Notes under the pieces: generated by a model
Database searches by the model: none
What the model was told of the DNA's origin: nothing
What the model saw: the letters and a program-made list of their open reading frames with translations, nothing else
Part shown: one piece after another, positions 1 through 57,697 of the stretch
Layout of the letters: every line of letters begins with the position of its first letter
How positions within the stretch are numbered: the stretch's first letter is position 1
Source: Chryseosolibacter histidinae
GTDB lineage: Bacteria > Bacteroidota > Bacteroidia > Cytophagales > Cyclobacteriaceae
Assembly (NCBI RefSeq): GCF_018598225.1
Contig: NZ_JAHESF010000044.1
Location: 1 to 57,697, forward strand
DNA: 57,697 nt
Direction: 5' to 3'
Translations under genes and position numbers: made by a program

Positions 1-905
1 TTCCTCATCTTCTCCAACCCCGTCTTCGCCACCTGCAACGGGTCCTGGTTCCAGTATTCGCGGTTGAAAAGCTCGAGAGAAAGGATCTTGGGTCCACGCA
101 TGTTTTTGAGATCGGCGATGATCTGCTTCATCGGGGCGGCGCCGTCACCGGGATAGATGCGGTCTTTGTCTTCCTGTTTTTCGCGGGGAATGGTGTTGGG
201 ATAATCGTTCATGTGGAAGATCTCGATCATGCCACCGTCGATCATTTTTAGTCCGTCAAATCCGGAGTTGCCACGGAAGAGGTGATAAACATCTGCCAGG
301 ATGCGTGCACCCGGGTCGTTGGCCACCGCAGCAGCCATTAGTGCCTGGCCGATATGGAAGAACCGCGATGCACCCCAGAACTCGAGCTGCGGTGTCACGC
401 CGGTTTCGCGGCCCAGGGCAATGAGGTCCTTGAAACGTTCACCTACCTTGAACATATCGAGTTGTGTGGTGGCGCTTACGCCGGCAGAAGGTGCTGCAAT
501 GCGTGGGCAGTCCAACGCAGCCATCATCTCCATTTCTTCGCGCATTTGTTTGAAGCCTGCCTTGCGTTGTTCATCGTCGTCGATCATCCACGGTGCGAAG
601 CCGATGGCGTTCACCATGGGAAGTTTGGAGTCGCGCAGCAGTTTTTTCAGGGCCGTGAGCGACCCTCCGTTATTAAGGTAGGCTTTCAGGTCGGGAACCC
701 AGAGCTCGATGCAGTCGTAGCCGGCGCGCGCAGCGATGTCGATGTATTTTTCAACGCCCAGCTTTTGCCCCATGATGGTGGCGGTGTTCAGTGAAAATTT
801 GAACTTGTTGTCAGTTTTCTTTTTTTCTTTCGCAGAACCTTGAGACCCGAAAAAGACCAGGCCTGCGGTTGCGGATGTGGTTTGTATTGCCTGTCGCCTG
901 TTCAT
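1..905 (-). CDS. Sugar phosphate isomerase/epimerase-like TIM-barrel protein, partial (C-terminus beyond the window)
   Basis: The frame is open from an ATG at 905 to the left edge, so the C-terminus is missing; about 301 residues are visible. The N-terminus MNRRQAIQTTSATAAG has a twin-arginine-like RR followed by a hydrophobic stretch, which suggests Tat export. The mature part reads as an AP-endonuclease-2/xylose-isomerase-like TIM barrel: a CIELW strand early on, a PQLEFWG strand with the usual barrel glutamate, ILADVYHLFRG (Asp and His, likely metal ligands), FHMNDYP and ILSLELFN near the end. Family members isomerise or epimerise sugars or inositols using a divalent metal, and exported members often occur with Gfo/Idh/MocA dehydrogenases in Bacteroidota; two Tat-type proteins of that family lie within 11 kb. 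The substrate cannot be read from the sequence. Confidence 0.85.
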   Translation of the reverse strand, partial: MNRRQAIQTTSATAGLVFFGSQGSAKEKKKTDNKFKFSLNTATIMGQKLGVEKYIDIAARAGYDCIELWVPDLKAYLNNGGSLTALKKLLRDSKLPMVNAIGFAPWMIDDDEQRKAGFKQMREEMEMMAALDCPRIAAPSAGVSATTQLDMFKVGERFKDLIALGRETGVTPQLEFWGASRFFHIGQALMAAAVANDPGARILADVYHLFRGNSGFDGLKMIDGGMIEIFHMNDYPNTIPREKQEDKDRIYPGDGAAPMKQIIADLKNMRGPKILSLELFNREYWNQDPLQVAKTGLEKMR

Positions 906-1099
906 AAATTTCCTTATATGATGGAAATGGAATGGTTCAGAAAGCCGCCGGGAAGCAGCACCCGAAGCCTTAACTCACCAAGGTATGAAATCCTGCGGAG
1001 GTGTTCACCCTTTTTTCTTCTAAGTTTATGATTAGTGACGCGGGGGCCGTTGAGCGCATTAAATGCGACATTTCAGCCTTTTACAATATCATGAACCGA

Positions 1100-1129
1100 T
1101 TGTTTCTTTTTAAAAAAATAGGAACTTTG
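1100..1129 (+). promoter_or_regulatory. Candidate Bacteroidota-type promoter of the histidine kinase gene
   Basis: A TTG at 1100-1102 lies 19 bases before GAACTTTG at 1122-1129, which is one base away from the TAnnTTTG -7 element. Transcription would start near 1137. That would put the GTG at 1132 upstream of the transcript and supports the ATG at 1171 as start. This is a pattern match only. Confidence 0.4.
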
Positions 1130-1170
1130 CCGTGGCTTTATTTCACAGCATTCATTTGAGAACCGCTGAC

Positions 1171-2202
1171 ATGCTTACCATAACCTGTATCGGGGTCGGC
1201 GCCCTGATCATGTTGCTATCAGTTTTGAAAACATCAAAGCTGCGTAAGATGCTTGTCGCGGGCATCAACACCATGCGCTGGAAATGGCTGATGAGATTTA
1301 TGATCGTGTTCCTCATCGGCTACGTGATGGTGATCATACTCATCCTGGCCGGATATCAGGAACCCATCCTGCTCGTGACCGGCCTTGTTTTCCTGCTCGG
1401 CGCATGTTTTGTTTATTCCATCGTACACAGCGCCAAAAGTCATATCACCAGGATCTCCGAATCGAACGAGCTGCTGGCCAGCAAAAACGCAGAGCTGCAA
1501 AAGATCAACCTTGAGCTCGATCAGTTTGCGTACCGTACATCACACGATCTGAAAGCTCCCGTGAATGCGCTGAAGGGCCTGGTGCGTGTGGCGGAGCTGT
1601 CTGAATCGCGCGAGGAGATCGCACATTGCCACGGGCTGATGAAGGAACGAATTTCCAATCTTGAAGACCTGATCCGCGATATTCTTGACCTCTCCAAAAA
1701 TTCCAGAACGGAAGTCAGCCAGGCCATGGCCGATGTGCGTGACATTGTGGAGCAGCTGGTGAACAGTCTTGTGAGCAAGGAAGCACCGGTGAAAGTGCAC
1801 ATCGAAGGACCGCAGAAGCTGGAAGCCTATATCGACACCACACGTTTCAAGATGATCGTTGGCAACCTCCTGTCGAATGCGCTGCAGTATGCCGACCTGT
1901 CAAAGAAAGATCCGTTCATCAGGGTTAAGCTCTGGAGCGAAAGGCAGTTCTTCTATGTGTCTGTTAAGGACAACGGCGTTGGAATAGAATCCGAGTACCT
2001 GGAAAAGATCTTCGCCATGTTCTTTCGGGTTACGGATGATTCCATCGGCTCGGGACTTGGCCTGTACATCGCAAAAGAAGCCACGGAAAAAATGGGCGGC
2101 AACATTGAAGTTGTTTCCAGAAAAAATGAAGGCTCGGAGTTTATCGTTAAGCTTCCGCATACTGCGATGAATGCCACATCGGGCGCATCTCCCCAAGCTT
2201 AG
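1171..2202 (+). CDS. Membrane-bound sensor histidine kinase
   Basis: 343 residues from the ATG at 1171. A longer frame begins with GTG at 1132, but the ATG directly opens the first hydrophobic segment and fits the promoter candidate. Three hydrophobic segments (about 1-20, 38-58 and 60-82) are followed by a short coiled coil (about 85-115). The HisKA dimerisation domain carries the H-box RTSHDLKAP with the phospho-acceptor His125. The HATPase_c domain follows with the N-box NLLSNALQYA, the G1 box DNGVGIE and the G2 box GSGLGLYIAKE. There is no PAS, GAF or periplasmic sensor domain and no receiver domain, so the signal is probably sensed in or near the membrane. No response regulator gene is adjacent, so this is an orphan kinase in the window. 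Confidence 0.93.
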   Translation: MLTITCIGVGALIMLLSVLKTSKLRKMLVAGINTMRWKWLMRFMIVFLIGYVMVIILILAGYQEPILLVTGLVFLLGACFVYSIVHSAKSHITRISESNELLASKNAELQKINLELDQFAYRTSHDLKAPVNALKGLVRVAELSESREEIAHCHGLMKERISNLEDLIRDILDLSKNSRTEVSQAMADVRDIVEQLVNSLVSKEAPVKVHIEGPQKLEAYIDTTRFKMIVGNLLSNALQYADLSKKDPFIRVKLWSERQFFYVSVKDNGVGIESEYLEKIFAMFFRVTDDSIGSGLGLYIAKEATEKMGGNIEVVSRKNEGSEFIVKLPHTAMNATSGASPQA

Positions 2203-2361
2203 CAGCCCGCGCAGCATTGATCCATTGCTTTGCTGTTACACATTCAAAGATCATCATGACTGATAACCGGCCATTTCGGAGGTTGACCGTTATTGCCCAC
2301 TGTTTTTAACCGGGAAATTCAAATTTTGCAGCGTACAGATCAATCTGAAAATAATACACCC

Positions 2362-2823
2362 ATGATGAAATACTGTTTTGTTCTCATAGCAAGTTTCCTG
2401 TGTCTTGTATCCATGGCGCAGCCCGAGAATGCAGCCAGGCGCAGAAATTTCAACAACGACAATTTTGTGGCCATGCGCGAGTTCGATCCCGTGAGCTATT
2501 TTCAGGGCAAACCTGCCAAGGGCACTTCCAAATTCTCTCACGATTACAAGGGTATCATTTATTATTTTGCCAACGAGGCCAATCTCGAGGAGTTTAAAAA
2601 AGCTCCCGGCAAATACGAGCCTGCTTATGGCGGATGGTGTGCCTATACCATTGCGCTCAATGGCGAAAGGGTAAAAGTGCTTCCCACTGCTTACAAGATC
2701 TCCGACGGCAGACTCTACCTCTTCTATAATTTCGGCGCCGACAACAGGCTGATCAAGTGGAACCAGGACGAGAAAAAATTCAAAGCCGCCGCGGATAAGA
2801 ACTGGCAGCGGTACATGCATTGA
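2362..2823 (+). CDS. Secreted YHS-domain protein
   Basis: 153 residues from the ATG at 2362 (a second ATG follows at once); the open frame extends to 2293, but that part has no start that fits a signal peptide. MMKYCFVLIASFLCLVSMAQ is a Sec signal peptide with likely cleavage after MAQ. The mature protein contains a YHS domain, roughly residues 45-110: FDPVSYFQGKPAKG, then IIYYFANEANLEEFKKAPGK and YGGWCAY. The YHS family is associated with metal or haem handling in the envelope; the exact role is unknown. It stands alone, with repeats on its 3' side. Confidence 0.85.
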   Translation: MMKYCFVLIASFLCLVSMAQPENAARRRNFNNDNFVAMREFDPVSYFQGKPAKGTSKFSHDYKGIIYYFANEANLEEFKKAPGKYEPAYGGWCAYTIALNGERVKVLPTAYKISDGRLYLFYNFGADNRLIKWNQDEKKFKAAADKNWQRYMH

Positions 2824-2963
2824 GTTTAAAGTTTTAAAGTTTAAAGTTTGAAGTTTGAAGTTGGAGTCTGGTGTCGGGTATGGTTTTGGATAGCCATCGA
2901 TCAGCACCCGGTCAGGTAATTTACACCGGACTAACTTTAAACTTTAAATTTTAAACTTGTAAC
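2824..2963. repeat. Intergenic AGTTTAA heptad repeats as an inverted pair
   Basis: The left arm (about 2824-2863) is built from degenerate AGTTTAA/AGTTTGA units and starts directly after the stop codon of the YHS gene. The right arm (about 2932-2963) is built from the reverse complement (AACTTTA-like units) and ends 8 bases before the start of the next gene. The roughly 68 bases between them could form the loop of a long AT-rich hairpin. Confidence 0.85.
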
Positions 2964-2970
2964 TTCGGTC

Positions 2971-3231
2971 ATGATCCACGTAACCATCACAGAAACAGAT
3001 TCAACACCGCTGGGAGATATGGCGGAGCTGACCCTGGATAAGTCGTTTGAGCCAGCCATCGGTATGATCCTCATGGACGAAGATAGCCAGACCTGGGAAG
3101 TGACGGGAACCCTTCACGATGTGAAACGCACCACCGGCGACGATCTCACTTCCAAACGCTGGACCTTTCAATGCCGTCCCGTAAACACCGACAAACCGCT
3201 TCATACCGGCGATTACAAACTCATTCACTAA
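2971..3231 (+). CDS. Hypothetical 86-residue protein
   Basis: MIHVTITETDSTPLGDM opens a small protein without signal peptide or membrane segment. It is rich in beta-type residues and acidic positions, with VTGTLHDVKRTT and WTFQCRPV strands, and may be a small all-beta domain. I do not recognise a family. Codon use looks like that of neighbouring genes, and the frame fills the space between two repeat loci, which supports it as a real gene. Confidence 0.6.
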   Translation: MIHVTITETDSTPLGDMAELTLDKSFEPAIGMILMDEDSQTWEVTGTLHDVKRTTGDDLTSKRWTFQCRPVNTDKPLHTGDYKLIH

Positions 3232-3234
3232 TAG

Positions 3235-3360
3235 ATACGAAGTACGAGAATTAGGTACGAAGTACGAGGTACGAGGTACGTAGCGCCCCGATCGTAGCAA
3301 GTGCGCCAGCACAAATCGTACCTCGTCCCTCGTACTTACTACTTACTCCTTACTCCTTAC
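3235..3360. repeat. GTACGAG heptad repeats as an inverted pair, running into the next gene
   Basis: Left arm about 3235-3281 with GTACGAA/GTACGAG units. Right arm about 3316-3360 with TCGTACCTCG followed by ACTTACT and CTCCTTA units. The CTCCTTA heptads at 3346-3352 and 3353-3359 lie inside the convergent minus-strand gene: read on the minus strand they give its last residues Ser-Lys-Glu and the TAA stop. Confidence 0.85.
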
Positions 3361-3847
3361 TTCTATACATCTCCATCACCTCCCTCCATCCCTTCTTCTC
3401 CGCCATAGCAATTATCACCGTGGTCAGTCGCTTCGATTTAGTCTGTGCCGTCTTTGCGCTTTCGATCCAGCCACTGAAATAATGTTGATGCGACTTGGGC
3501 AGTGTCTTGAAAAAATCATAAGCGCCGGGTTCATCTTTCAGGCAGCTGATGAGGTCGGCAGAAAGTTTCAGGGTGCGCTCATCGAGCTCGGCCTGCACCT
3601 GAACGGTATCGCCTGCAGCTTTTCCGGTGCCCTTTCGCATGGAGGCATTGAAGGGCAGCATGAACTTTCCTTCGCCGGTTGGTAGAAGAGCAGTTTTCTG
3701 GATCTTGTGCCGGTCGAGCATTCCTTTGATGCGGAATGATTTCCGGCAGCCGGGATTCAGCTGTTCCGCGTGACGTTTGCTGAACTCGATGTAGCTCCAT
3801 CCTCCGGGTGCATTAAACCGGTGGATCTTCGCAGAAAACTTGATCAT
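3350..3847 (-). CDS. DUF1905 / YdeI (OmpD-associated)-family protein
   Basis: 165 residues, cytoplasmic (no signal peptide or membrane segment). The first part, roughly residues 1-95, is a DUF1905-like beta domain: FNAPGGWSYIEF, FRIKGMLD, TALLPTGEGKFMLPFNASMRK, GDTVQVQAELDER. The second part, about 105-160, is the YdeI/OmdA C-terminal helical domain with the recognisable SHQHYFSGWIESAKTAQTKSKRL. Members are linked to bacteriocin protection or OmpD association in enterobacteria, but their molecular activity is unknown. A second member lies at 24975-25496. The last residues SKE and the stop codon come from two repeat heptads of the flanking array. Confidence 0.85.
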   Translation of the reverse strand: MIKFSAKIHRFNAPGGWSYIEFSKRHAEQLNPGCRKSFRIKGMLDRHKIQKTALLPTGEGKFMLPFNASMRKGTGKAAGDTVQVQAELDERTLKLSADLISCLKDEPGAYDFFKTLPKSHQHYFSGWIESAKTAQTKSKRLTTVIIAMAEKKGWREVMEMYRSKE

Positions 3848-3912
3848 TTGGCGAAAGTAAGATGTGTTTCACAACAGCGCAAGGTGAAACTGATGCAATG
3901 TCAGCGCTGTGG

Positions 3913-4049
3913 TAGTCCATGGTCCATAGTCGATAGTCCATAGCAAGAGGGTGAACTGTCGCGTGTTGTGTATCAATTCAAATTTGTTCGAAGAATACTT
4001 TCAAAAGTCAACACTGCCCGGCCATGGTCCATGGACTATCGACATGGAC
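3913..4049. repeat. GTCCATA heptad repeats as an inverted pair
   Basis: Left arm about 3913-3943 with units such as TAGTCCA, TGGTCCA and TAGTCGA. Right arm about 4021-4049 contains TGGTCCATGGACTATCGA. The right arm abuts the TAA stop codon (4050-4052) of the minus-strand oxidoreductase. The roughly 77 bases between the arms hold no gene. Confidence 0.8.
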
Positions 4050-5336
4050 TTAAAGTAAATCCCATTTTTTTCGATACTCCCTTCCTAAAAATTCATTCGC
4101 CTCCCTATCACCCCTGAATTTTTCCTTTTTGGTATTCCATTCCAGCTTGCGTCCACCGAGCCGCCATGAGATCAAGGCAAGGTGCATGGGCAAGGTCATG
4201 TCGCGCACGTAGGCCAGGTTCGATTCAGGCTGCCTGCGCGATTTCACAGCGTTCACAAAATTCTGCTGATGGCCCGGAGAGCGTTCCAGTGTCTGAGGCA
4301 CGGAAGAAATATCCTGAACGGTTTCTCCGTTGATGGTGATGGCGCGTGTCTGGTAATCGCAGATGAGTGTTCCTTTGTCGCCTTCAAAGTATGCGCCGAT
4401 GTTGCGCTCGGCTGCGCCAGGCACGTTGGGAGGAAGGGTGGTCCAGTATAATTTCAGGTTTTCAAATTCAAAGTCGGCATCCACCCATTTCGGCGCACTG
4501 GCAACACCATCGGTTTTTTCGCCACGGGCTACCACACTTCTTAAACCTTTCGGCTGAACCGCCCACCACACAACGTCTGCGATATGGCACCAGAAGTCGG
4601 CAAACACGCCGCCGGAGTAGTCGAGAAAGTACCGGTAATTCAGGTGACATTTTTCGGGGAAGTAGTCCGAGTAGGGGGCAGGACCGAGCCACATATCCCA
4701 GTTCAGCGTGGAAGGCGGAGTTTGCGCTTTGGGAAATCCGAGGCCTGGAGAGAAACCGTTCTTCCATAACCGCACGGTGTGTACTTTGCCGATGGCGCCC
4801 GACTGGATGATCTCCACAACGCGGTGATAGTTGTCTCCGGCGTGGATCTGTGTTCCCAGCTGGAAGATCCTGTTATGTTTGCCGAGCTGTTTCAGCATTT
4901 TCTGTCCTTCCTTCACGTCGTATGACAAAGGTTTCTCGCCATACACGTCTTTGCCCGCCTGGAATGCCAGCATGGCGATCTGTGCGTGCCAGTGGTCAGG
5001 CGTTGCAATGGTCACGGCGTCGATGTCCTGGCGGTCGAGCACATGCCTGAAGTCTTCATAACCTTTGGCCTGGCTGTCGGGCTTCAATGTTCTTAAGGTC
5101 TGCAGTGTTTTGTTCAGGTGGTCCTGGTCCACATCGCAGAGCGCCACGATCTCCACATCGGGCAATCCGGCAAACCATTTCATGTGCTGGTTGCCCATGC
5201 CGCCCAGTCCGATGTGCGCTACCCGCAACGTGTCACTGGGTGCAGCCTTCAGTATCATGGATGGCAGAACAGACAGGCCCACGGCGCCGATAGTGCCGAG
5301 CCTGATAAAATCGCGTCTGGAGATGTGTGAGCTCAT
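4050..5336 (-). CDS. Tat-exported Gfo/Idh/MocA family oxidoreductase
   Basis: 428 residues from the ATG at 5336. The frame extends 18 codons upstream, but the shorter start puts the Tat motif SRRDFIRLG at the N-terminus, followed by a hydrophobic stretch ending near LKAAP. The Rossmann domain begins LRVAHIGLGGMGNQH, the NAD(P)-binding glycine pattern. VTIATPDHWHAQIA and DVYGEKPLSYDV hold the family's EKP lysine motif. The C-terminal alpha/beta domain contains the subgroup sequence WDMWLGPAPY and GGVFADFWCHIADVVWW with a conserved His. Members oxidise sugar or polyol hydroxyls with a tightly bound nicotinamide cofactor; Tat export fits folding with cofactor before secretion. The substrate is unknown. 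It is related to the protein at 10142-11479. Confidence 0.92.
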   Translation of the reverse strand: MSSHISRRDFIRLGTIGAVGLSVLPSMILKAAPSDTLRVAHIGLGGMGNQHMKWFAGLPDVEIVALCDVDQDHLNKTLQTLRTLKPDSQAKGYEDFRHVLDRQDIDAVTIATPDHWHAQIAMLAFQAGKDVYGEKPLSYDVKEGQKMLKQLGKHNRIFQLGTQIHAGDNYHRVVEIIQSGAIGKVHTVRLWKNGFSPGLGFPKAQTPPSTLNWDMWLGPAPYSDYFPEKCHLNYRYFLDYSGGVFADFWCHIADVVWWAVQPKGLRSVVARGEKTDGVASAPKWVDADFEFENLKLYWTTLPPNVPGAAERNIGAYFEGDKGTLICDYQTRAITINGETVQDISSVPQTLERSPGHQQNFVNAVKSRRQPESNLAYVRDMTLPMHLALISWRLGGRKLEWNTKKEKFRGDREANEFLGREYRKKWDLL

Positions 5337-5407
5337 ATTGAAGTGTAAGGATTGATCGTACCCTAAACTAATAAAATGTTTTGATCCCACCGTCTGTAAA
5401 ATGGTGG

Positions 5408-5520
5408 TCGGTGACCGGTATCCGGTAATCGGTAACCGGTATTTGGTAACCGGTTTAAGTCGTCTGCACTGTCCATGAATTACTGACTACCGATCACTGA
5501 TCACTGATCACCGATTACTA
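5408..5520. repeat. GGTAACC / GATTACC heptad repeats as an inverted pair
   Basis: Left arm 5408-5455 with units GTGACCG, GTATCCG, GTAATCG, GTAACCG and GTATTTG. Right arm about 5480-5520 with GACTACC, GATCACT, GATCACC and GATTACT. They lie in the 372-base gene-free gap upstream of the GH20 gene. Confidence 0.85.
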
Positions 5521-5566
5521 TTTAAGGTGTGTGTAATGTGTGTGTATTCTATGCTGATAGTCTCAC

Positions 5567-5682
5567 TAATCCTGTTAATCCTGTTAATCCTTTAATCCTG
5601 TTAATCTTTTAATCCTGGTTTAATCCTGGTTTAATCCTGTCAATCCTGTAAATCTTTTAATCCTGGTTTAATCCTGTTAATA
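5567..5682. repeat. AATCCTG tandem array upstream of the GH20 gene
   Basis: About twelve degenerate copies of AATCCTGTT, AATCCTTT and AATCCTGGTTT, with unit length varying from 8 to 11 bases. The array ends 26 bases before the GH20 start codon and overlaps a promoter-like sequence. There is no complementary arm at this locus. Confidence 0.9.
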
Positions 5683-5685
5683 TTG
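5655..5685 (+). promoter_or_regulatory. Candidate promoter of the GH20 gene inside the repeat array
   Basis: TTTT at 5655-5658 and TAATATTG at 5678-5685 are separated by 19 bases. This resembles TTTG-N19-TAnnTTTG with one mismatch in each box. Transcription would begin near 5692, 17 bases before the start codon. The repeat units themselves generate both boxes, so the match may be accidental. Confidence 0.35.
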
Positions 5686-5708
5686 GGTATTCAACCTTTA
5701 CTGTAATC

Positions 5709-7349
5709 ATGCAACAGAACATCACCAGAACTTTTTATTCTCTTATGCTCGTGTCGGCATTGGCCGGCCTCACATCCTGTGGTTCAAAGTCTGCTTCACC
5801 TGAAGCCAAAGCGGCCTTTGAAAATGTTATACCCATGCCTGTTTCAGCAACAACATCGGGCAGCGCATTTTTTATCACAGATGAAACTGTGATCATTGCA
5901 GACTCTTCGCAGGAAGTAAGGGCCGCCGGTGAATATCTCGCGGCGCTTCTCAGACCCGCTACGGGCTTCGAGCTTCCTGTGGGCGGCGAAAACACAGCGG
6001 CAGCGATCCGCCTTTCGATCTCCGGCAGCGATGCACAACTGGGCGCGGAAGGATATGAGCTCACGGTGGGTGAGGACGAGGTTAAGATCGTAGCCAACCA
6101 GCCTGCAGGATTGTTCAATGGCATCCAGACCTTGCGGCAGCTGCTGCCTGAAAAGATCGAAAAGCGTGAAAAGCAACAGGGGCCGTGGGAGATCGCCGGC
6201 GGCACCATTCGTGATTATCCGGAATATGCGTGGCGTGGAACGATGCTGGACGTAGCAAGGCATTTTTTCAGCGTTGAGGATGTGAAACGATACATCGACC
6301 TGGCGAGCTATTATAAGATGAATGTGCTTCACCTGCACCTGAGCGACGATCAGGGATGGCGCATCGAGATCAAGTCATGGCCCAACCTCACGAAGGTGGG
6401 CGGAAGCACAGAAGTAGGTGGAGGTGAAGGAGGTTATTACACACAGGCACAGTATTCAGACATCGTTGCTTACGCACAAAGCCGTTATATGACGGTGATC
6501 CCTGAGATCGATATGCCGGGTCACATCAACGCCGCCCTGGCTTCTTATGCAGAGCTGAACCCGGGCTTGCCTATCAAACGCGAGGCCGGAGGACCCGTCA
6601 ATCCCGCGCAGGCGGAGTCACAAGAGCTGAATGCCAAGCCGGTGCCTGGTCAGCTTTACACAGGCATTCAGGTAGGCTTTAGCACGCTGAGCGCCAAGAA
6701 AGAGATCACTTTCAAATTTGTGGATGACGTGCTGCGGGAGCTGGCGGCCATCACACCCGGCCCTTACCTGCACATTGGTGGCGATGAAGCTGCTGTCACC
6801 AAGAAAGAAGATTACATCGTGTTCATCAACCGGTTCAGGGAGATGGTGCGCGCCCATGGCAAGAAGATGATCGGGTGGGAAGAGATCGCGCAAGGAGATA
6901 TCGATTCTGCTGTTGTGGTGCAATACTGGAACTCGCAGAAGTACGCCAGGATGGCTGCCGAAAAAGGTGCGAAGCTGCTCTTTTCTCCCGCCAAGAAAGT
7001 TTACCTCGATATGCAGTACGATTCCACCACCAAGCTCGGTTTGCATTGGGCCGCTTATATCGAAGCCGACTCTTCTTACATCTGGGATCCTGCCACGTAT
7101 GTTGAAGGCATTTCGAAAGAACAGATCGTAGGGGTAGAGGCACCGTTGTGGACGGAGACCATTGCCAATATGAACGATCTCGAGTACATGGTATTCCCCA
7201 GGCTTCCGGGTGTTGCCGAGATCGGATGGTCTGCCTCGCGCAGCCGCAGCTGGACTGAATACAAGGCCCGTGTCGGCAGGCAGGCCAGGCGTTGGAAGGA
7301 AATGGAGATCGATTACTATCCTTCACCGCTGATCCAATGGGTTGAGTAG
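5709..7349 (+). CDS. Beta-N-acetylhexosaminidase, GH20, lipoprotein
   Basis: 546 residues. The N-terminus is a lipoprotein signal with the lipobox LTSC (Cys24). An N-terminal GH20b-type domain (about 40-165) precedes the catalytic TIM barrel, which opens with YPEYAWRGTMLDVARHFF and continues with LHLHLSDDQGWRIEI. The catalytic pair is Asp359-Glu360 in HIGGDEA: the Glu is the acid/base and the Asp positions the substrate's N-acetyl group. WNSQKYAR and EAPLWTE are typical later barrel motifs. The enzyme releases terminal N-acetylglucosamine or N-acetylgalactosamine residues from chitin fragments, glycans or peptidoglycan debris, probably at the outer membrane or in the periplasm. The length is usual for the family. 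It is a single gene with repeats upstream. Confidence 0.95.
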   Translation: MQQNITRTFYSLMLVSALAGLTSCGSKSASPEAKAAFENVIPMPVSATTSGSAFFITDETVIIADSSQEVRAAGEYLAALLRPATGFELPVGGENTAAAIRLSISGSDAQLGAEGYELTVGEDEVKIVANQPAGLFNGIQTLRQLLPEKIEKREKQQGPWEIAGGTIRDYPEYAWRGTMLDVARHFFSVEDVKRYIDLASYYKMNVLHLHLSDDQGWRIEIKSWPNLTKVGGSTEVGGGEGGYYTQAQYSDIVAYAQSRYMTVIPEIDMPGHINAALASYAELNPGLPIKREAGGPVNPAQAESQELNAKPVPGQLYTGIQVGFSTLSAKKEITFKFVDDVLRELAAITPGPYLHIGGDEAAVTKKEDYIVFINRFREMVRAHGKKMIGWEEIAQGDIDSAVVVQYWNSQKYARMAAEKGAKLLFSPAKKVYLDMQYDSTTKLGLHWAAYIEADSSYIWDPATYVEGISKEQIVGVEAPLWTETIANMNDLEYMVFPRLPGVAEIGWSASRSRSWTEYKARVGRQARRWKEMEIDYYPSPLIQWVE

Positions 7350-7478
7350 ATCGGCACGCGCTGTTACTGTACGATCTTTTAGAATAGGCACACGAGACGT
7401 CACTACGGGCTGCGCTGGAGCAGGTCGGAAGTGACGTTTCCCATTCATGCCTTAAGCCCCTTGTAATACCTGAGAACC

Positions 7479-7584
7479 CCCGGATCTCGCCTGAACCCCA
7501 GGCTTTGGAGCATCGAATGATGGACCGAAAGGGTCTAAAAAGCCCCTTTGGAGCCTGAAAACCCGTCTTTTACAGCCGCTCAGG
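7479..7584. ncRNA. Candidate structured RNA with three nested stems
   Basis: CCTGAG (7479-7484) is complementary to CTCAGG (7579-7584). Inside it CAGGCT (7499-7504) is complementary to AGCCTG (7552-7557). Inside that, TGGACC (7521-7526) and GGTCTA (7532-7537) form a six-pair stem closing the loop GAAAG. The arms are nested without conflict and sit in a GC-rich island with no reading frame. An alternative small hairpin GCCTG-AACCC-CAGGC (7489-7503 region) competes with the second stem. The strand cannot be decided from the stems alone. No known RNA family was recognised. Confidence 0.35.
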
Positions 7585-7664
7585 GGGGTATAGAATGATT
7601 TCCGTCGAAAATGCCTGCTATGAAAATAAAAGAATGTTAACTTTATAGGTACAAACTAATTACG

Positions 7665-7693
7665 TTGAGTGATTGGCCTTTCCTGTAACTTTT
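7665..7693 (+). promoter_or_regulatory. Candidate promoter of the cold-shock-domain gene
   Basis: TTG at 7665-7667 and TAACTTTT at 7686-7693 are 18 bases apart, close to the Bacteroidota TTTG / TAnnTTTG pattern. Transcription would begin near 7700 and give a leader of about 60 bases that ends in an A-rich stretch before the ATG at 7760. Confidence 0.4.
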
Positions 7694-7759
7694 AGCCGGG
7701 AGGCTTTTAAATATATACATACACATAACCCAAAAAGAAGCATTTAAGGAAAGTATTTT

Positions 7760-8215
7760 ATGGCGAAATCAAGAGATACCTTCAATAAGCAGGAGGTTGA
7801 AAAGAACAAAGAGAAGAAGCGGAAGGAAAAAGAGCAGAGAAGGGAAGAAAGACGGGCCAACGCAAAATCAGGTGCCAGCCTCGAGGACATGATGGCCTAC
7901 GTTGATGAGAACGGTAACATTACCTCCACACCTCCGGATCCTACCAAAAAGAAGGTTATCCGTGAAGAAGACATTGTCATCGGTGTTCCCCGCCAGGAGC
8001 ATGGCGCAAAGGCGGATCATGTCAGAAAAGGAAGGGTCACCTTCTTCAACGACTCAAAAGGCTATGGGTTTATCAAGGACCAGGATACACAGGAAAGTAT
8101 TTTCGTTCACGTGAATGCCGTAGGCGGACCGATCAAGGAGGGAGACAAAGTATCTTTTGAAGTTGAGATGGGGCCAAAAGGTCCTAACGCCGTAAGGGTT
8201 AAAGTAGGAGGATAA
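7760..8215 (+). CDS. Cold-shock-domain protein with a highly charged N-terminal extension
   Basis: 151 residues. Residues 1-35 are almost entirely Lys, Arg, Glu and Gln, predicting a helical or coiled-coil, nucleic-acid-binding tail. A middle linker contains DENGNITSTPPDPTKKK. The C-terminal part, from about 86, is a complete cold-shock domain: RKGRVTFFNDSKGYGFIKD with the RNP1-type KGYGFI, then ESIFVHVNAV with the RNP2-type IFVHV. Such proteins bind single-stranded RNA or DNA and melt structure. Classical CspA proteins are about 70 residues, so this is a two-part form; related extended forms occur in Bacteroidota. A stem-loop terminator follows. Confidence 0.9.
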   Translation: MAKSRDTFNKQEVEKNKEKKRKEKEQRREERRANAKSGASLEDMMAYVDENGNITSTPPDPTKKKVIREEDIVIGVPRQEHGAKADHVRKGRVTFFNDSKGYGFIKDQDTQESIFVHVNAVGGPIKEGDKVSFEVEMGPKGPNAVRVKVGG

Positions 8216-8252
8216 CTTCCTGCACGTACATCGCTACGGAATCAAAAAAATA

Positions 8253-8279
8253 AAAGGCTATCTGATGAAGATAGCCTTT
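8253..8279. terminator. Bidirectional intrinsic terminator between convergent genes
   Basis: A perfect 10-base stem AAAGGCTATC / GATAGCCTTT with loop TGATGAA. It is preceded by an A-rich run and followed by a T-rich run. It lies between the cold-shock gene and the convergent lipoprotein gene and can serve both. Confidence 0.85.
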
Positions 8280-8309
8280 CGCTTTTATGGGTGTTATGAA
8301 AGCCGGGTC

Positions 8310-9125
8310 TTATTTCAACTCGATCGCTGTACAGCCATTGCTAGTGATAGTAACGGTACCACCCCAGGTAGTAGGTGTGGGCGTGCCGCTGGCGTGCCAC
8401 TTGTATCCGGTAGCCCTCCAGCTGTACGACTTCGGTTCCAGTCCGCCGAATTGCGCAGCACCTGTGCTTGAAGAAGCACATCCTGGCGACGATGCATGCT
8501 GCTGTGTTATGAATGCCGATTGTTCGAAGCTGCCTACCTTCACATACACGTTGATTGCATAACCGGTCTTTTTCAGGTTGGTGTAAAATACAGCATTGCC
8601 TTTTGCTGCCGGCGTTGTTGTGCCGCCTCCACCGGTTGATGAATTACAGGTATAAGTGCTGCCTTTTTTATACCAGGTGGCGGTATTTGTATTGATCGCC
8701 TGCTGGGGCACACCTACGAGCAGGTTGGCGCCGTCTTTTTCGAACTGCAGGGGAAAGGTGATGCTGTTACCGCTCACCACAAAGGTCATCGACTGCGGAT
8801 AAGACGACTTGAATGTACCAATGGTCTCCTTGCCATCGGCACATGCCTTTGCCGTGCTGCCGGAGAGATAAAGATAGGCGGTTCTCACACCGTCGTTCCG
8901 GCTCCAGTAATTTCCGGTTACAGTCTGGCTGGGTGAACCTGATGTGCTTCCTGAGCCTGTTCCTGTGCCGGTACCCGTACCCGTTCCGGAGCCAGTGCCT
9001 GTACCGGTGCCAGTTCCTGTACCTGTTCCTGTGTTGTTGGGCGTGGGTTCTTCAGGCTCTTCTGTGATACACGAAGAGAAAGAAAGCATCACGGCAAACG
9101 TGAATAATGCGAATAGATATTTCAT
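8310..9125 (-). CDS. Lipoprotein with a Gly-Thr repeat linker, unknown function
   Basis: 271 residues from the ATG at 9125 (the open frame begins nine codons upstream, without the signal). MKYLFALFTFAVMLSFSSC is a lipoprotein signal with Cys19. After an acidic stretch (EEPEEPTPNN) follows a linker of about 30 residues made of Gly-Thr pairs with occasional Gly-Ser, probably a flexible spacer from the outer membrane. Two beta-rich segments follow: about 75-165 (NYWSRNDGVRTAYLYLSG, SMTFVVSGNSITFPLQF) and about 175-271, which contains Cys residues and SPGCASSSTGAAQFGG. The domains are not recognised. The DNA coding the linker is itself repetitive (8953-9032). Confidence 0.8.
   Translation of the reverse strand: MKYLFALFTFAVMLSFSSCITEEPEEPTPNNTGTGTGTGTGTGTGSGTGTGTGTGTGSGSTSGSPSQTVTGNYWSRNDGVRTAYLYLSGSTAKACADGKETIGTFKSSYPQSMTFVVSGNSITFPLQFEKDGANLLVGVPQQAINTNTATWYKKGSTYTCNSSTGGGGTTTPAAKGNAVFYTNLKKTGYAINVYVKVGSFEQSAFITQQHASSPGCASSSTGAAQFGGLEPKSYSWRATGYKWHASGTPTPTTWGGTVTITSNGCTAIELK
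8953..9032 (-). repeat. Coding hexamer-type repeat (Gly-Thr linker)
   Basis: Degenerate six-base units that translate as Gly-Thr on the minus strand (for example GGTACC and GGCACT type codon pairs). Copies vary at synonymous positions, so the array is old or selected at the protein level rather than freshly expanded. Changes in unit number would keep the frame. Confidence 0.85.
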
Positions 9126-9133
9126 GTGATTGG

Positions 9134-9145
9134 GGATTAAAGCTT
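9134..9145 (-). promoter_or_regulatory. Leader motif shared with the GAF/PAS gene
   Basis: GGATTAAAGCTT (read on the plus strand) lies just upstream of the lipoprotein start. The identical 12 bases occur at 13698-13709 upstream of the GAF/PAS protein, also on the minus strand, and GGATTAAA recurs at 26782 before the OmpA gene. It may be part of an untranslated leader or translation enhancer; the function is unknown. Confidence 0.3.
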
Positions 9146-9338
9146 TGACCAAACGTTATATAGACATTCCGTTATCGGATCATTTTACGGTGGCGCAGGT
9201 TGAACGGATGATCAAAACTATCGCCATTGGATGCGGGATGAAATACCCATATAATGGTATTTTGATCTGCAACTGGCTATTTAGCCAGGCAAATGTTGCT
9301 GATCGATTGTATGAGTTGTTCATTAGTTAGACGCAGTC

Positions 9339-9374
9339 ATCCCTCTCTTCAAAAAGAGAGGGACCGAGGGTGAG
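9339..9374. repeat. CCCTCTC inverted repeat
   Basis: CCCTCTCTT and AAGAGAGGG flank a two-base loop, followed by ACCGAGGGTGAG. The same element type, in diverged form, is at 29385-29528. The rest of the 300-base gap 9126-9425 contains only a weak frame of 66 codons (9130-9330) that I do not consider a gene. Confidence 0.75.
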
Positions 9375-9425
9375 TTTTGGATTCATCATGCTGAATGTTG
9401 ATCTTGGTGCATTCAAGCATCACAG

Positions 9426-9842
9426 ATGGCCACGCAGCGATCCATAACAGCATCCCTTCTCGGCAACGAGCTCGTCTTTACAACTTCGCGCAGCAGCGGC
9501 CCGGGCGGACAGAATGTTAACAAAGTGGAGACGAAAGTGACCGTCAAGTTCGATGTGATGAAGTCGCTGGTCTTAACGCCGGAAGAGCGTGAAGTGATCC
9601 TGAAAAAGCTGCATTCCAAGATCACCACCGAAGGCGTGCTCGTGATCTCGAGCCAGGACAGCCGCTCGCAGCTTCAGAACAAGGAAGCCGTGATCGCAAA
9701 GCTGGAAGCAGCGCTCGCCAAAGCCTTCGAAAAAAAGAAAGCCCGCAAGGCTACCAAGCCCTCCAAATCCGCCACCCAGGACCGCATCAGAAAAAAGAAA
9801 CAGCAGGGCGAGAAGAAGAAGTGGAGGCAGAGACCGGAGTAA
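9426..9842 (+). CDS. arfB: Alternative ribosome-rescue factor ArfB (peptidyl-tRNA hydrolase)
   Basis: 138 residues, the usual ArfB/YaeJ length. The catalytic GGQ motif (residues 27-29) is in SRSSGPGGQNVNKVETKV, the sequence shared with class I release factors and ArfB. A basic tail, about 95-138 (KKKARKATKPSKSATQDRIRKKK), matches the C-terminal extension that enters the empty mRNA channel of stalled ribosomes. The codon-recognition domain of true release factors is absent, which separates it from PrfA/PrfB. It hydrolyses peptidyl-tRNA on ribosomes stalled without a stop codon. It is a single gene; the stop codon is followed within two bases by a repeat array. Confidence 0.95.
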   Translation: MATQRSITASLLGNELVFTTSRSSGPGGQNVNKVETKVTVKFDVMKSLVLTPEEREVILKKLHSKITTEGVLVISSQDSRSQLQNKEAVIAKLEAALAKAFEKKKARKATKPSKSATQDRIRKKKQQGEKKKWRQRPE

Positions 9843-9844
9843 AA

Positions 9845-10053
9845 AGTTTAAAGTTTAAGGTTTAAAGTTTGAAGTTTAAAGTTGCCGGTTGCCAGTTACC
9901 GGTTGCCGGTTTCGGCCTGTGTAAAATGAGGAGGTCAAGCTTCGATTCATGGGCGCGTCTCAAATCTCATGTCTCACATCTCCCCTTGAAACACAGAACG
10001 TAAAGGCGTGCCGCTCACGAAACCGGCAACTGGCAACCGGTAACTGGCAACCA
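9845..10053. repeat. Mosaic heptad array (AGTTTAA then GGTTGCC) with a complementary arm
   Basis: The left arm 9845-9907 is nine in-phase heptads: AGTTTAA, AGTTTAA, GGTTTAA, AGTTTGA, AGTTTAA, AGTTGCC, GGTTGCC, AGTTACC, GGTTGCC. The sequence family changes from AGTTTAA to GGTTGCC without loss of phase. The right arm (10019-10053) is complementary to the GGTTGCC half only: CCGGCAACTGGCAACC and so on. No gene lies between the arms. Confidence 0.9.
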
Positions 10054-10110
10054 CCTTGCGCTTCTTCTAAATTTTTACGTTCTTCATAGACTTGCTTCGG
10101 GATCTTAAAC

Positions 10111-10140
10111 CAATCCTGTAAATCAAAAGAATCCTGGTTT
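10111..10140. repeat. AATCCTG units abutting a start codon
   Basis: CCAATCCTGTAAATC and AATCCTGG lie directly before the oxidoreductase ATG at 10142, with only two bases between repeat and start codon. They belong to the same family as the arrays at 5567 and 15191. Confidence 0.7.
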
Positions 10141-10141
10141 T

Positions 10142-11479
10142 ATGAGGAGAAGAAATTTTATCAAAGGTACTGGCGCCGCGCTGGCAGGAAGTATCTTACT
10201 TGGTGAACGTGCTTTTTCAGCGGCCAAAGTATCGCAGGCCGACAAGATCAATATCGGCGTGATCGGCTGCAACGGCATGGGATGGTCTAACACCAACTCG
10301 CTGCTGAAAATGCAGGATGTAGACCTGATCGGCATCTGTGATGTTGATAACAACGTGATCCGGAAACGCCTTGCGGATTACGCCAAGCTTCGGACCAACG
10401 TGCCCAAGACCTATACAGATTACCGTGAGCTGCTGAACGATAAGGACATCGATGCGGTAGTGATCGGCACACCGGACCACTGGCATTGTAAGATCATGGT
10501 AGATGCCGTGAAGGCGGGCAAACATGTTTACGTGGAGAAGCCGATAGCCAACAGCATCGAGGAGTGCAACATCATGGTGGCGGCCCAGGAAAAAACGGGC
10601 AAGGTTGTGCAGGCGGGCCAGTGGCAGCGCAGCGGACCGCATTACAGGAAGGCGATCGAGATCGTGCGGTCAGGAGTGCTTGGCAAGATCAGGCTGGTGA
10701 AGGTGTGGGCGTATCAGGGATGGATGAACCCTGTGCCGGTGCTTCAGGATTCTCCCGTGCCCGAAGGTGTAAATTATGATATGTGGCTGGGACCTGCTCC
10801 CAAGCGAAACTTTAACGCCAACCGGTTTCATTTTAATTTCCGGTGGTTTTGGGATTATGCCGGCGGACTGATGACAGATTGGGGCGTGCATGAGATCGAT
10901 ATTGCCTTGTATGCGATGCAGGCCTCGGCACCCGTCTCCGTGATGGCTGCCGGAGGAAAGCTGGCCTACCCTGACGATGCCTCCGAAACGCCTGACACGC
11001 TGCAGGCAATATTTCAATACGAGAACTTCAGCATGCTGTGGGAGCACGCCACGGGCATCGACAACGGTCCCTATAACCGCCGCGAGGGCATTGCCTTCAT
11101 CGGCAACAACGGAACCCTGGTGGTTGACAGGGGCGGATATGAAGTGATCGTAGAGCGTGTGGCCAAAGGATATTCAGGCTGGGGAGATCCCAAAATGCAG
11201 CCCATAGAAGCCTACCGCAAACCCGATGACCTGAACTACCTAGACCTGCACACGCAGAACTTCATCGAGGCTGTGAAAAAGAATGATCAGTCGCTGCTGA
11301 ACACACCTATCCGCTCGGGTAGTGTTGCCGCCATCAATGCGCAGATGGGCAACATCGCATACAAAACGGGCAGCAAGGTTTTCTGGAACGCGAAGGCTGG
11401 AAATTTCGGCAGCAATAAAGAAGCAAATAAGCTGATCAAATCCCAGTATCACAACGGATGGGAGCTACCGTCGGTTTGA
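10142..11479 (+). CDS. Tat-exported Gfo/Idh/MocA family oxidoreductase
   Basis: 445 residues. MRRRNFIKGTGAALAGSILLG is a Tat-type signal (RRRNFIK). The Rossmann domain begins INIGVIGCNGMGWSN; VVIGTPDHWHCKIM and HVYVEKPIANSIEE carry the family's EKP motif. The C-terminal domain has NYDMWLGPAPKRNF and GGLMTDWGVHEIDIALYAM. It is a homologue of the protein at 4050-5336 (shared DHWH, MWLGPAP and similar length) but clearly diverged, so it is probably an old paralogue with a different sugar-type substrate. The cofactor is expected to be NAD(P), bound before export. The stop codon TGA lies within heptad GGTTTGA (11473-11479), in phase with the following repeats. Confidence 0.92.
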   Translation: MRRRNFIKGTGAALAGSILLGERAFSAAKVSQADKINIGVIGCNGMGWSNTNSLLKMQDVDLIGICDVDNNVIRKRLADYAKLRTNVPKTYTDYRELLNDKDIDAVVIGTPDHWHCKIMVDAVKAGKHVYVEKPIANSIEECNIMVAAQEKTGKVVQAGQWQRSGPHYRKAIEIVRSGVLGKIRLVKVWAYQGWMNPVPVLQDSPVPEGVNYDMWLGPAPKRNFNANRFHFNFRWFWDYAGGLMTDWGVHEIDIALYAMQASAPVSVMAAGGKLAYPDDASETPDTLQAIFQYENFSMLWEHATGIDNGPYNRREGIAFIGNNGTLVVDRGGYEVIVERVAKGYSGWGDPKMQPIEAYRKPDDLNYLDLHTQNFIEAVKKNDQSLLNTPIRSGSVAAINAQMGNIAYKTGSKVFWNAKAGNFGSNKEANKLIKSQYHNGWELPSV

Positions 11480-11562
11480 GGTTTAAAGTTTGAAGTTGCA
11501 AGTTTGAAGTTGAAAGTCTGGAGTTTCAAAGTTGAGCGGTTTGGTTGCCAGTTGCCAGTTGG
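11473..11562. repeat. Mosaic AGTTTGA / GTTGCCA heptad array overlapping a stop codon
   Basis: GGTTTGA (11473-11479, containing the oxidoreductase TGA stop), GGTTTAA, AGTTTGA, AGTTGCA, AGTTTGA and AGTTGAA follow each other in phase. After a diverged part, GGTTGCC, AGTTGCC and AGTTGGA follow. There is no complementary arm nearby. Confidence 0.85.
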
Positions 11563-11620
11563 AGTCGTGTGGATAGAGCAGTACCTGGCTTCGATTCAAG
11601 AAAAGTTTTTAAGTTCAAGC

Positions 11621-11678
11621 CTCAGATTAGCGCAGATTTTTTGAAGACTCTGCAAAAATCAGCGTAATCTGCGGGAAA
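11621..11678. repeat. CAGATTA-type inverted repeat upstream of the YwbE-family gene
   Basis: CAGATTAGCGCAGATTTTTT (from 11623) and AAAAATCAGCGTAATCTG are near-perfect complements around an 11-base loop GAAGACTCTGC. The hairpin ends about 10 bases before the start codon and would lie in the leader. A diverged fragment (GCCGCAGATTTTTTGAA) occurs at about 14703. Confidence 0.75.
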
Positions 11679-11686
11679 TTGCATTT

Positions 11687-11881
11687 ATGAACGGAACAGT
11701 CAGAGCAAATATTAAGAAGGGCATCAGGGTGAAGATCGTGTTGAAAAAAGATCAGCGTACGGGCGCACTTACGGAAGGTGTTGTGAAAGATATTCTCACC
11801 AGTGCACCGAATCATCACCGTGGTATCAAAGTACGCCTGGAAGACGGTCAGATCGGAAGGGTCCAGGAGATCCTGGGGTGA
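11687..11881 (+). CDS. YwbE-family protein (DUF2196)
   Basis: 64 residues, the full length of the family. The sequence RANIKKGIRVKIVLKKDQRTG, TEGVVKDILT, HHRGIKVRLEDGQIGRVQEIL is characteristic of the family: a small KOW-like beta-barrel protein of unknown function found in Firmicutes and Bacteroidota. It has no signal peptide. It stands alone behind a hairpin-forming leader. Confidence 0.88.
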   Translation: MNGTVRANIKKGIRVKIVLKKDQRTGALTEGVVKDILTSAPNHHRGIKVRLEDGQIGRVQEILG

Positions 11882-11967
11882 GTAAAAAAAGGTGTGCCCC
11901 CGGAGTTTGCCTCCGGGTCCCGCCTTGCACCGATGCTTCAATCAAGGCACACCATGAATATCATTTC

Positions 11968-13692
11968 TTAGCGTTTCGTTACGTCTCTTGCAGAAACGCC
12001 AACGGCGATCACTTTCCCGTCAGGTCCGTAGAGCGGCGAGTATTTGAGGCTGTAATCGAGCTCCATGCCACTGTTGGAATAGTGCTGTGCGACCTCGAAG
12101 GTTTCTCCTGCCAAAGCACGATCGTATAAAGCTTTGTTATGCTTCTTTTCCTCGTCTGTGGTGTAGAACACCAGCGCGTCCATACCCTTTTTCACTTCCA
12201 CGCCTGTGGCCTTCACTGACTCTTCGTAGGTTCTGTTATAGTTGAGCACTCTGTAGTTGCGGTCAACCGTGAAGATCGAATCGGCCGAAAGGTTGATCAG
12301 CTCGTCCTGCATGCGTTCCTTGACCTGCATCTCGTTGAGGATGCGCTGCATTTCTTCCTGCGTCGTGGAGAGCTCCTCCATATTCTGGCGCAGCTCTTCT
12401 TCCTGTGCTTTCAGCTGTTCGGCTTGCTGCTGCGCATCTTTCAGGATCTTTTCCTTTTTTTCCTGCGCTGTTACGGTCTCGGTAATATCTCTGCTGAACA
12501 CCACCGCCTCGAACACATCACCTTTGTCGTTCCTGAGCGGTGTGTAGTTGTACTGGTAGTGGAGCACCATGCCGTTGTTAACGGTGCTGGTAACATCCTC
12601 GAAAGATTCGCCGCGAAGCACCCGGTCGTACACATCGATCTGTTTCTGTCGCTCTTCACCCTGGTACCAGTCGATGGTGCTTAATCCTTTCTCCGCCTTC
12701 ATGCCGAAATACTCGAGTGTTTTGCCAAAGGGCGCGTTCCAGCTCACCAGCTTGTAGCTCCTGTCGATGGTATACACTATGTCTTTCGAAGCGTTGAGGA
12801 TCTGGTTCAGGTAAGTTTCCTTTCCCTGCACCTGTTTCAGTACACGCTGCATTTCTTCCTGCGTAGCCTGAAGCTCTTCCATGTTCTGCCGCATCTCCTC
12901 TTCCTGCGACTTCATTTCTTCTGCGTGCTGCTGGGTCTCTTCCAGCAACTGCTTGGTGCGTTGATTGATCTTCACACTCGAGATGGTGGAGGCGATGCTT
13001 TCACCCAGCCGTTCAACAAACTCGATCTGGTATTGTTTGATAGGCTGAAACGAAGCCAGCTCCACCACGCCAAACACTTTGTCTTCGATCTTGAGTGGAA
13101 CGATCAGCAGGTGCCTCGGCAGCGCGTCGCCAAGACCCGAAGTGATGCGGATGTAGTTTTCCGGGATAGTGGTCATGTAAACCGTTTCCTTTTCAAACAA
13201 CACCTGCCCGATGATGCCTTCTCCTTCGTTGACCCTGTGCTCGTGATGTTTCTTCCGGCTGTAGGCGTAACACGCAGCCATTTCCAGGTGCACGTCTTCA
13301 GCGTTGTCATCGTTGAGGATGTAGAGCGCGCCCTGGTTGGCGTTCATGTATTTGATGAGGTTGCTGATGATCTGCTCCGCCAGCTCCTTCGATTTATCAT
13401 TGTTGGAGCGCAGGATATCGACAAATTTGGCGAGCCCTTCGGTTACCCAGTTGCGTTCCTTTTCCTCCTGCGCGATCTTTTTCATCTGCTCGCGCATGCT
13501 CATGAGCGAGGTGGTGAGCACGTTGGACCCGTTCTGTTCTTCAATTGCCTGAAGCTGGAAATCCAGGTTGCCCTTTTCTATTTCCCGTATAAATTCTGTG
13601 GCCGTTGAAATGTGATCTTTTTGTTGCCGGGCCTCTGCCTCCAGTGATTCGAGCTTTCTTTTTTTAATGAATGTATACGGAAATTTTCTCAT
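11968..13692 (-). CDS. GAF/PAS sensor protein without output domain
   Basis: 574 residues, no membrane segment and no signal peptide. Residues about 1-90: basic start and a HAMP-like coiled coil (FIREIEKGNLDFQLQAIEE). Residues about 95-240: GAF domain (SNLIKYMNANQGALYIL, HRVNEGEGIIGQVLFEKE, LIVPLKIEDKVFGVVELASF). Then two copies of one module: a coiled coil with EEEMRQNMEELQATQEEMQR or EEELRQNMEELSTTQEEMQR, followed by a PAS domain (about 285-390 and 440-570). There is no histidine kinase, GGDEF or receiver domain. It may bind a partner kinase; a separate histidine kinase lies at 1171-2202, but no link can be shown. Confidence 0.88.
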   Translation of the reverse strand: MRKFPYTFIKKRKLESLEAEARQQKDHISTATEFIREIEKGNLDFQLQAIEEQNGSNVLTTSLMSMREQMKKIAQEEKERNWVTEGLAKFVDILRSNNDKSKELAEQIISNLIKYMNANQGALYILNDDNAEDVHLEMAACYAYSRKKHHEHRVNEGEGIIGQVLFEKETVYMTTIPENYIRITSGLGDALPRHLLIVPLKIEDKVFGVVELASFQPIKQYQIEFVERLGESIASTISSVKINQRTKQLLEETQQHAEEMKSQEEEMRQNMEELQATQEEMQRVLKQVQGKETYLNQILNASKDIVYTIDRSYKLVSWNAPFGKTLEYFGMKAEKGLSTIDWYQGEERQKQIDVYDRVLRGESFEDVTSTVNNGMVLHYQYNYTPLRNDKGDVFEAVVFSRDITETVTAQEKKEKILKDAQQQAEQLKAQEEELRQNMEELSTTQEEMQRILNEMQVKERMQDELINLSADSIFTVDRNYRVLNYNRTYEESVKATGVEVKKGMDALVFYTTDEEKKHNKALYDRALAGETFEVAQHYSNSGMELDYSLKYSPLYGPDGKVIAVGVSARDVTKR

Positions 13693-13697
13693 GCGGT

Positions 13698-13709
13698 GGA
13701 TTAAAGCTT
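13698..13709 (-). promoter_or_regulatory. Second copy of the shared 12-base leader motif
   Basis: GGATTAAAGCTT, identical to 9134-9145, ends 6 bases before the GAF/PAS start codon in minus-strand orientation. An AACGTTA lies upstream of both copies (9152-9159 and about 13739-13745), so the similarity extends beyond the 12 bases. Confidence 0.3.
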
Positions 13710-13889
13710 TTAGTGTTTTTCTGCCCCCTCAATCGGCAAACGTTACAAATTCAAGGTCAAATGTAGAAGTGGCACGTCTGATGTAATGTCAATTTCCGGC
13801 CAAAACCTTACTTTGGTAGTTCACGGTGTCTTTTTTCTCAAAAGAAAATTGCCTGACCTTTTTGTGCATTGCTGCAGAGGCCAGGCAAT

Positions 13890-13924
13890 AAAAAAAGCCA
13901 CCCCAGACGGCGGGGTAGCTTTTC
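13890..13924 (-). terminator. Intrinsic terminator of the secreted-protein gene
   Basis: Read on the minus strand: AAAAGCTACCCC, loop GCCGTCT, GGGGTGGCTTTTTTT. The stem is strong and ends in a seven-T run. It starts 9 bases after the stop codon of the gene at 13934-14515. Confidence 0.9.
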
Positions 13925-13933
13925 TCTCCGGTA

Positions 13934-14515
13934 CTAAAACATTGCTGTTTCAGTTTTTCCACTTCCTGTCGTCACTTCAAAGATCACAACCGGTGCCAGT
14001 GATGCCTTCACCTGGCTCAGATTAAAAACCACTCCGTAATTACCTGAAATCTTTACACGCTCTTCGTGCAGCAATTCGTGCTTGTTGCTATAGATCTTCA
14101 CATTTACCGTTTCCTGACCGTTGGTAGCAACATTCACCAAATATTTGTCTGACGTTCCGGGGATTTGCGATACGCGCACAAAGGAGGTCACTTTGTTCAT
14201 GAAATATTTTACTTTTTCAACCTGTTTGCCATGCTTGTCTTCAAGTGTGATGGTATACTCTCCCTGCGCCAGCTCCATGAAGTTGTAAGGGCGTTTGAAA
14301 GACGCTACGTTGTTCAGTATTTCAGTAAATACGATCTGGTTGGCGTTGTTGCTGATCGTGATCCTTACACGGCCAGCTTCGGTTGATTTATAGAATACAT
14401 TATACACAGCACTGTTGTTGGCCGGTATGATTGTGAAAGTAGCAGGAGAGTCTGCCAGTGCCGAAACAGCGAACAACAAACATGCACAAATAGAGGAAGC
14501 AATTTTTGAATTCAT
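13934..14515 (-). CDS. Secreted beta-rich protein of unknown function
   Basis: 193 residues from the ATG at 14515, which directly opens a Sec signal peptide MNSKIASSICACLLFAVSALA; the open frame is 23 codons longer but lacks a plausible signal there. The mature part looks like two beta-sandwich repeats: YNVFYKSTEAGRVRITISNNANQIVFTE (about 40-70) and KYLVNVATNGQETVNVKIYSNKHELLHEE (about 125-155). Both pair a strand pattern 'V-I-S/N-x-x-x' with a following turn, as in secretion-associated beta-sandwich domains of Bacteroidota. No catalytic motif is visible. It has its own terminator. Confidence 0.8.
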   Translation of the reverse strand: MNSKIASSICACLLFAVSALADSPATFTIIPANNSAVYNVFYKSTEAGRVRITISNNANQIVFTEILNNVASFKRPYNFMELAQGEYTITLEDKHGKQVEKVKYFMNKVTSFVRVSQIPGTSDKYLVNVATNGQETVNVKIYSNKHELLHEERVKISGNYGVVFNLSQVKASLAPVVIFEVTTGSGKTETAMF

Positions 14516-14892
14516 TTTTTTTATTTTTTTGATCTGTGTTTGATAACGCAAAGATGGTGGGTGTGTTTCGATGCCCCGGCGCAAAGCGGGCGTCCGTTCG
14601 ATCTGTGTAAGGAAACGGCCCCGAGTGAACTTTCAGGATTTTCTATTCTGCCGGCTGGGTTTCACCAAACAGATATCACAGGGTTACAGAAAAAATGAGG
14701 TCGCCGCAGATTTTTTGAAACAAAAATGAAATGTTATTCTGTGATTGACCCGGAAAACATTTTTTGCAAGCGCGATTTCAGGCTGGAAAACGTGTTTGAG
14801 ATCTTCAGGTATCCGGTCTTATGGTGTTTTTGGTGGCGGTGAAGTATGAAAAGGTGAAGAAAAGCACCATCTTTTTATCAAATCATTACCAG
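14516..14892. other. Gene-free stretch upstream of the secreted-protein gene
   Basis: No supported frame, RNA or repeat array is visible apart from the fragment near 14703 that resembles the hairpin at 11621. The part next to 14515 is T-rich and probably holds the promoter and leader of the minus-strand gene. Confidence 0.5.
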
Positions 14893-14899
14893 GGATTGA

Positions 14900-15041
14900 T
14901 GTGGATTGACCAGGATTATGGGATTTTACTGGATTTGCAGGATTGATAGTTATATTGATAGTATAAATTTCTGACAGACCGAAGGTCTTTTTTATATTAC
15001 AATCCTGTTAATCCTATAATCCCGTTAATCTTGGTCAATAA
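14900..15041. repeat. AATCCTG-family inverted pair; right arm overlaps the start of a small gene
   Basis: The left arm (about 14904-14945: ATTGACCAGGATTATGGG, GGATTTGCAGGATTG) and the right arm (about 14999-15040: CAATCCTGTTAATCC, CCCGTTAATCTTGGTCAAT) are reverse complements with mismatches. The TTG proposed as start of the next gene (15031-15033) is part of the right arm. Confidence 0.8.
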
Positions 15042-15189
15042 GAAGGAATGTCCCTCCTGTGCCATGGAGGTAGATGCTGAGAGCAAGACTTGTCCGATTT
15101 GTGGCTACGAGTTCACAGATAAGCCCCAGGCATTGAAGTGGGCTGCGATCCTGCTGGCGTTGCTTTTTCTGCTGTACTTAATCCTCTGA
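15031..15189 (+). CDS. Small zinc-ribbon membrane protein, TTG start
   Basis: 52 residues. Four cysteines in two CxxC pairs (CPSC at 7-10 and CPIC at 22-25) form a zinc ribbon in the pattern ECPSCAMEVDAESKTCPICGYEF. A single hydrophobic helix AAILLALLFLLYLIL ends the protein. The frame is open upstream without ATG; the TTG at 15031 is the only common start that keeps both CxxC pairs, while the ATG at 15064 would remove the first. The function is unknown; tail-anchored zinc-ribbon proteins of this shape are known in Bacteroidota. The start lies in a repeat arm and the stop is followed immediately by another. Confidence 0.72.
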   Translation: MVNKKECPSCAMEVDAESKTCPICGYEFTDKPQALKWAAILLALLFLLYLIL

Positions 15190-15190
15190 A

Positions 15191-15351
15191 GACAGGATTT
15201 ACTGGATTTGCAGAATTGACAGGATGGTCGTGATAACATATTCAGGAAATCAGAAGTATCGTTTGTCTTTTATCCTGCTAATCTTATAATCCTGTTAATC
15301 CTGTAATCCTGTTAATCCTGGTCATCCTGTTAATCCTGATCCTGATCCTGT
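15191..15351. repeat. AATCCTG inverted array running into the rhodanese gene
   Basis: Left arm about 15191-15226 (GACAGGATTTACTGGATTTG). Right arm about 15270-15351 with some ten units of TAATCCTG, TCATCCTG and GATCCTG. The right arm continues past the stop codon (15322-15324) into the minus-strand rhodanese gene; read on the minus strand it encodes the C-terminal Gly-Ser-Gly-Ser-Gly-Leu-Thr-Gly and the TGA stop. Confidence 0.9.
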
Positions 15352-16191
15352 AGCGATAGGGCGACCGGTGCGCGACCACTCGCTCCATGATCCTACATAC
15401 AGTTGTGCCCCTTTAATTCCCGCGTGTTCCAGGGCCAGCAGCGTATGGCATGCTGTAACACCTGAGCCGCAGTGTACGATCACCTGCTGTGGCTTGCGTT
15501 CTTCCATCGCAGCTTTGTACTTTGAAGCAAGCTCCGCAGATGATCGGAAATTACCATCCTTATCAAGGTTGTCTATGTAAGGAATGTTCACGGCGCCGGG
15601 AATGTGGCCGGCGGTGAGATCGATAGGCTCACGTTCGCCCAGGTAACGGTATGCTTCGCGTACGTCGATCACCAGGTAGTTCGGGTCGGCGGCAGCATCG
15701 GCTACTTTATTAATGTCGGCAACGGGACGTTTCCACGCATCAAAAGGATATGGCGATGAAGCTGTGGGCACCGGAACAGCATTATCAAGCCGAATGCCCT
15801 GGCGTATGATGCCATCGAGACCGCCATCCACCACCTGTACGCGTTCATGACCTGCCGCCTTCAGCATCCACCAGAATCGCGCGGCAGCGTTGGCGCCGTT
15901 CTTGTCGTCATAAACGATCACATGCGACGACGGTGTGATACCGAGCCTGCCAAGCAATGCCGCGAATTTTTTTACGTCGGGTAGCGGATGCCTGCCTCCC
16001 ACAGCGGCGTTCTCCGGTTTTTCAGAGAGGTCGCGATCGAGATCCACGTGAATGGCACCTGCTGCATGGCCTGCCTGGTAGCGCGCGTAGGCGTCAGGCC
16101 CGCTGCGTGCATCGATAATAACGGCGTTCTTCTTGTTCAGCACGTCCTGCAATTCGTTTGCCGGGATCAGGGGAGTGTTTGTTTCGGTCAT
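15322..16191 (-). CDS. Sulfurtransferase with two rhodanese domains (3-mercaptopyruvate type)
   Basis: 289 residues, cytoplasmic. The N-terminal, catalytically inactive rhodanese domain spans about 1-135 (VIIDARSGPDAYARYQAGHAAGAIHVDL). The C-terminal active domain spans about 155-280 (LVIDVREAYRYLGE, TAGHIPGAVNIPY). The active-site loop is VHCGSGVTAC with catalytic Cys241. The loop CGSGVT matches 3-mercaptopyruvate sulfurtransferases, while thiosulfate enzymes usually have CRxGVT. It transfers sulfane sulfur to thiols or cyanide. The last eight residues (GSGSGLTG) and the stop are read from the intergenic repeat and are probably not part of the ancestral fold. Confidence 0.92.
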   Translation of the reverse strand: MTETNTPLIPANELQDVLNKKNAVIIDARSGPDAYARYQAGHAAGAIHVDLDRDLSEKPENAAVGGRHPLPDVKKFAALLGRLGITPSSHVIVYDDKNGANAAARFWWMLKAAGHERVQVVDGGLDGIIRQGIRLDNAVPVPTASSPYPFDAWKRPVADINKVADAAADPNYLVIDVREAYRYLGEREPIDLTAGHIPGAVNIPYIDNLDKDGNFRSSAELASKYKAAMEERKPQQVIVHCGSGVTACHTLLALEHAGIKGAQLYVGSWSEWSRTGRPIATGSGSGLTG

Positions 16192-16282
16192 AGTGTAAAG
16201 ATAAAAGATTGCGACACATAATTTTTACCTGAATACTGGGTCGCGGATTATTTTGATTGGGTGATAACGCTTATTTTTGATC

Positions 16283-17272
16283 ATGTCGCGCATCACCCTT
16301 GATAAGCTTCTAGGCATCGATTACCCCATGATCGTTGCACCGATGTTCCTGATCTCCAATACCAAAATGGTGAAGGCAGCGTTGGCCAGTGGCGTGAGCG
16401 CAGCTTTCCCGGCACTGAATTACAGAACCGACCAGGAGCTGCGTGCGGCCATCCGCGAGATCAAACAGTTCTCTTCAAAACCTTTCGGTGTAAACCTCAT
16501 CGTGAATCGCTCGAACCCGAAGTACAAAGGTCAGCTTGAGACGTTGGTGGAGCTCGGTGTCGATTACATTATCACTTCACTGGGCAATCCGAAAGAAACG
16601 ATCGAAAAATGCCGGCCCAAGGGTATCAAGGTGTTTTGTGATGTGGTGGACCTCCAGTATGCGCGCAAAGTTGAGGAGCTGGGAGCAGATGCTGTGATCG
16701 CTGTCAACAACAGGGCCGGAGGACATGCCGGTAACCTTGCGCCGCACGAGCTGGTGAAACTGTTAACGGAGAATTGCAGCATCCCCGTTATTTCCGCCGG
16801 TGGTATTGCCAAAGGTGAGGACCTGAAACAGGTGATAGACTGGGGTGCGGCAGGAGCATCCGTAGGCACGATCTTCATTGCGTGCGAAGAATCAGATGTT
16901 TCGCCTGAATACAAACAGGCCATGATCGATTACGGTGAAAAAGACATTGTTCGCACCACCAAATTATCCGGCTCACCGCTCACGGTCATCAACACGCCAT
17001 ACGTGCAGCAGCTGGGTACCAAAGCGAATCTGCTGGAGTGGATCCTCAACAATAACAAGACGTTGAAAAAATATGCCAAGATGCTCATCGCCCTGCGCGG
17101 TATGAAGGCTGTTGAAAAAGCCGCCTTCGGTGCCACCTATAAAACAGTCTGGTGTGCCGGCCCCGCCATCGAGCACGTCACGCGCATTCGAAAAATGGAA
17201 GACATCATCGGAACCCTGATCGCGGAATATAAAGCTGCGCAGCTCACCCAAGTCGCCAACTTTAAACTTTAA
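16283..17272 (+). CDS. FMN-dependent nitronate monooxygenase
   Basis: 329 residues from the ATG at 16283; an in-frame TTG lies two codons upstream. This is a TIM barrel of the nitronate monooxygenase / 2-nitropropane dioxygenase family: DYPMIVAPMFLISN at the start, DAVIAVNNRAGGHAGN (flavin site with the conserved His), PVISAGGIAKGEDLKQVIDWGAAGASVGTIF (phosphate-binding end). It oxidises alkyl nitronates such as propionate-3-nitronate to protect against these toxins. The promoter region is shared with the divergent rhodanese gene. The last residues (Asn-Phe-Lys-Leu) and the TAA come from in-phase repeat heptads (17258-17271). Confidence 0.92.
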   Translation: MSRITLDKLLGIDYPMIVAPMFLISNTKMVKAALASGVSAAFPALNYRTDQELRAAIREIKQFSSKPFGVNLIVNRSNPKYKGQLETLVELGVDYIITSLGNPKETIEKCRPKGIKVFCDVVDLQYARKVEELGADAVIAVNNRAGGHAGNLAPHELVKLLTENCSIPVISAGGIAKGEDLKQVIDWGAAGASVGTIFIACEESDVSPEYKQAMIDYGEKDIVRTTKLSGSPLTVINTPYVQQLGTKANLLEWILNNNKTLKKYAKMLIALRGMKAVEKAAFGATYKTVWCAGPAIEHVTRIRKMEDIIGTLIAEYKAAQLTQVANFKL

Positions 17273-17299
17273 ACTTCAAACTTCAAACTTCAAACTTTC
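17258..17299. repeat. Six perfect-phase AACTTTA / AACTTCA heptads bridging two convergent genes
   Basis: AACTTTA, AACTTTA, AACTTCA, AACTTCA, AACTTCA, AACTTTC occupy 17258-17299 without a break. The plus-strand stop TAA (17270-17272) and the minus-strand stop TGA (17290-17292, read as TCA) both lie inside the array. The intergenic space is thus entirely repeat. Confidence 0.95.
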
Positions 17300-18159
17300 T
17301 TCCGCTGCCCGATATACAGCGCGGTCATCACCAGCGCTGTGCCGAACAGTGTGTAGAGTGTGATCGGTTCGCCGAGCAGTATAGCCGCGTATAAAAAACC
17401 GAATACCGGGCAAAGGTACAGCCAGAGCGACGCCTTCACTGCGTCTGACTTCAGCAATCGCAGCCAGAGCTGAACAGCGAGAATGGACACAGGGAAGATG
17501 AGCCAGGCGAGTGAGAGCCAGAAACGGAGGTCGAAATGGTTTTCCTTCTCATGCATCACCACGGTAAAAGGAATGAGCAGCAGTCCGCCGATGAGCACCT
17601 GCCATGCGTTGATGCTGGTGCGGGAGAGCTTCCAGTTCACTGACGCATAATAAACGGCCCCGAGCGAATAAGCGATCATGCTGAACCCCAGCAGGATCAT
17701 GCCGGTAGGGGAGGCGTGGCTGGTTTTCAGGAGCGGATAACTTGCCACGATCACCCCGCCGATGCCCAGCGCGATGCTGAGCCACTCTCTCGCCAGTACT
17801 TTGCGTTTCATCCACAGCGCTGAGAAGATGCTGATGAAAAGTGGATTCAAGGCGATGGCCAGCGTAGTGATGCCGGGTGAGATGAAGTGCAGCGCAAAAA
17901 CAAAGATGCCCAAATAAAGGGTGGTGTTAAAAGCGCCGAAGAGCGTAAGTTGTTTCCACTCTGCGCCAGACGGAAGGCGACTTCGTTCCACGAGGTAGAC
18001 GTACGCCAGCAAAATACCTCCTGCACCGAGGAAGCGGATATTGAAGAGCACCAGGGGCTCAACAGAGAACAAGCCGAACTTCCCGGCAACGGAAGCCGAA
18101 GCCCAGGAAATGGCAAAGAGCAGACCCGTCAGGATCGGAGAAACCGGTTTATGCGTCAT
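17290..18159 (-). CDS. DMT-superfamily (EamA) membrane transporter
   Basis: 289 residues with about ten hydrophobic segments in two homologous halves, the EamA pattern. The first half starts ILTGLLFAISWASASVAGKFGLF, with RFLGAGGILLAYVYLV and ALNPLFISIFSALWMKRKV. The second half has SMIAYSLGAVYYASVNWKL, LSLAWLIFPVSILAVQLWLRLL and VFGFLYAAILLGEPITLYTLFG. It probably exports or exchanges a small metabolite across the inner membrane; the substrate is not predictable. The C-terminal Val and TGA stop derive from the shared repeat array. Confidence 0.92.
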   Translation of the reverse strand: MTHKPVSPILTGLLFAISWASASVAGKFGLFSVEPLVLFNIRFLGAGGILLAYVYLVERSRLPSGAEWKQLTLFGAFNTTLYLGIFVFALHFISPGITTLAIALNPLFISIFSALWMKRKVLAREWLSIALGIGGVIVASYPLLKTSHASPTGMILLGFSMIAYSLGAVYYASVNWKLSRTSINAWQVLIGGLLLIPFTVVMHEKENHFDLRFWLSLAWLIFPVSILAVQLWLRLLKSDAVKASLWLYLCPVFGFLYAAILLGEPITLYTLFGTALVMTALYIGQRKKV

Positions 18160-18302
18160 GGAAGGAAAACCCGCGCGAAGATGGGGGTAAAAATGTAAAC
18201 CACGAAAATGTTTCTTCGGGATTTACGGGCAGCCACGGCCGTGACTTCCTTCCGGATGGGCGCAATCGTTTTAAGGACCATGGCGCTCATCCCTTGACTG
18301 CA

Positions 18303-19439
18303 TCAGAAATTTGAGATCAGCAGGTTGAGATACTTCCGGTCGAGCTTATGTCCGTACCAGTCTTCGTAGGCAACATCGGTCCGTCGTGAGTCGAGGATTC
18401 CGAAGTCGCCTGAGAACTCCCACAAAGCAAAGCCGATGCGATGTTCTTTCAGGATGCCGAGCACATCGGTGAACCAAGCCATGAACACGTTGTGTGGCGT
18501 TTTGTTCCAGCAGCCGCATTCGCCGCAGTGCACACCCACGCCCTGCCTCGCGAGCTCACCCCATGGTTTGTAATATTCTTCGAGCATGGTTCTGCTGAGA
18601 TATTTTTCGCCCACCTGGCCGGGCCATTTGGGCTCTGGGAGGTTGTCAGGGTCTTTGTTGGCCCACGGCGCTTTATAATGCGAGATGATGCCAGGGAAAT
18701 ATCCGCGACAGCTTTGCGCGATGTTGAGGTCTGTTATTTCAGGGATCACGTTGTTGCCTACATTGTTGCCATCAGCGATCACCAGGTGCGAAGGGTTTTC
18801 TTTGCGGATGGCCGCAGCCGCACCCTGGGCTACTTTCCGGTACACGTCGCCGGGAACAGCGCTTGATCTGGAATGCTGATCGTTCATGTCTTCACGCATG
18901 CTGGGCTCATTCACCAGGTCGAAGCTGATCTTGCTGGCGGGAAGATGTTTGTAACGTTTGGCCCACATGTTCCAGTGAAAATAAAAAGCCTCTTGCGCTG
19001 CCTGATCTTTCCACAGGTTGTAGGGCTCATGAAACCCGGCGTTGATGCAGTAGCCAGGCGCGCGGTGGAGGTTGAGACTCACGTGCATGCCGTAGCGGTG
19101 CGCCATGGTCACCAGCTTGTCGATGCGGTCAACCGCCGCGTTGTCGATCTTGTATACATCATCGGGCGTAATATTCTTTGTGCGATCGATGTTCAGATAA
19201 TACGGATAGGCTATGGGTATCCTCACGAAGTCGAAACCCCAGTCACGCATCCAACGGAAATAATCTTCCGTGGTGGGTTTCCGTGACTGCGCGGGGTCGG
19301 GCGAAAAGAAATCAAGCAGGTTAAAACCTTTCCATTTTGGGAGCGGGTTGGTTTTCTGCGCTGTGGCAAACATGGAAGCGGGCAGGCTGAGGGCGGCCGT
19401 ACCCAACGCTGTTGTTGTGATGAAGTTTCGCCTGTTCAT
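18303..19439 (-). CDS. Exported glycoside hydrolase family 5 (endoglucanase-like)
   Basis: 378 residues. MNRRNFITTTALGTAALSLPASMFA contains a twin-arginine-like RR and suggests Tat export. The GH5 TIM barrel starts KWKGFNLLDFFSP; DWGFDFVRIPIAYPYYL holds the conserved Arg, and HVSLNLHRAPGY the conserved His strand. The acid/base is Glu178 in FDLVNEPS and the nucleophile is Glu341 in FALWEFSGDFGILDS. It cleaves beta-1,4-linked glucans or mannans; the exact specificity is unknown. It is a single gene. Together with the GH20 and the exported oxidoreductases it points to polysaccharide use. Confidence 0.92.
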   Translation of the reverse strand: MNRRNFITTTALGTAALSLPASMFATAQKTNPLPKWKGFNLLDFFSPDPAQSRKPTTEDYFRWMRDWGFDFVRIPIAYPYYLNIDRTKNITPDDVYKIDNAAVDRIDKLVTMAHRYGMHVSLNLHRAPGYCINAGFHEPYNLWKDQAAQEAFYFHWNMWAKRYKHLPASKISFDLVNEPSMREDMNDQHSRSSAVPGDVYRKVAQGAAAAIRKENPSHLVIADGNNVGNNVIPEITDLNIAQSCRGYFPGIISHYKAPWANKDPDNLPEPKWPGQVGEKYLSRTMLEEYYKPWGELARQGVGVHCGECGCWNKTPHNVFMAWFTDVLGILKEHRIGFALWEFSGDFGILDSRRTDVAYEDWYGHKLDRKYLNLLISNF

Positions 19440-19526
19440 AAGAATGTATAATATCTCCTGAAGTTAAGCAGGTATAGCATAGCAGGCAAGTACCTGTGAC
19501 ACCAGCTGGAACCCTGACCGGCATAA

Positions 19527-19534
19527 TATTTTTG
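19527..19534 (+). promoter_or_regulatory. Candidate -7 element of the DUF4142 gene
   Basis: TATTTTTG is an exact match to TAnnTTTG, 28 bases before the start codon. No TTTG is seen at the expected -33 position, so only the -7 box is supported. Confidence 0.4.
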
Positions 19535-19562
19535 AAGTCGATAGGTAACAACAACTTAGATT

Positions 19563-20141
19563 ATGAAAAACAACATTCCTTACATTTTTGCACTGCTTTT
19601 CCTGTTCGCCTTCACCGCATGCGAAACGAAAAAAAGCGACGATAGTGTAGCCGTGGCAGAAGATCAGAATGAAAAGAAGGACTCAAGCGCCAAAGACGCT
19701 TCTGAATTTTCCGTGGATGCTTCCAAGTTTGCCGTAGAGGCAGCGGATGGCGGCCTGCTTGAAGTACAGCTCGGCACCCTTGCGCTGACAAAGGCTGCTT
19801 CTCCGCAGGTGAAAAAGTTTGCACAGATGATGGTTGACGATCACACCAAAGCAAACAATGAGTTGAAAGCGCTTGCCGGCAAGAAGAATATAACGTTGCC
19901 CACGGTCATGAGTGAAGATTGCCAGAAAAAATATTATGACTTAGATCAGAAACGGGGCGCGGATTTCGATAAAGATTATATGGACCTGATGGTGAAAGAT
20001 CACAAAGACGACATCGATGAATTCGAAAAAGCCGCTGAAAAAAGTGAAGACCCTGATGTCAAGTCATGGGCTGCCGGCAAAGTAACAACATTGCGCCATC
20101 ACCTCGAAGAAGCGCAGCGGGTTCGCGATGCGTTGAAGTGA
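19563..20141 (+). CDS. DUF4142 lipoprotein
   Basis: 192 residues. The N-terminal signal ends with the lipobox-like AFTAC (Cys20). A charged linker rich in Lys, Asp and Ser (about 22-50) precedes the DUF4142 helical domain (about 55-192): FAVEAADGGLLEVQLGTLAL, VKKFAQMMVDDHTKANNELKALA, and the C-terminal DIDEFEKAAEKSEDPDVKSWA and LRHHLEEAQRV. This ferritin-like four-helix domain occurs in many envelope proteins of Bacteroidota and Proteobacteria and is often stress-induced; the biochemical role is unknown. It has its own terminator. Confidence 0.9.
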   Translation: MKNNIPYIFALLFLFAFTACETKKSDDSVAVAEDQNEKKDSSAKDASEFSVDASKFAVEAADGGLLEVQLGTLALTKAASPQVKKFAQMMVDDHTKANNELKALAGKKNITLPTVMSEDCQKKYYDLDQKRGADFDKDYMDLMVKDHKDDIDEFEKAAEKSEDPDVKSWAAGKVTTLRHHLEEAQRVRDALK

Positions 20142-20184
20142 TGCATGACTCTGAAGTCATTCAGTCGTTTAGTTAGATAAAAAG

Positions 20185-20215
20185 AAAAAGCCTGAATTGA
20201 AACGCAGGCTTTTTT
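20185..20215 (+). terminator. Intrinsic terminator after the DUF4142 gene
   Basis: AAAAAGCCTG, loop AATTGAAACG, CAGGCTTTTTT. It lies 44 bases after the stop codon. Confidence 0.88.
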
Positions 20216-20250
20216 AGTAATAATTGATCAATCAGAAAAAACACGATACT

Positions 20251-20532
20251 ATGAAATGCATCAGACAGATTTTAGCGGGGATAATGGCAATGATAGGTGT
20301 GTATATGCTGTCGGCATGTTCAGGTACCGAGAAATTTTCTCCGCGTTCGCAGCAGAAAGTAACCGCGAGAACGCCAGTGACCGGATGGGTGTGGGAACCG
20401 CAATACTATGTTTACAACGGCCGATACCGGTTTGTAAGGGGACATTATCGCAAGCTTATTTCCAGGAAGGCATACCTGAAAAGATCGCTCCGTGGAAACG
20501 GACCGGCGCAGTCATATGCAGCAGCGCGGTAG
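20251..20532 (+). CDS. Small lipoprotein with an aromatic/YxWxxG-like motif
   Basis: 93 residues from the ATG at 20251; the frame is open to 20224, but that part lacks a signal. MKCIRQILAGIMAMIGVYMLSAC is a lipoprotein signal with Cys23. The mature part contains VTGWVWEPQYYVYNGRYRFVRGHYRK, which resembles the YxWxxGxW aromatic repeats of envelope proteins that package or coat surfaces. The tail is basic. Function unknown. Confidence 0.72.
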   Translation: MKCIRQILAGIMAMIGVYMLSACSGTEKFSPRSQQKVTARTPVTGWVWEPQYYVYNGRYRFVRGHYRKLISRKAYLKRSLRGNGPAQSYAAAR

Positions 20533-20696
20533 TGCCTGGGGAATGTTTTCGCCCAATGGGGTATGCTCCTTTATCGGGTCGCCGCTATTCATCTTTATTA
20601 TGGACCGTATATCGTAAAAAACGGAAAGTCTGTTCGATGGCATAATTTATTTTTAAGCGCACGCGGATAGATGTTAAACCGTTAAAATTTATAACA

Positions 20697-21116
20697 ATGA
20701 AAAAAATGTTGATGACCATGGCCGGATCGCTTCTGATAGGTTTATCCGTGCTTCACGCGCAGACTGATACAACGCGTAACAAACAGCAACAGCGAACGCA
20801 GACACCGACACAGTCTCCTGTGCCTCAGCCGCAGACACCTACTCCGGCGCAGCAGGGAAACCAGTATCGCACGCAGGACATGATGGTGGTGCCGCAGGAC
20901 CAGGTACCCTCTACGTTACGTCAAACCCTGCAGGGAACCCAGTATAAAGGATGGGAAAATTCCACCCTCTACCAGGACAGGGGCACAGGTGAGTATTCAC
21001 TGGATATTAACAACGGTTCCGCTACACCAAAAACGTACCGGTTCGATAAGAATGGAAAAGTGATAGACAATGCCAACAGGCCGCAGCAGAGCGGGGGAGG
21101 CCTCAAAGATCAATAA
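20697..21116 (+). CDS. Secreted small protein, PepSY-like C-terminus
   Basis: 139 residues. The signal peptide MKKMLMTMAGSLLIGLSVLHAQ is followed by a low-complexity region rich in Gln, Thr and Pro (about 23-65). The C-terminal part has VPSTLRQTLQGTQYKGWENSTLYQDRGTGEYSLDIN and PKTYRFDKNGKVID. This is the pattern of PepSY-like or BLIP-like small domains in Bacteroidota, where a helix is followed by a hairpin. No enzymatic motif is visible. It probably acts in the periplasm or at the surface. Confidence 0.75.
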   Translation: MKKMLMTMAGSLLIGLSVLHAQTDTTRNKQQQRTQTPTQSPVPQPQTPTPAQQGNQYRTQDMMVVPQDQVPSTLRQTLQGTQYKGWENSTLYQDRGTGEYSLDINNGSATPKTYRFDKNGKVIDNANRPQQSGGGLKDQ

Positions 21117-21147
21117 GTGAGTTAGTGAATAAGTGAGATTAGTAAAA

Positions 21148-21179
21148 GAAGAGGCTGTACTTTGTGACAGCCTCTTTTT
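21148..21179 (+). terminator. Intrinsic terminator after the secreted small protein
   Basis: AAGAGGCTGT, loop ACTTTGTG, ACAGCCTCTTTTT. It lies about 33 bases after the stop codon. Confidence 0.9.
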
Positions 21180-21278
21180 ATGAATGCACGTTCCCGCTGA
21201 TTCGCTGGTGAAGCAGATATTATCAGTGTCTATCTGCGTTCCCGATAGCGATCGGAGCTTCGGGAACAAAATTGAGAC

Positions 21279-21743
21279 TTATTTGAAATGATAGAGCAGC
21301 ACAACGGTTGCCGTAAATGCAGGTTTGGGATTGTCTTTGATCTCGAGCACGGCTTCCAGGCCGGTCTTGGCAATGCCCCGCAGGTTGACCAGTGATGCCA
21401 GTTTTACACGGAGTCTCACTTCGCTGTCAACCACCACGGGCTGATTGAATTTCAGGTCTTCGATGCCATAATTGATCAGCATCTTGATGTTGTTGATCTC
21501 CGCGATCTGGTTCCACAGGTACGGTACAAGAGACAGCGCCAGGTATCCGTGAGCGATCGTTTTTTTGAACGGGCTCTCTGTTTCGGCTCTCCGGGCATCG
21601 GTGTGGATCCACTGATGGTCGAGGGTGGCCTCTGCAAATTGATTGATGCGTGCCTGGTCTATCTTCACGTACTCCGATACGCCCAGGTCTTGTCCGAGAT
21701 ACTGTTCAAACTCCTGAAAACTTCCAACGATTACTTTGGCCAT
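21279..21743 (-). CDS. MaoC-family dehydratase ((R)-enoyl-CoA hydratase type)
   Basis: 154 residues, the usual length for a single hot-dog domain. The catalytic loop EATLDHQWIHTD holds the Asp and His of the hydratase site, followed by PFKKTIAHGYLALSLVPYL, the hot-dog helix. It hydrates enoyl-CoA substrates, with a likely role in fatty acid oxidation or synthesis side reactions. It is a single gene; no fatty acid genes are adjacent. Confidence 0.92.
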   Translation of the reverse strand: MAKVIVGSFQEFEQYLGQDLGVSEYVKIDQARINQFAEATLDHQWIHTDARRAETESPFKKTIAHGYLALSLVPYLWNQIAEINNIKMLINYGIEDLKFNQPVVVDSEVRLRVKLASLVNLRGIAKTGLEAVLEIKDNPKPAFTATVVLLYHFK

Positions 21744-21911
21744 AGGGTTGATTAAGGTTCTAAAAATAGTTGCTTGGTTGCAATGCGCAAGCGATGAGGA
21801 GAAATAAAATTAGAAAATACTGTCTTTCGGACAAGGTACCAGTAAAATCTGCAGTTCGTGTTACGCAAATGGGGATGTTTCGCTGTCGCTCAACATGACG
21901 GAGGGCGCTCG

Positions 21912-23003
21912 TCATTTTTTGTCTTTTTTAAGACGGATCGTTTTCCCTTCTTTGGCCGACTGCCTAGCAGCATCCAGGATCTCCATCGCAATAACGTTGA
22001 TGGGCAGTGAAGAGAGGTCGGTATCTTTTACCACCTCCGTGCCACGCACAACAGCAGCGAGATAAACAAAAGGATTGTCGAAGGCAGGCGCCGGAAATTG
22101 CTTTTGCTGTATGGGGTCATCGCCGATCTGCATTGAAAGCGTGCTGCGGTCAGCCTTGAGGTAGCCGGTCTGGCCGTACACCTCCATATCTTTTCGATTG
22201 TAGGGCCAGTTCCACGACGCTTGGATCACTCCCTGCATTTTGGGATAGGTGACAATAATGGTGGCTTCATCATCCACTTTCGGGTAGATGTCGGGTTTGA
22301 TCTGCTGGGTGATGGCCGTTACGCTTTCAGGGCGCTCGCCGTTCAGCAGCCACGTGATCAGGTTGGCACCATAACACCCGAAGTCCATGAGGGCTCCGCC
22401 ACCGTTCAGCACCGGATCTGTGAGCCATTGAAGGAACTCCTGGTTCACGCCGATCTCTTTGGGGCCGCGGTGACCGTCATGCACCACGATCTTGCGAAGG
22501 TCACCGATGCTTTTATCTCCATAGACCATCCGGTATGCCTGGTGGTTGCTGCCGTACCAGGTGGTCTCATAGTTCGTGAGCAGGTGGATATTGTGTTTCT
22601 TCGCGAGCGCCTCCATCTGCCGGGCATGATCAAGGCTCACGGCGAGGGGTTTCTCCACCATCACATGCACCTTCAGGGGCGCACATTTCTTGACAACCTC
22701 CAGGTGATCATAAATGCTGTTGAAGGCAGTAACAGCCTCCGGTTTCGCTTTCGCCAGCATCTCATCAAGTGTGGGATAAAGAAGGTCGAGACTGAGGTTG
22801 TATCGCTTCAGGTAGCGCTCTGCCAGTGCGCGGTCAGACTCAGCTATGCCTACGATCTGGATCTCGCCACGGTTAGCGCTTCCCAGCAGCCCGTGAACGT
22901 GCGAGTGAGAGAGCCCCGCGATACCGATGCGGAGTGGCTTGGATGGCTGCTGACCATAGGAAAGCACAACGGGAAGAAGGAGAAGTAAGAGAATGTTTTT
23001 CAT
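21912..23003 (-). CDS. Exported Gfo/Idh/MocA family oxidoreductase (Sec signal)
   Basis: 363 residues. MKNILLLLLLPVVLSYGQ is a Sec-type signal peptide, unlike the Tat-type signals of the other two family members in the window. The Rossmann start is LRIGIAGLSHSHVHGLLG, where the glycine pattern is modified to G-x-x-x-S-H-x-H. VHVMVEKPLAVSLDHAR has the EKP lysine. GGGALMDFGCYGANLITWLL is the typical second-domain helix. It probably acts on sugars, but if the protein crosses the membrane unfolded the cofactor must bind in the periplasm, which makes true dehydrogenase activity uncertain. It is flanked by repeats on the 5' side. Confidence 0.9.
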   Translation of the reverse strand: MKNILLLLLLPVVLSYGQQPSKPLRIGIAGLSHSHVHGLLGSANRGEIQIVGIAESDRALAERYLKRYNLSLDLLYPTLDEMLAKAKPEAVTAFNSIYDHLEVVKKCAPLKVHVMVEKPLAVSLDHARQMEALAKKHNIHLLTNYETTWYGSNHQAYRMVYGDKSIGDLRKIVVHDGHRGPKEIGVNQEFLQWLTDPVLNGGGALMDFGCYGANLITWLLNGERPESVTAITQQIKPDIYPKVDDEATIIVTYPKMQGVIQASWNWPYNRKDMEVYGQTGYLKADRSTLSMQIGDDPIQQKQFPAPAFDNPFVYLAAVVRGTEVVKDTDLSSLPINVIAMEILDAARQSAKEGKTIRLKKDKK

Positions 23004-23062
23004 AAGGCCAGGTTAGGTAACATCGGATGATCGTGAAATCTCCCTAAATGTACACCAATAAA

Positions 23063-23160
23063 TGGTAATCGGTAAACGGTATTCAGTAACCGGTTTGATC
23101 ACATAACATGACTCATCACCGATTACCGATTACCGATTACTGATTACTGATTATCGATTA
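23063..23160. repeat. GATTACC heptad repeats as an inverted pair, overlapping the surE stop
   Basis: Left arm 23063-23094 (GGTAATC, GGTAAAC, GGTATTC, AGTAACC). Right arm about 23114-23160 (CATCACC, GATTACC, GATTACC, GATTACT, GATTACT, GATTATC, GATTA). The last heptad overlaps the surE stop codon (23158-23160 on the minus strand). Confidence 0.9.
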
Positions 23161-23895
23161 AGCCGGCAGCTCCTGATGCTGTACCCGTACCAGCTCTTCT
23201 TCATTGGTGAGGTCAAGCCGCAGGGGTGTAATAGATACATAACCCTGTTCCACCGCCCACCGGTCTGTTCCTTCTTCGGCGGGCTCGAGCGGCGCCACGG
23301 TAAACCAGTAGTGTTTTCTTCCCATCGGATCCGTGCCGGGCACAACCCTGCCATCGTACTGACGAACAGATTGCCGGGTCCATTTCATACCTTGCGGGTC
23401 TTTCGGAAAGTTCACATTCACGAGTGAGAGGTGAGGATTCTCGAGCAATGTAGCCAGCGTTTTCTCCACATATGGCTCGAGCAGATCGAAGTCGGGTTCT
23501 GTTTTTCCTGCCGGTGTGCTCAGGGCTATCCCCTTCATGCCAAGCAGCACCGCCTGTTTCGCACCTGCCAGCGTGCCTGAATGCCACATCGCGTTGCCGA
23601 GGTTTGCACCCATGTTGATGCCCGAAAGCACAACGTCTGTTTTTTGCCAGAGATGTGAACCGAGCGCGACACAATCCGCCGGTGTACCGTTCACCCGGTA
23701 AGCTTCTATACCCTCGAAGGTGATGGGTGATTTTTTATAAAAGAGCGGCCTCGAAGCCGTGATGGCATGGCCCATGGAAGATTGTTCTACATCGGGTGCT
23801 ACTACGCGCACTTCGCCAAAACGTGTAGCGATCCTGGCCAGGGCGGCAATGCCCGGGCTGTAAATTCCGTCATCGTTCGTTACCAGTATTCTCAT
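23158..23895 (-). CDS. surE: 5'/3'-nucleotidase SurE
   Basis: 245 residues, the usual length. The N-terminal [16 protein letters not shown] contains the metal-binding Asp-Asp pair (8-9). [20 protein letters not shown] has the second conserved loop, and [31 protein letters not shown] the characteristic Asn-rich metal and substrate loop. It dephosphorylates nucleoside monophosphates and is linked to survival in stationary phase. It is divergent from the lipid kinase gene, with only 86 bases between. The TAA stop is part of a GATTA repeat heptad. Confidence 0.96.
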
Positions 23896-23981
23896 GCTAA
23901 TGCCCTTAATATTTTCATTCCATCGGTCCGACAGGTGTATGGTATGGGATTCTTATAAGCGCATAGCTAGAATGTTCGCGA

Positions 23982-24938
23982 ATGAGATCTGCCAATATAT
24001 TGCACAATCCCAAGGCCGGGGAAGGCGAGTATACCAAGAAGAAGCTGCTTACCCTCATCAGGAATGCGGGATTTGAATGTAGTTATTCGTCCACAAAAAA
24101 GAAGGGCTGGGACGATGTTGAAGCGGCTGCTGATTTTGTGGTGCTCGCCGGCGGCGATGGCACCGTGAGGAAGGTTGCCGCCGTAATGCTGGATAGAAAA
24201 ATGCCGATCGGTATTATTCCGCTGGGCACTGCCAATAACATTGCAACCACGCTGGGCATTACAGGTGAGCCGAAAGATATTATCGAGACCTGGAACAACA
24301 AGAACATCAAGAAGTATGATGTAGGAAGGATCTATGGCCTGAAGAAAGCTGAATTCTTCCTGGAAGGATTCGGCTACGGTGTGTTTCCGCGCCTGATGAA
24401 AGTGATGCAGAAAAAAAAGGAACGCCTGAGCGATTCGCCGGAGAAGAACCTGAAGATGGCACTGGAAGAGCTGCACGACATCATCCTCAACAGCAAGGCG
24501 CGGTATTGCAAGATCTCTCTCGACGGTGCGGACCATTCGGGCAAGTTCCTGCTGGCGGAAGTGATGAACACCCAGTCGATCGGCCCCAACCTCAACCTTG
24601 CGCCGTTCGCTGATCCCGGCGACGGATCGTTTGATGTGATCCTCATCGCGGAACGACAGCGCGAGGAATTTGCTTCTTATGTACACAACAAGCTGCATGG
24701 CATAGAACAAGCTCCCGTGTTCAATATTCTCAATGCAAAAAATCTTGACATCTATTGGGAAGGCAGGCTCCTGCATGTTGACGATGAGATCCTCGAGCTG
24801 AAGGAACCCGTGGAAGTGAAGATAAAACTCCAGGAAGGTGTGCTCGAGTTCTTGGTGCCTGAGCATCCGTCTGAATCCATCAACGCCATCGAGAAGGCAA
24901 AGGCTGCAGAGAAGCCGTCGTCAGCTAATTCAGCCTGA
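23982..24938 (+). CDS. Diacylglycerol kinase-family lipid kinase (YegS/BmrU type)
   Basis: 318 residues. The N-terminal catalytic domain shows NILHNPKAGEGEYTKKKLL (substrate and nucleotide loop), VVLAGGDGTVRKVA (the GGDGT nucleotide motif) and PIGIIPLGTANNIATTLGI. The beta-rich C-terminal domain contains ARYCKISLDGADHSGKFLLAEVMNTQSIGPNLNLAPFADPGDGSFDVILI, the PGDG-type lipid-kinase signature. It phosphorylates a membrane lipid such as diacylglycerol or a sphingoid base; Cytophagales do make sphingolipids, so a sphingosine-kinase-like role is possible but not shown. The next gene begins 36 bases downstream. Confidence 0.92.
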   Translation: MRSANILHNPKAGEGEYTKKKLLTLIRNAGFECSYSSTKKKGWDDVEAAADFVVLAGGDGTVRKVAAVMLDRKMPIGIIPLGTANNIATTLGITGEPKDIIETWNNKNIKKYDVGRIYGLKKAEFFLEGFGYGVFPRLMKVMQKKKERLSDSPEKNLKMALEELHDIILNSKARYCKISLDGADHSGKFLLAEVMNTQSIGPNLNLAPFADPGDGSFDVILIAERQREEFASYVHNKLHGIEQAPVFNILNAKNLDIYWEGRLLHVDDEILELKEPVEVKIKLQEGVLEFLVPEHPSESINAIEKAKAAEKPSSANSA

Positions 24939-24946
24939 AATTTTTT

Positions 24947-24954
24947 TATCTTTG
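24947..24954 (+). promoter_or_regulatory. Candidate -7 element of the second YdeI-family gene
   Basis: TATCTTTG is an exact match to TAnnTTTG in the 36-base gap after the lipid kinase. No matching -33 TTTG is seen. If functional, transcription starts about 14 bases before the ATG at 24975. Confidence 0.4.
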
Positions 24955-24974
24955 GCATAGGCCAGGATATAGCC

Positions 24975-25496
24975 ATGCCCAGATCGAAATCGACCTTCAG
25001 CTTCAAAGGCACATTGTCTTCTGTAAAAGGAAGTATGATGCCCTCTGTTATATTTCTGCCCGAAGAAATAGTAGAAGCACTGCCTGCCGGAAAGATCCGC
25101 ACCAAGGGAACGTTGAACGGTGTGCCTTTTGCACTCGCGCCGCAGTATAAGAAGGGAGGCATCCGTTTCTTTTCGGTGAATGCAGCCCTGCGAAAAGCAG
25201 CCCGTATCAGGTCAGGCGATGAGGTAGACGTTACCTTTCGGCTCGTGGATCCCTCCGTGATAGAAATGCCCGAAGAGCTTGAAGCCGTGCTGGCGGAAGA
25301 CGACAAAGCGATGGCGGTCTGGAATACATTCCCGCTAGGCCTTCAGCGCAGCCTCGTTCACTATATCGCCTCCGTCAGGAATGTAGACAGTCGTATCAAA
25401 CGCTCGCTGCAAATGATGGAAAAAGCCAAGGCCGGTCTGCTGCATGCTCAGAAAGCAAGCAAAGACAAACCTTCTAAAAAATCGAAAGACGAGTAA
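24975..25496 (+). CDS. DUF1905 / YdeI-family protein, second copy
   Basis: 173 residues, cytoplasmic. The N-terminal beta domain has FSFKGTLSSV, PSVIFLPEEIVEALPAGKIRTKGTLNGVPFALAPQYKKGGIRFFSVNAALRKAA and GDEVDVTFRLVDPS. The C-terminal helical part has MAVWNTFPLGLQRSLVHYIASVRNVDSRIKRSL, which corresponds to SHQHYFSGWIESAKTAQTKSKRL in the copy at 3350-3847. The family function is unknown. A Lys/Ser-rich tail (KASKDKPSKKSKDE) ends the protein. The two copies differ strongly in sequence, so they are not a recent duplication. Confidence 0.85.
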   Translation: MPRSKSTFSFKGTLSSVKGSMMPSVIFLPEEIVEALPAGKIRTKGTLNGVPFALAPQYKKGGIRFFSVNAALRKAARIRSGDEVDVTFRLVDPSVIEMPEELEAVLAEDDKAMAVWNTFPLGLQRSLVHYIASVRNVDSRIKRSLQMMEKAKAGLLHAQKASKDKPSKKSKDE

Positions 25497-25590
25497 AACG
25501 AAACAAGGAACACCGAATGTAGAAGCTCACTCCCTTCATCATTCAGCATTCCTTGTCGGATACTCAAAACTAACCAGCTCAGATCAGCCT

Positions 25591-25659
25591 TCTCCTTACT
25601 CCTTAATTCTTAATCCTTACTCCTCCTCCTGGCTCCTGACTCCTGGCTCCTGACTTCTT
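25591..25659. repeat. CTCCTTA / CTCCTGG heptad array
   Basis: CTCCTTA, CTCCTTA, ATTCTTA, ATCCTTA, then CTCCTGG, CTCCTGA, CTCCTGG, CTCCTGA, CTTCTTA. It ends three bases before the stop codon of the convergent OmpA gene. There is no complementary arm. Confidence 0.9.
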
Positions 25660-25661
25660 AT

Positions 25662-26774
25662 TCAATCCTTCAAAACCTCGATCTCAATTCTATCATTCAG
25701 CCTCGTAGCATTCGGATGACTTTCATCCACCAGCATTTCAGTTCCTCCCCATCCGTAGATCTTGACGCGGTCGGCGCTGATGTTATGTTGTGCGAGATAA
25801 GAACGAACGGCTTGTGCCCGCATGTTGGTTAGTGTTTTTGCGCTCGCATCGGTATTAACTACATTCTGGATATTAAAATAGTCGTTGCTTTCTCCCACGG
25901 TAGCGATCTTCCGGCTCTTCTTGCCATTGCAGTGTGCGTGCACTTTGATCACATAGTTGGGGTTCTCCAGCATAAGGTTCACCAGCTCGTCAAGATCATT
26001 TTTTGAGGGCGGTTGCATGATTACCGCATCCGGATAAAAAGCTACGTTGTACATCACTGAAACATCGCCTTTGCCGAGTCTTTCCAGTGTATAGGGAATA
26101 ACCCACGCGCCCTCGTTGTCCATGTAAACTCCGCTGGTATTGGAGGGATTGCTGTAGTCAACCAGCTTTTCAACTTCCTTGTAGCCAAATACACCGCATA
26201 CCAATGCCAAAGGCTCGCTCGACGGAGGATTCAGCAGATCGACATTGACCCCGGCGGTATAACTTCCCATATCACGACCTTTCGTGAGGTCGATCTGGTG
26301 AACCTGCGCAGGGAAAGCTTCACCGTTGTATTTGGTGATGGCGAATTTAAAGAACTTGCCTTTAGGTTTCACCGGCGCGCTTCCGGTAGCAGACGAAGCG
26401 GCGCTGGAAAGACCTGAGCTCGCCGTTACCACGCCGGGCGCTGGCGGACCTGCAACACCGGCCACGCCATCGAGCGTTTGCTGTTGCAGCTGTGCTCCGG
26501 TTTCAATTTCCTGCTGTACTTTCAGTGAGCGTGCAAGAAGCATATCCTTGCTGGAAGTTTTCATCACATAAAAGTGCATCATGTTACCACCGTTATACAT
26601 GGTATACGCGGTATCCAAAGACTTGCCGGGAAGGTAGCTTGTAAATTCACGGGCGTCGTCTTTGTCAGTGGCGAAGGCTCCAATAACCAGATAATAGTTT
26701 TGGCAAAACGCTGGCGTTAGTAATACGCTAATTACAACTGTAGCGAAAGCAGTTTTCAGTACACTCCATTTCAT
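25662..26774 (-). CDS. OmpA-family protein with an N-terminal SPOR-like region
   Basis: 370 residues. MKWSVLKTAFATVVISVLLTPAFCQ is a Sec signal peptide. NYYLVIGAFATDKDDAREFTSYLPGK resembles a SPOR-type glycan-binding strand-helix unit. A low-complexity Ala/Gly/Pro/Ser linker (about 105-140) leads to a beta-rich middle domain (about 140-250). The C-terminal OmpA-like peptidoglycan-binding domain (about 245-370) has VAFYPDAVIMQPPSKNDLDELVNLMLENPNYVIKVHAHCNG, MRAQAVRSYLAQHNISADRVKIYGWGGTEML and RLNDRIEIEVLK. An insertion of about 20 residues between HCNG and the MRAQAV helix is unusual. The protein probably links the outer membrane to peptidoglycan. Confidence 0.87.
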   Translation of the reverse strand: MKWSVLKTAFATVVISVLLTPAFCQNYYLVIGAFATDKDDAREFTSYLPGKSLDTAYTMYNGGNMMHFYVMKTSSKDMLLARSLKVQQEIETGAQLQQQTLDGVAGVAGPPAPGVVTASSGLSSAASSATGSAPVKPKGKFFKFAITKYNGEAFPAQVHQIDLTKGRDMGSYTAGVNVDLLNPPSSEPLALVCGVFGYKEVEKLVDYSNPSNTSGVYMDNEGAWVIPYTLERLGKGDVSVMYNVAFYPDAVIMQPPSKNDLDELVNLMLENPNYVIKVHAHCNGKKSRKIATVGESNDYFNIQNVVNTDASAKTLTNMRAQAVRSYLAQHNISADRVKIYGWGGTEMLVDESHPNATRLNDRIEIEVLKD

Positions 26775-26877
26775 ACCCCTTGGATTAAAAAAGACTAGAC
26801 AGATTTTTAGGAAAAATTTGAAAACACCAGCAATAATTCTTATGCCAACCGGACGGTTTTAGAATATTTATCCGGGT

Positions 26878-28193
26878 TTAATTTTCCACGTCCTCACTGT
26901 ACGCATGCAGCATCTTTATTGCTGCTTCTCTGCCGCTGACCAGCGCGGCTTCCACTGTTCCGGTGTGTGGACCATCGTACACTGCTTCTCCACTAAAGTA
27001 GATTGTGTCAGCCACAGGAGTGTTGAGTATTTCCCGCGCCCGGGGAGTCTCTATGGTGGCGTAGGAGTAAGCACCGCAGGCGAACGGATCATTTTTCCAG
27101 TCGCTGATGTACCAGTGTCTGAGCTGCTGTCGTAACAGGTCGACACTGCAATCGAAAATATAAGACAATGAGCGAAGCGCTTCGTTCAACATCTGTTCGG
27201 CTCCCGTATGAAGCTGCGCTGCCGAAGGGCCACCGAGCCATCCGGTGAGCAGTGGTGTGGTATCGGGAAGTTGGGTCCACCACGTAGGGATGGTGGCATC
27301 TGAAAGCATGAACCCCATGTTATGAACGGGGCGTGCGACAAGGTTTTCCCAGAAAGGTGTTTTGAACTCCAGCAGAAATTTGATGACAGATCCGAAGCCG
27401 ATGTTCTTCGCGGCTTCCAGGTAAGCGGGTATTGCCGGTGTGAAAGTGATGCGCTCATGTTGTAGCACGCCGATAGGAACGGTGATCAGCACTTTCTGAG
27501 CACTATATGAATTACCGTCGGTGGTCTCGATGACTACTTTTCCCGGCTGCCATTGAATGTGCGAGACAATGCTGGAAAGGTGAACGGTCACTCCTTGCTG
27601 CAATACCTGCGCGAGCAGGTGCTCCATGAGTTGGCCGTAACCCCCGGCGGGCCGGCGTTGCTCGGGTTCATCGTCTTGCGACCATTCTTCTCTGATAGCA
27701 AGGGCGCTTACCTTAGAAAGATCTGCGGCATTGTATCCTTCCACGAACCTTGTGATGCTGTCGCGAAACGCGCTGTGCTCAGGACCTGAAAAATGGCGGC
27801 TGAGAAATTCTCCGAGGGTCATATCGGTCTTAAGTTCCTTAAGCGCTTGCAGGAGCTGTTCGAGCTCGTCGCCGAAGAGGTCGTCTTCCTCAGCCTTCCT
27901 TTGTCGAGCTTGAAGATCTTTCCCTGCATGGCGTTGCTCCTGATGCCTGCGGACTCGAGCATGGCCGATGTGATGGGGAGATCGCCATGAATGAACTCAG
28001 CACCGGCTTCTGCGGGGTGAGAGAATTCATGGTTGGGAAGTGTACAAATTCTTCCCCCGATCCTGTTGCGTGCTTCGAGCAGTATGACATGCGAGCCGTT
28101 TTTGCTGAGCGTGCAGGCAGCCATGAGGCCGGCGGCACCTGCGCCGATGACGATGATCGGCGCTTCCGTTTGTCGTTCAATAATGCTATTCAT
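26878..28193 (-). pseudogene. Flavin monoamine oxidase, interrupted by a one-base frameshift
   Basis: The N-terminal part (28193 to about 27903) reads MNSIIERQ, then IIVIGAGAAGLMAACTLSK (FAD dinucleotide site), LLEARNRIGGRI and AEAGAEFIHGD, up to FKLDKG. In that frame it then runs into a low-complexity tail and stops at 27819. The protein continues in another frame: AEEDDLFGDELEQLLQALKELKTD, MTLGEFLSRHF, and so on to the C-terminal FAD site YFSGEAVYDGPHTGTVEAALVSGREAA. Restoring one base near 27894-27903 would give one protein of 438 residues, the family's normal length. Whether this is a true mutation or a sequencing error cannot be told from the sequence. A programmed shift is less likely because no classical slippery heptamer is present. 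Confidence 0.88.
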
Positions 28194-28369
28194 ATCCGAT
28201 ACCGGTAAAATTCTTGTGCGTTTATTTTTTCTTCCCTAAATCACAATGCCCTGGCAGCAGGCAGGTGTCGTGAAGCGGGATCCAATCATTGCTGTCATCT
28301 TCGTTGATAGGCATATGTTTTGTGCCGGGCGGTGGAAATGTGATGTTTTATTTTATTTAAACGCAGTTT

Positions 28370-28582
28370 ATGGAACGAGAGAGGAAAAGCCAGGGAGGTG
28401 GAATTGCTAATCGCGGTTTTGCTTCGATGGATCCGGAACGTCAGCGCGAGATCGCCAGAAAAGGCGGCGCCACCGTAAGCCGGAATCGTGAGCACATGGC
28501 GGAGATCGGAAGAAAGGGTGGGGAAGCAAGCGGCACCAGCCGTAGCAACCGTGCAAACCAAAATGGAAATGCATTACCATGA
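28370..28582 (+). CDS. KGG-repeat stress protein, small
   Basis: 70 residues. It contains the stress-induced KGG motif of the GsiB-like family: NRGFASMDPERQREIARKGGATVS, then EHMAEIGRKGGEAS. The protein is hydrophilic throughout, probably disordered and desiccation- or heat-protective. The gene lies in the same orientation as a second KGG gene 302 bases downstream and has its own terminator. Confidence 0.88.
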   Translation: MERERKSQGGGIANRGFASMDPERQREIARKGGATVSRNREHMAEIGRKGGEASGTSRSNRANQNGNALP

Positions 28583-28610
28583 CTTTGAACCGTTACCTGT
28601 AAACAACATC

Positions 28611-28645
28611 AAAATGTCCCGGTGAAAGCTGGGACATTTTTTTTT
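28611..28645 (+). terminator. Intrinsic terminator after the first KGG gene
   Basis: AAATGTCCC, loop GGTGAAAGCT, GGGACATTTTTTTTT. The stem is perfect and is followed by a long T run. Confidence 0.93.
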
Positions 28646-28656
28646 GGCGGCCCTGC

Positions 28657-28750
28657 AGATCGTCGTCAGACCACTGCGCAGGGCCCGCGCGTGAGTCAGT
28701 GGTCCGACGACTGTACACCCATACCGTGGACCGTCGTCCGTGGACTGTCG
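28657..28750. repeat. Inverted repeat with GTCGTC / GTGGTCC units
   Basis: CGTCGTCAGACCACTG (28661-28676) is the near complement of CAGTGGTCCGACGACTG (28697-28713). It is followed by CCGTGGACCGTCGTCCGTGG, which repeats the GTGGACxGTC theme. It fills most of the 302-base gap between the two KGG genes. Confidence 0.75.
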
Positions 28751-28829
28751 AATCTCTGTAGATGAATGTCCGCAGGAACTGTTTTTTGTTTCCGGTGCAG
28801 GCGGTGGCATAATAATTATTCTTAACAAT

Positions 28830-28848
28830 ACGGGATCGGATATCCCGT
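28830..28848. promoter_or_regulatory. Perfect 7-base palindrome upstream of the second KGG gene
   Basis: ACGGGAT, spacer CGGAT, ATCCCGT, 36 bases before the ATG at 28885. It could be an operator or a leader hairpin. No T run follows that would make it a terminator. Confidence 0.45.
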
Positions 28849-28884
28849 TTTAGTCAAATTATTACTCACTAAACCAAGAATGTT

Positions 28885-29316
28885 ATGGCACAAGGAAAGG
28901 GTAGTAAGGGCAATAGTGGAAAGGGATTTGGATCCATGGATGAGGCCCGGCAGCGGGAAATTGCCAGCCGGGGCGGACGTGCCTCAGCACAGTCCAACAC
29001 ATCAAATCGTGGTTTTGCGTCCATGGACAAAGACAAACAACGTGAGATATCCAGCCAGGGTGGCAAAGCCTCGCAGAGCTCCGGAAGGAGTCGCTCGGGC
29101 TCTTCCGCCAACAACAGGAAAGATCAGGAGCATCGCGATTCACAGCGCGATATTGATATGTCTCAAAGGGATTTGAATTCGCTGGAAGAAGAAGATGAAG
29201 TTGCAAAGAGAGAGCAAGCTTCTTACAGTGAAACTGACGAGGATGAAGACGAAGGATTAGGAGATGGAAACATCGGCCGCAGTACACGCAGTCGCGGCAG
29301 TGACGAAGAAGGTTAG
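28885..29316 (+). CDS. KGG-repeat stress protein with acidic tail
   Basis: 143 residues. Two KGG-type repeats: GKGFGSMDEARQREIASRGGRAS and NRGFASMDKDKQREISSQGGKAS; both match the repeat in the 70-residue protein upstream. The rest is a Ser/Arg/Asn-rich region and an acidic C-terminal part (LEEEDEVAK, ETDEDEDEGLGDGN). Whole protein is polar with no hydrophobic core and is probably disordered. It is likely a general stress protein, paralogous to its neighbour and extended by the acidic tail. Confidence 0.87.
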   Translation: MAQGKGSKGNSGKGFGSMDEARQREIASRGGRASAQSNTSNRGFASMDKDKQREISSQGGKASQSSGRSRSGSSANNRKDQEHRDSQRDIDMSQRDLNSLEEEDEVAKREQASYSETDEDEDEGLGDGNIGRSTRSRGSDEEG

Positions 29317-29336
29317 ACAAAGTAGTCCTCTCGGTA

Positions 29337-29382
29337 AAACATAGGCAGTCCGGTTTTTTAGCGGGCTGCCTATGTTTTTTTT
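29337..29382 (+). terminator. Intrinsic terminator after the second KGG gene
   Basis: AAAACATAGGCAG and CTGCCTATGTTTTTTTT pair over eleven or more bases around a T-rich loop. Confidence 0.93.
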
Positions 29383-29384
29383 GG

Positions 29385-29528
29385 CCTCATCCCCCGGCCC
29401 TTCTCCACAAGTGGAGAAGGGAGCCGGATCTACTTTGATTGCCTGACAGAAATCTGATTTGTCCACCTAATCTTATCCGGCTTCGAAAGCAGTCTCCCCT
29501 CTCCCAAGGAGAGGGGCCGGGGGTGAGG
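29385..29528. repeat. CCCCTCTCC-type inverted repeat pair
   Basis: The left element CCTCATCCCCCGGCCCTTCT (29385 onward) continues into a small palindrome around CACAAGTG. The right element (29494-29528) has CCCCTCTCC, AAGG, AGAGGGGCCGGGGGTGAGG. The two are reverse complements at their ends and each also contains an internal palindrome. The small element at 9339-9374 belongs to the same family. Confidence 0.88.
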
Positions 29529-29604
29529 TTTTTCCGTCTACGGGGTGTAACCTTTGCAAAATCCATCAGTCTTTACTACATAGCAAGCACCAACCCCCCT
29601 GCCT

Positions 29605-32070
29605 ATGATCCGTAACCTCTTCCTTACCGCATTCAGAAGCCTGAAAAAGAACAAGTTCTTCTCATTCCTCAATATCACTGGACTGGCCATTGGCATGACG
29701 GTGTTTCTGCTCATTGCGCAATACGTCAGGTTCGAACAGAGCTACGAGGATTTTATCCCAGATCTTGAGAACCTTTACCGTGTTTCACTCACCTCTTATG
29801 TGAATAATGAACTGGTGATGTCCAGCGCGGAAAATTACCCCGGCGCCGGCCCTGCGCTCAGCCATGAGCTGCCCGAGGTGGTGGGCAATGCGAGGTTGTA
29901 CAACATTGGGTATAAAAATAATGTCATCATCACCAATGAAGAGGGCAAGCCCGATCCCATCGCGCTGAAGCAACGCAGGTTCCTGTATGCGGATTCGTCG
30001 TTCCTTCCGCTTGTAGGATACCCCATGGTAGCAGGTGACGCGAAAACAGCGCTCGCACAACCTTTCACGGCAGTGGTGTCTGAGCAATATGCCAAACTGT
30101 ATTTCGGTAATGAAGACCCCATCGGCAAAATGCTGCGTCTTCAGGACGACGATTTTAATAATGAGCTTGTGAAGGTTACAGGTGTGTTCAAAAATCTTCC
30201 CGCCAATACCCACCTGAAGTTTGACGTGCTGTTCTCCTACAGGACCCTGTTCTCGCGGTTCGAACGTGCACCCGTGCGATACGATCAGAGCTGGCAGCGG
30301 AAAGATATGTATACTTTTATAAAAGTCCGGCCGGGCACCGATCCCGCCAGGCTCGAGGAGAAATTCGCCGGCATCGTGGAGAAGTACAGCCCCGGTCTCA
30401 AGGAACGCAACCAGCGCGATATCCTCTCGCTTCAGCCTGTCAAAGATATTCACCTGACCTCCAACCTGGCCGAAGAGTTCGAAGCCAATGGTGACGGAAG
30501 GATCGTTCGCTTCCTGGCCATGATCGGTATTTTTGTGATGGTCATCGCCTGGATCAACTACATCAACCTGTCAACCGCCAAAGCGATGGAGCGCGCCAAG
30601 GAAGTGGGGGTGCGCAAGGTGATGGGCGCTTTCAAGGCACAGCTGATCCGTCAGTTCCTGGTGGAAGCTGCATTCATCAACCTGCTGGCCGTGCTCGCTG
30701 CCGTGGTGCTGGTAGCGATAGCCCTGCCTTACTTCAACACGTTGTCAGGGTCGCATTTTACATTGATCGATCTCACCAGTCCCTGGTTCCTCGGCACTGT
30801 GCTTGGCCTGTGGATCATCGGTACGCTGCTCTCCGGTTTTTATCCCGCGCTGGTGCTGTCATCGTTCAGGCCTGTCACCGTGCTGAAGGGAAAACTGAGG
30901 AACAGCTTCAGCGGCATTATGCTGAGAAAGACGCTGGTGGTGTTGCAGTTCATGGCCTCGGTGGCCCTTATTGCCGGAACCCTGATCGTGTATCGCCAGC
31001 TCAATTATATGATGCAGCAGGACCTGGGTATGAACATAGACCAGGTCATTGTAGTGGAGCGTCCCGGTATTGCGCCCCGCGATCGCAAAGCCTTTAATTC
31101 TGCCGTGGACGTTTTCAGGAATGAGGTAAAGAAACATCCCGCGGTTGAAGGGTTTTCTACGTCCGTCACCGTTCCGGGAAAACAGCGCGAGTACAAGGCG
31201 TCGATCAAACGTTACGGTGCTTCCGACGATGAGCAGATGGCCATCCGCTTCAATAGCATGGACTATGATTTTATCGATGTGTTCCAAATGAAGCTGATCG
31301 CCGGACGCCGTTTTTCCGAAGAGTTTCCCAAAGATCAGGATACGTCTGCGATCATCACGGAGTCGGCGGCGCGATTGTTGGGATTCAAAAAACCGGAAGA
31401 TGCCATCGGGCAAACGCTGGCCATCGACGACTTCCAGTATTATCCCATCGTAGTGGGTGTTGTGAACGACTATCACCAGGTGTCGCTGAAAAAATCGCTT
31501 GACCCTACACTGTTCTATTGCACCAATTATGGCGGAGAGTACTATTCGGCGCGCATCAATACCAGCGACCTCCAGGGAACCGTAGCACACATGCGGGAAG
31601 CCTGGGAAAAAGCATTCCCCGGAAACCCATTCGAATATTTCTTCCTCGACGACTTCTTCAACCGGCAGTATGAGAATGAGAAGAAGTTCGGGGCACTGTT
31701 CACCACCTTTGCCGCACTGGCCATGGTTGTGGGATGCCTGGGACTGTTCGGCCTTTCCGCATACACAGCCACACAACGCACCAAAGAGATCGGCATCCGC
31801 AAGGCGCTTGGCTCCACAGACCAGGGCATCTTTGTATTGTTGTCGAAAGAATATGTGAAGCTGGTGCTGCTTTCTATCGTGCTGGCAGTTCCGCTGGTGT
31901 GGTTCTTCATGAACAACTGGATCGAAAGCTTCCCTTACCGCACAACCATTTCACCGTTCATTTTTGCCACGGCGGGTATTACCGTGCTGCTGGTTTCACT
32001 GCTCACCGTGAGTTATCAAACCGTAAGAGCCGCCCGTACCAACCCGGTGGAATCGCTGCGATACGAATAG
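29605..32070 (+). CDS. ABC transporter permease, MacB/FtsX type
   Basis: 821 residues. MIRNLFLTAFRSLKKNKFFSFLNITGLAIGMTVFLLIAQYV is the typical N-terminal membrane anchor. A large periplasmic MacB_PCD domain (about 45-290) follows. The first FtsX core (about 300-440) has MIGIFVMVIAWINYINLSTAKAMERAKEVGVRKVMGA. A second periplasmic domain (about 470-690) leads to the last FtsX core (about 700-821), with GCLGLFGLSAYTATQRTKEIGIRKALGS. The total of eight membrane helices and the duplicated core fit the Bacteroidota MacB-like permease family. Its ATPase gene is not adjacent. Such systems move lipoproteins, peptides or toxins out, or sense antimicrobial peptides; the substrate is unknown. Confidence 0.93.
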   Translation: MIRNLFLTAFRSLKKNKFFSFLNITGLAIGMTVFLLIAQYVRFEQSYEDFIPDLENLYRVSLTSYVNNELVMSSAENYPGAGPALSHELPEVVGNARLYNIGYKNNVIITNEEGKPDPIALKQRRFLYADSSFLPLVGYPMVAGDAKTALAQPFTAVVSEQYAKLYFGNEDPIGKMLRLQDDDFNNELVKVTGVFKNLPANTHLKFDVLFSYRTLFSRFERAPVRYDQSWQRKDMYTFIKVRPGTDPARLEEKFAGIVEKYSPGLKERNQRDILSLQPVKDIHLTSNLAEEFEANGDGRIVRFLAMIGIFVMVIAWINYINLSTAKAMERAKEVGVRKVMGAFKAQLIRQFLVEAAFINLLAVLAAVVLVAIALPYFNTLSGSHFTLIDLTSPWFLGTVLGLWIIGTLLSGFYPALVLSSFRPVTVLKGKLRNSFSGIMLRKTLVVLQFMASVALIAGTLIVYRQLNYMMQQDLGMNIDQVIVVERPGIAPRDRKAFNSAVDVFRNEVKKHPAVEGFSTSVTVPGKQREYKASIKRYGASDDEQMAIRFNSMDYDFIDVFQMKLIAGRRFSEEFPKDQDTSAIITESAARLLGFKKPEDAIGQTLAIDDFQYYPIVVGVVNDYHQVSLKKSLDPTLFYCTNYGGEYYSARINTSDLQGTVAHMREAWEKAFPGNPFEYFFLDDFFNRQYENEKKFGALFTTFAALAMVVGCLGLFGLSAYTATQRTKEIGIRKALGSTDQGIFVLLSKEYVKLVLLSIVLAVPLVWFFMNNWIESFPYRTTISPFIFATAGITVLLVSLLTVSYQTVRAARTNPVESLRYE

Positions 32071-32075
32071 TGCGG

Positions 32076-32166
32076 AGGTACGAAGTACGAAATACGAGGT
32101 ACGATAGCTCGATCTGCATTTGCCGTATTTCGTACCTCGTATCTTGTATCTCGTACTTTGTATTTA
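32076..32166. repeat. GTACGAA / TACGAAG heptad repeats as an inverted pair
   Basis: Left arm about 32076-32105 (GTACGAA, GTACGAA, ATACGAG, GTACGAT). Right arm about 32123-32165 with TCGTACCTCG, TATCTTG, TATCTCG, TACTTTG. It lies between the permease stop codon and hrpB, whose start codon follows 12 bases after the right arm. It belongs to the same family as 3235-3360. Confidence 0.88.
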
Positions 32167-32177
32167 TTTTGCGGTCC

Positions 32178-34682
32178 ATGAAGGAATTGTATCCCGTACT
32201 GGAAGCGCTTCCAGAGCTCCGGCAGAAGCTTGGGGAACATCGTATCGTTATTTTGCAGGCGCCGCCCGGTGCGGGAAAATCTACCGTGCTTCCGCTGGAG
32301 CTGATGAACGAGGCATGGCTGGCGGGTAAGAAGACCATTATGCTGGAGCCACGCAGGCTGGCAGCGCGATCGGTGGCCATGCGCATGGCAGCACTAAGGC
32401 AGCAAGAAGTGGGAAACGCCATCGGCTACCGGGTGCGCTTCGAGAACCGCGTGTCGGAGAACACCAGGATCGAGGTAGTAACAGAAGGCATCCTCACGCG
32501 AATGATCCAGGGTGATAATTCACTCGAAGGAGTAGGACTGCTGATCTTTGATGAATTTCACGAACGAAGCCTCCAGGCAGACCTTGCCCTGGCCCTGAGC
32601 CTGCAGGTGCAACAGGTGCTGCGCGACGACCTGCGCATCCTCATCATGTCGGCAACCCTCGACAGTGCCAAACTTTCAGCGTTACTGAACGCTCCCGTAG
32701 TGACGAGTCTCGGAAGGCAGTTTCCTGTTACCCATCAATATCTTCCCGCGGAGCAACATGTGCCGCTGGCTGTTACTGTGACGAAGGCCATCCGCAAAGC
32801 ATGGTTCGAGCAGAAGGGTGATATCCTGGCGTTCCTTCCCGGCGCCGGTGAGATCCAACGCGCCGCCGAGCTCCTGGAAAATGAAGGCCTGCCCGCGAGC
32901 ATCCATCCCTTGTTCGGGGATCTTTCTTTCGGCAAACAGCAGGAGGCCATTATGCCACATCCGCAGGGCATCAGAAAGATCGTGCTTGCTACGTCCATTG
33001 CTGAAACCTCGCTCACGATCGAAGGTATCGGTGTGGTGGTCGACTGCGGATATTCACGCGTGCCACGGTTCGATCCCAGGAGCGGGCTCACGCGGCTTGA
33101 AACAGTACGTGTTACGAAAGATGCTGCCGACCAGCGCGCGGGCCGTGCGGGCAGGTTAGGTCCCGGCGTGTGCTATCGCCTGTGGAGCGAAGGCGTTCAG
33201 ATGAACCTGGTGGCAAACCGTACACCGGAGATCCTCGATGCCGACCTGGCGCCACTGGTGCTGGAATTGAGTCAGTGGGGTGTAAAAGATGTGCAATCGC
33301 TTACGTGGGTCACCGCACCACCCCCGGGTGCTGTAAACCAGGCCAAAGAATTATTGCATCAGCTCGAAGCGCTTGAAAATGATCAGATCACGGCACGTGG
33401 AAAAAAGATGCTCCGGTTCCCCACCCATCCGCGCATAGCCCACATGTTACTTGAAGCATTGCCCGATCAGGACAATGGTGTAAAAGATCCGGCCATTGCC
33501 GCGGTGGCCGCAGACATCGCCGCCTTGCTGGAAGAACGCGACCCGCTGCCGAAAGAAGCCGGCGCCGACCTTTCACTAAGGGTTGAAGTGCTGCGGCGGT
33601 GGCGGAGTGGTGAAAAAGTTGCCGCCGAACGCAACGTGCTGGAGCGCATCGAGAAGCTGGCCTCCGCATGGAGAAAGTTGTTGAAGGTGAACACAGCCGG
33701 CACTCCCGTTGCCGATACAGAGACCGGCAGACTGGTGATGGCCGCCTATCCTGAACGTGTGGCACGCCAGATGGAAAAGCACAGCGAGCGCTATAAGCTT
33801 ATGAACGGGCGTGTGGCAAAACTTCCACCGCACGATCCGCTGACACGGGAGCCCTGGCTGGCCGTGGCCCAGCTCGATGCCGGATCGGGAGAAGGAAAGA
33901 TCTTTCAGGCCGCTCCGCTGGATGAACAGGAGCTGATGACCCATGCCGCCGAAAAGCAGACCGTGAGCTGGGATGACGAACGGGGCATGGTAGTAGCCGT
34001 GCAAGAGAAAAGGATCGGCATTCTGCTGCTTTCAGCCAGGCCGTTGAATGTTATCTCCGAAGCGCAGCGCATCGAAGTGTTGTGTGCGATGCTCCGTACG
34101 CAGGGACTGAAGGTATTGGGATGGGAAGAAAAACTGGCCTCATGGCAGGCACGGGTCATGAGCTTGCGCCAGTGGCGAACCAATGATGGTTGGCCTGATG
34201 TGAGCGAACAACATCTGCTGGAGACCCTTGAAACCTGGCTAGCACCGTTTTTAACGAACATCGGCAAACGCACCGAGTTACAGAAGCTCGAGGCGGAAAC
34301 CATCCTTTCCACCATCTTTCCCTGGGAGCTCGGCAGCAGACTCGATGCCCTGGCACCGGAGCGCCTGCCCGTGCCCAGCGGCTCATTGATCAGATTGAAT
34401 TATTTTGACGACGGCAGACCACCCGTAATGGAAGTCAGGCTCCAGGAGCTCTTCGGAATGCTCGAAACCCCGGCCGTGAACGAAGGACGTAACAAGATCA
34501 TCCTTCACCTGCTCTCGCCCGGTTATAAACCCGTTCAGGTAACGCAAGACCTGCGAAGCTTCTGGAGCAACACCTACGCCGAAGTAAGAAAAGAGCTGCG
34601 CACCCGTTACCCGAAACACTCCTGGCCCGAAGATCCATGGACAGCGCAGGCAGTGAGGGGAGCGAAGCGGAGAACTGGTTGA
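32178..34682 (+). CDS. hrpB: ATP-dependent RNA helicase HrpB
   Basis: 834 residues from the ATG at 32178. The open frame extends 148 codons upstream, but that part overlaps the permease gene in another frame and crosses the repeat. Motif I is APPGAGKST (Lys34), motif II is the DEFH box (125-128) in LIFDEFHERSLQADLAL, motif III MSATLD and motif VI QRAGRAGR. The HA2-type domain and the HrpB C-terminal domain follow. DEAH-type helicases of the HrpB family are widespread; the cellular role is poorly known. There is one gene only; the stop codon is followed by GGTTGCC-type repeat units. Confidence 0.95.
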   Translation: MKELYPVLEALPELRQKLGEHRIVILQAPPGAGKSTVLPLELMNEAWLAGKKTIMLEPRRLAARSVAMRMAALRQQEVGNAIGYRVRFENRVSENTRIEVVTEGILTRMIQGDNSLEGVGLLIFDEFHERSLQADLALALSLQVQQVLRDDLRILIMSATLDSAKLSALLNAPVVTSLGRQFPVTHQYLPAEQHVPLAVTVTKAIRKAWFEQKGDILAFLPGAGEIQRAAELLENEGLPASIHPLFGDLSFGKQQEAIMPHPQGIRKIVLATSIAETSLTIEGIGVVVDCGYSRVPRFDPRSGLTRLETVRVTKDAADQRAGRAGRLGPGVCYRLWSEGVQMNLVANRTPEILDADLAPLVLELSQWGVKDVQSLTWVTAPPPGAVNQAKELLHQLEALENDQITARGKKMLRFPTHPRIAHMLLEALPDQDNGVKDPAIAAVAADIAALLEERDPLPKEAGADLSLRVEVLRRWRSGEKVAAERNVLERIEKLASAWRKLLKVNTAGTPVADTETGRLVMAAYPERVARQMEKHSERYKLMNGRVAKLPPHDPLTREPWLAVAQLDAGSGEGKIFQAAPLDEQELMTHAAEKQTVSWDDERGMVVAVQEKRIGILLLSARPLNVISEAQRIEVLCAMLRTQGLKVLGWEEKLASWQARVMSLRQWRTNDGWPDVSEQHLLETLETWLAPFLTNIGKRTELQKLEAETILSTIFPWELGSRLDALAPERLPVPSGSLIRLNYFDDGRPPVMEVRLQELFGMLETPAVNEGRNKIILHLLSPGYKPVQVTQDLRSFWSNTYAEVRKELRTRYPKHSWPEDPWTAQAVRGAKRRTG

Positions 34683-34801
34683 GGAGTTGCCAGTTACCAG
34701 TTTCAGGGGTGTTGCGTCACAGATTGTGTCACGTTAGAAAGTAAATCAATAATGATGATTTACGCGTCACTAACCGGCCATCCGGCAACCGGCAACTGGC
34801 G
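34683..34801. repeat. GTTGCCA-family inverted pair
   Basis: Left arm AGTTGCC, AGTTACC, AGTTTCA (34685-34705) right after the hrpB stop codon. Right arm ATCCGGCAACCGGCAACTGG (about 34780-34799). The intervening 70 bases contain no gene. Confidence 0.8.
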
Positions 34802-34807
34802 ACCTAT

Positions 34808-35479
34808 TCACACTCCATTAAGCTTCCTCAAATAATCTTCAATATACTCCTGAACTTTCTTACGCCGATACTGCATAATAAACCGCGGGTGGGCGAGGGG
34901 AATAATTTTTCCGAAGATCTTTTCGCGTTCGTTGAGCTTGCTCAGGTATTTGAAGTTGTCGCCCTCGCCAAGACAAAAGGCTACGTGCCGGTGAATGCCC
35001 AGGTCAAGCAGTTGCCGGATTGAAGTGAGTATGAAGCCTTCCAGACTTTTGATCAGCTCGGGTGTGTCGTAATAGTTCAGGTTTTTTCCGTCCTGGGTGA
35101 AACCTAACGGTGACACCGAATTGAAAAAGTAAGACCCGTAGAATTTTTCCAACCCTCCGAAGGCGGCGATCATCGCATGGATAAAATCGGCCGACAGCTC
35201 TGCTTTTTTCGGCATATCGTTTTTGATGCCACTAATGGCCTCGAGTTTCAGTGGATCAGTGAACGGAATTCCGGTAATGCCCCCGCCAAACCTGCCCGGG
35301 TTAATGCCCAGGATCGCAAAACGTTTATTCGTATCGTTGTAATACTTTTTATAGAACTGTTTACAAAGCTCAAAAGACTCCTTCTGCTGATACGGATTCA
35401 ATACCTCTACACCTTTTGGCAATTTACCTGTGATCGCAAGATTTTTGTAAAAGACGAGAACCTTGTCTGCAAAAGTCAT
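34808..35479 (-). CDS. Uracil-DNA glycosylase family protein, SMUG2 type
   Basis: 223 residues. The glycosylase motif 1 is FAILGINPGRFGGGITGIPFTDP and motif 2 HPRFIMQYRRKK, as in the SMUG2 subfamily (DUF4918) first characterised from the related Pedobacter. It removes uracil and some deaminated bases from DNA. No signal peptide. The start ATG is preceded directly by AAGGAG, so the Shine-Dalgarno-like sequence abuts the start codon, closer than usual spacing; no better start is available. Repeat units begin six bases upstream of the start region. Confidence 0.9.
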   Translation of the reverse strand: MTFADKVLVFYKNLAITGKLPKGVEVLNPYQQKESFELCKQFYKKYYNDTNKRFAILGINPGRFGGGITGIPFTDPLKLEAISGIKNDMPKKAELSADFIHAMIAAFGGLEKFYGSYFFNSVSPLGFTQDGKNLNYYDTPELIKSLEGFILTSIRQLLDLGIHRHVAFCLGEGDNFKYLSKLNEREKIFGKIIPLAHPRFIMQYRRKKVQEYIEDYLRKLNGV

Positions 35480-35485
35480 CTCCTT

Positions 35486-35634
35486 AGTTTAAAGTTTGAA
35501 GTTTAAAATTGGTTGCCGGTTACCGGTTGCCAGTTGCCAGTTAAGGCGCGGTTACTGTATTTTCCTGATGGAGTCCGTCTCTTTTTAATATTGATGTACC
35601 CTCCTTACTCCTGGCTCCTTACTTCTGACTCCTA
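35486..35634. repeat. Mosaic AGTTTAA / GGTTGCC heptads and a CTCCTTA array
   Basis: 35486-35544: AGTTTAA, AGTTTGA, AGTTTAA, then after a four-base slip GGTTGCC, GGTTACC, GGTTGCC, AGTTGCC, AGTTAAG. 35601-35634: CTCCTTA, CTCCTGG, CTCCTTA, CTTCTGA, CTCCTAG. The two arms are not complementary here. The second arm ends immediately before the helicase stop codon (35636). Confidence 0.88.
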
Positions 35635-35635
35635 G

Positions 35636-37552
35636 TCAGATCTCAAAAGCGCTTTTATAAAAGCCATTCTCCTGGACAAAATCCAACAACTTTAAATAAA
35701 ACGGATGTGACCCCAAAGTAGCGCTATCCCCAACCATGATCAGTTTCTTCCTCGCCCTTGTCATGGCTACGTTTGTACGGCGGATGTCGCCCAGGAATCC
35801 TACCTCGCCCTTGTCGTTGCTACGAACAAAGGAGATGGCGATCACGTCGCGTTCCTGGCCCTGGAAAGCATCCACGGTATTGATGGTGATCAGCGCTTGA
35901 AGAGGTTCGAGAACAGGAGAGGCCTCCGCCAGCTTTTGGAGATGATCGACCTGTGCCCGGTAAGGGGTAATGATGCCCATAGTGAGCTGTTCGTCAACCC
36001 ATGCGCTTGCGCCGATCTCCTCCACCAGCATTTCCACCAGGTGAATGAGCAGTCGCGCTTCCTCTTCGTTCAGGCGGCTCAATGTTTCTGGGTCTTGTGT
36101 TTCGTTGTAACCGCAGCCTGCCGTGTCTATAAATTCCACGGGTATCTGTCCTGGCCTGAGCAAAGCGGCTTTCACTGATTCATGGGCAATAAGCCTGCCG
36201 TTGTAAAAATAGTCGGAAGAAAAGCGCATGATCTGCTCGTGCATGCGGTATTGCACTTCGAGCATGGAGGCACAATGCGGTTGCTTTTCAATACCTTTCT
36301 CAAAGAGAGTGCGTGCAAGCCCTTCACGCGAAGCTTCCACGGATTTTATAGTAGGTGGAAGCTGCTGATGGTCTCCGGCAAATACAGCACGCTCTGCACG
36401 CAGCAGCGGGATCCAGCAGGCGGGCTCGAGTGCCTGCGCGGCTTCGTCGATAAATACGGTCTTGAACTTTCTGCCGCGAAGCACCGGGTGCGATGAACCC
36501 ACCAGCGTACAGCAGATAGCCTGTGCGTTTTGCAGCAGGTCGTTCACGATGTAGAATTCCAATGTATCGGCATCCGACTTCAATGCTTTGGCTTCCTGCA
36601 GCAATAGCCTTCGTTGTTCCTTTTCCTGCCAGCCGAAGTTACGTTTGTACTTCACCGCCGAAGAGCGCACCTGCTCCATCTTCTTGCGCAGCGCACGAAG
36701 CTCCTGGTAGTTAGGATGTGAGGCGATGCGTGCATCCAGGGTTTTGCTCAGCGATTGTTCTGTAACACGGGCAGGGTGGCCGATGCGCAGCACGTTAAGT
36801 CCCTGCTCGCTCAGCTTATCCACCAGCAGGTCGATGGCGGCGTTGCTGGGTGCGCTTACCAGCACCTGCTTTTCTTCCTTTATGGTGTGTTTGATCACCT
36901 GCACCAGTGTAGTGGTTTTGCCAGTGCCAGGGGGTCCGTGAACGAAGGCGACGTCCTGTGCCTGCAATGTTTTTTTCAACGCCTCGACCTGGCTGTCGTT
37001 CAATACATTGAGTCCCTCGAAGTGGAAAGACCTTGGTTGTACGCCGGCCTTGTCGCTTCCCAGCAGTACGTTCTTGAGGTGGTCCACGCGATTGCCTTCA
37101 GCCTTGATCACTTCTTTCAGCGCGAATTCCATTTCACGGTAGCTCATTTCATCGAACATCACATCAACGCCCAGCAAGCCATCTTCCAGCCAGTCGGGGT
37201 GATCATCGGCATTCAATGTCACCACCATGGTATTGTCGCGCACATAGTTGATCACACCGTTCATGTGCTCGCTCTCCGGTTTGCCGGTGGCGTTACTGAA
37301 CAGGCTCACGAGCTTGCCGCTCTGAAATGCGTGAGGCTGGTCGAGGTGGTTGGTGCGCTCGATCTCGATGATGGGTCTCTCACCTGTTCCAATGTAATGC
37401 CGTTTAAGGCCCACGGGATACCAGGTAGTGCCCTCTTTGGTTCGCTGGCTGAGCGAACGCAGCAGCACTTTCTGACGATATTGTTCAAGGTCTGCCTGGC
37501 GTTCAAGCCTGAGCAGCTCAAGGGTGCGATGAAGCTGGTCTCTGATGTTCAT
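35636..37552 (-). CDS. SF1B-type DNA/RNA helicase (IGHMBP2/SMUBP-2-like AAA protein)
   Basis: 638 residues. It has an N-terminal region with an OB-like part (about 60-180) and then the two RecA-like domains. Motif I is HGPPGTGKTTTLVQV (Lys212), motif II IDEAAQ in VFIDEAAQALEPACW, motif III GDHQQLPPTI, and motif VI RRTNVAMTRARKKL. The DEAA box and the layout match the Upf1/IGHMBP2-like group rather than UvrD. It unwinds nucleic acids using ATP; cellular role in Bacteroidota unknown. It is divergent from the amidohydrolase gene. Confidence 0.93.
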   Translation of the reverse strand: MNIRDQLHRTLELLRLERQADLEQYRQKVLLRSLSQRTKEGTTWYPVGLKRHYIGTGERPIIEIERTNHLDQPHAFQSGKLVSLFSNATGKPESEHMNGVINYVRDNTMVVTLNADDHPDWLEDGLLGVDVMFDEMSYREMEFALKEVIKAEGNRVDHLKNVLLGSDKAGVQPRSFHFEGLNVLNDSQVEALKKTLQAQDVAFVHGPPGTGKTTTLVQVIKHTIKEEKQVLVSAPSNAAIDLLVDKLSEQGLNVLRIGHPARVTEQSLSKTLDARIASHPNYQELRALRKKMEQVRSSAVKYKRNFGWQEKEQRRLLLQEAKALKSDADTLEFYIVNDLLQNAQAICCTLVGSSHPVLRGRKFKTVFIDEAAQALEPACWIPLLRAERAVFAGDHQQLPPTIKSVEASREGLARTLFEKGIEKQPHCASMLEVQYRMHEQIMRFSSDYFYNGRLIAHESVKAALLRPGQIPVEFIDTAGCGYNETQDPETLSRLNEEEARLLIHLVEMLVEEIGASAWVDEQLTMGIITPYRAQVDHLQKLAEASPVLEPLQALITINTVDAFQGQERDVIAISFVRSNDKGEVGFLGDIRRTNVAMTRARKKLIMVGDSATLGSHPFYLKLLDFVQENGFYKSAFEI

Positions 37553-37612
37553 GATCCGGAAAGCAAAAGTAATGCTTCGGATCTTTTATGAACGGATTTT
37601 TTTTATTGCCGA

Positions 37613-37620
37613 TAATTTTG
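37613..37620 (+). promoter_or_regulatory. Candidate -7 element for the amidohydrolase gene
   Basis: TAATTTTG is an exact match to TAnnTTTG, 83 bases before the start codon. There is no clear -33 partner. Confidence 0.35.
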
Positions 37621-37703
37621 ATATTGACGCCGACCTTGCCGAAGCTGTAATGTATTGCGAAATGGCAGGTCTGTTGAACTCACTGGTCTTTAATAACTAC
37701 AAT

Positions 37704-39278
37704 ATGAGAAGTGTACTGCTCTGCCTTTTTTTTATGGCTGCCTCACAGCTGTTTGCCCAGGACTACGACCTGCTGATCCTGAACGGAAAGCTGGTGGACG
37801 GAACCGGTAACTCATGGCGCTATGCAGACGTCGCTGTAAAAGATGGCAAGATCGTCAGGATCGGTAACCTGAAGCAGGCCCGCGCAGCACGCATCATCGA
37901 CGCAAAAGATCACGTGGTGGCGCCGGGATTTGTTGACGTTCATACCCACATCGAGGGCAACGACCTCAGGGCTCCCATGGCCCCCAACTTTATCATGGAC
38001 GGTGTTACCACAGTAGTCACCGGCAACTGCGGCGGCTCGAACACCGACATCGGCAACTATGCTTTCAAGCTCGACAGTGTAAAAACCTCCATCAACATTG
38101 CCACCCTGATCGGCCACAACAGTGTGCGCAGAGCGGTGATGGGCGACAGTCAGCGCGATCCCTCACCGGAAGAGCAGAAGAAAATGGAAGACCTCGTGGA
38201 AGAGGCGATGAAGAACGGTGCGGTAGGACTCTCTACCGGACTGATCTACGTTCCCGGAACCTACTCCAAAACACCTGAAGTGGTGGGCCTTGCCCGTGCA
38301 GCGTCGCGTCATGGTGGTGTTTACGCTTCACACATCCGTAGCGAAGGAGATAACGTGACCGAGGCCATCGAAGAAGCGATCAACATCGGTCGTCAAGCCA
38401 GCATCCCCGTAGAGATCTCTCACTTCAAGGTGACTTACAAACCCAACTGGGGCCGCTCGGTGAGCACGCTCAGCCAGGTGGAGAATGCGCGAAAAGAAGG
38501 CATTGAAGTTACCATAGACCAGTATCCTTACGTGGCCAGCAGCACAACGCTGAACACCGTTGTACCGAGCTGGGTGTTTTCAGGTGGACGCGACTCCGTG
38601 CTCTACAGGCTGAAGGACCAGCAGATCCGGAAGAAGATCAAGGACCAGATGGTGACCTCGCTGAAAAGAAAACAGCTGAAAGATTTCGGGTACGCGGTTG
38701 TGGCACGATATGGAGCCGATACAACGCTGAATGGCAAAAATATTTCTGAGATCAACAAGCTGAAAGGAAGAAAAGCAAAACCCGACCAGGAATCAGAGAC
38801 CATCCTGGAGATGGTGGAGAACGGAAGCGCTCAGATGGTGTTCTTCAGCATGAACGAAGACGACCTGCGCAGGATCATGCAATACCCTTTTAATATGTTC
38901 GCCTCCGATGCCGGCATTGCCCGGTTTGGCTCAGGTGTTCCGCACCCGCGTGCGTACGGTACCAATTCAAAAGTGCTCGGCACGTACGTAAGGGATCTGA
39001 AGATCCTGTCACTGGAAGAGGCCATCAGGAGAATGACCTCGCTGCCCGCACAAAAATTCAACCTGAACGACCGCGGACTCGTCAGACCCGGCATGGCTGC
39101 CGATATCGTGGTGTTCAATCCGCTTACAGTGGGTGACAAAGCCACCTTCAGCCAACCCCACGCCTACGCCACCGGCTTCGAATATGTGATCGTCAATGGC
39201 AAAGTAACCTCGGATAGAGGTACCCACACGGGAGAACGGGGTGGGGTTTTTCTTACCGGGCCAGGAACGAAGCAGTAG
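37704..39278 (+). CDS. Exported D-aminoacylase/N-acyl-D-amino-acid deacylase-like amidohydrolase
   Basis: 524 residues from the ATG at 37704, which opens the signal peptide MRSVLLCLFFMAASQLFAQ; the frame is 53 codons longer upstream but without a signal. The metal-dependent amidohydrolase fold shows YDLLILNGKLVDGTGNSW (N-terminal strand), HVVAPGFVDVHTHIEGND with the metal-binding HTH pair, GVTTVVTGNCGGSN, and the C-terminal MTSLPAQKFNLNDRGLVRPGMAADIVVFNP. It hydrolyses N-acyl-D-amino acids or related imidates, probably in the periplasm; substrate unverified. It is followed by repeats. Confidence 0.92.
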   Translation: MRSVLLCLFFMAASQLFAQDYDLLILNGKLVDGTGNSWRYADVAVKDGKIVRIGNLKQARAARIIDAKDHVVAPGFVDVHTHIEGNDLRAPMAPNFIMDGVTTVVTGNCGGSNTDIGNYAFKLDSVKTSINIATLIGHNSVRRAVMGDSQRDPSPEEQKKMEDLVEEAMKNGAVGLSTGLIYVPGTYSKTPEVVGLARAASRHGGVYASHIRSEGDNVTEAIEEAINIGRQASIPVEISHFKVTYKPNWGRSVSTLSQVENARKEGIEVTIDQYPYVASSTTLNTVVPSWVFSGGRDSVLYRLKDQQIRKKIKDQMVTSLKRKQLKDFGYAVVARYGADTTLNGKNISEINKLKGRKAKPDQESETILEMVENGSAQMVFFSMNEDDLRRIMQYPFNMFASDAGIARFGSGVPHPRAYGTNSKVLGTYVRDLKILSLEEAIRRMTSLPAQKFNLNDRGLVRPGMAADIVVFNPLTVGDKATFSQPHAYATGFEYVIVNGKVTSDRGTHTGERGGVFLTGPGTKQ

Positions 39279-39281
39279 ACT

Positions 39282-39494
39282 TGTTGCCAGTTACCAGTTG
39301 CCAGGTGGCCGGTTAGAGCGGGTACACTTTCACCGTCAGGGCTTCAAATCGGGGAACCTGATTCATTGATACTTGGTTCATCGTTCCTTGAATCGGAGCA
39401 AAGTACTTATATCTAACACAGAATTGAACCGGCAACAGGCAACCGGCAACCAAGACTCCCCCAACTTTTAACTTCTAACTTCTAACTTTAAACT
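39282..39494. repeat. GTTGCCA / AACTTCT repeats as a partly inverted pair
   Basis: Left arm 39282-39313 (TGTTGCC, AGTTACC, AGTTGCC, AGGTGGCCGG). Right part 39428-39494: ACCGGCA, ACAGGCA, ACCGGCA, then AACTTTT, AACTTCT, AACTTCT, AACTTTA. The first half of the right part complements the left arm. The right end lies 8 bases before the patatin stop codon. The 114 bases between contain no gene. Confidence 0.85.
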
Positions 39495-39501
39495 CAGCAA
39501 G

Positions 39502-41784
39502 TTACTGATTCAATAACTCTTTGAGTCGCTCAATCGCCTTCCTGTTCTTCTCCACACTGATGTTGCCGATAATGCTTTCCTTCTCACGGGTGGTGAGACG
39601 CCAGCTCAGTGAAGCACGTGCGTTGTTCTTGCGCAGGCTGTCCATTTTCTGAAGAATGGGCACGTAGTCCTGGGCTTCGTATTCGATGTCAACCCGTTCG
39701 ATGTTGTTGTTGAACCACGACCGTGAGTAGCCGATGAGCAGGTCGCTGGTGATGTCCTGGAAATTTTCAAAGTTGTTATAGACGCTGCTGATGGGTTGGG
39801 TGAACGCATCGATGATGGTCTGCCCTTCACGTTTGGCGATATTGCCCAGCTTGGGGGAGTCACGAATGGATACGAACACAACGCCGGAGGTATTGGCGGC
39901 AATCCAATCCTTATACGCATACAGGAAGCGGACAGCGTCGCTCAGTCCGAAGTTATCGGAGATGCCCGCATCCATGATGTGGATCGGGGGATCTGTGGGC
40001 AGGGTGGTGTTGGGTGTGATGTAAGGGAACGTGGCACACATGCGCAGTGCTGAAAGGAAACGCATCTTCTCAGCTCCATGCTCGGCGAACAACCGTTGAA
40101 AGTCCACGCCGCTGAATTTCTGTTGCGTGTACTCTGGGAAATTGACGATCTCGTAGTTCAGGAAAGATACCGGGCGTGACGCGATGTAGAGCTTCCGGCC
40201 GTCATTGACGATGGTAGGCGTGAGGATCATCATCGGTATCGTGGCACTCAGCTCTGCCGTGTCGTATGCAGCGATGGGTTTGTCCATCAGCGATCCCGTG
40301 ATCTGGTTGAGCTGCTGCTCGAACGTATACCCGCGGTCTTGCAGGTATAAGTTGCCGGCATATTCAAATCTGGTGAAGCCCACGAAGAGATCGTTTGCCA
40401 GCAGGCTGAAGATCATCGGGTTCAGGTTGTCGGTGGAGATCTGCCTGCGATAAAAATCGGAATGCGGCTTGATGGGCTCGCCGGCTTTCTCCCGCAGCTT
40501 GAGCTCACGGAAGAAGCTTGCGCCGATCAATCCTCCAGAAGCACCGGTGATAAGCACGGAATTTTCCATCAGCTTTCCCTGCGTAAGGCTGTCCGCCGTT
40601 TGCAGCGCCGTGAACGTCCAGAGTGCCGCGCGTTTTCCACCGCCACTCACGCAAAGGAACACCAGCTTGGGTTTTTCATTGGCCGGGAATTTATTGCGCC
40701 AGTTCTCCAGCATGCTGAAGGTGCGCTTCCTGTCGGCCATGATGTTGGCGCTGTCGTTCAATGTACGCAGCGAGTGCACAGAATATTCCGCGGGATAGCG
40801 CTGATAGTTGAGGCCGAAAGCTTCATATCGTTTGGTGAAGAAGTCTTCGCCCACGAGGTAGTTCAGGAACAGGAACAACACCAATGCAGCTGTAGCCGAC
40901 CAGTTGCCGAACCAGTATGAGAACGCGCCGGCCAGCATCACGAAAATGGAAAGAAAGATCATAAAGCTCGATGCCGCGGGCAGCTGAAAAGCGGGATAAT
41001 CCTTGAAGAGACCGAGCACCATGACAATGGCCAGGATCAGGAGCTCGATCACCACCAGGTTGAAATGGTTCTGATCGAACACCTGCAGAATGGTTGCCTT
41101 GTCGTAAAAGTGGTCGTTCTCCACCTTTCTGATCTTCATGTTGTAATCGATGTAGTTCAGCACGTGCACCTGCTTCTTTCTGGCGATGTCCAGTTTTTTC
41201 ATGGCGCTCGCGCGGGTAACCTTCACGTTCGATTTGATCTTTTCATCGATGCGGCACACCACATAACGGAAGATGTCCTTGTTGGTGAACCAGAAGTAGA
41301 TGAAAAAGATAAAGGTCATTGTAAGATACCCGGTGATGAGTCCCGCAAGGTTCATGGCCAGGTCCATTCCGGTAGTGTACTCGTTGTTCTTCTGGAAGCC
41401 GATGATCTGGTAAATGTAGGCGCCGAGAAACAGGATGGGGATCACGCTGTTATTGATGGCGAATTTTGTGAATGGCCTCGACAGGGTTCCCACAAAAGAG
41501 AACCGGTGGCCGTCATTGATATAGCAGGTAATGTGAAACGCCGTTGTAAATCCCGCAACACAGAGACCGATGATAAAGAAGCTGGTGAAGTTCACCTTGT
41601 TGAGGTACTCGGGGTCGAGAAACAGGTAGGGGATGCCCAGGTACTTGCCGAAGCTCCCGGTGATCATGGCAAACAATACGATCCAGCACAATACCAGTAC
41701 GTGGTTGCGCCTGAAGTTGTTCAGCAGCAATTGAACCGGAAACGAATATGCAATAGCGGGGAAAAGAAAGTAAAGCCTGCGCAT
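39502..41784 (-). CDS. Membrane-anchored patatin-like phospholipase
   Basis: 760 residues from the ATG at 41784 (two codons upstream is an in-frame TTG). The N-terminal part (about 1-340) has eight or so hydrophobic segments with short loops, a large membrane domain. The C-terminal patatin domain has the oxyanion glycine motif VSGGGKRAALW, the nucleophile Ser416 in ITGASGGLIGAS, and the DAG dyad partner at about Asp605 in IMDAGISDNFGLSDA. Patatins are Ser-Asp lipid acyl hydrolases; here the domain faces one side of a polytopic membrane protein. Such membrane-fused patatins are rare but not unknown in Bacteroidota. Substrate lipids unknown. Confidence 0.9.
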   Translation of the reverse strand: MRRLYFLFPAIAYSFPVQLLLNNFRRNHVLVLCWIVLFAMITGSFGKYLGIPYLFLDPEYLNKVNFTSFFIIGLCVAGFTTAFHITCYINDGHRFSFVGTLSRPFTKFAINNSVIPILFLGAYIYQIIGFQKNNEYTTGMDLAMNLAGLITGYLTMTFIFFIYFWFTNKDIFRYVVCRIDEKIKSNVKVTRASAMKKLDIARKKQVHVLNYIDYNMKIRKVENDHFYDKATILQVFDQNHFNLVVIELLILAIVMVLGLFKDYPAFQLPAASSFMIFLSIFVMLAGAFSYWFGNWSATAALVLFLFLNYLVGEDFFTKRYEAFGLNYQRYPAEYSVHSLRTLNDSANIMADRKRTFSMLENWRNKFPANEKPKLVFLCVSGGGKRAALWTFTALQTADSLTQGKLMENSVLITGASGGLIGASFFRELKLREKAGEPIKPHSDFYRRQISTDNLNPMIFSLLANDLFVGFTRFEYAGNLYLQDRGYTFEQQLNQITGSLMDKPIAAYDTAELSATIPMMILTPTIVNDGRKLYIASRPVSFLNYEIVNFPEYTQQKFSGVDFQRLFAEHGAEKMRFLSALRMCATFPYITPNTTLPTDPPIHIMDAGISDNFGLSDAVRFLYAYKDWIAANTSGVVFVSIRDSPKLGNIAKREGQTIIDAFTQPISSVYNNFENFQDITSDLLIGYSRSWFNNNIERVDIEYEAQDYVPILQKMDSLRKNNARASLSWRLTTREKESIIGNISVEKNRKAIERLKELLNQ

Positions 41785-41861
41785 GGACAATTTAATCCTA
41801 TAAGTTAGTGCTTTTTTCCGAGAGCGATTGGGTTTTGATCATTAATGTTGATAGCCTGCAG

Positions 41862-43358
41862 TCAGGTAAACAGCTTGTGCAGGTCTTTTGCGATCTTTCG
41901 GTCGTTCGACAGGCGCGGTACCTTGTTCTGCCCGCCCAGCTTGCCCAGCGACTTCATGTAGTCGATAAAAGCGCTTTTGGGCAAGGCTGTGATCTTGAGT
42001 TTTTGTAAAATATTACCGGTGATCAGATCGTCATAATAAACATTCAGCTTCCGGAGGTTATCATCCAGCGCATGTGAAAAAGCCTGCGCATCGGCAGGGA
42101 GCCGCGAGAACTCGATGAGCCATTCGTGATGCGGAAGCCCCTCGGCAGGTGTTACCTCGGGGGCTACGGTAAATTCAACGATCTCCGCTTCCGGAAATTT
42201 CTGCAGGGTGAGCTTCATGGCCTTCTCAACCTCTTCTCCGATCACGTGCTCGCCAAAGGCCGAAATGAAATGTTTGATCCTTCCCGTCACCACGATCCTG
42301 TACGGATTTCTGGAAACGAACTTGATAGTGTCGCCGATGGAATAACCCCACAGGCCGGCGTTGCTGTTAATGACAAGCGCGTAGTTTTTACCCAGCTCAA
42401 CCTCTTCGATGCTGAGGCGCGTGGGATTTTCATTGAAATATTCTTCTGTAGGAATAAACTCGAAGAAGATGCCGGCGTTCAGCAACAACAACAATCCCTG
42501 CTCGCGCTGCGAATCCTGGTAGGCGATGAAACCCTCTGACGCCGGGTAGGTTTCGATGGAGTCGACCTGCTTGCCAATGGTATCGAAAAGTTTTGCACGA
42601 TAAGGTTCGAAGTTCACGCCGCCGTATACGAACATGGAAAAATTCGGGAACACGTCCTTGATCTTTTTGCCTGTGCGCGCCTGGATCCTGTCAAAGTACA
42701 TCTGGGCCCATGGCGGTATGCCAGAGATGAGGGTCATGTCTGTTTGCAGGGTCTCATCGATGATCTTCTCAAGCTTCTCTTCCCAGTCTTCAATGCAGTT
42801 GGTCTCATAGCTGGGTTTCTGATTCGATCGCAGGTACGCCGGCACGTGGTGGTTTACAATACCCGAAAGCCTGCCCGTTTTGATGCCTGCCTTTTCGCCA
42901 AGCTCAGGGCTGCCCGAAAGGAAGATCAGGCCGCCGTCCAGGAACGATGCGTTGCCTGTCTCGTGCACGTAACTCAATAAAGCGTTTCTGGCGCCGTTAA
43001 TGTGGTTGGGTACCGACTCTTTTGTAATGGGAATGTATTTTGTGCCCGAAGTTGTGCCCGAGGTCTTGGCAAAGTATTCGGGCTTGCCGGTCCAGAGTAC
43101 ATCAGGCTTGCCGGAGAGCACCTGCTCTACATAGGGTTTAAGATCTTCGTAATCCCTGACGGGAACGTGTTTTTTAAAGTCTTCGTAGTGGCGGATGTCA
43201 TTGAAATGATGGTCGCGGCCAAATACGGTCGACCTTCCCCTGCCGATGAGGTGCTGGAAGATCTTGTGCTGCGCAGCACCCGGGTTAAGAGACCATTTCC
43301 GGGTCTGTGAAGCAATGTATGCGGCAAAAGGTTTGGCCAGAACTGAGCGGATTCCCAT
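41862..43358 (-). CDS. GH3-family acyl-acid-amido synthetase-like protein
   Basis: 498 residues from the ATG at 43358; the frame is 13 codons longer upstream. The ANL-type adenylate-forming fold is marked by the AMP/ATP loop FAKTSGTTSGTKYIPIT, SIETYPASEGFIAYQD and AFGEHVIGEEVEKAMKLTLQ. The family includes plant auxin/jasmonate-amido synthetases, and bacterial members of unknown substrate that conjugate an acid to an amine through an acyl-AMP. No adjacent gene gives a hint to the acid. The short gap upstream holds no recognised element. Confidence 0.92.
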   Translation of the reverse strand: MGIRSVLAKPFAAYIASQTRKWSLNPGAAQHKIFQHLIGRGRSTVFGRDHHFNDIRHYEDFKKHVPVRDYEDLKPYVEQVLSGKPDVLWTGKPEYFAKTSGTTSGTKYIPITKESVPNHINGARNALLSYVHETGNASFLDGGLIFLSGSPELGEKAGIKTGRLSGIVNHHVPAYLRSNQKPSYETNCIEDWEEKLEKIIDETLQTDMTLISGIPPWAQMYFDRIQARTGKKIKDVFPNFSMFVYGGVNFEPYRAKLFDTIGKQVDSIETYPASEGFIAYQDSQREQGLLLLLNAGIFFEFIPTEEYFNENPTRLSIEEVELGKNYALVINSNAGLWGYSIGDTIKFVSRNPYRIVVTGRIKHFISAFGEHVIGEEVEKAMKLTLQKFPEAEIVEFTVAPEVTPAEGLPHHEWLIEFSRLPADAQAFSHALDDNLRKLNVYYDDLITGNILQKLKITALPKSAFIDYMKSLGKLGGQNKVPRLSNDRKIAKDLHKLFT

Positions 43359-43520
43359 AAGATTGCAAGATAATTTGAAATCAGGAATTTGAAACACAAT
43401 TATAAAAGCGATGCCACGAGCCTAACCCCGGATAAACAAACGCCGTTTTATTAGCTAAATTTCGACCGATTTAAACTTTTAACCAGCCTTATTCATCTTT
43501 GAACCGCAAGTAGATAAACC

Positions 43521-44960
43521 ATGAGAAACACCGTAAAGATCATTGTTATTGGATTTATTGCCGGTTTAACCGGAACCTTCGCAGGTTATCAGTACTTTAT
43601 AAAACCATCGCTTCAGCAGCTTCAGACCGCCCCTCAGTTTGAAGGGGTTAAATTCGATTCGCCCACGCTCAACCGCTCCAGCGAAGCAATCAACAGCAGC
43701 ACGCCCGGCCTTGCGCCCGTGGATTTCAGCGAAGCAGCGGCAAAAGCCACGCCCAGTGTTGTGTTTATCAACAGTATTTCAGAGGGCGTTTCAGTTTCTT
43801 ACTGGGATTGGTTTTTTGGCGACGGCGGAAGCCGTCAGACCCAGGTGAGCAGCGGCTCCGGTGTGATCTTTACGGCAGACGGCTATATCGTCACCAACAA
43901 CCACGTGGTGGCTTCGGCACAGCGTATAGAAGTAAATTACAATAAAAGAGTTTATCCGGCAGAGCTGATCGGTACCGATCCCAGCACCGACCTTGCCGTG
44001 ATCAGGATCAATGAAACGAACCTGCCACCCGTAACCCTGGGCAACGCAAAGAATGTTCAGGTGGGTGAATGGGTGATCGCTGTCGGTAACCCGTTTACCC
44101 TCGCCTCCACAGTAACAGCAGGCATCGTGAGCGCAAAAGGAAGAAGGATCGGTATCCTCGAAGATAAATTCCCGATCGAATCGTTCATACAAACCGATGC
44201 GGCCATCAACCCCGGAAACTCGGGAGGAGCCCTCGTTAATAAAAGCGGAGAGCTGGTGGGCATCAACACCGCCATTCTTTCACGCACCGGTTCCTATACA
44301 GGATATGCTTTCGCTGTTCCTGTCGACATTGCCAAAAAAGTGTTCGAAGACCTCGTCAAGTACGGCATGGTGCAGAAGGCTGTGTTTGGCGCCAATGTGG
44401 TGGAGTATGATTATGCGAGCGCGCGCAAGTATGACCTCGACACCAACGTGAAAAATTACAACGGCGTGCTGCTGGAAAGCCTGGATAAGGACGGTCCAGC
44501 GATCGCTGCCGGTCTGAAGCTTGGCGATGTGATCACCAAAGTAAACGGTGTGACTGTCAACTCGCAGAGCGCTTTCGAAGAAGAGCTGAGCTATCATTAT
44601 CCGGGCGATAAGATTTCCGTGAACTATGTACGTGACGGTAAGCCGGGCGGCACCACGGTTACCCTGGTGAACCGCAACGGTGGCACTGATGTCATTAAAC
44701 GCAAGATCATCTCAGCACCCTCGCTCGGCGCGCAGCTCGAAGCAACGGAATTCGGTGTGAAGGTGTTCAAGATGGACGAAAAGAGTGTGCTGAAGCGCAT
44801 CGGTGTTTCCGAGAATTTCACCATCACCCAGATCAACCGTGCGCGCATCACCGAGCCGCAAGATGTCATAGAATTCTTCGACAAATACAGGGGAGAAGGC
44901 TACCTGTTCGGCATCAACAGCTCACGCCAGCGGGTGCAGCTTCCGTTCATCATTAGGTAA
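43521..44960 (+). CDS. Periplasmic serine protease/chaperone of the DegP/HtrA family
   Basis: 479 residues. One N-terminal hydrophobic segment (about 8-25) anchors or exports the protein. The trypsin-like domain has His128 in VTNNHVV, Asp157 in STDLAVI and Ser234 in NPGNSGGALVN, all present and in normal spacing. A first PDZ domain (about 290-385) has LESLDKDGPAIAAGLKLGDVITKVNGVTVNS. A second, weaker PDZ-like part (about 395-479) ends FGINSSRQRVQLPFIIR. It degrades or refolds misfolded envelope proteins. It is a single gene, divergent from the GH3-family gene. Confidence 0.95.
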   Translation: MRNTVKIIVIGFIAGLTGTFAGYQYFIKPSLQQLQTAPQFEGVKFDSPTLNRSSEAINSSTPGLAPVDFSEAAAKATPSVVFINSISEGVSVSYWDWFFGDGGSRQTQVSSGSGVIFTADGYIVTNNHVVASAQRIEVNYNKRVYPAELIGTDPSTDLAVIRINETNLPPVTLGNAKNVQVGEWVIAVGNPFTLASTVTAGIVSAKGRRIGILEDKFPIESFIQTDAAINPGNSGGALVNKSGELVGINTAILSRTGSYTGYAFAVPVDIAKKVFEDLVKYGMVQKAVFGANVVEYDYASARKYDLDTNVKNYNGVLLESLDKDGPAIAAGLKLGDVITKVNGVTVNSQSAFEEELSYHYPGDKISVNYVRDGKPGGTTVTLVNRNGGTDVIKRKIISAPSLGAQLEATEFGVKVFKMDEKSVLKRIGVSENFTITQINRARITEPQDVIEFFDKYRGEGYLFGINSSRQRVQLPFIIR

Positions 44961-45164
44961 ATAGTAGACAATGGCACTGGGCTTGAAACCGGTATCCTGA
45001 GCGGTGAAAAGAGGGAAGGTATTGAGTGAGCGAAGGATCCCGTGATCGTTACTGCTTATCTAATACGGAGGTGCTGCTTTAAAAGTGCACTTCGTTAAGC
45101 GGGGATTCTTCGCGTCCCGCATGCCAACGCACATGCCTTGCTCAGAATATCGGTCGCTGGGGGG

Positions 45165-45216
45165 ATTACTATTGCCTACTGCCCGATGACCATCGGGTTT
45201 GCCTACTGCCTACTGA
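45165..45216. repeat. GCCTACT heptad repeat before the dnaA stop
   Basis: TTGCCTACTG, a small palindrome CCCGATGACCATCGGG, then GCCTACT, GCCTACT. It ends directly before the dnaA stop codon (45218). The rest of the gap 44961-45164 contains a weak hairpin near 45100 (GCGGGGA, TTCTTCGCG, TCCCGC) and nothing else recognised. Confidence 0.75.
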
Positions 45217-45217
45217 A

Positions 45218-46645
45218 TTAAGCTACTCTGAGTTTAAGTTTCTTCCCTAATTCATCAACCGACACTTTGAAGTTAGGATCGGTCTTCATCATGTCTTCTA
45301 CTGATTCGAGGGCGTGGATCACCGTGCTGTGGTCGCGGCCGCCGAAATTTTCGCCGATGAGTGCGAGGGTGAGCTGGGTGAAGCGTTTGCAGAAATACAT
45401 GGCCACCTGGCGGGGGATCACGATCTCACGTTTCTTCACTTTTCCTTTCATGGCCTCGAGATCGCATTTGAAATATTCGGCCACGGTCTTCTGAATGAAG
45501 TCAACGCTGACGTCTGACTGTATTTCTTTGATGATGTTTTTGAGCACTTCTTTGGCAAGCTCCAGGTCGATCTCCTTTTTCAGCAGTGTTGCGTGGAAGA
45601 TCAGGGAGTTCAAAACTCCTTCCATGTCACGCAGGTTGGTGTCGACACTGTAAGCAAGATATTCAGAAACTTCTGTAGGGATCTGAATGCCATCAGCTTG
45701 CATCTTTCTGTTGATGATGGCAAGTTTTGTTTCGAAGTCAGGCTCCTGCAGGTCAGCGGTTAATCCCCACTTGAAACGCGAGAGCAGCCTTTCCTGGAAT
45801 CCTTTCAGATCGCGCGGAGGACAGTCGCTGGTCATGATGATCTGCTTGCCCGACTGATGCAGCTGATTGAAGATGTGGAAGAACATCTCCTGTGTTTTTT
45901 CGCGGCCTGCCAGGAACTGCACATCATCAAGGATGAGCAGATCTACCTGCAGATAAAAATTCTGGAAGTCCTGAAGCTTGTGGTTCTGCAGCGCGTTCAG
46001 GAATTGGTTGGTGAAATCGTTCTGGTCAACATACAACACTACTTTGGAAGGCATGTTGTTTTTGATCTCGTTGCCAATGGCTTGCACAAGGTGTGTTTTT
46101 CCAACACCTACACCACCATAAAGCATTAAAGGGTTGAACGAAGTGACGCCCGGCTTTTTTGCTACTGCCAATCCGGCCGACCGCGCAAGACGGTTACAAT
46201 CGCCTTCAACAAAATTGTCGAACGTGTATGTCGGATTCAGCCTCGAATTAACGGTTTGCGGATTGAGCGCCTTAAAAGTGAAAGGTGAATAATCGTCAGC
46301 ACCAAAACCACTGTTGTTCATGTTGCTGCGCCTGTTTCCTGCACCATTGGCAGGATAGTTCACCGCAACTGGCGGAGCTTGCTTGCTTCCGCTATCAACC
46401 ACAACAGAATATTCTAACCGGCCGGTAGGGCCCAGCACCGTGTGAATAGCCTTTTTTAGTACAGGAACGTAGTTGTCTTCCAGCCACTCATAAAAAAATT
46501 GCGAAGGAACCTGAATGGTAAGCACATCACCGTCAACACGTAAAGGAGCAATGGGTTTGAACCAGGTGTTGAAATTTTCTTCTTCAACGTTTTCCCGAAT
46601 TACTTCAAGACAATCATTCCATACTGTGCCGCAGCTTATTTCCAT
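45218..46645 (-). CDS. dnaA: Chromosomal replication initiator DnaA
   Basis: 475 residues from the ATG at 46645; the frame is open 25 codons further but MEISCGTVWNDCLEVIREN is the family N-terminus. Domain I spans about 1-90 (WFKPIAPLRVDGDVLTIQVPSQFFYEWLEDN), and a Gly/Asn/Pro-rich linker follows. Domain III is the AAA+ part, about 130-350: YGGVGVGKTHLVQAI (Walker A) and LLILDDVQFL (Walker B). Domain IV (about 370-475) contains the DnaA-box-binding signature GRDHSTVIHALESV. It opens the replication origin and regulates itself. No DnaA boxes (TTATCCACA) were noticed around the gene, so the origin is probably elsewhere, but I did not do an exhaustive scan. Confidence 0.97.
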   Translation of the reverse strand: MEISCGTVWNDCLEVIRENVEEENFNTWFKPIAPLRVDGDVLTIQVPSQFFYEWLEDNYVPVLKKAIHTVLGPTGRLEYSVVVDSGSKQAPPVAVNYPANGAGNRRSNMNNSGFGADDYSPFTFKALNPQTVNSRLNPTYTFDNFVEGDCNRLARSAGLAVAKKPGVTSFNPLMLYGGVGVGKTHLVQAIGNEIKNNMPSKVVLYVDQNDFTNQFLNALQNHKLQDFQNFYLQVDLLILDDVQFLAGREKTQEMFFHIFNQLHQSGKQIIMTSDCPPRDLKGFQERLLSRFKWGLTADLQEPDFETKLAIINRKMQADGIQIPTEVSEYLAYSVDTNLRDMEGVLNSLIFHATLLKKEIDLELAKEVLKNIIKEIQSDVSVDFIQKTVAEYFKCDLEAMKGKVKKREIVIPRQVAMYFCKRFTQLTLALIGENFGGRDHSTVIHALESVEDMMKTDPNFKVSVDELGKKLKLRVA

Positions 46646-46826
46646 TAGCTCTGAATACGTTGGGTTTTTATTACCTTCAAGTGGAAAGGGAGACAAAGAT
46701 GTGAAAAAAGAGCGCATCAAAACAAGAAGTCAGGCGCTTGATTTTTAGAAAAAAAATTTGCTATGAAAATTTCATAAGTAAACGCAAACGGATGAAGAAA
46801 TTGTAGCTAAAATTGAGCTGAAATAA

Positions 46827-47948
46827 ATGAACATGCCCGAAAAATCAATTCATTCATCGTTGCGTGAAACATTTCCACGGGTAAATAAAAAAATGTGGCA
46901 AAGGGCCGCTGCTTCTGAAATAAAAGGTGAAGACCCTTTTGTGCAGCTTGCGTGGAACAGTGAGGATGATATTGCTTTTTCGCCTTATTACGATCATCAC
47001 GACGTTGAGCATCTCGGATACCTGAAAAAATTTCAGCATGCCGCCAGCGTAAATTCTTATACAGGCCCGCAAAAATGGTTGTGTGTTCCACGCGTGTCTG
47101 TCAACGATGAACATCAGGCGAATAAAATTTCACTTCAACACCTGAGCAGTGGCGCCGATGGTGTTTTATTTCATATATTATCGAACACCGAAGTCACTCC
47201 GCTGCTTCATCAGATCGAATGGCCTTTCTGCTCTCTGTTCTTTCAGGCAGACAATTCCTTTTTTACAACACAGCTGCAGTCCTATATCAAACAACACACA
47301 GCGGAAGCGCACGCATTCACTGGGGCATTATTTTGGGAAACCAGTCCCAAAAAGGGTGAAGTGGATTTTTATTTTCATACAACAAAAAAAATATGTTCAC
47401 TCGGAGTAGTTATTAAGCCGTCTTCTGCTGTCCTGGAAGTTGCCGATGCCCTTACACAAGGTGTCACCTTGATCGAAAAATTAAAAGGTGTAACAGATGA
47501 TGAGACATTGTTCCATTCCATTGCATTTTCCCTATCGGCTGGAACAATTTTTTTCGAAACGATCGCCAAATTAAAAGCGCTTAGGTTGTTGTGGTACCAG
47601 GTGTCGCAGGTGTACCAGATCACGCGCTACCAACCTTCAGACCTTCACATCCACGTACGTGCTGGAGCATGGATCAAAAATGATTTCGAGCCGCATGGCA
47701 ACATGATCGGGAGCACCACGGCAGCCATGGCCTCCGTGATGGGCGGATGCGACTCGCTCACCGTTGAGCCACAAGATGAGAACAACAGCACCATGAACCG
47801 CATTGCGCGAAATGTTTCTGCTGTGCTGAGAGAAGAATCACACCTCGACAAGGTTGCAGACCCCGTAGCCGGATCGTATGCGTCAGACATCATGGTGCAT
47901 GAGATCGCTGCACGTGCCTGGGCCCAGTTTCAATCGAACATGAAATGA
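46827..47948 (+). CDS. mutA: Methylmalonyl-CoA mutase small subunit, short form
   Basis: 373 residues. The substrate-barrel homology is visible in [86 protein letters not shown] and [21 protein letters not shown]. The usual small subunit has about 600 residues; here the C-terminal cobalamin-binding-like domain is absent and the protein ends after the barrel. The small subunit does not bind B12 and is structural, so loss of that domain is compatible with function. The stop codon overlaps the mutB start by four bases (ATGA), so the two are co-translated. It is divergent from dnaA. Confidence 0.93.
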
Positions 47949-50074
47949 TGCCACGCCCTGATTTTTCAAATATCGCTTTCAATCAATTTCTTCCCATACC
48001 CAGTGAAGAAAGTGGTAAGCCATGGATAAGCCCTGAGAACATCGCCGTGAAATCGTCGTATCGTCCTGAAGACGCAGCAGAGATCACGCAGTCGGAATTT
48101 TCTTCAGGCATCGCGCCATTCTTACGCGGTCCCTACGCTACCATGTACACCACCAAGCCATGGACCGTGCGCCAATATGCAGGCTTCTCTACAGCCAAAG
48201 AGTCGAATGCATTTTACAGGAGAAACCTGGCGGCGGGTCAGCGTGGCCTGTCCGTGGCGTTCGATCTGGCAACACACCGCGGTTATGACTCAGACCATCC
48301 GCGGGTGGCGGGCGACGTAGGCAAGGCTGGTGTTGCCATCGACTCGGTGCTCGATATGAAGATCCTCTTCGACCAGATCCCGCTCGATCAGATGTCGGTG
48401 TCCATGACCATGAACGGCGCGGTGATCCCGGTGATGGCGTTCTACATCGTGGCTGCCGAAGAGCAGGGCGTGAAACCCCATCAGCTCAGTGGCACCATTC
48501 AGAACGATATCCTCAAAGAGTTCATGGTGCGCAACACGTACATCTATCCTCCGGCACCGTCGATGCGCATTGTTGCCGACATCTTCAGGTACACGTCGCA
48601 GCACATGCCCAGGTTCAATTCCATCAGCATCAGCGGATACCACATGCACGAGGCAGGTGCTCCGGCACACCTGGAGCTGGCTTATACTTTGGCTGATGGA
48701 TTGGAATATATCCGCACCGGTATTCAGGCTGGAATTCCCATCGATGATTTTGCGCCGCGGTTGTCTTTTTTCTGGGGCATCGGTATGAACTTCTTCATGG
48801 AGGTTGCCAAAATGCGTGCAGCCCGGTTGTTGTGGTCGAAGATCGTGCACGGGTTCAATCCACAGAAAGAAAAGTCGATGGCGTTGCGCACGCATTGTCA
48901 GACTTCTGGCTGGAGTCTCACCGAGCAGGATCCATACAACAACGTGACGCGTACCTGCATCGAAGCGCTGGCTGCCGTAATGGGCGGCACACAATCACTG
49001 CACACCAACTCGCTGGATGAAGCCATTGCGTTGCCAACAGATTTTTCTGCCAGCATTGCGCGCAACACACAACTCTTCATCGAAAAAGAGACCGGTGTTA
49101 CAAAACTTGTTGATCCACTGGCAGGATCGTATTATGTTGAAAGTCTCACACAGCAGCTTGCTGAAAAAGCATGGGCGCTGATAGAAGAAGTGGAGAAGCT
49201 GGGCGGCATGACCAAAGCCATTGAAAGTGGTGTGCCGAAGATGCGCATCGAACAGGCCGCGGCCGCGAAACAGGCGCGCATCGACTCTGCCCGCGATGTG
49301 ATCGTAGGTGTGAATAAATACAGAACTGAAGAGAAACCTGATTTCGAGATCCTCGAAGTAGATAACACCGCTGTTCGCAACGAGCAGATAGAACGACTCA
49401 ACAGGCTCAGGGCAGAACGTAATGCTACCGATGTGGAGCAGGCGCTGCAGGCCCTGGAGCATGCCGCGGCGTCGGGCACGGGAAACTTGCTGGCCCTGGC
49501 CGTAGACGCGGCACGTAAACGGGCTACATTGGGCGAGATCTCATCGGCCATGGAAAAAGCTTTCGGCCGTTACAAGGCATCCGTCAGATCCATTTCAGGC
49601 GTATATTCGGGAGAGATGAAAAACGAAAAGGCTTTTGATGACGTGAGAGCGCTTGCCGACAGGTTCGCGACTCTTGACGGACGCAGACCTCGTATACTGG
49701 TAGCTAAAATGGGCCAGGATGGTCATGACCGCGGCGCAAAAGTGATCGCCACAAGCTTTGCAGATCTGGGCTTCGATGTAGACATCGGCCCGCTGTTTCA
49801 GACCCCTGAAGAAGTGGCCATGCAGGCCGCAGAGAACGATGTTCACATTGTAGGCGCATCGAGCCTGGCAGGCGGCCATAAAACGCTGGTACCGCAGTTA
49901 ATTGAAGCCCTTAAGAAGATCGGCAGGGGAGATATTATGGTAGTGGCAGGCGGGGTAATTCCGGCGCAGGATTATGATTTTCTTTATAAGTCCGGAACAT
50001 CTTTTATTTTTGGCCCTGGAACAGTGATTACTGAGGCTGCCCGTGAAATTTTAAATAAATTAATGAAGGCGTAG
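47945..50074 (+). CDS. mutB: Methylmalonyl-CoA mutase large subunit
   Basis: 709 residues, full length. The catalytic TIM barrel spans about 1-560: [56 protein letters not shown] is the signature. The B12-binding domain (about 575-709) has [15 protein letters not shown] with the cobalt-ligating His594 in DGHDRG, and [24 protein letters not shown]. It interconverts methylmalonyl-CoA and succinyl-CoA with adenosylcobalamin, in propionate metabolism. It is translated with mutA. No MeaB/ArgK chaperone gene or epimerase gene follows. Confidence 0.97.
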
Positions 50075-50149
50075 GCCGCCAAAAATCCGCACGACATAAG
50101 AATTTACCTTTCACAGGTTAAATGTTTCATTCAAAAAGGTAACTGTACT

Positions 50150-51310
50150 TTGGTTTCTACAAAAAAAAGGATCGCCATACTGGGATCCACGGGCTCTATT
50201 GGCACACAGGCGTTGGAAGTTATTGCAGCGCATGCCCATGCTTTTGAGGTGGAGGTGCTCACGGCCCAGCACAATGCAAAGCTCCTGATAGAGCAGGCGA
50301 TCAGGTATCAGCCCAACGCCGTCGTTATTGGCAACGAGCAATTGTATGGCGAAGTGAAGGAGGCACTCTCGGGTCAGGATATCAAAGTGTACGCAGGAGA
50401 AAATGCGCTGGCCTCCGTGGTGCAGATGGATACCATAGACCTTGTGCTGACCGCGCTGGTGGGATATGCCGGACTGAAACCCACGATCAAAGCGATAGAA
50501 GCGGGAAAAAATATCGCCCTGGCCAACAAGGAGACCCTGGTGGTGGCCGGTGAGCTCGTCACGCAACTGGCGCGCGAAAAAGGGGTGAACATCTATCCCA
50601 TCGACTCCGAGCATTCGGCTATTTTCCAGTGCATGGTGGGCGAATTCCACAACAAGATCGAAAAGATCATCCTGACGGCTTCCGGCGGCCCTTTTTTGGG
50701 CAGAAAGAAGAACGAGATCCAATCTGTAAGAAAAGAACAGGCGCTGAAACATCCCAACTGGTCAATGGGCGCGAAAATCACCATCGATTCAGCTTCTCTC
50801 ATGAATAAAGGGCTGGAAGTGATCGAAGCCAAGTGGCTGTTCGGGCTCAAACCGGGCCAGGTAGAGGTAGTGGTTCACCCGCAGTCGATCATTCACTCCC
50901 TGGTGCAGTTCGAGGATGGCTCCATTAAGGCGCAACTCGGCCTTCCGGATATGCGTTTACCCATTCAGTTCGCATTAACATATCCCGACCGATATCCATC
51001 GGCCTTTCCGAGGTTCGATTTTGCGCAATATCCCACGCTAACCTTCGGAAAGCCTGATACCGAAACTTTTCGTAATCTTGCGCTGGCGTACGAGGCATTG
51101 CACCGGGGTGGAAATATGCCCTGCATCCTGAATGCCGCCAACGAAGTTGCGGTGGCCGAATTTTTGAAGGATAGGGTGGGTTTTTTGGAAATGTCTGATA
51201 TTGTGGAACAATGCCTGGCCAAAATCCATTATATCAAAAGTCCTTCGTATGAAGATTATGTTAATACTGACAAGGAAACCCGGCTAAAAGCGATAGAATT
51301 AGTAAAGTAG
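50150..51310 (+). CDS. dxr: 1-deoxy-D-xylulose 5-phosphate reductoisomerase, TTG start
   Basis: 386 residues. No in-frame ATG exists upstream; the TTG at 50150 is preceded by AAAAAGGT at 8 to 15 bases and places KKRIAILGSTGSIGTQ, the NADPH-binding loop, correctly at the N-terminus. ALANKETLVVAGELV, PIDSEHSAIFQCM and ASGGPF are further family motifs (metal and substrate sites), and MNKGLEVIEAKWLF and VVVHPQSIIHSLVQF follow. It catalyses the first committed step of the MEP pathway to isoprenoids. The rseP gene begins 28 bases downstream, the usual dxr-rseP pair. Confidence 0.96.
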   Translation: MVSTKKRIAILGSTGSIGTQALEVIAAHAHAFEVEVLTAQHNAKLLIEQAIRYQPNAVVIGNEQLYGEVKEALSGQDIKVYAGENALASVVQMDTIDLVLTALVGYAGLKPTIKAIEAGKNIALANKETLVVAGELVTQLAREKGVNIYPIDSEHSAIFQCMVGEFHNKIEKIILTASGGPFLGRKKNEIQSVRKEQALKHPNWSMGAKITIDSASLMNKGLEVIEAKWLFGLKPGQVEVVVHPQSIIHSLVQFEDGSIKAQLGLPDMRLPIQFALTYPDRYPSAFPRFDFAQYPTLTFGKPDTETFRNLALAYEALHRGGNMPCILNAANEVAVAEFLKDRVGFLEMSDIVEQCLAKIHYIKSPSYEDYVNTDKETRLKAIELVK

Positions 51311-51338
51311 AGAAACTCAATTTTTATTAAGATTTACA

Positions 51339-52673
51339 ATGGATTACATGATTATGCTCGCTCAGCTCCTGCTGAGTCTTTCCTTTCTGGTAGCCGTGCA
51401 TGAGCTGGGGCACCTCATTGCAGCCAAATATTTCGGCATGCGGGTAGAACAGTTTTCCATCGGTTTTCCCCCAAAAATATGGTCATTTAAAAAAGGCGAG
51501 ACAGAGTACGCCATCAGTGCGATACCGCTGGGAGGGTATGTGAAGATCTCCGGTATGATCGACGAATCGCTCGATACCGAGACCATGAAACTGCCGCCGC
51601 AGCCATGGGAGTTCCGCTCGAAACCAGCCTGGCAGCGGTTGATCGTGATGCTGGGAGGTATCACTGTTAACGTAGTGGTAGGTGTGCTCATCTTCATCGG
51701 TCTCACATTCGCTTTTGGCGATACCTACTGGCTGAAGGATGAGATCAACAAGCATGGCGGATTGATGGTAGGTCCTGTGGGTGAAAGCATCGGCCTGAAA
51801 ACAGGTGACAAGATCGTGAAGATCAACGGTAAGGATTTTCAATACTTCCAGGATATCATCAAACCTGAAACACTGCTGGGCTCCAACGCCTATTATACCG
51901 TTGAACGCGATGGCAAGCTCATCGACATCAACATTCCCCCCGACTTCATTCAAAAATTCAATAGGAAAGAGAACGCGATCAACTTTGTGTTCTACCGTTT
52001 CCCTTCACTGGTAGGAAGAGTTCAGAAAGAGTCAGTGGCCGATAAAGTAGGACTGCAACCTAACGACCTGGTGGTGGAGATCAACGGACAGGAGATCAAA
52101 TATCACGACCAGGTTTCACCTACACTGAAGGCCTTCACCGGAGACACACTTACATTTGCCGTGATCCGTGACGGAAAGAGGATCGATTTCAAAGAATACT
52201 TCAAGGGACAGACGGCCCTTGGATTTTATGCCGGGGAATCAAAAGATTATTTGAAGGATGCGGAAGTGAGTATCAAGTACGGATTTATAGAGTCAATTCC
52301 GCTCGGTACTAAAAAGGCTTTTACAACACTCAGAACCCAGATCATCGCCTTTGGAAAAGTGATCTCGGGCGTGCTCTCACCTCAGGAGTCTTTATCGGGG
52401 CCGCTCGGCATAGCGCAGGCGTTCGGCGCGGAGTGGGACTGGGAAAGGTTCTGGCAGCTCACCGGCGTGCTTTCACTCGTGCTCGCATTTATGAACCTGC
52501 TGCCCATCCCCGCACTCGATGGTGGCCACGTGATGTTCCTCTCTTACGAGATCATCTCACGCAGAAAACCTTCTGACAAATTTCTGGAAACAGCACAGAA
52601 AGTTGGAATGGTGTTCCTGTTGGCACTGATGGTGTTCATCTTCGCCAACGATATTATCAAAGCATTCTCGTAA
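51339..52673 (+). CDS. rseP: Site-2 intramembrane zinc metalloprotease RseP
   Basis: 444 residues. The zinc motif H21-E-x-x-H25 is in AVHELGHLIAAKYFG in the first membrane helix. Two PDZ domains (about 125-195 and 215-290) start with GPVGESIGLKTGDKIVKINGK and SVADKVGLQPNDLVVEINGQ. The last part has membrane helices and NLLPIPALDGGHVMF with the third zinc ligand Asp394. It cleaves membrane-spanning anti-sigma factors and leftover signal peptides. It forms an operon with dxr. Confidence 0.96.
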   Translation: MDYMIMLAQLLLSLSFLVAVHELGHLIAAKYFGMRVEQFSIGFPPKIWSFKKGETEYAISAIPLGGYVKISGMIDESLDTETMKLPPQPWEFRSKPAWQRLIVMLGGITVNVVVGVLIFIGLTFAFGDTYWLKDEINKHGGLMVGPVGESIGLKTGDKIVKINGKDFQYFQDIIKPETLLGSNAYYTVERDGKLIDINIPPDFIQKFNRKENAINFVFYRFPSLVGRVQKESVADKVGLQPNDLVVEINGQEIKYHDQVSPTLKAFTGDTLTFAVIRDGKRIDFKEYFKGQTALGFYAGESKDYLKDAEVSIKYGFIESIPLGTKKAFTTLRTQIIAFGKVISGVLSPQESLSGPLGIAQAFGAEWDWERFWQLTGVLSLVLAFMNLLPIPALDGGHVMFLSYEIISRRKPSDKFLETAQKVGMVFLLALMVFIFANDIIKAFS

Positions 52674-52675
52674 AT

Positions 52676-52786
52676 AGTCCACAGTTCCACGCAAACCCTT
52701 TGAGGGCTTTTCAGAAGCAGGTGTGCTATTTATTTAGCAGGCTTTTGAATAATCCTCAAAGGGTTTTTAGTTGTAGACTGTGGACT
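52676..52786. terminator. Nested inverted repeat between rseP and the PorE-like gene
   Basis: Outer arms AGTCCACAG and CTGTGGACT, inner arms AAACCCTTTGAGG (52693-52705) and CCTCAAAGGGTTT (52754-52766). The inner 13-base arms are perfect complements; further partial pairing GCTTTT/AAAAGC is possible inside. The element fills the space between two convergent genes and may terminate both, although the loop is long (48 bases) and no long T run follows; it may also belong to the family of intergenic inverted pairs described here. Confidence 0.7.
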
Positions 52787-54759
52787 TATTGTCTGGTGAT
52801 CTCAAATTCAACCCTGCGGTTCAGCTTCCGGTCGTCGTCTGTTTGTTCCGGAACGATCGGTTTTGAGCTGCCGTAGCCGTGCGCGTTGATCCGTGCTGCA
52901 TCGATCTTGAATTGATAGATCAGGTATGCTTTGATGGCGTCGGCCCGTGCTTGCGAAAGCCGCAGGTTGGAGTCTTCTTTTCCCTGTGAGTCGGTGTGGC
53001 CTGAAATGTTGATGCCGAATTTCGGGTGATCGATGAGAAAATTGGCAAGCTTGTCAAGGTCTCCGTGCATGGCGGGAAGAATGTCGGCCTTGCCATTCTC
53101 GAACTCCAGCGATTCGAAGGCGATCTTGCTTTCGATGGGTTCAGTCTCCCGGTTGATCTCCATGTCGCCATCCATAAAGAACACTTCTTCGATCCGGAAG
53201 AAATCGTCGCCCTGGATGATGAGCAGGTAATTGCGTTTGTTGATGAGCTTGAAATCGAAGGAACCGTCGGGGCGGAGGAACTTCGGCGCTACTTCAACAC
53301 CATGATCCAGATCGATAACGGAGACAATGCCCTTGAAAGGTTTTTTTGTTTGCGAGTCCACCAGCGATCCCTTCAGCTGCGCGATGGCTTCAGGCTGTGC
53401 TTCCATGGGCACGGGGAACGAATGGAGATCGAGGTTCTGCACCTCTTCTTCCTCCGACCGGGCATAATACAGGTGGCTCGACTTGGAGTCGATGGTGAAA
53501 TAGTATTCGCTGCCGGGGCCGTTCACCAGCGGGCCGATGTTCTTGGGCTCGCCCCACGCGCCGGCTTGCCGGTACGATTTGTAAATATCAAAGTCGCCGA
53601 AGTTCAGCGGCTGACCGTTGGAGCTGAAGTACAACACGTTGAACTTGTGATGAAAGAATGGACTCACTTCGCTGCTCCGCGTGTTAATGATGGGGCCGAT
53701 GTTTTTAGCGCGCTGCCACTTGCCCGTCTTTTTTTCTTTCACGGTGTAGTAGATGTCGGACATTCCGAAGCCGCCGATCCGGTCGGAAGCGAAGAACAAG
53801 GTGTCGCCGGAGTGTGAGAGCGAGGGGTGTGAATCCCACGACGGTGAGTTGACGAGGTTGCCAAGGTTCTTCACGTTGCTCCAGGTGCTGTCAACATTCA
53901 GCTCGGCTTCAAAGATGTCGCAGTTGCCATGTGAGTCGGGAGAATTGCAGCGTGCAAAATAAAGCTTCTTTCCATCCTTGCTCAGGCACGCGGAGCCTTC
54001 GTTGTAACGGGTGTTGATGGTCTTGAAAGCACGCGCTTCATCCCACTGTTCGCCTATGCGCGTAGTGAAAAAAATATCTTCGTTGTATTGACGACCCATG
54101 CCGAAATTCTCGGAGTTGCGTTTGGAGGTGAACAGCAGGATCGAGTCGAGGTTACCGATGGTGGGACCGTAGTCTGCTTGTGGTGAATTCACCCAGGGTT
54201 CCATTTTTAGTAACACACCATGAGGCGGTTGCAGGGTGTCTATCTCCCTCCTGTAAGCCACCAGCTCATAGTATTGTTCCAGCGGCACATAATAATCCTT
54301 TTCATGGCGGGTGAGTGTATCATATTCTGCCTGCACCTTCCGGCCGTTGATGTTTTGCCGGTGATGTTTCAGCACGAGCTTGTACAACAGTACTGCTTCT
54401 CCGGGTGGACCATGTTGCTGCGATAGTGTGGCCAGTTGCCAGAGCATGGGGGTGTTGGCGGCAAAATTATCCACACCGAAGTTCTTGACGTATGCACGGA
54501 TCGCCTGGTAAAGTTGCTGACTTGCCGGAGAAGAAGTTTCCAGTTGTTTGATCTTTTTCAGCCCGTCTGCGTTATGGTATAGCTTGAGTTTATTAAGATT
54601 GGGGAAGCTGAAAATGTCAGATTGGCTGTATGATGTCAGGGTATCGTTGAGCTCGAATACATCTGCTTTTTTGAAGTTCTTTTTGGTCTTTTGGGCCGGC
54701 GATAATATGCTGCTCAACAGGCAAAAAGCTATTGTAACGATGAAAAAATAGGTTTTCAC
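52786..54759 (-). CDS. PorE-like OmpA protein (TPR, beta-propeller, regulatory domain, OmpA)
   Basis: 657 residues. The start is GTG at 54759; no in-frame ATG precedes it. MKTYFFIVTIAFCLLSSILSPAQ is a Sec signal peptide. A helical TPR-like region (about 40-160) is followed by PD40/WD40 propeller blades (about 200-440: ACLSKDGKKLYFARCNSPD, HPSLSHSGDTLFFASDRIGGFGMSDIYYT, FHHKFNVLYFSSNGQ). A carboxypeptidase-regulatory-like domain (about 465-530) follows, and the C-terminal OmpA domain has ISGHTDSQGKEDSNLRLSQARADAIKAYL and NRRVEFEI. This order matches PorE of type IX secretion, which anchors the machinery to peptidoglycan. The gene lies two genes before porQ. Confidence 0.88.
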   Translation of the reverse strand: MKTYFFIVTIAFCLLSSILSPAQKTKKNFKKADVFELNDTLTSYSQSDIFSFPNLNKLKLYHNADGLKKIKQLETSSPASQQLYQAIRAYVKNFGVDNFAANTPMLWQLATLSQQHGPPGEAVLLYKLVLKHHRQNINGRKVQAEYDTLTRHEKDYYVPLEQYYELVAYRREIDTLQPPHGVLLKMEPWVNSPQADYGPTIGNLDSILLFTSKRNSENFGMGRQYNEDIFFTTRIGEQWDEARAFKTINTRYNEGSACLSKDGKKLYFARCNSPDSHGNCDIFEAELNVDSTWSNVKNLGNLVNSPSWDSHPSLSHSGDTLFFASDRIGGFGMSDIYYTVKEKKTGKWQRAKNIGPIINTRSSEVSPFFHHKFNVLYFSSNGQPLNFGDFDIYKSYRQAGAWGEPKNIGPLVNGPGSEYYFTIDSKSSHLYYARSEEEEVQNLDLHSFPVPMEAQPEAIAQLKGSLVDSQTKKPFKGIVSVIDLDHGVEVAPKFLRPDGSFDFKLINKRNYLLIIQGDDFFRIEEVFFMDGDMEINRETEPIESKIAFESLEFENGKADILPAMHGDLDKLANFLIDHPKFGINISGHTDSQGKEDSNLRLSQARADAIKAYLIYQFKIDAARINAHGYGSSKPIVPEQTDDDRKLNRRVEFEITRQ

Positions 54760-54921
54760 TAACCTTCAGGCGATTAAAAAATAAGCCAGTTCCACTAAAG
54801 TTGCCACAATTTTCCTTCTTTTACAACTCTGCTGGCACTACTATTGTCCATTAGAAAGCATCACTTTAAGTTCCACAAGTATTACGATAACGGGTGCCAA
54901 AGTGGCATCTTTACAATAACG

Positions 54922-57393
54922 ATGTATAAAGCACTACCTATACAACTGGTTCAGGAAGATTCGGATGACCTCATTCAGATGATCAACCCGGAGCAAGAGA
55001 GCGACCTCAAACCTGAAGACCTGCCAGAAGAACTTTCGATCCTTCCCATCAAAAATACTGTACTTTTCCCCGGTGTGGTGATACCGATCACGGTCGGTCG
55101 CCAAAAATCCATAAAGCTCGTTAAAAAGGCCTACCAGGGAAACCGTATCATCGGTGTGGTGGCCCAGAAAAATTCACAGGCCGAAGAGCCGATCGTTGAT
55201 GATCTCTATCGCACGGGCACAGTGGCGCGCATCATCAAGATGCTCGTGCTGCCCGATGGAAACACCACCATCATCATCCAGGGGAAGAACCGTTTCAGCA
55301 TCCGCGAATTTGTGCAGGAAGATCCTTTCCTTTCGGCAAAGATCAACCTGCTGACGGAGCCAACGCTCAATGTGAACAGCCGCGAAGCAAAAGCGCTTGT
55401 TCAATCGTTGAAAGACTCGGCCCTGAAGATCCTGAAGCTCAATCCTGAGATCCCGCAGGAAGCACAGGTGGCCCTGGACAATATTTCCAGCATGTCGTTC
55501 CTCATCCACTTCCTGTCTTCGAACCTGAATGTGGATGTCAACGATAAGCAGAAGATCCTGGAGACGCAAAACCTCATCGACCGTGGCACCCTGTTACTGC
55601 AGTTCATGCTGCGCGACATCCAGATGCTCGAGATCAAACACGAGATCCAGAAAAAAGTACACACCGACATCGATCAGCAACAACGCGATTATTTTCTGCG
55701 GCAGCAGATCAAAGTGCTGCAGGATGAATTGGGCTACGATGGTCCGGATAAAGAAGTTGAAAAGCTCCGCAAGCGCGCCGAAGGTAAAAAGTGGCCCAAG
55801 ACAGTGGCCGAGCATTTTAACAAGGAGCTCGATAAGCTGTTCCGCATCAACCCGATGGCGGCAGAGTATCCGGTGGCCATGAACTACGTGGAGTTTATGC
55901 TCGACCTTCCCTGGGGAGAGCATACCGTAGATGATTTTGACCTGAAGAAGGCCAAAAAGATCCTCGACCATGATCACTTCGGACTCGAAAAAGTGAAGAC
56001 CCGCATCCTGGAATATCTCGCCGTGCTCAAGCTGAAGAAGGACATGAAAGGCCCTATTCTCTGCCTGTACGGACCTCCGGGTGTTGGTAAAACTTCATTG
56101 GGTCGTTCCATCGCCAAAGCATTGCAGCGGAAATACATCCGCATGTCGCTGGGTGGTGTGCACGATGAAGCAGAGATCCGCGGTCACCGTAAAACCTATG
56201 TAGGAGCGATGCCTGGGAAAATTCTGCAGAACATCAAGAAGTCGCAGTCGTCCAACCCTGTATTTATTCTTGACGAGATCGATAAAGTGAAATCCGATTT
56301 TCGGGGCGATCCGTCTTCAGCCCTGCTGGAGGTGCTTGACCCCGAGCAGAACAATACATTCGGCGACAACTACCTCGAGGTTGACTATGACCTGTCGAAG
56401 GTGCTGTTCATCGCTACGGCAAACTCGCTCGATACCATTCACCCCGCGCTTCGCGACAGGATGGAGATCATCGAGATCACGGGTTATACCCAGGAAGAGA
56501 AGATAGAGATCGCCATGAAGCACCTCATTCCCAAGCAGCTCAAGGAGCATGGTTTGAAGTCGTCGCAGGTGAAGATCACGCGGCAGGCTGTGGCGAAGGT
56601 GATCAATAGCTACACACGTGAATCAGGGGTGCGTAACCTTGAACGCAAGCTTGGAACGCTGGTGCGGCATGTAGCCAAGGCAGTGGCCATGGAAGAAGAG
56701 TTCGACAAGACCATCACGGAAGAGAGCGTACGCAAGATCCTGGGCATCGAGATCCACGATGAGGAGCTTTACCAGGACAACGAGATCGCGGGAGTTGTCA
56801 CGGGCCTTGCATGGACACAGGTGGGAGGCGAGATCCTGTTTGTTGAATCGAGCCTGAGCAAGGGAAAGGGATCGTTAACAATTTCCGGTCAGTTGGGTGA
56901 CGTCATGAAAGAATCTGCTATGGCGGCCTTGTCTTACCTGAAGTTCAACGCCGAAGCACTGGGCATAGACCATCGCATCTTTCAGCAGTACGATCTGCAC
57001 ATCCACGTGCCGGCAGGCGCCGTTCCCAAAGATGGCCCCTCGGCAGGTATCACCATGTTCACGTCGCTGGCCTCCATCTTCACACAACGCAAGGTAAAGT
57101 CGAAGCTCGCCATGACCGGTGAGATCACCCTGCGTGGTAAAGTATTGCCGGTGGGAGGTATCAAGGAGAAGATCCTTGCGGCCAAACGCAGCGGCATCAA
57201 AGAGATCGTGCTCAGTTCAAAGAATAGAAGAGACATAGAGGAGATTGAAAAACATTACCTGAAAGGGCTCACATTTTATTATGTAGACACCGTTGACGAT
57301 GTTTTAAAAGTCGCGCTGCTGAAAGAGAAAGTAAAGCAGCCTATGACGTTTTCGTTGACGGAGTCCAGGTTGCAGCCTCAATACAATAACTAA
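54922..57393 (+). CDS. lon: ATP-dependent protease Lon
   Basis: 823 residues from the ATG at 54922; the frame is 26 codons longer upstream but starts there without a recognised site. The N-terminal LON substrate domain (about 40-240: [20 protein letters not shown]) is followed by a coiled coil and the AAA+ domain with Walker [10 protein letters not shown] (384-392), Walker [10 protein letters not shown]. The C-terminal protease has the Ser-Lys dyad: Ser707 in PKDGPSAG and Lys750 in GGIKEKIL. It degrades damaged and regulatory proteins in the cytoplasm. Divergent from the PorE-like gene; both promoters must lie in the 162-base gap. Confidence 0.97.
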
Positions 57394-57432
57394 GCGCAGT
57401 GTTATCGGGTCTCATCAAAAGAATGATCGGTC

Positions 57433-57697
57433 ATGCGGTTCCTTGCTAGGCGAGCACATGGCATACTCATCCTGCTCGGGTGTGTTTCTTTTTCTGCAGA
57501 GGCCCAGGTAGGAGGAAAGCATTCATTTGAGTTTCTGGAGGTGCCTCCGGCGGCGAGGCTTTCGGCGCTGGGCGGTGTGAACGTTTCACTGGCCGATCGT
57601 GATGTGGGCTTTTTTGCCGGTAATCCTGCGCTCGCGGGCGACACCTTAAGCGGCACGGCTGTTGTCAATTATCAGTTTTATGCAGGCGATATAGGGC
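57433..57697 (+). CDS. porQ: Type IX secretion outer membrane protein PorQ, partial (5' end)
   Basis: The frame is open from the ATG at 57433 to the right edge, 88 residues. MRFLARRAHGILILLGCVSFSAEAQ is a signal peptide. The next part HSFEFLEVPPAARLSALGGVNVSLADRD, then FAGNPALAGD, is the conserved start of PorQ, an outer membrane beta-barrel of the T9SS attachment complex. The gene follows lon by 39 bases and is in the same direction. Confidence 0.9.
   Translation, partial: MRFLARRAHGILILLGCVSFSAEAQVGGKHSFEFLEVPPAARLSALGGVNVSLADRDVGFFAGNPALAGDTLSGTAVVNYQFYAGDIG

What the first reader, a model, noticed from the sequence alone, without database searches (positions are those of the whole stretch)
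2824..52786. Many different intergenic repeats share one 7-base period and often form inverted pairs
In more than a dozen intergenic spaces I see degenerate tandem repeats with unrelated sequences but the same 7-base period: AGTTTAA, GGTTGCC, GTACGAG, GATTACC, GTCCATA, CTCCTTA, GCCTACT. In most loci a left arm of G/T-type units is followed 20-120 bases later by its reverse complement. This is similar in period to the heptanucleotide STRR elements of heterocystous cyanobacteria, but here several sequence families coexist in one 58-kb window. The shared period across families points to one copying or slippage mechanism rather than independent expansions.
Basis: partly seen in the sequence, partly recalled or inferred. 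Interest (0 to 1): 0.8.

Follow-up and report, generated by a model that had tools for sequence, protein, structure and literature searches.

The report
Seven-base arms of mobile elements
The seven-base repeats between genes appear to be the paired ends of a small mobile element whose only gene, when present, encodes an S23 'four-helix-bundle' protein, which may explain similar unexplained repeats in several other bacterial groups.

Summary
In 1.26 Mb of this 8.04-Mb Cytophagales genome, period-7 arrays number 232 in gaps against 0.5 per shuffle, and 82 of 126 adjacent array pairs are inward-facing inverted pairs of one word. Slippage alone does not fit: D arms are mostly four heptads, neighbouring units are not homogenised, and arrays abut stop codons. 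The key is a gene. PF05635 (S23p / 23S-rRNA-IVP, four-helix bundle, 4HB) genes sit between inverted heptad arms: six of six full-length copies here (five by scan, one by eye), 23 of 37 in 13 Cytophagales genomes, 14 of 30 phylum-wide, 13 of 16 plasmid loci, against 5 of 304 and 1 of 42 control genes. Arm words track 4HB protein similarity, even between Bacteroidota and cyanobacteria. So the arrays are best read as ends of S23p elements, mostly geneless copies, akin to 23S rRNA intervening sequences; the Coxiella one carries tandem heptamers and a 28-bp end stem (PMC4990558). Cyanobacterial STRRs look like the same thing, Xanthomonas GGGAATC repeats probably. Mobility and word recognition are inferred.

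The parts
2823..2879 (+). Left arm, word A (GTTTAAA), starting at the stop codon of the + gene ending at 2823
2933..2965 (-). Right arm, word A; pairs with 2823-2879
3255..3280 (+). Left arm, word C (GTACGAA)
3316..3364 (-). Right array called E; it begins with C-type units (TCGTACC) and runs into E (ACTCCTT)
3915..3943 (+). Left arm, word D (GTCCATA), four heptads
4022..4043 (-). Right arm, word D; pairs with 3915-3943
5403..5448 (+). Left arm, word F (GTAATCG)
5481..5518 (-). Right arm, word F; pairs with 5403-5448
9838..9911 (+). Left array: A units followed by B units (TRF splits it at 9843-9883 and 9881-9911)
10021..10051 (-). Right arm, word B (GTTGCCG); faces the B part of 9838-9911
11473..11561 (+). 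Left arms A (11473-11517) then B (11544-11561) directly after the + gene ending at 11479
17258..17297 (-). Single A arm overlapping the ends of two convergent genes
23059..23160 (-). Right-type arrays B (23059-23088) and F (23107-23160)
25592..25658 (-). ACTCCTT-type array left unassigned by the script, upstream-most at the stop of the - gene 25662-26774
28723..28756 (-). Single D arm
32075..32104 (+). Left arm, word C, just after the + gene ending at 32070
32124..32165 (-). Right arm, word C; the orthologous gap in relative G315 is 61 bp without arrays
34685..34702 (+). Left arm, word B, just after the + gene ending at 34682
34779..34803 (-). Right arm, word B; pairs with 34685-34702
35486..35542 (+). 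Left arms A (35486-35510) and B (35511-35542), abutting
35601..35633 (-). Right arm, word E (ACTCCTT); the whole gap is 9 bp without arrays in G315
39283..39313 (+). Left arm, word B, just after the + gene ending at 39278
39427..39451 (-). Right arm, word B; pairs with 39283-39313
39463..39494 (-). Right arm, word A, outside the B pair
45200..45215 (-). Short right array, word G (GTAGGCA), at the 3' end of dnaA; relatives have other heptad words at that site

Best explanation
The heptad arrays are the terminal inverted arms of a family of small mobile (selfish) elements. A gene-bearing copy is: left arm of about four heptads of a family-specific word, a roughly 350-450 bp gene for a PF05635/TIGR02436 four-helix-bundle protein (S23p, 23S-rRNA-IVP), right arm carrying the reverse complement. 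The arrays of this window are geneless copies: two arms around some 10-200 bp, or single leftover arms. Arm word and protein travel together, and the simplest working model is that the protein, which forms a homopentameric ring in its solved relatives, binds the heptads of its own arms and so marks element ends for copying; the cutting and joining would be done by host enzymes, since the protein has no known catalytic domain. Arms end up against stop codons because insertion there is tolerated or targeted. Shown here: the bracketing of 4HB genes by heptad arms, the covariation of word and protein, some geneless copies with homologous spacers, and array-free or shorter orthologous gaps. Inferred: active mobility, protein-arm binding, host enzymes.
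For: 4HB genes bracketed by complementary heptad arms: 23 of 37 loci from 13 Cytophagales genomes, chosen partly because repeats were known there; 14 of 30 top-scoring loci from a phylum-wide draw, with 0 at lags 5, 6 and 9 and 5 at lag 8; 13 of 16 plasmid loci. Controls: 5 of 304 ordinary genes of 80-180 aa, none with inward GT..AC polarity, and 1 of 42 in two Nostoc plasmid stretches. With looser gene starts controls stay at 5 of 303 (a sixth is itself a 4HB gene) and the sets at 23 of 37 and 14 of 30. In this genome five of six full-length 4HB genes are bracketed by scan, the sixth (L296) by eye, with words A, E, an AGCT type, H and two D subtypes; the gene fragment L299 has F on one side. 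Word-protein covariation: 35 loci, 48 pairs above 45% identity, mean word similarity 0.663 against 0.495 (sd 0.017), 0 of 5000 permutations reach it; after dropping near-identical loci, 31 loci, 31 pairs, 0.618 against 0.490, 0 of 5000, also within phyla. The E word goes with 57-62% identical proteins in this genome and in four Nostocales loci. Orthologous site: L070, L075, L077 and L094 hold heptad arms around a 4HB gene where L063 has 5 bp. Some spacers are homologous between copies (B 11%, D 2.4% of pairs above the 99th percentile of shuffles).
Against: 14 of 37, 16 of 30 and 3 of 16 4HB loci are not bracketed by the criterion, though some of these show arms by eye (L296, L335, L338, L355). 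Words B, C, G and I (116 of 326 arrays) have no 4HB gene with that word among the 7 found here. No target-site duplication was found and no fresh insertion between close strains was seen, since the nearest relatives are only about 76-93% identical in protein. Most spacers are not detectably homologous. Own-locus arms are not more complementary than arms of other loci in A, B, C and F, only in D, so hairpin pairing is not visibly conserved. The first Mantel test was weak (rho 0.158, p 0.035). Words differ at one orthologous site between relatives, so a site may be hit repeatedly. Binding was not tested.
Confidence: 0.8

Rival explanations
1. Independent microsatellites made by polymerase slippage with a natural 7-nt step, as proposed for bacterial heptanucleotide repeats; inverted pairs arise by strand switching.
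For: Period 7 is shared by unrelated words and species. Slippage with a 7-nt step is the explanation reported in PMC4679880 and PMC4692102 (passages). Long purer arrays exist in G353 and Pseudanabaena, and unit number varies at one orthologous site (L077 vs L070/L075).
Against: Preferred arm length in D (55 of 80 at 27-30 bp), neighbours less alike than shuffled in B, C and D, fixed polarity per word, association with 4HB genes and word-protein covariation. Slippage may still tune unit number.
Confidence: 0.08
2. Functional 3'-end hairpins (transcription terminators, RNase III or stability elements) kept by selection at gene ends.
For: 123 of 196 arrays on the stop side lie within 5 bp of the stop codon, against 10% expected; inverted pairs can fold.
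Against: No TTTT excess after arms (7 and 6 of 82 against 6.7% background) and canonical terminators in 6 of 108 array gaps against 18 of 178 others; arms of one locus do not pair better than random arms in A, B, C and F; arrays are absent from 3 of 4 comparable gaps in G315. Secondary use by the host is not excluded.
Confidence: 0.08
3. REP/BIME-like elements mobilised by a RAYT (IS200-like Y1) transposase.
For: Dispersed extragenic palindromes; four Y1_Tnp genes exist in this genome, one (L172) with a C-word pair nearby.
Against: Y1 counts do not follow A-word counts across 148 genomes; three of four Y1 loci here show no heptad array within about 1.5 kb; REP-type hairpin heads were not seen.
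Confidence: 0.02
4. The 4HB gene merely likes to be carried near such repeats, for example because both survive in tolerated gaps, and plays no part in their spread.
For: Both lie in gaps next to stop codons; 60% of arrays only share a word with a resident 4HB gene and 36% do not.
Against: Bracketing is rare for other small genes in the same genomes (5 of 304), and each protein type keeps its own word across genera and phyla.
Confidence: 0.1

Closest known systems
23S rRNA intervening sequences (IVS) with an S23p ORF, e.g. Coxiella burnetii IVS (PMC4990558: abstract, introduction, one results section and passages read)
   Same: Element of about 430 nt, complementary ends forming a 28-bp stem, S23p/PF05635 ORF inside, tandem heptamers (three GACAGAT plus a degenerate unit) just upstream of the ORF; described there as selfish, function of S23p unknown.
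   Different: IVSs sit in rRNA helices and are cut out by RNase III; the elements here sit between protein genes, occur in hundreds to thousands of arrays, mostly without the gene, with many words. Whether the Coxiella stem itself is built of the heptamers I could not check.
Cyanobacterial heptanucleotide repeats (STRR; the name is recalled)
   Same: Intergenic tandem heptamers, several words per genome; in cyanobacterial plasmids here they bracket S23p genes as inverted arms (GGGAACA, GGGAGTA, GTCAGGA and others).
   Different: Only plasmid copies were tested here, not the chromosomal STRRs of the literature.
Xanthomonas GGGAATC and Nostoc GGGGA(C/T)T repeats (PMC4692102: one section and passages read)
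   Same: Mostly four units; 70 and 75 convergent inverted pairs; mostly intergenic, close to the upstream ORF (average 28 nt). X. campestris also has a solved S23p relative, XCC0516.
   Different: Read there as G-quadruplexes; no link to S23p in the passages seen; the flanks of XCC0516 were not available to me.
TAACTGA repeats of Beggiatoaceae, Cyanobacteria and some Bacteroidetes (PMC4679880: abstract, one section and passages read)
   Same: Intergenic heptamer arrays with fixed orientation to genes, patchy distribution.
   Different: Mostly direct repeats upstream of start codons, one word; no S23p link reported or tested.
MITEs, REP/BIME and eukaryotic foldback elements (recalled)
   Same: Short, dispersed, inverted ends, geneless copies outnumber gene-bearing ones; foldback ends also consist of tandem subrepeats.
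   Different: No transposase gene and no target-site duplication found here.
Avd/bAvd proteins of diversity-generating retroelements
   Same: Same four-helix superfamily: L294 and L296 match PF22296 and the NCBIfam Avd model (both below or at the curated cut-offs).
   Different: No reverse transcriptase match in this genome or in three other repeat-bearing genomes.

Membership tests
23S rRNA IVS element (strict sense) | Lies inside a 16S/23S rRNA gene | tested here: not met
   Arrays lie between protein genes; Rfam scan of 12 4HB loci found no rRNA, only a SAM riboswitch in L298.
23S rRNA IVS element (strict sense) | S23p / PF05635 ORF inside | tested here: met
   Met by gene-bearing copies; not by the geneless copies of the window (no 4HB match in 1.26 Mb including the window).
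23S rRNA IVS element (strict sense) | Complementary ends that can form a stem | tested here: met
   Inverted heptad arms at word level; unit-level pairing is not better than chance except in D.
23S rRNA IVS element (strict sense) | Excision from RNA by RNase III | not testable with these tools
   Needs RNA data.
Heptanucleotide STRR | Tandem degenerate heptamers in gaps, several words | tested here: met
Slippage microsatellite | Neighbouring units homogenised, length decaying without a preferred value | tested here: not met
   Neighbours less alike than shuffled in B, C, D and as shuffled in A, E; D 55 of 80 at 27-30 bp. A is broad, so the test is weaker there.
REP/RAYT system | Association with a Y1 (RAYT) transposase | tested here: not met
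   one word only was used for the comparison of genomes.
MITE | Terminal inverted repeats | tested here: met
MITE | Target-site duplication | tested here: not met
   20-nt flanks no more alike than permuted flanks in A, B, C, D.
MITE | A transposase-bearing partner with the same ends | tested here: inconclusive
   A gene-bearing partner with the same arms exists, but its 4HB protein is no known transposase.
Intrinsic terminator | Hairpin followed by a T run | tested here: not met
DGR / retroelement | Reverse transcriptase in the genome | tested here: not met
   No RVT_1 match in G000, G324, G255, G076; 9 of 13 genomes have one.

The most novel reading that the evidence does not exclude
A class of mobile element without an enzyme of its own: its sole protein is a pentameric four-helix ring that reads its ends as a row of heptads, one unit per subunit on a single strand (as TRAP reads its triplets; analogy recalled), so that the 7-nt step is fixed by the ring and the word by the protein. 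Protein and word evolve as a lock-and-key pair. Cyanobacterial STRRs, Xanthomonas GGGAATC repeats, TAACTGA repeats and rRNA intervening sequences would all be traces of this one class.
Probability: 0.3. Interest if true: 0.95.

Novelty: new variant of a known kind. Interest (0 to 1): 0.85.

Why it matters
It gives a cause to one of the commonest unexplained repeat types in bacteria and a natural context to a widespread protein family of unknown function (153 of 198 Bacteroidota genomes above the cut-off). It turns 'why seven?' into a binding question that can be tested with one purified protein and a few oligonucleotides, and it links repeat lore from cyanobacteria, xanthomonads and rRNA intervening sequences. 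In ten searches of the paper library I saw no paper that joins intergenic heptad repeats with S23p genes; the library lacks most subscription journals, and the Coxiella paper does note heptamers inside an rRNA IVS.

Tried and rejected
Slippage alone, RAYT/REP, terminators and a reverse-transcriptase route were each tested (31, 35, 52, 53; 111; 81) and rejected as main explanation. Target-site duplications and longer inverted repeats outside the arms were sought and not found; inside the arms only D came near (p 0.055). A conserved core common to families B and D, suggested by consensus sequences, was not borne out in A, C, E and F by a motif count, so I make no claim of it. An Rfam scan of the window gave nothing. 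A viral-contig scan for a 24-base A array gave 6 matches that I did not follow. Fine-scale empty-site analysis between close strains was not possible: no strain closer than genus level was held. A genus of relatives around G353 gave no usable orthologous locus. The first control used gene starts from my own gene caller while the 4HB loci used the start nearest the domain; one search repeated it with equal treatment and changed little.

Rows dropped: 4 of 41 loci gave no 4HB ORF (L299, L309, L317, L326) and were left out, L077 and L094 were dropped as orthologues of L070, L333, L340, L341 and L342 as near-identical to others kept. Of 76 matches, 30 became loci; of the long list, 30 top-scoring ones; of the plasmid hits I chose 16.
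Full report
1. What is there. The window belongs to an unnamed Cytophagales genome of 8,041,252 bases whose nearest relatives by DnaA (91-93%) include Fulvivirgaceae JP3-4, Chryseosolibacter and Ohtaekwangia. I sampled 1,257,697 bases (plus the window), called genes with a script of my own and obtained 740 gaps. Match frequency at lag 7 is 0.291 in gaps, 0.2566 in shuffles and 0.2427 in coding DNA. Lag-7 segments of score 12 or more number 232, against 0.5 in shuffles; lag 14 gives 148, all other lags from 4 to 16 at most 15. With a threshold of 9 there are 326 arrays in 200 of 740 gaps, which would extrapolate to about 2,080 per genome.

2. Anatomy. Nine word families were named by me. Each word has a fixed polarity: GT-type units lie in the left half of the gap (82 against 14), their reverse complements in the right half (83 against 18), with 129 of 326 arrays undecided. 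Of 126 adjacent array pairs 82 are same-family and inward-facing; 81 of 200 array-bearing gaps hold such a pair. D arms are 27-30 bp, four heptads, in 55 of 80; B and E have modes at 31-32 (25 of 65) and 33-34 (12 of 27); A is broad. Of 196 arrays whose nearer gene end is a stop codon, 123 lie within 5 bp of it (63%, null 10%); for start codons 18 of 130 (14%, null 8%).

3. What it is not. Neighbouring heptads are identical less often than in within-array shuffles in D, B and C and as often in A and E, which is not what homogenising slippage gives. Arms of the same locus are not more complementary than arms of different loci in A, B, C and F; only D shows an excess (p 0.008), partly because its GTCCAC and GTCCAT subtypes stay together. 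T runs and canonical terminators are not enriched. Y1/RAYT counts do not follow A-word counts. No target-site duplication was found.

4. Relatives. Four other stretches, from the same genus (G315), the same family (G353) and other families (G128, G177), show period-7 arrays in inverted pairs with other words; G004, G009 and G076 show a few, G049 none in 80 kb. Among 17 syntenic gaps shared with G315, 3 hold arrays only in this genome, 1 in both with a different word, 13 in neither.

5. The gene. Comparing orthologous gaps in named relatives showed heptad arms in L070, L075, L077 and L094 around an ORF of 116 codons, where L063 has only 5 bp between the flanking genes. The ORF is a PF05635 / TIGR02436 four-helix-bundle protein, the S23p family of rRNA intervening sequences, whose solved relatives are 2gsc (XCC0516) and 2rld; PMC4990558 reports the former as a homopentameric ring. 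This genome has seven matches. Five of six full-length genes are bracketed by arms in the scan, the sixth (word H) by eye, and a fragment has word F on one side. Their words are A, E, an AGCT type, H and two D subtypes, so families with 194 of 326 arrays have a resident gene (F only a fragment), while B, C, G and I (116 arrays) have none and 16 arrays are unassigned.

6. How general. Bracketing by complementary heptad arms: 23 of 37 loci in 13 Cytophagales genomes, 14 of 30 top-scoring loci of a 198-genome phylum draw, 13 of 16 plasmid loci, all 13 cyanobacterial. Controls: 5 of 304 genes of 80-180 aa, none with inward GT..AC polarity, which 24 of 37 bracketed 4HB loci have (3 outward, 10 undecided); 1 of 42 Nostoc plasmid genes, itself the neighbour of a 4HB gene. 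Equal treatment of gene starts left this unchanged. Lags 5, 6 and 9 gave none of 30, lag 8 gave 5.

7. Word and protein. In 35 bracketed loci, pairs above 45% protein identity have a mean word similarity of 0.663 against 0.495 in permutations, 0 of 5000; with near-identical loci removed 0.618 against 0.490, 0 of 5000, also when permuted within phyla. A weaker first Mantel test on 24 loci gave p 0.035. The E word AGGAGTC accompanies 4HB proteins 57-62% identical between this genome and four Nostocales loci, and L325 of G353.

8. Reading. I take the arrays as ends of S23p elements, most of them geneless. Known rRNA intervening sequences share the ORF and the complementary ends, and in Coxiella also tandem heptamers beside a 28-bp stem (PMC4990558, passages and section read). 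GGGAATC repeats of Xanthomonas, mostly four units and often in convergent pairs (PMC4692102, section read), fit the anatomy. That the protein binds the heptads, that a ring fixes the step of seven, and that elements move today are inferences. A reverse transcriptase is not needed in the same genome: four repeat-bearing genomes, this one included, have no RVT_1 match.

Noticed in passing
window 44980-45210; other copies: A second kind of intergenic repeat, palindromic and about 180-200 bp (GTCATCCTGAG ... GCGAAGGATCC | GGATCCTTCGC ... CTCAGGATGACGG), dispersed in the genome and in several cases enclosed by D, H or G arms.
   Followed up: partly
window 5567-5681, 15001-15030, 15272-15350: Arrays of AATCCTGTT/AATCCTGGT with a 9/17-base period, another repeat type.
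   Followed up: no
window about 11625-11685: A short inverted repeat around TCAGCGTAATCTGCGG / GATTAGCGCAGATT.
   Followed up: no
L334, L335, L338, L343: In cyanobacterial plasmids 4HB genes sit within operons: between cas6 and cas4 (twice), between cas10 and a Cmr3-family gene, and between two ribonucleotide reductase genes.
   Followed up: no
G315 stretches: A smaller excess at lag 8 (16 segments against 46 at lag 7), so other periods may exist in some genomes; 5 of 30 4HB loci also pair at lag 8.
   Followed up: no
D arms, e.g. window 3915-3943: In B and D arms heptads three apart are often identical (0.46 and 0.44), a 21-base period that equals two helical turns; D arms usually hold one GTCGAC-type unit, seldom at the same place in both arms.
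   Followed up: partly
L298 240-379: A SAM riboswitch near one gene-bearing element.
   Followed up: no
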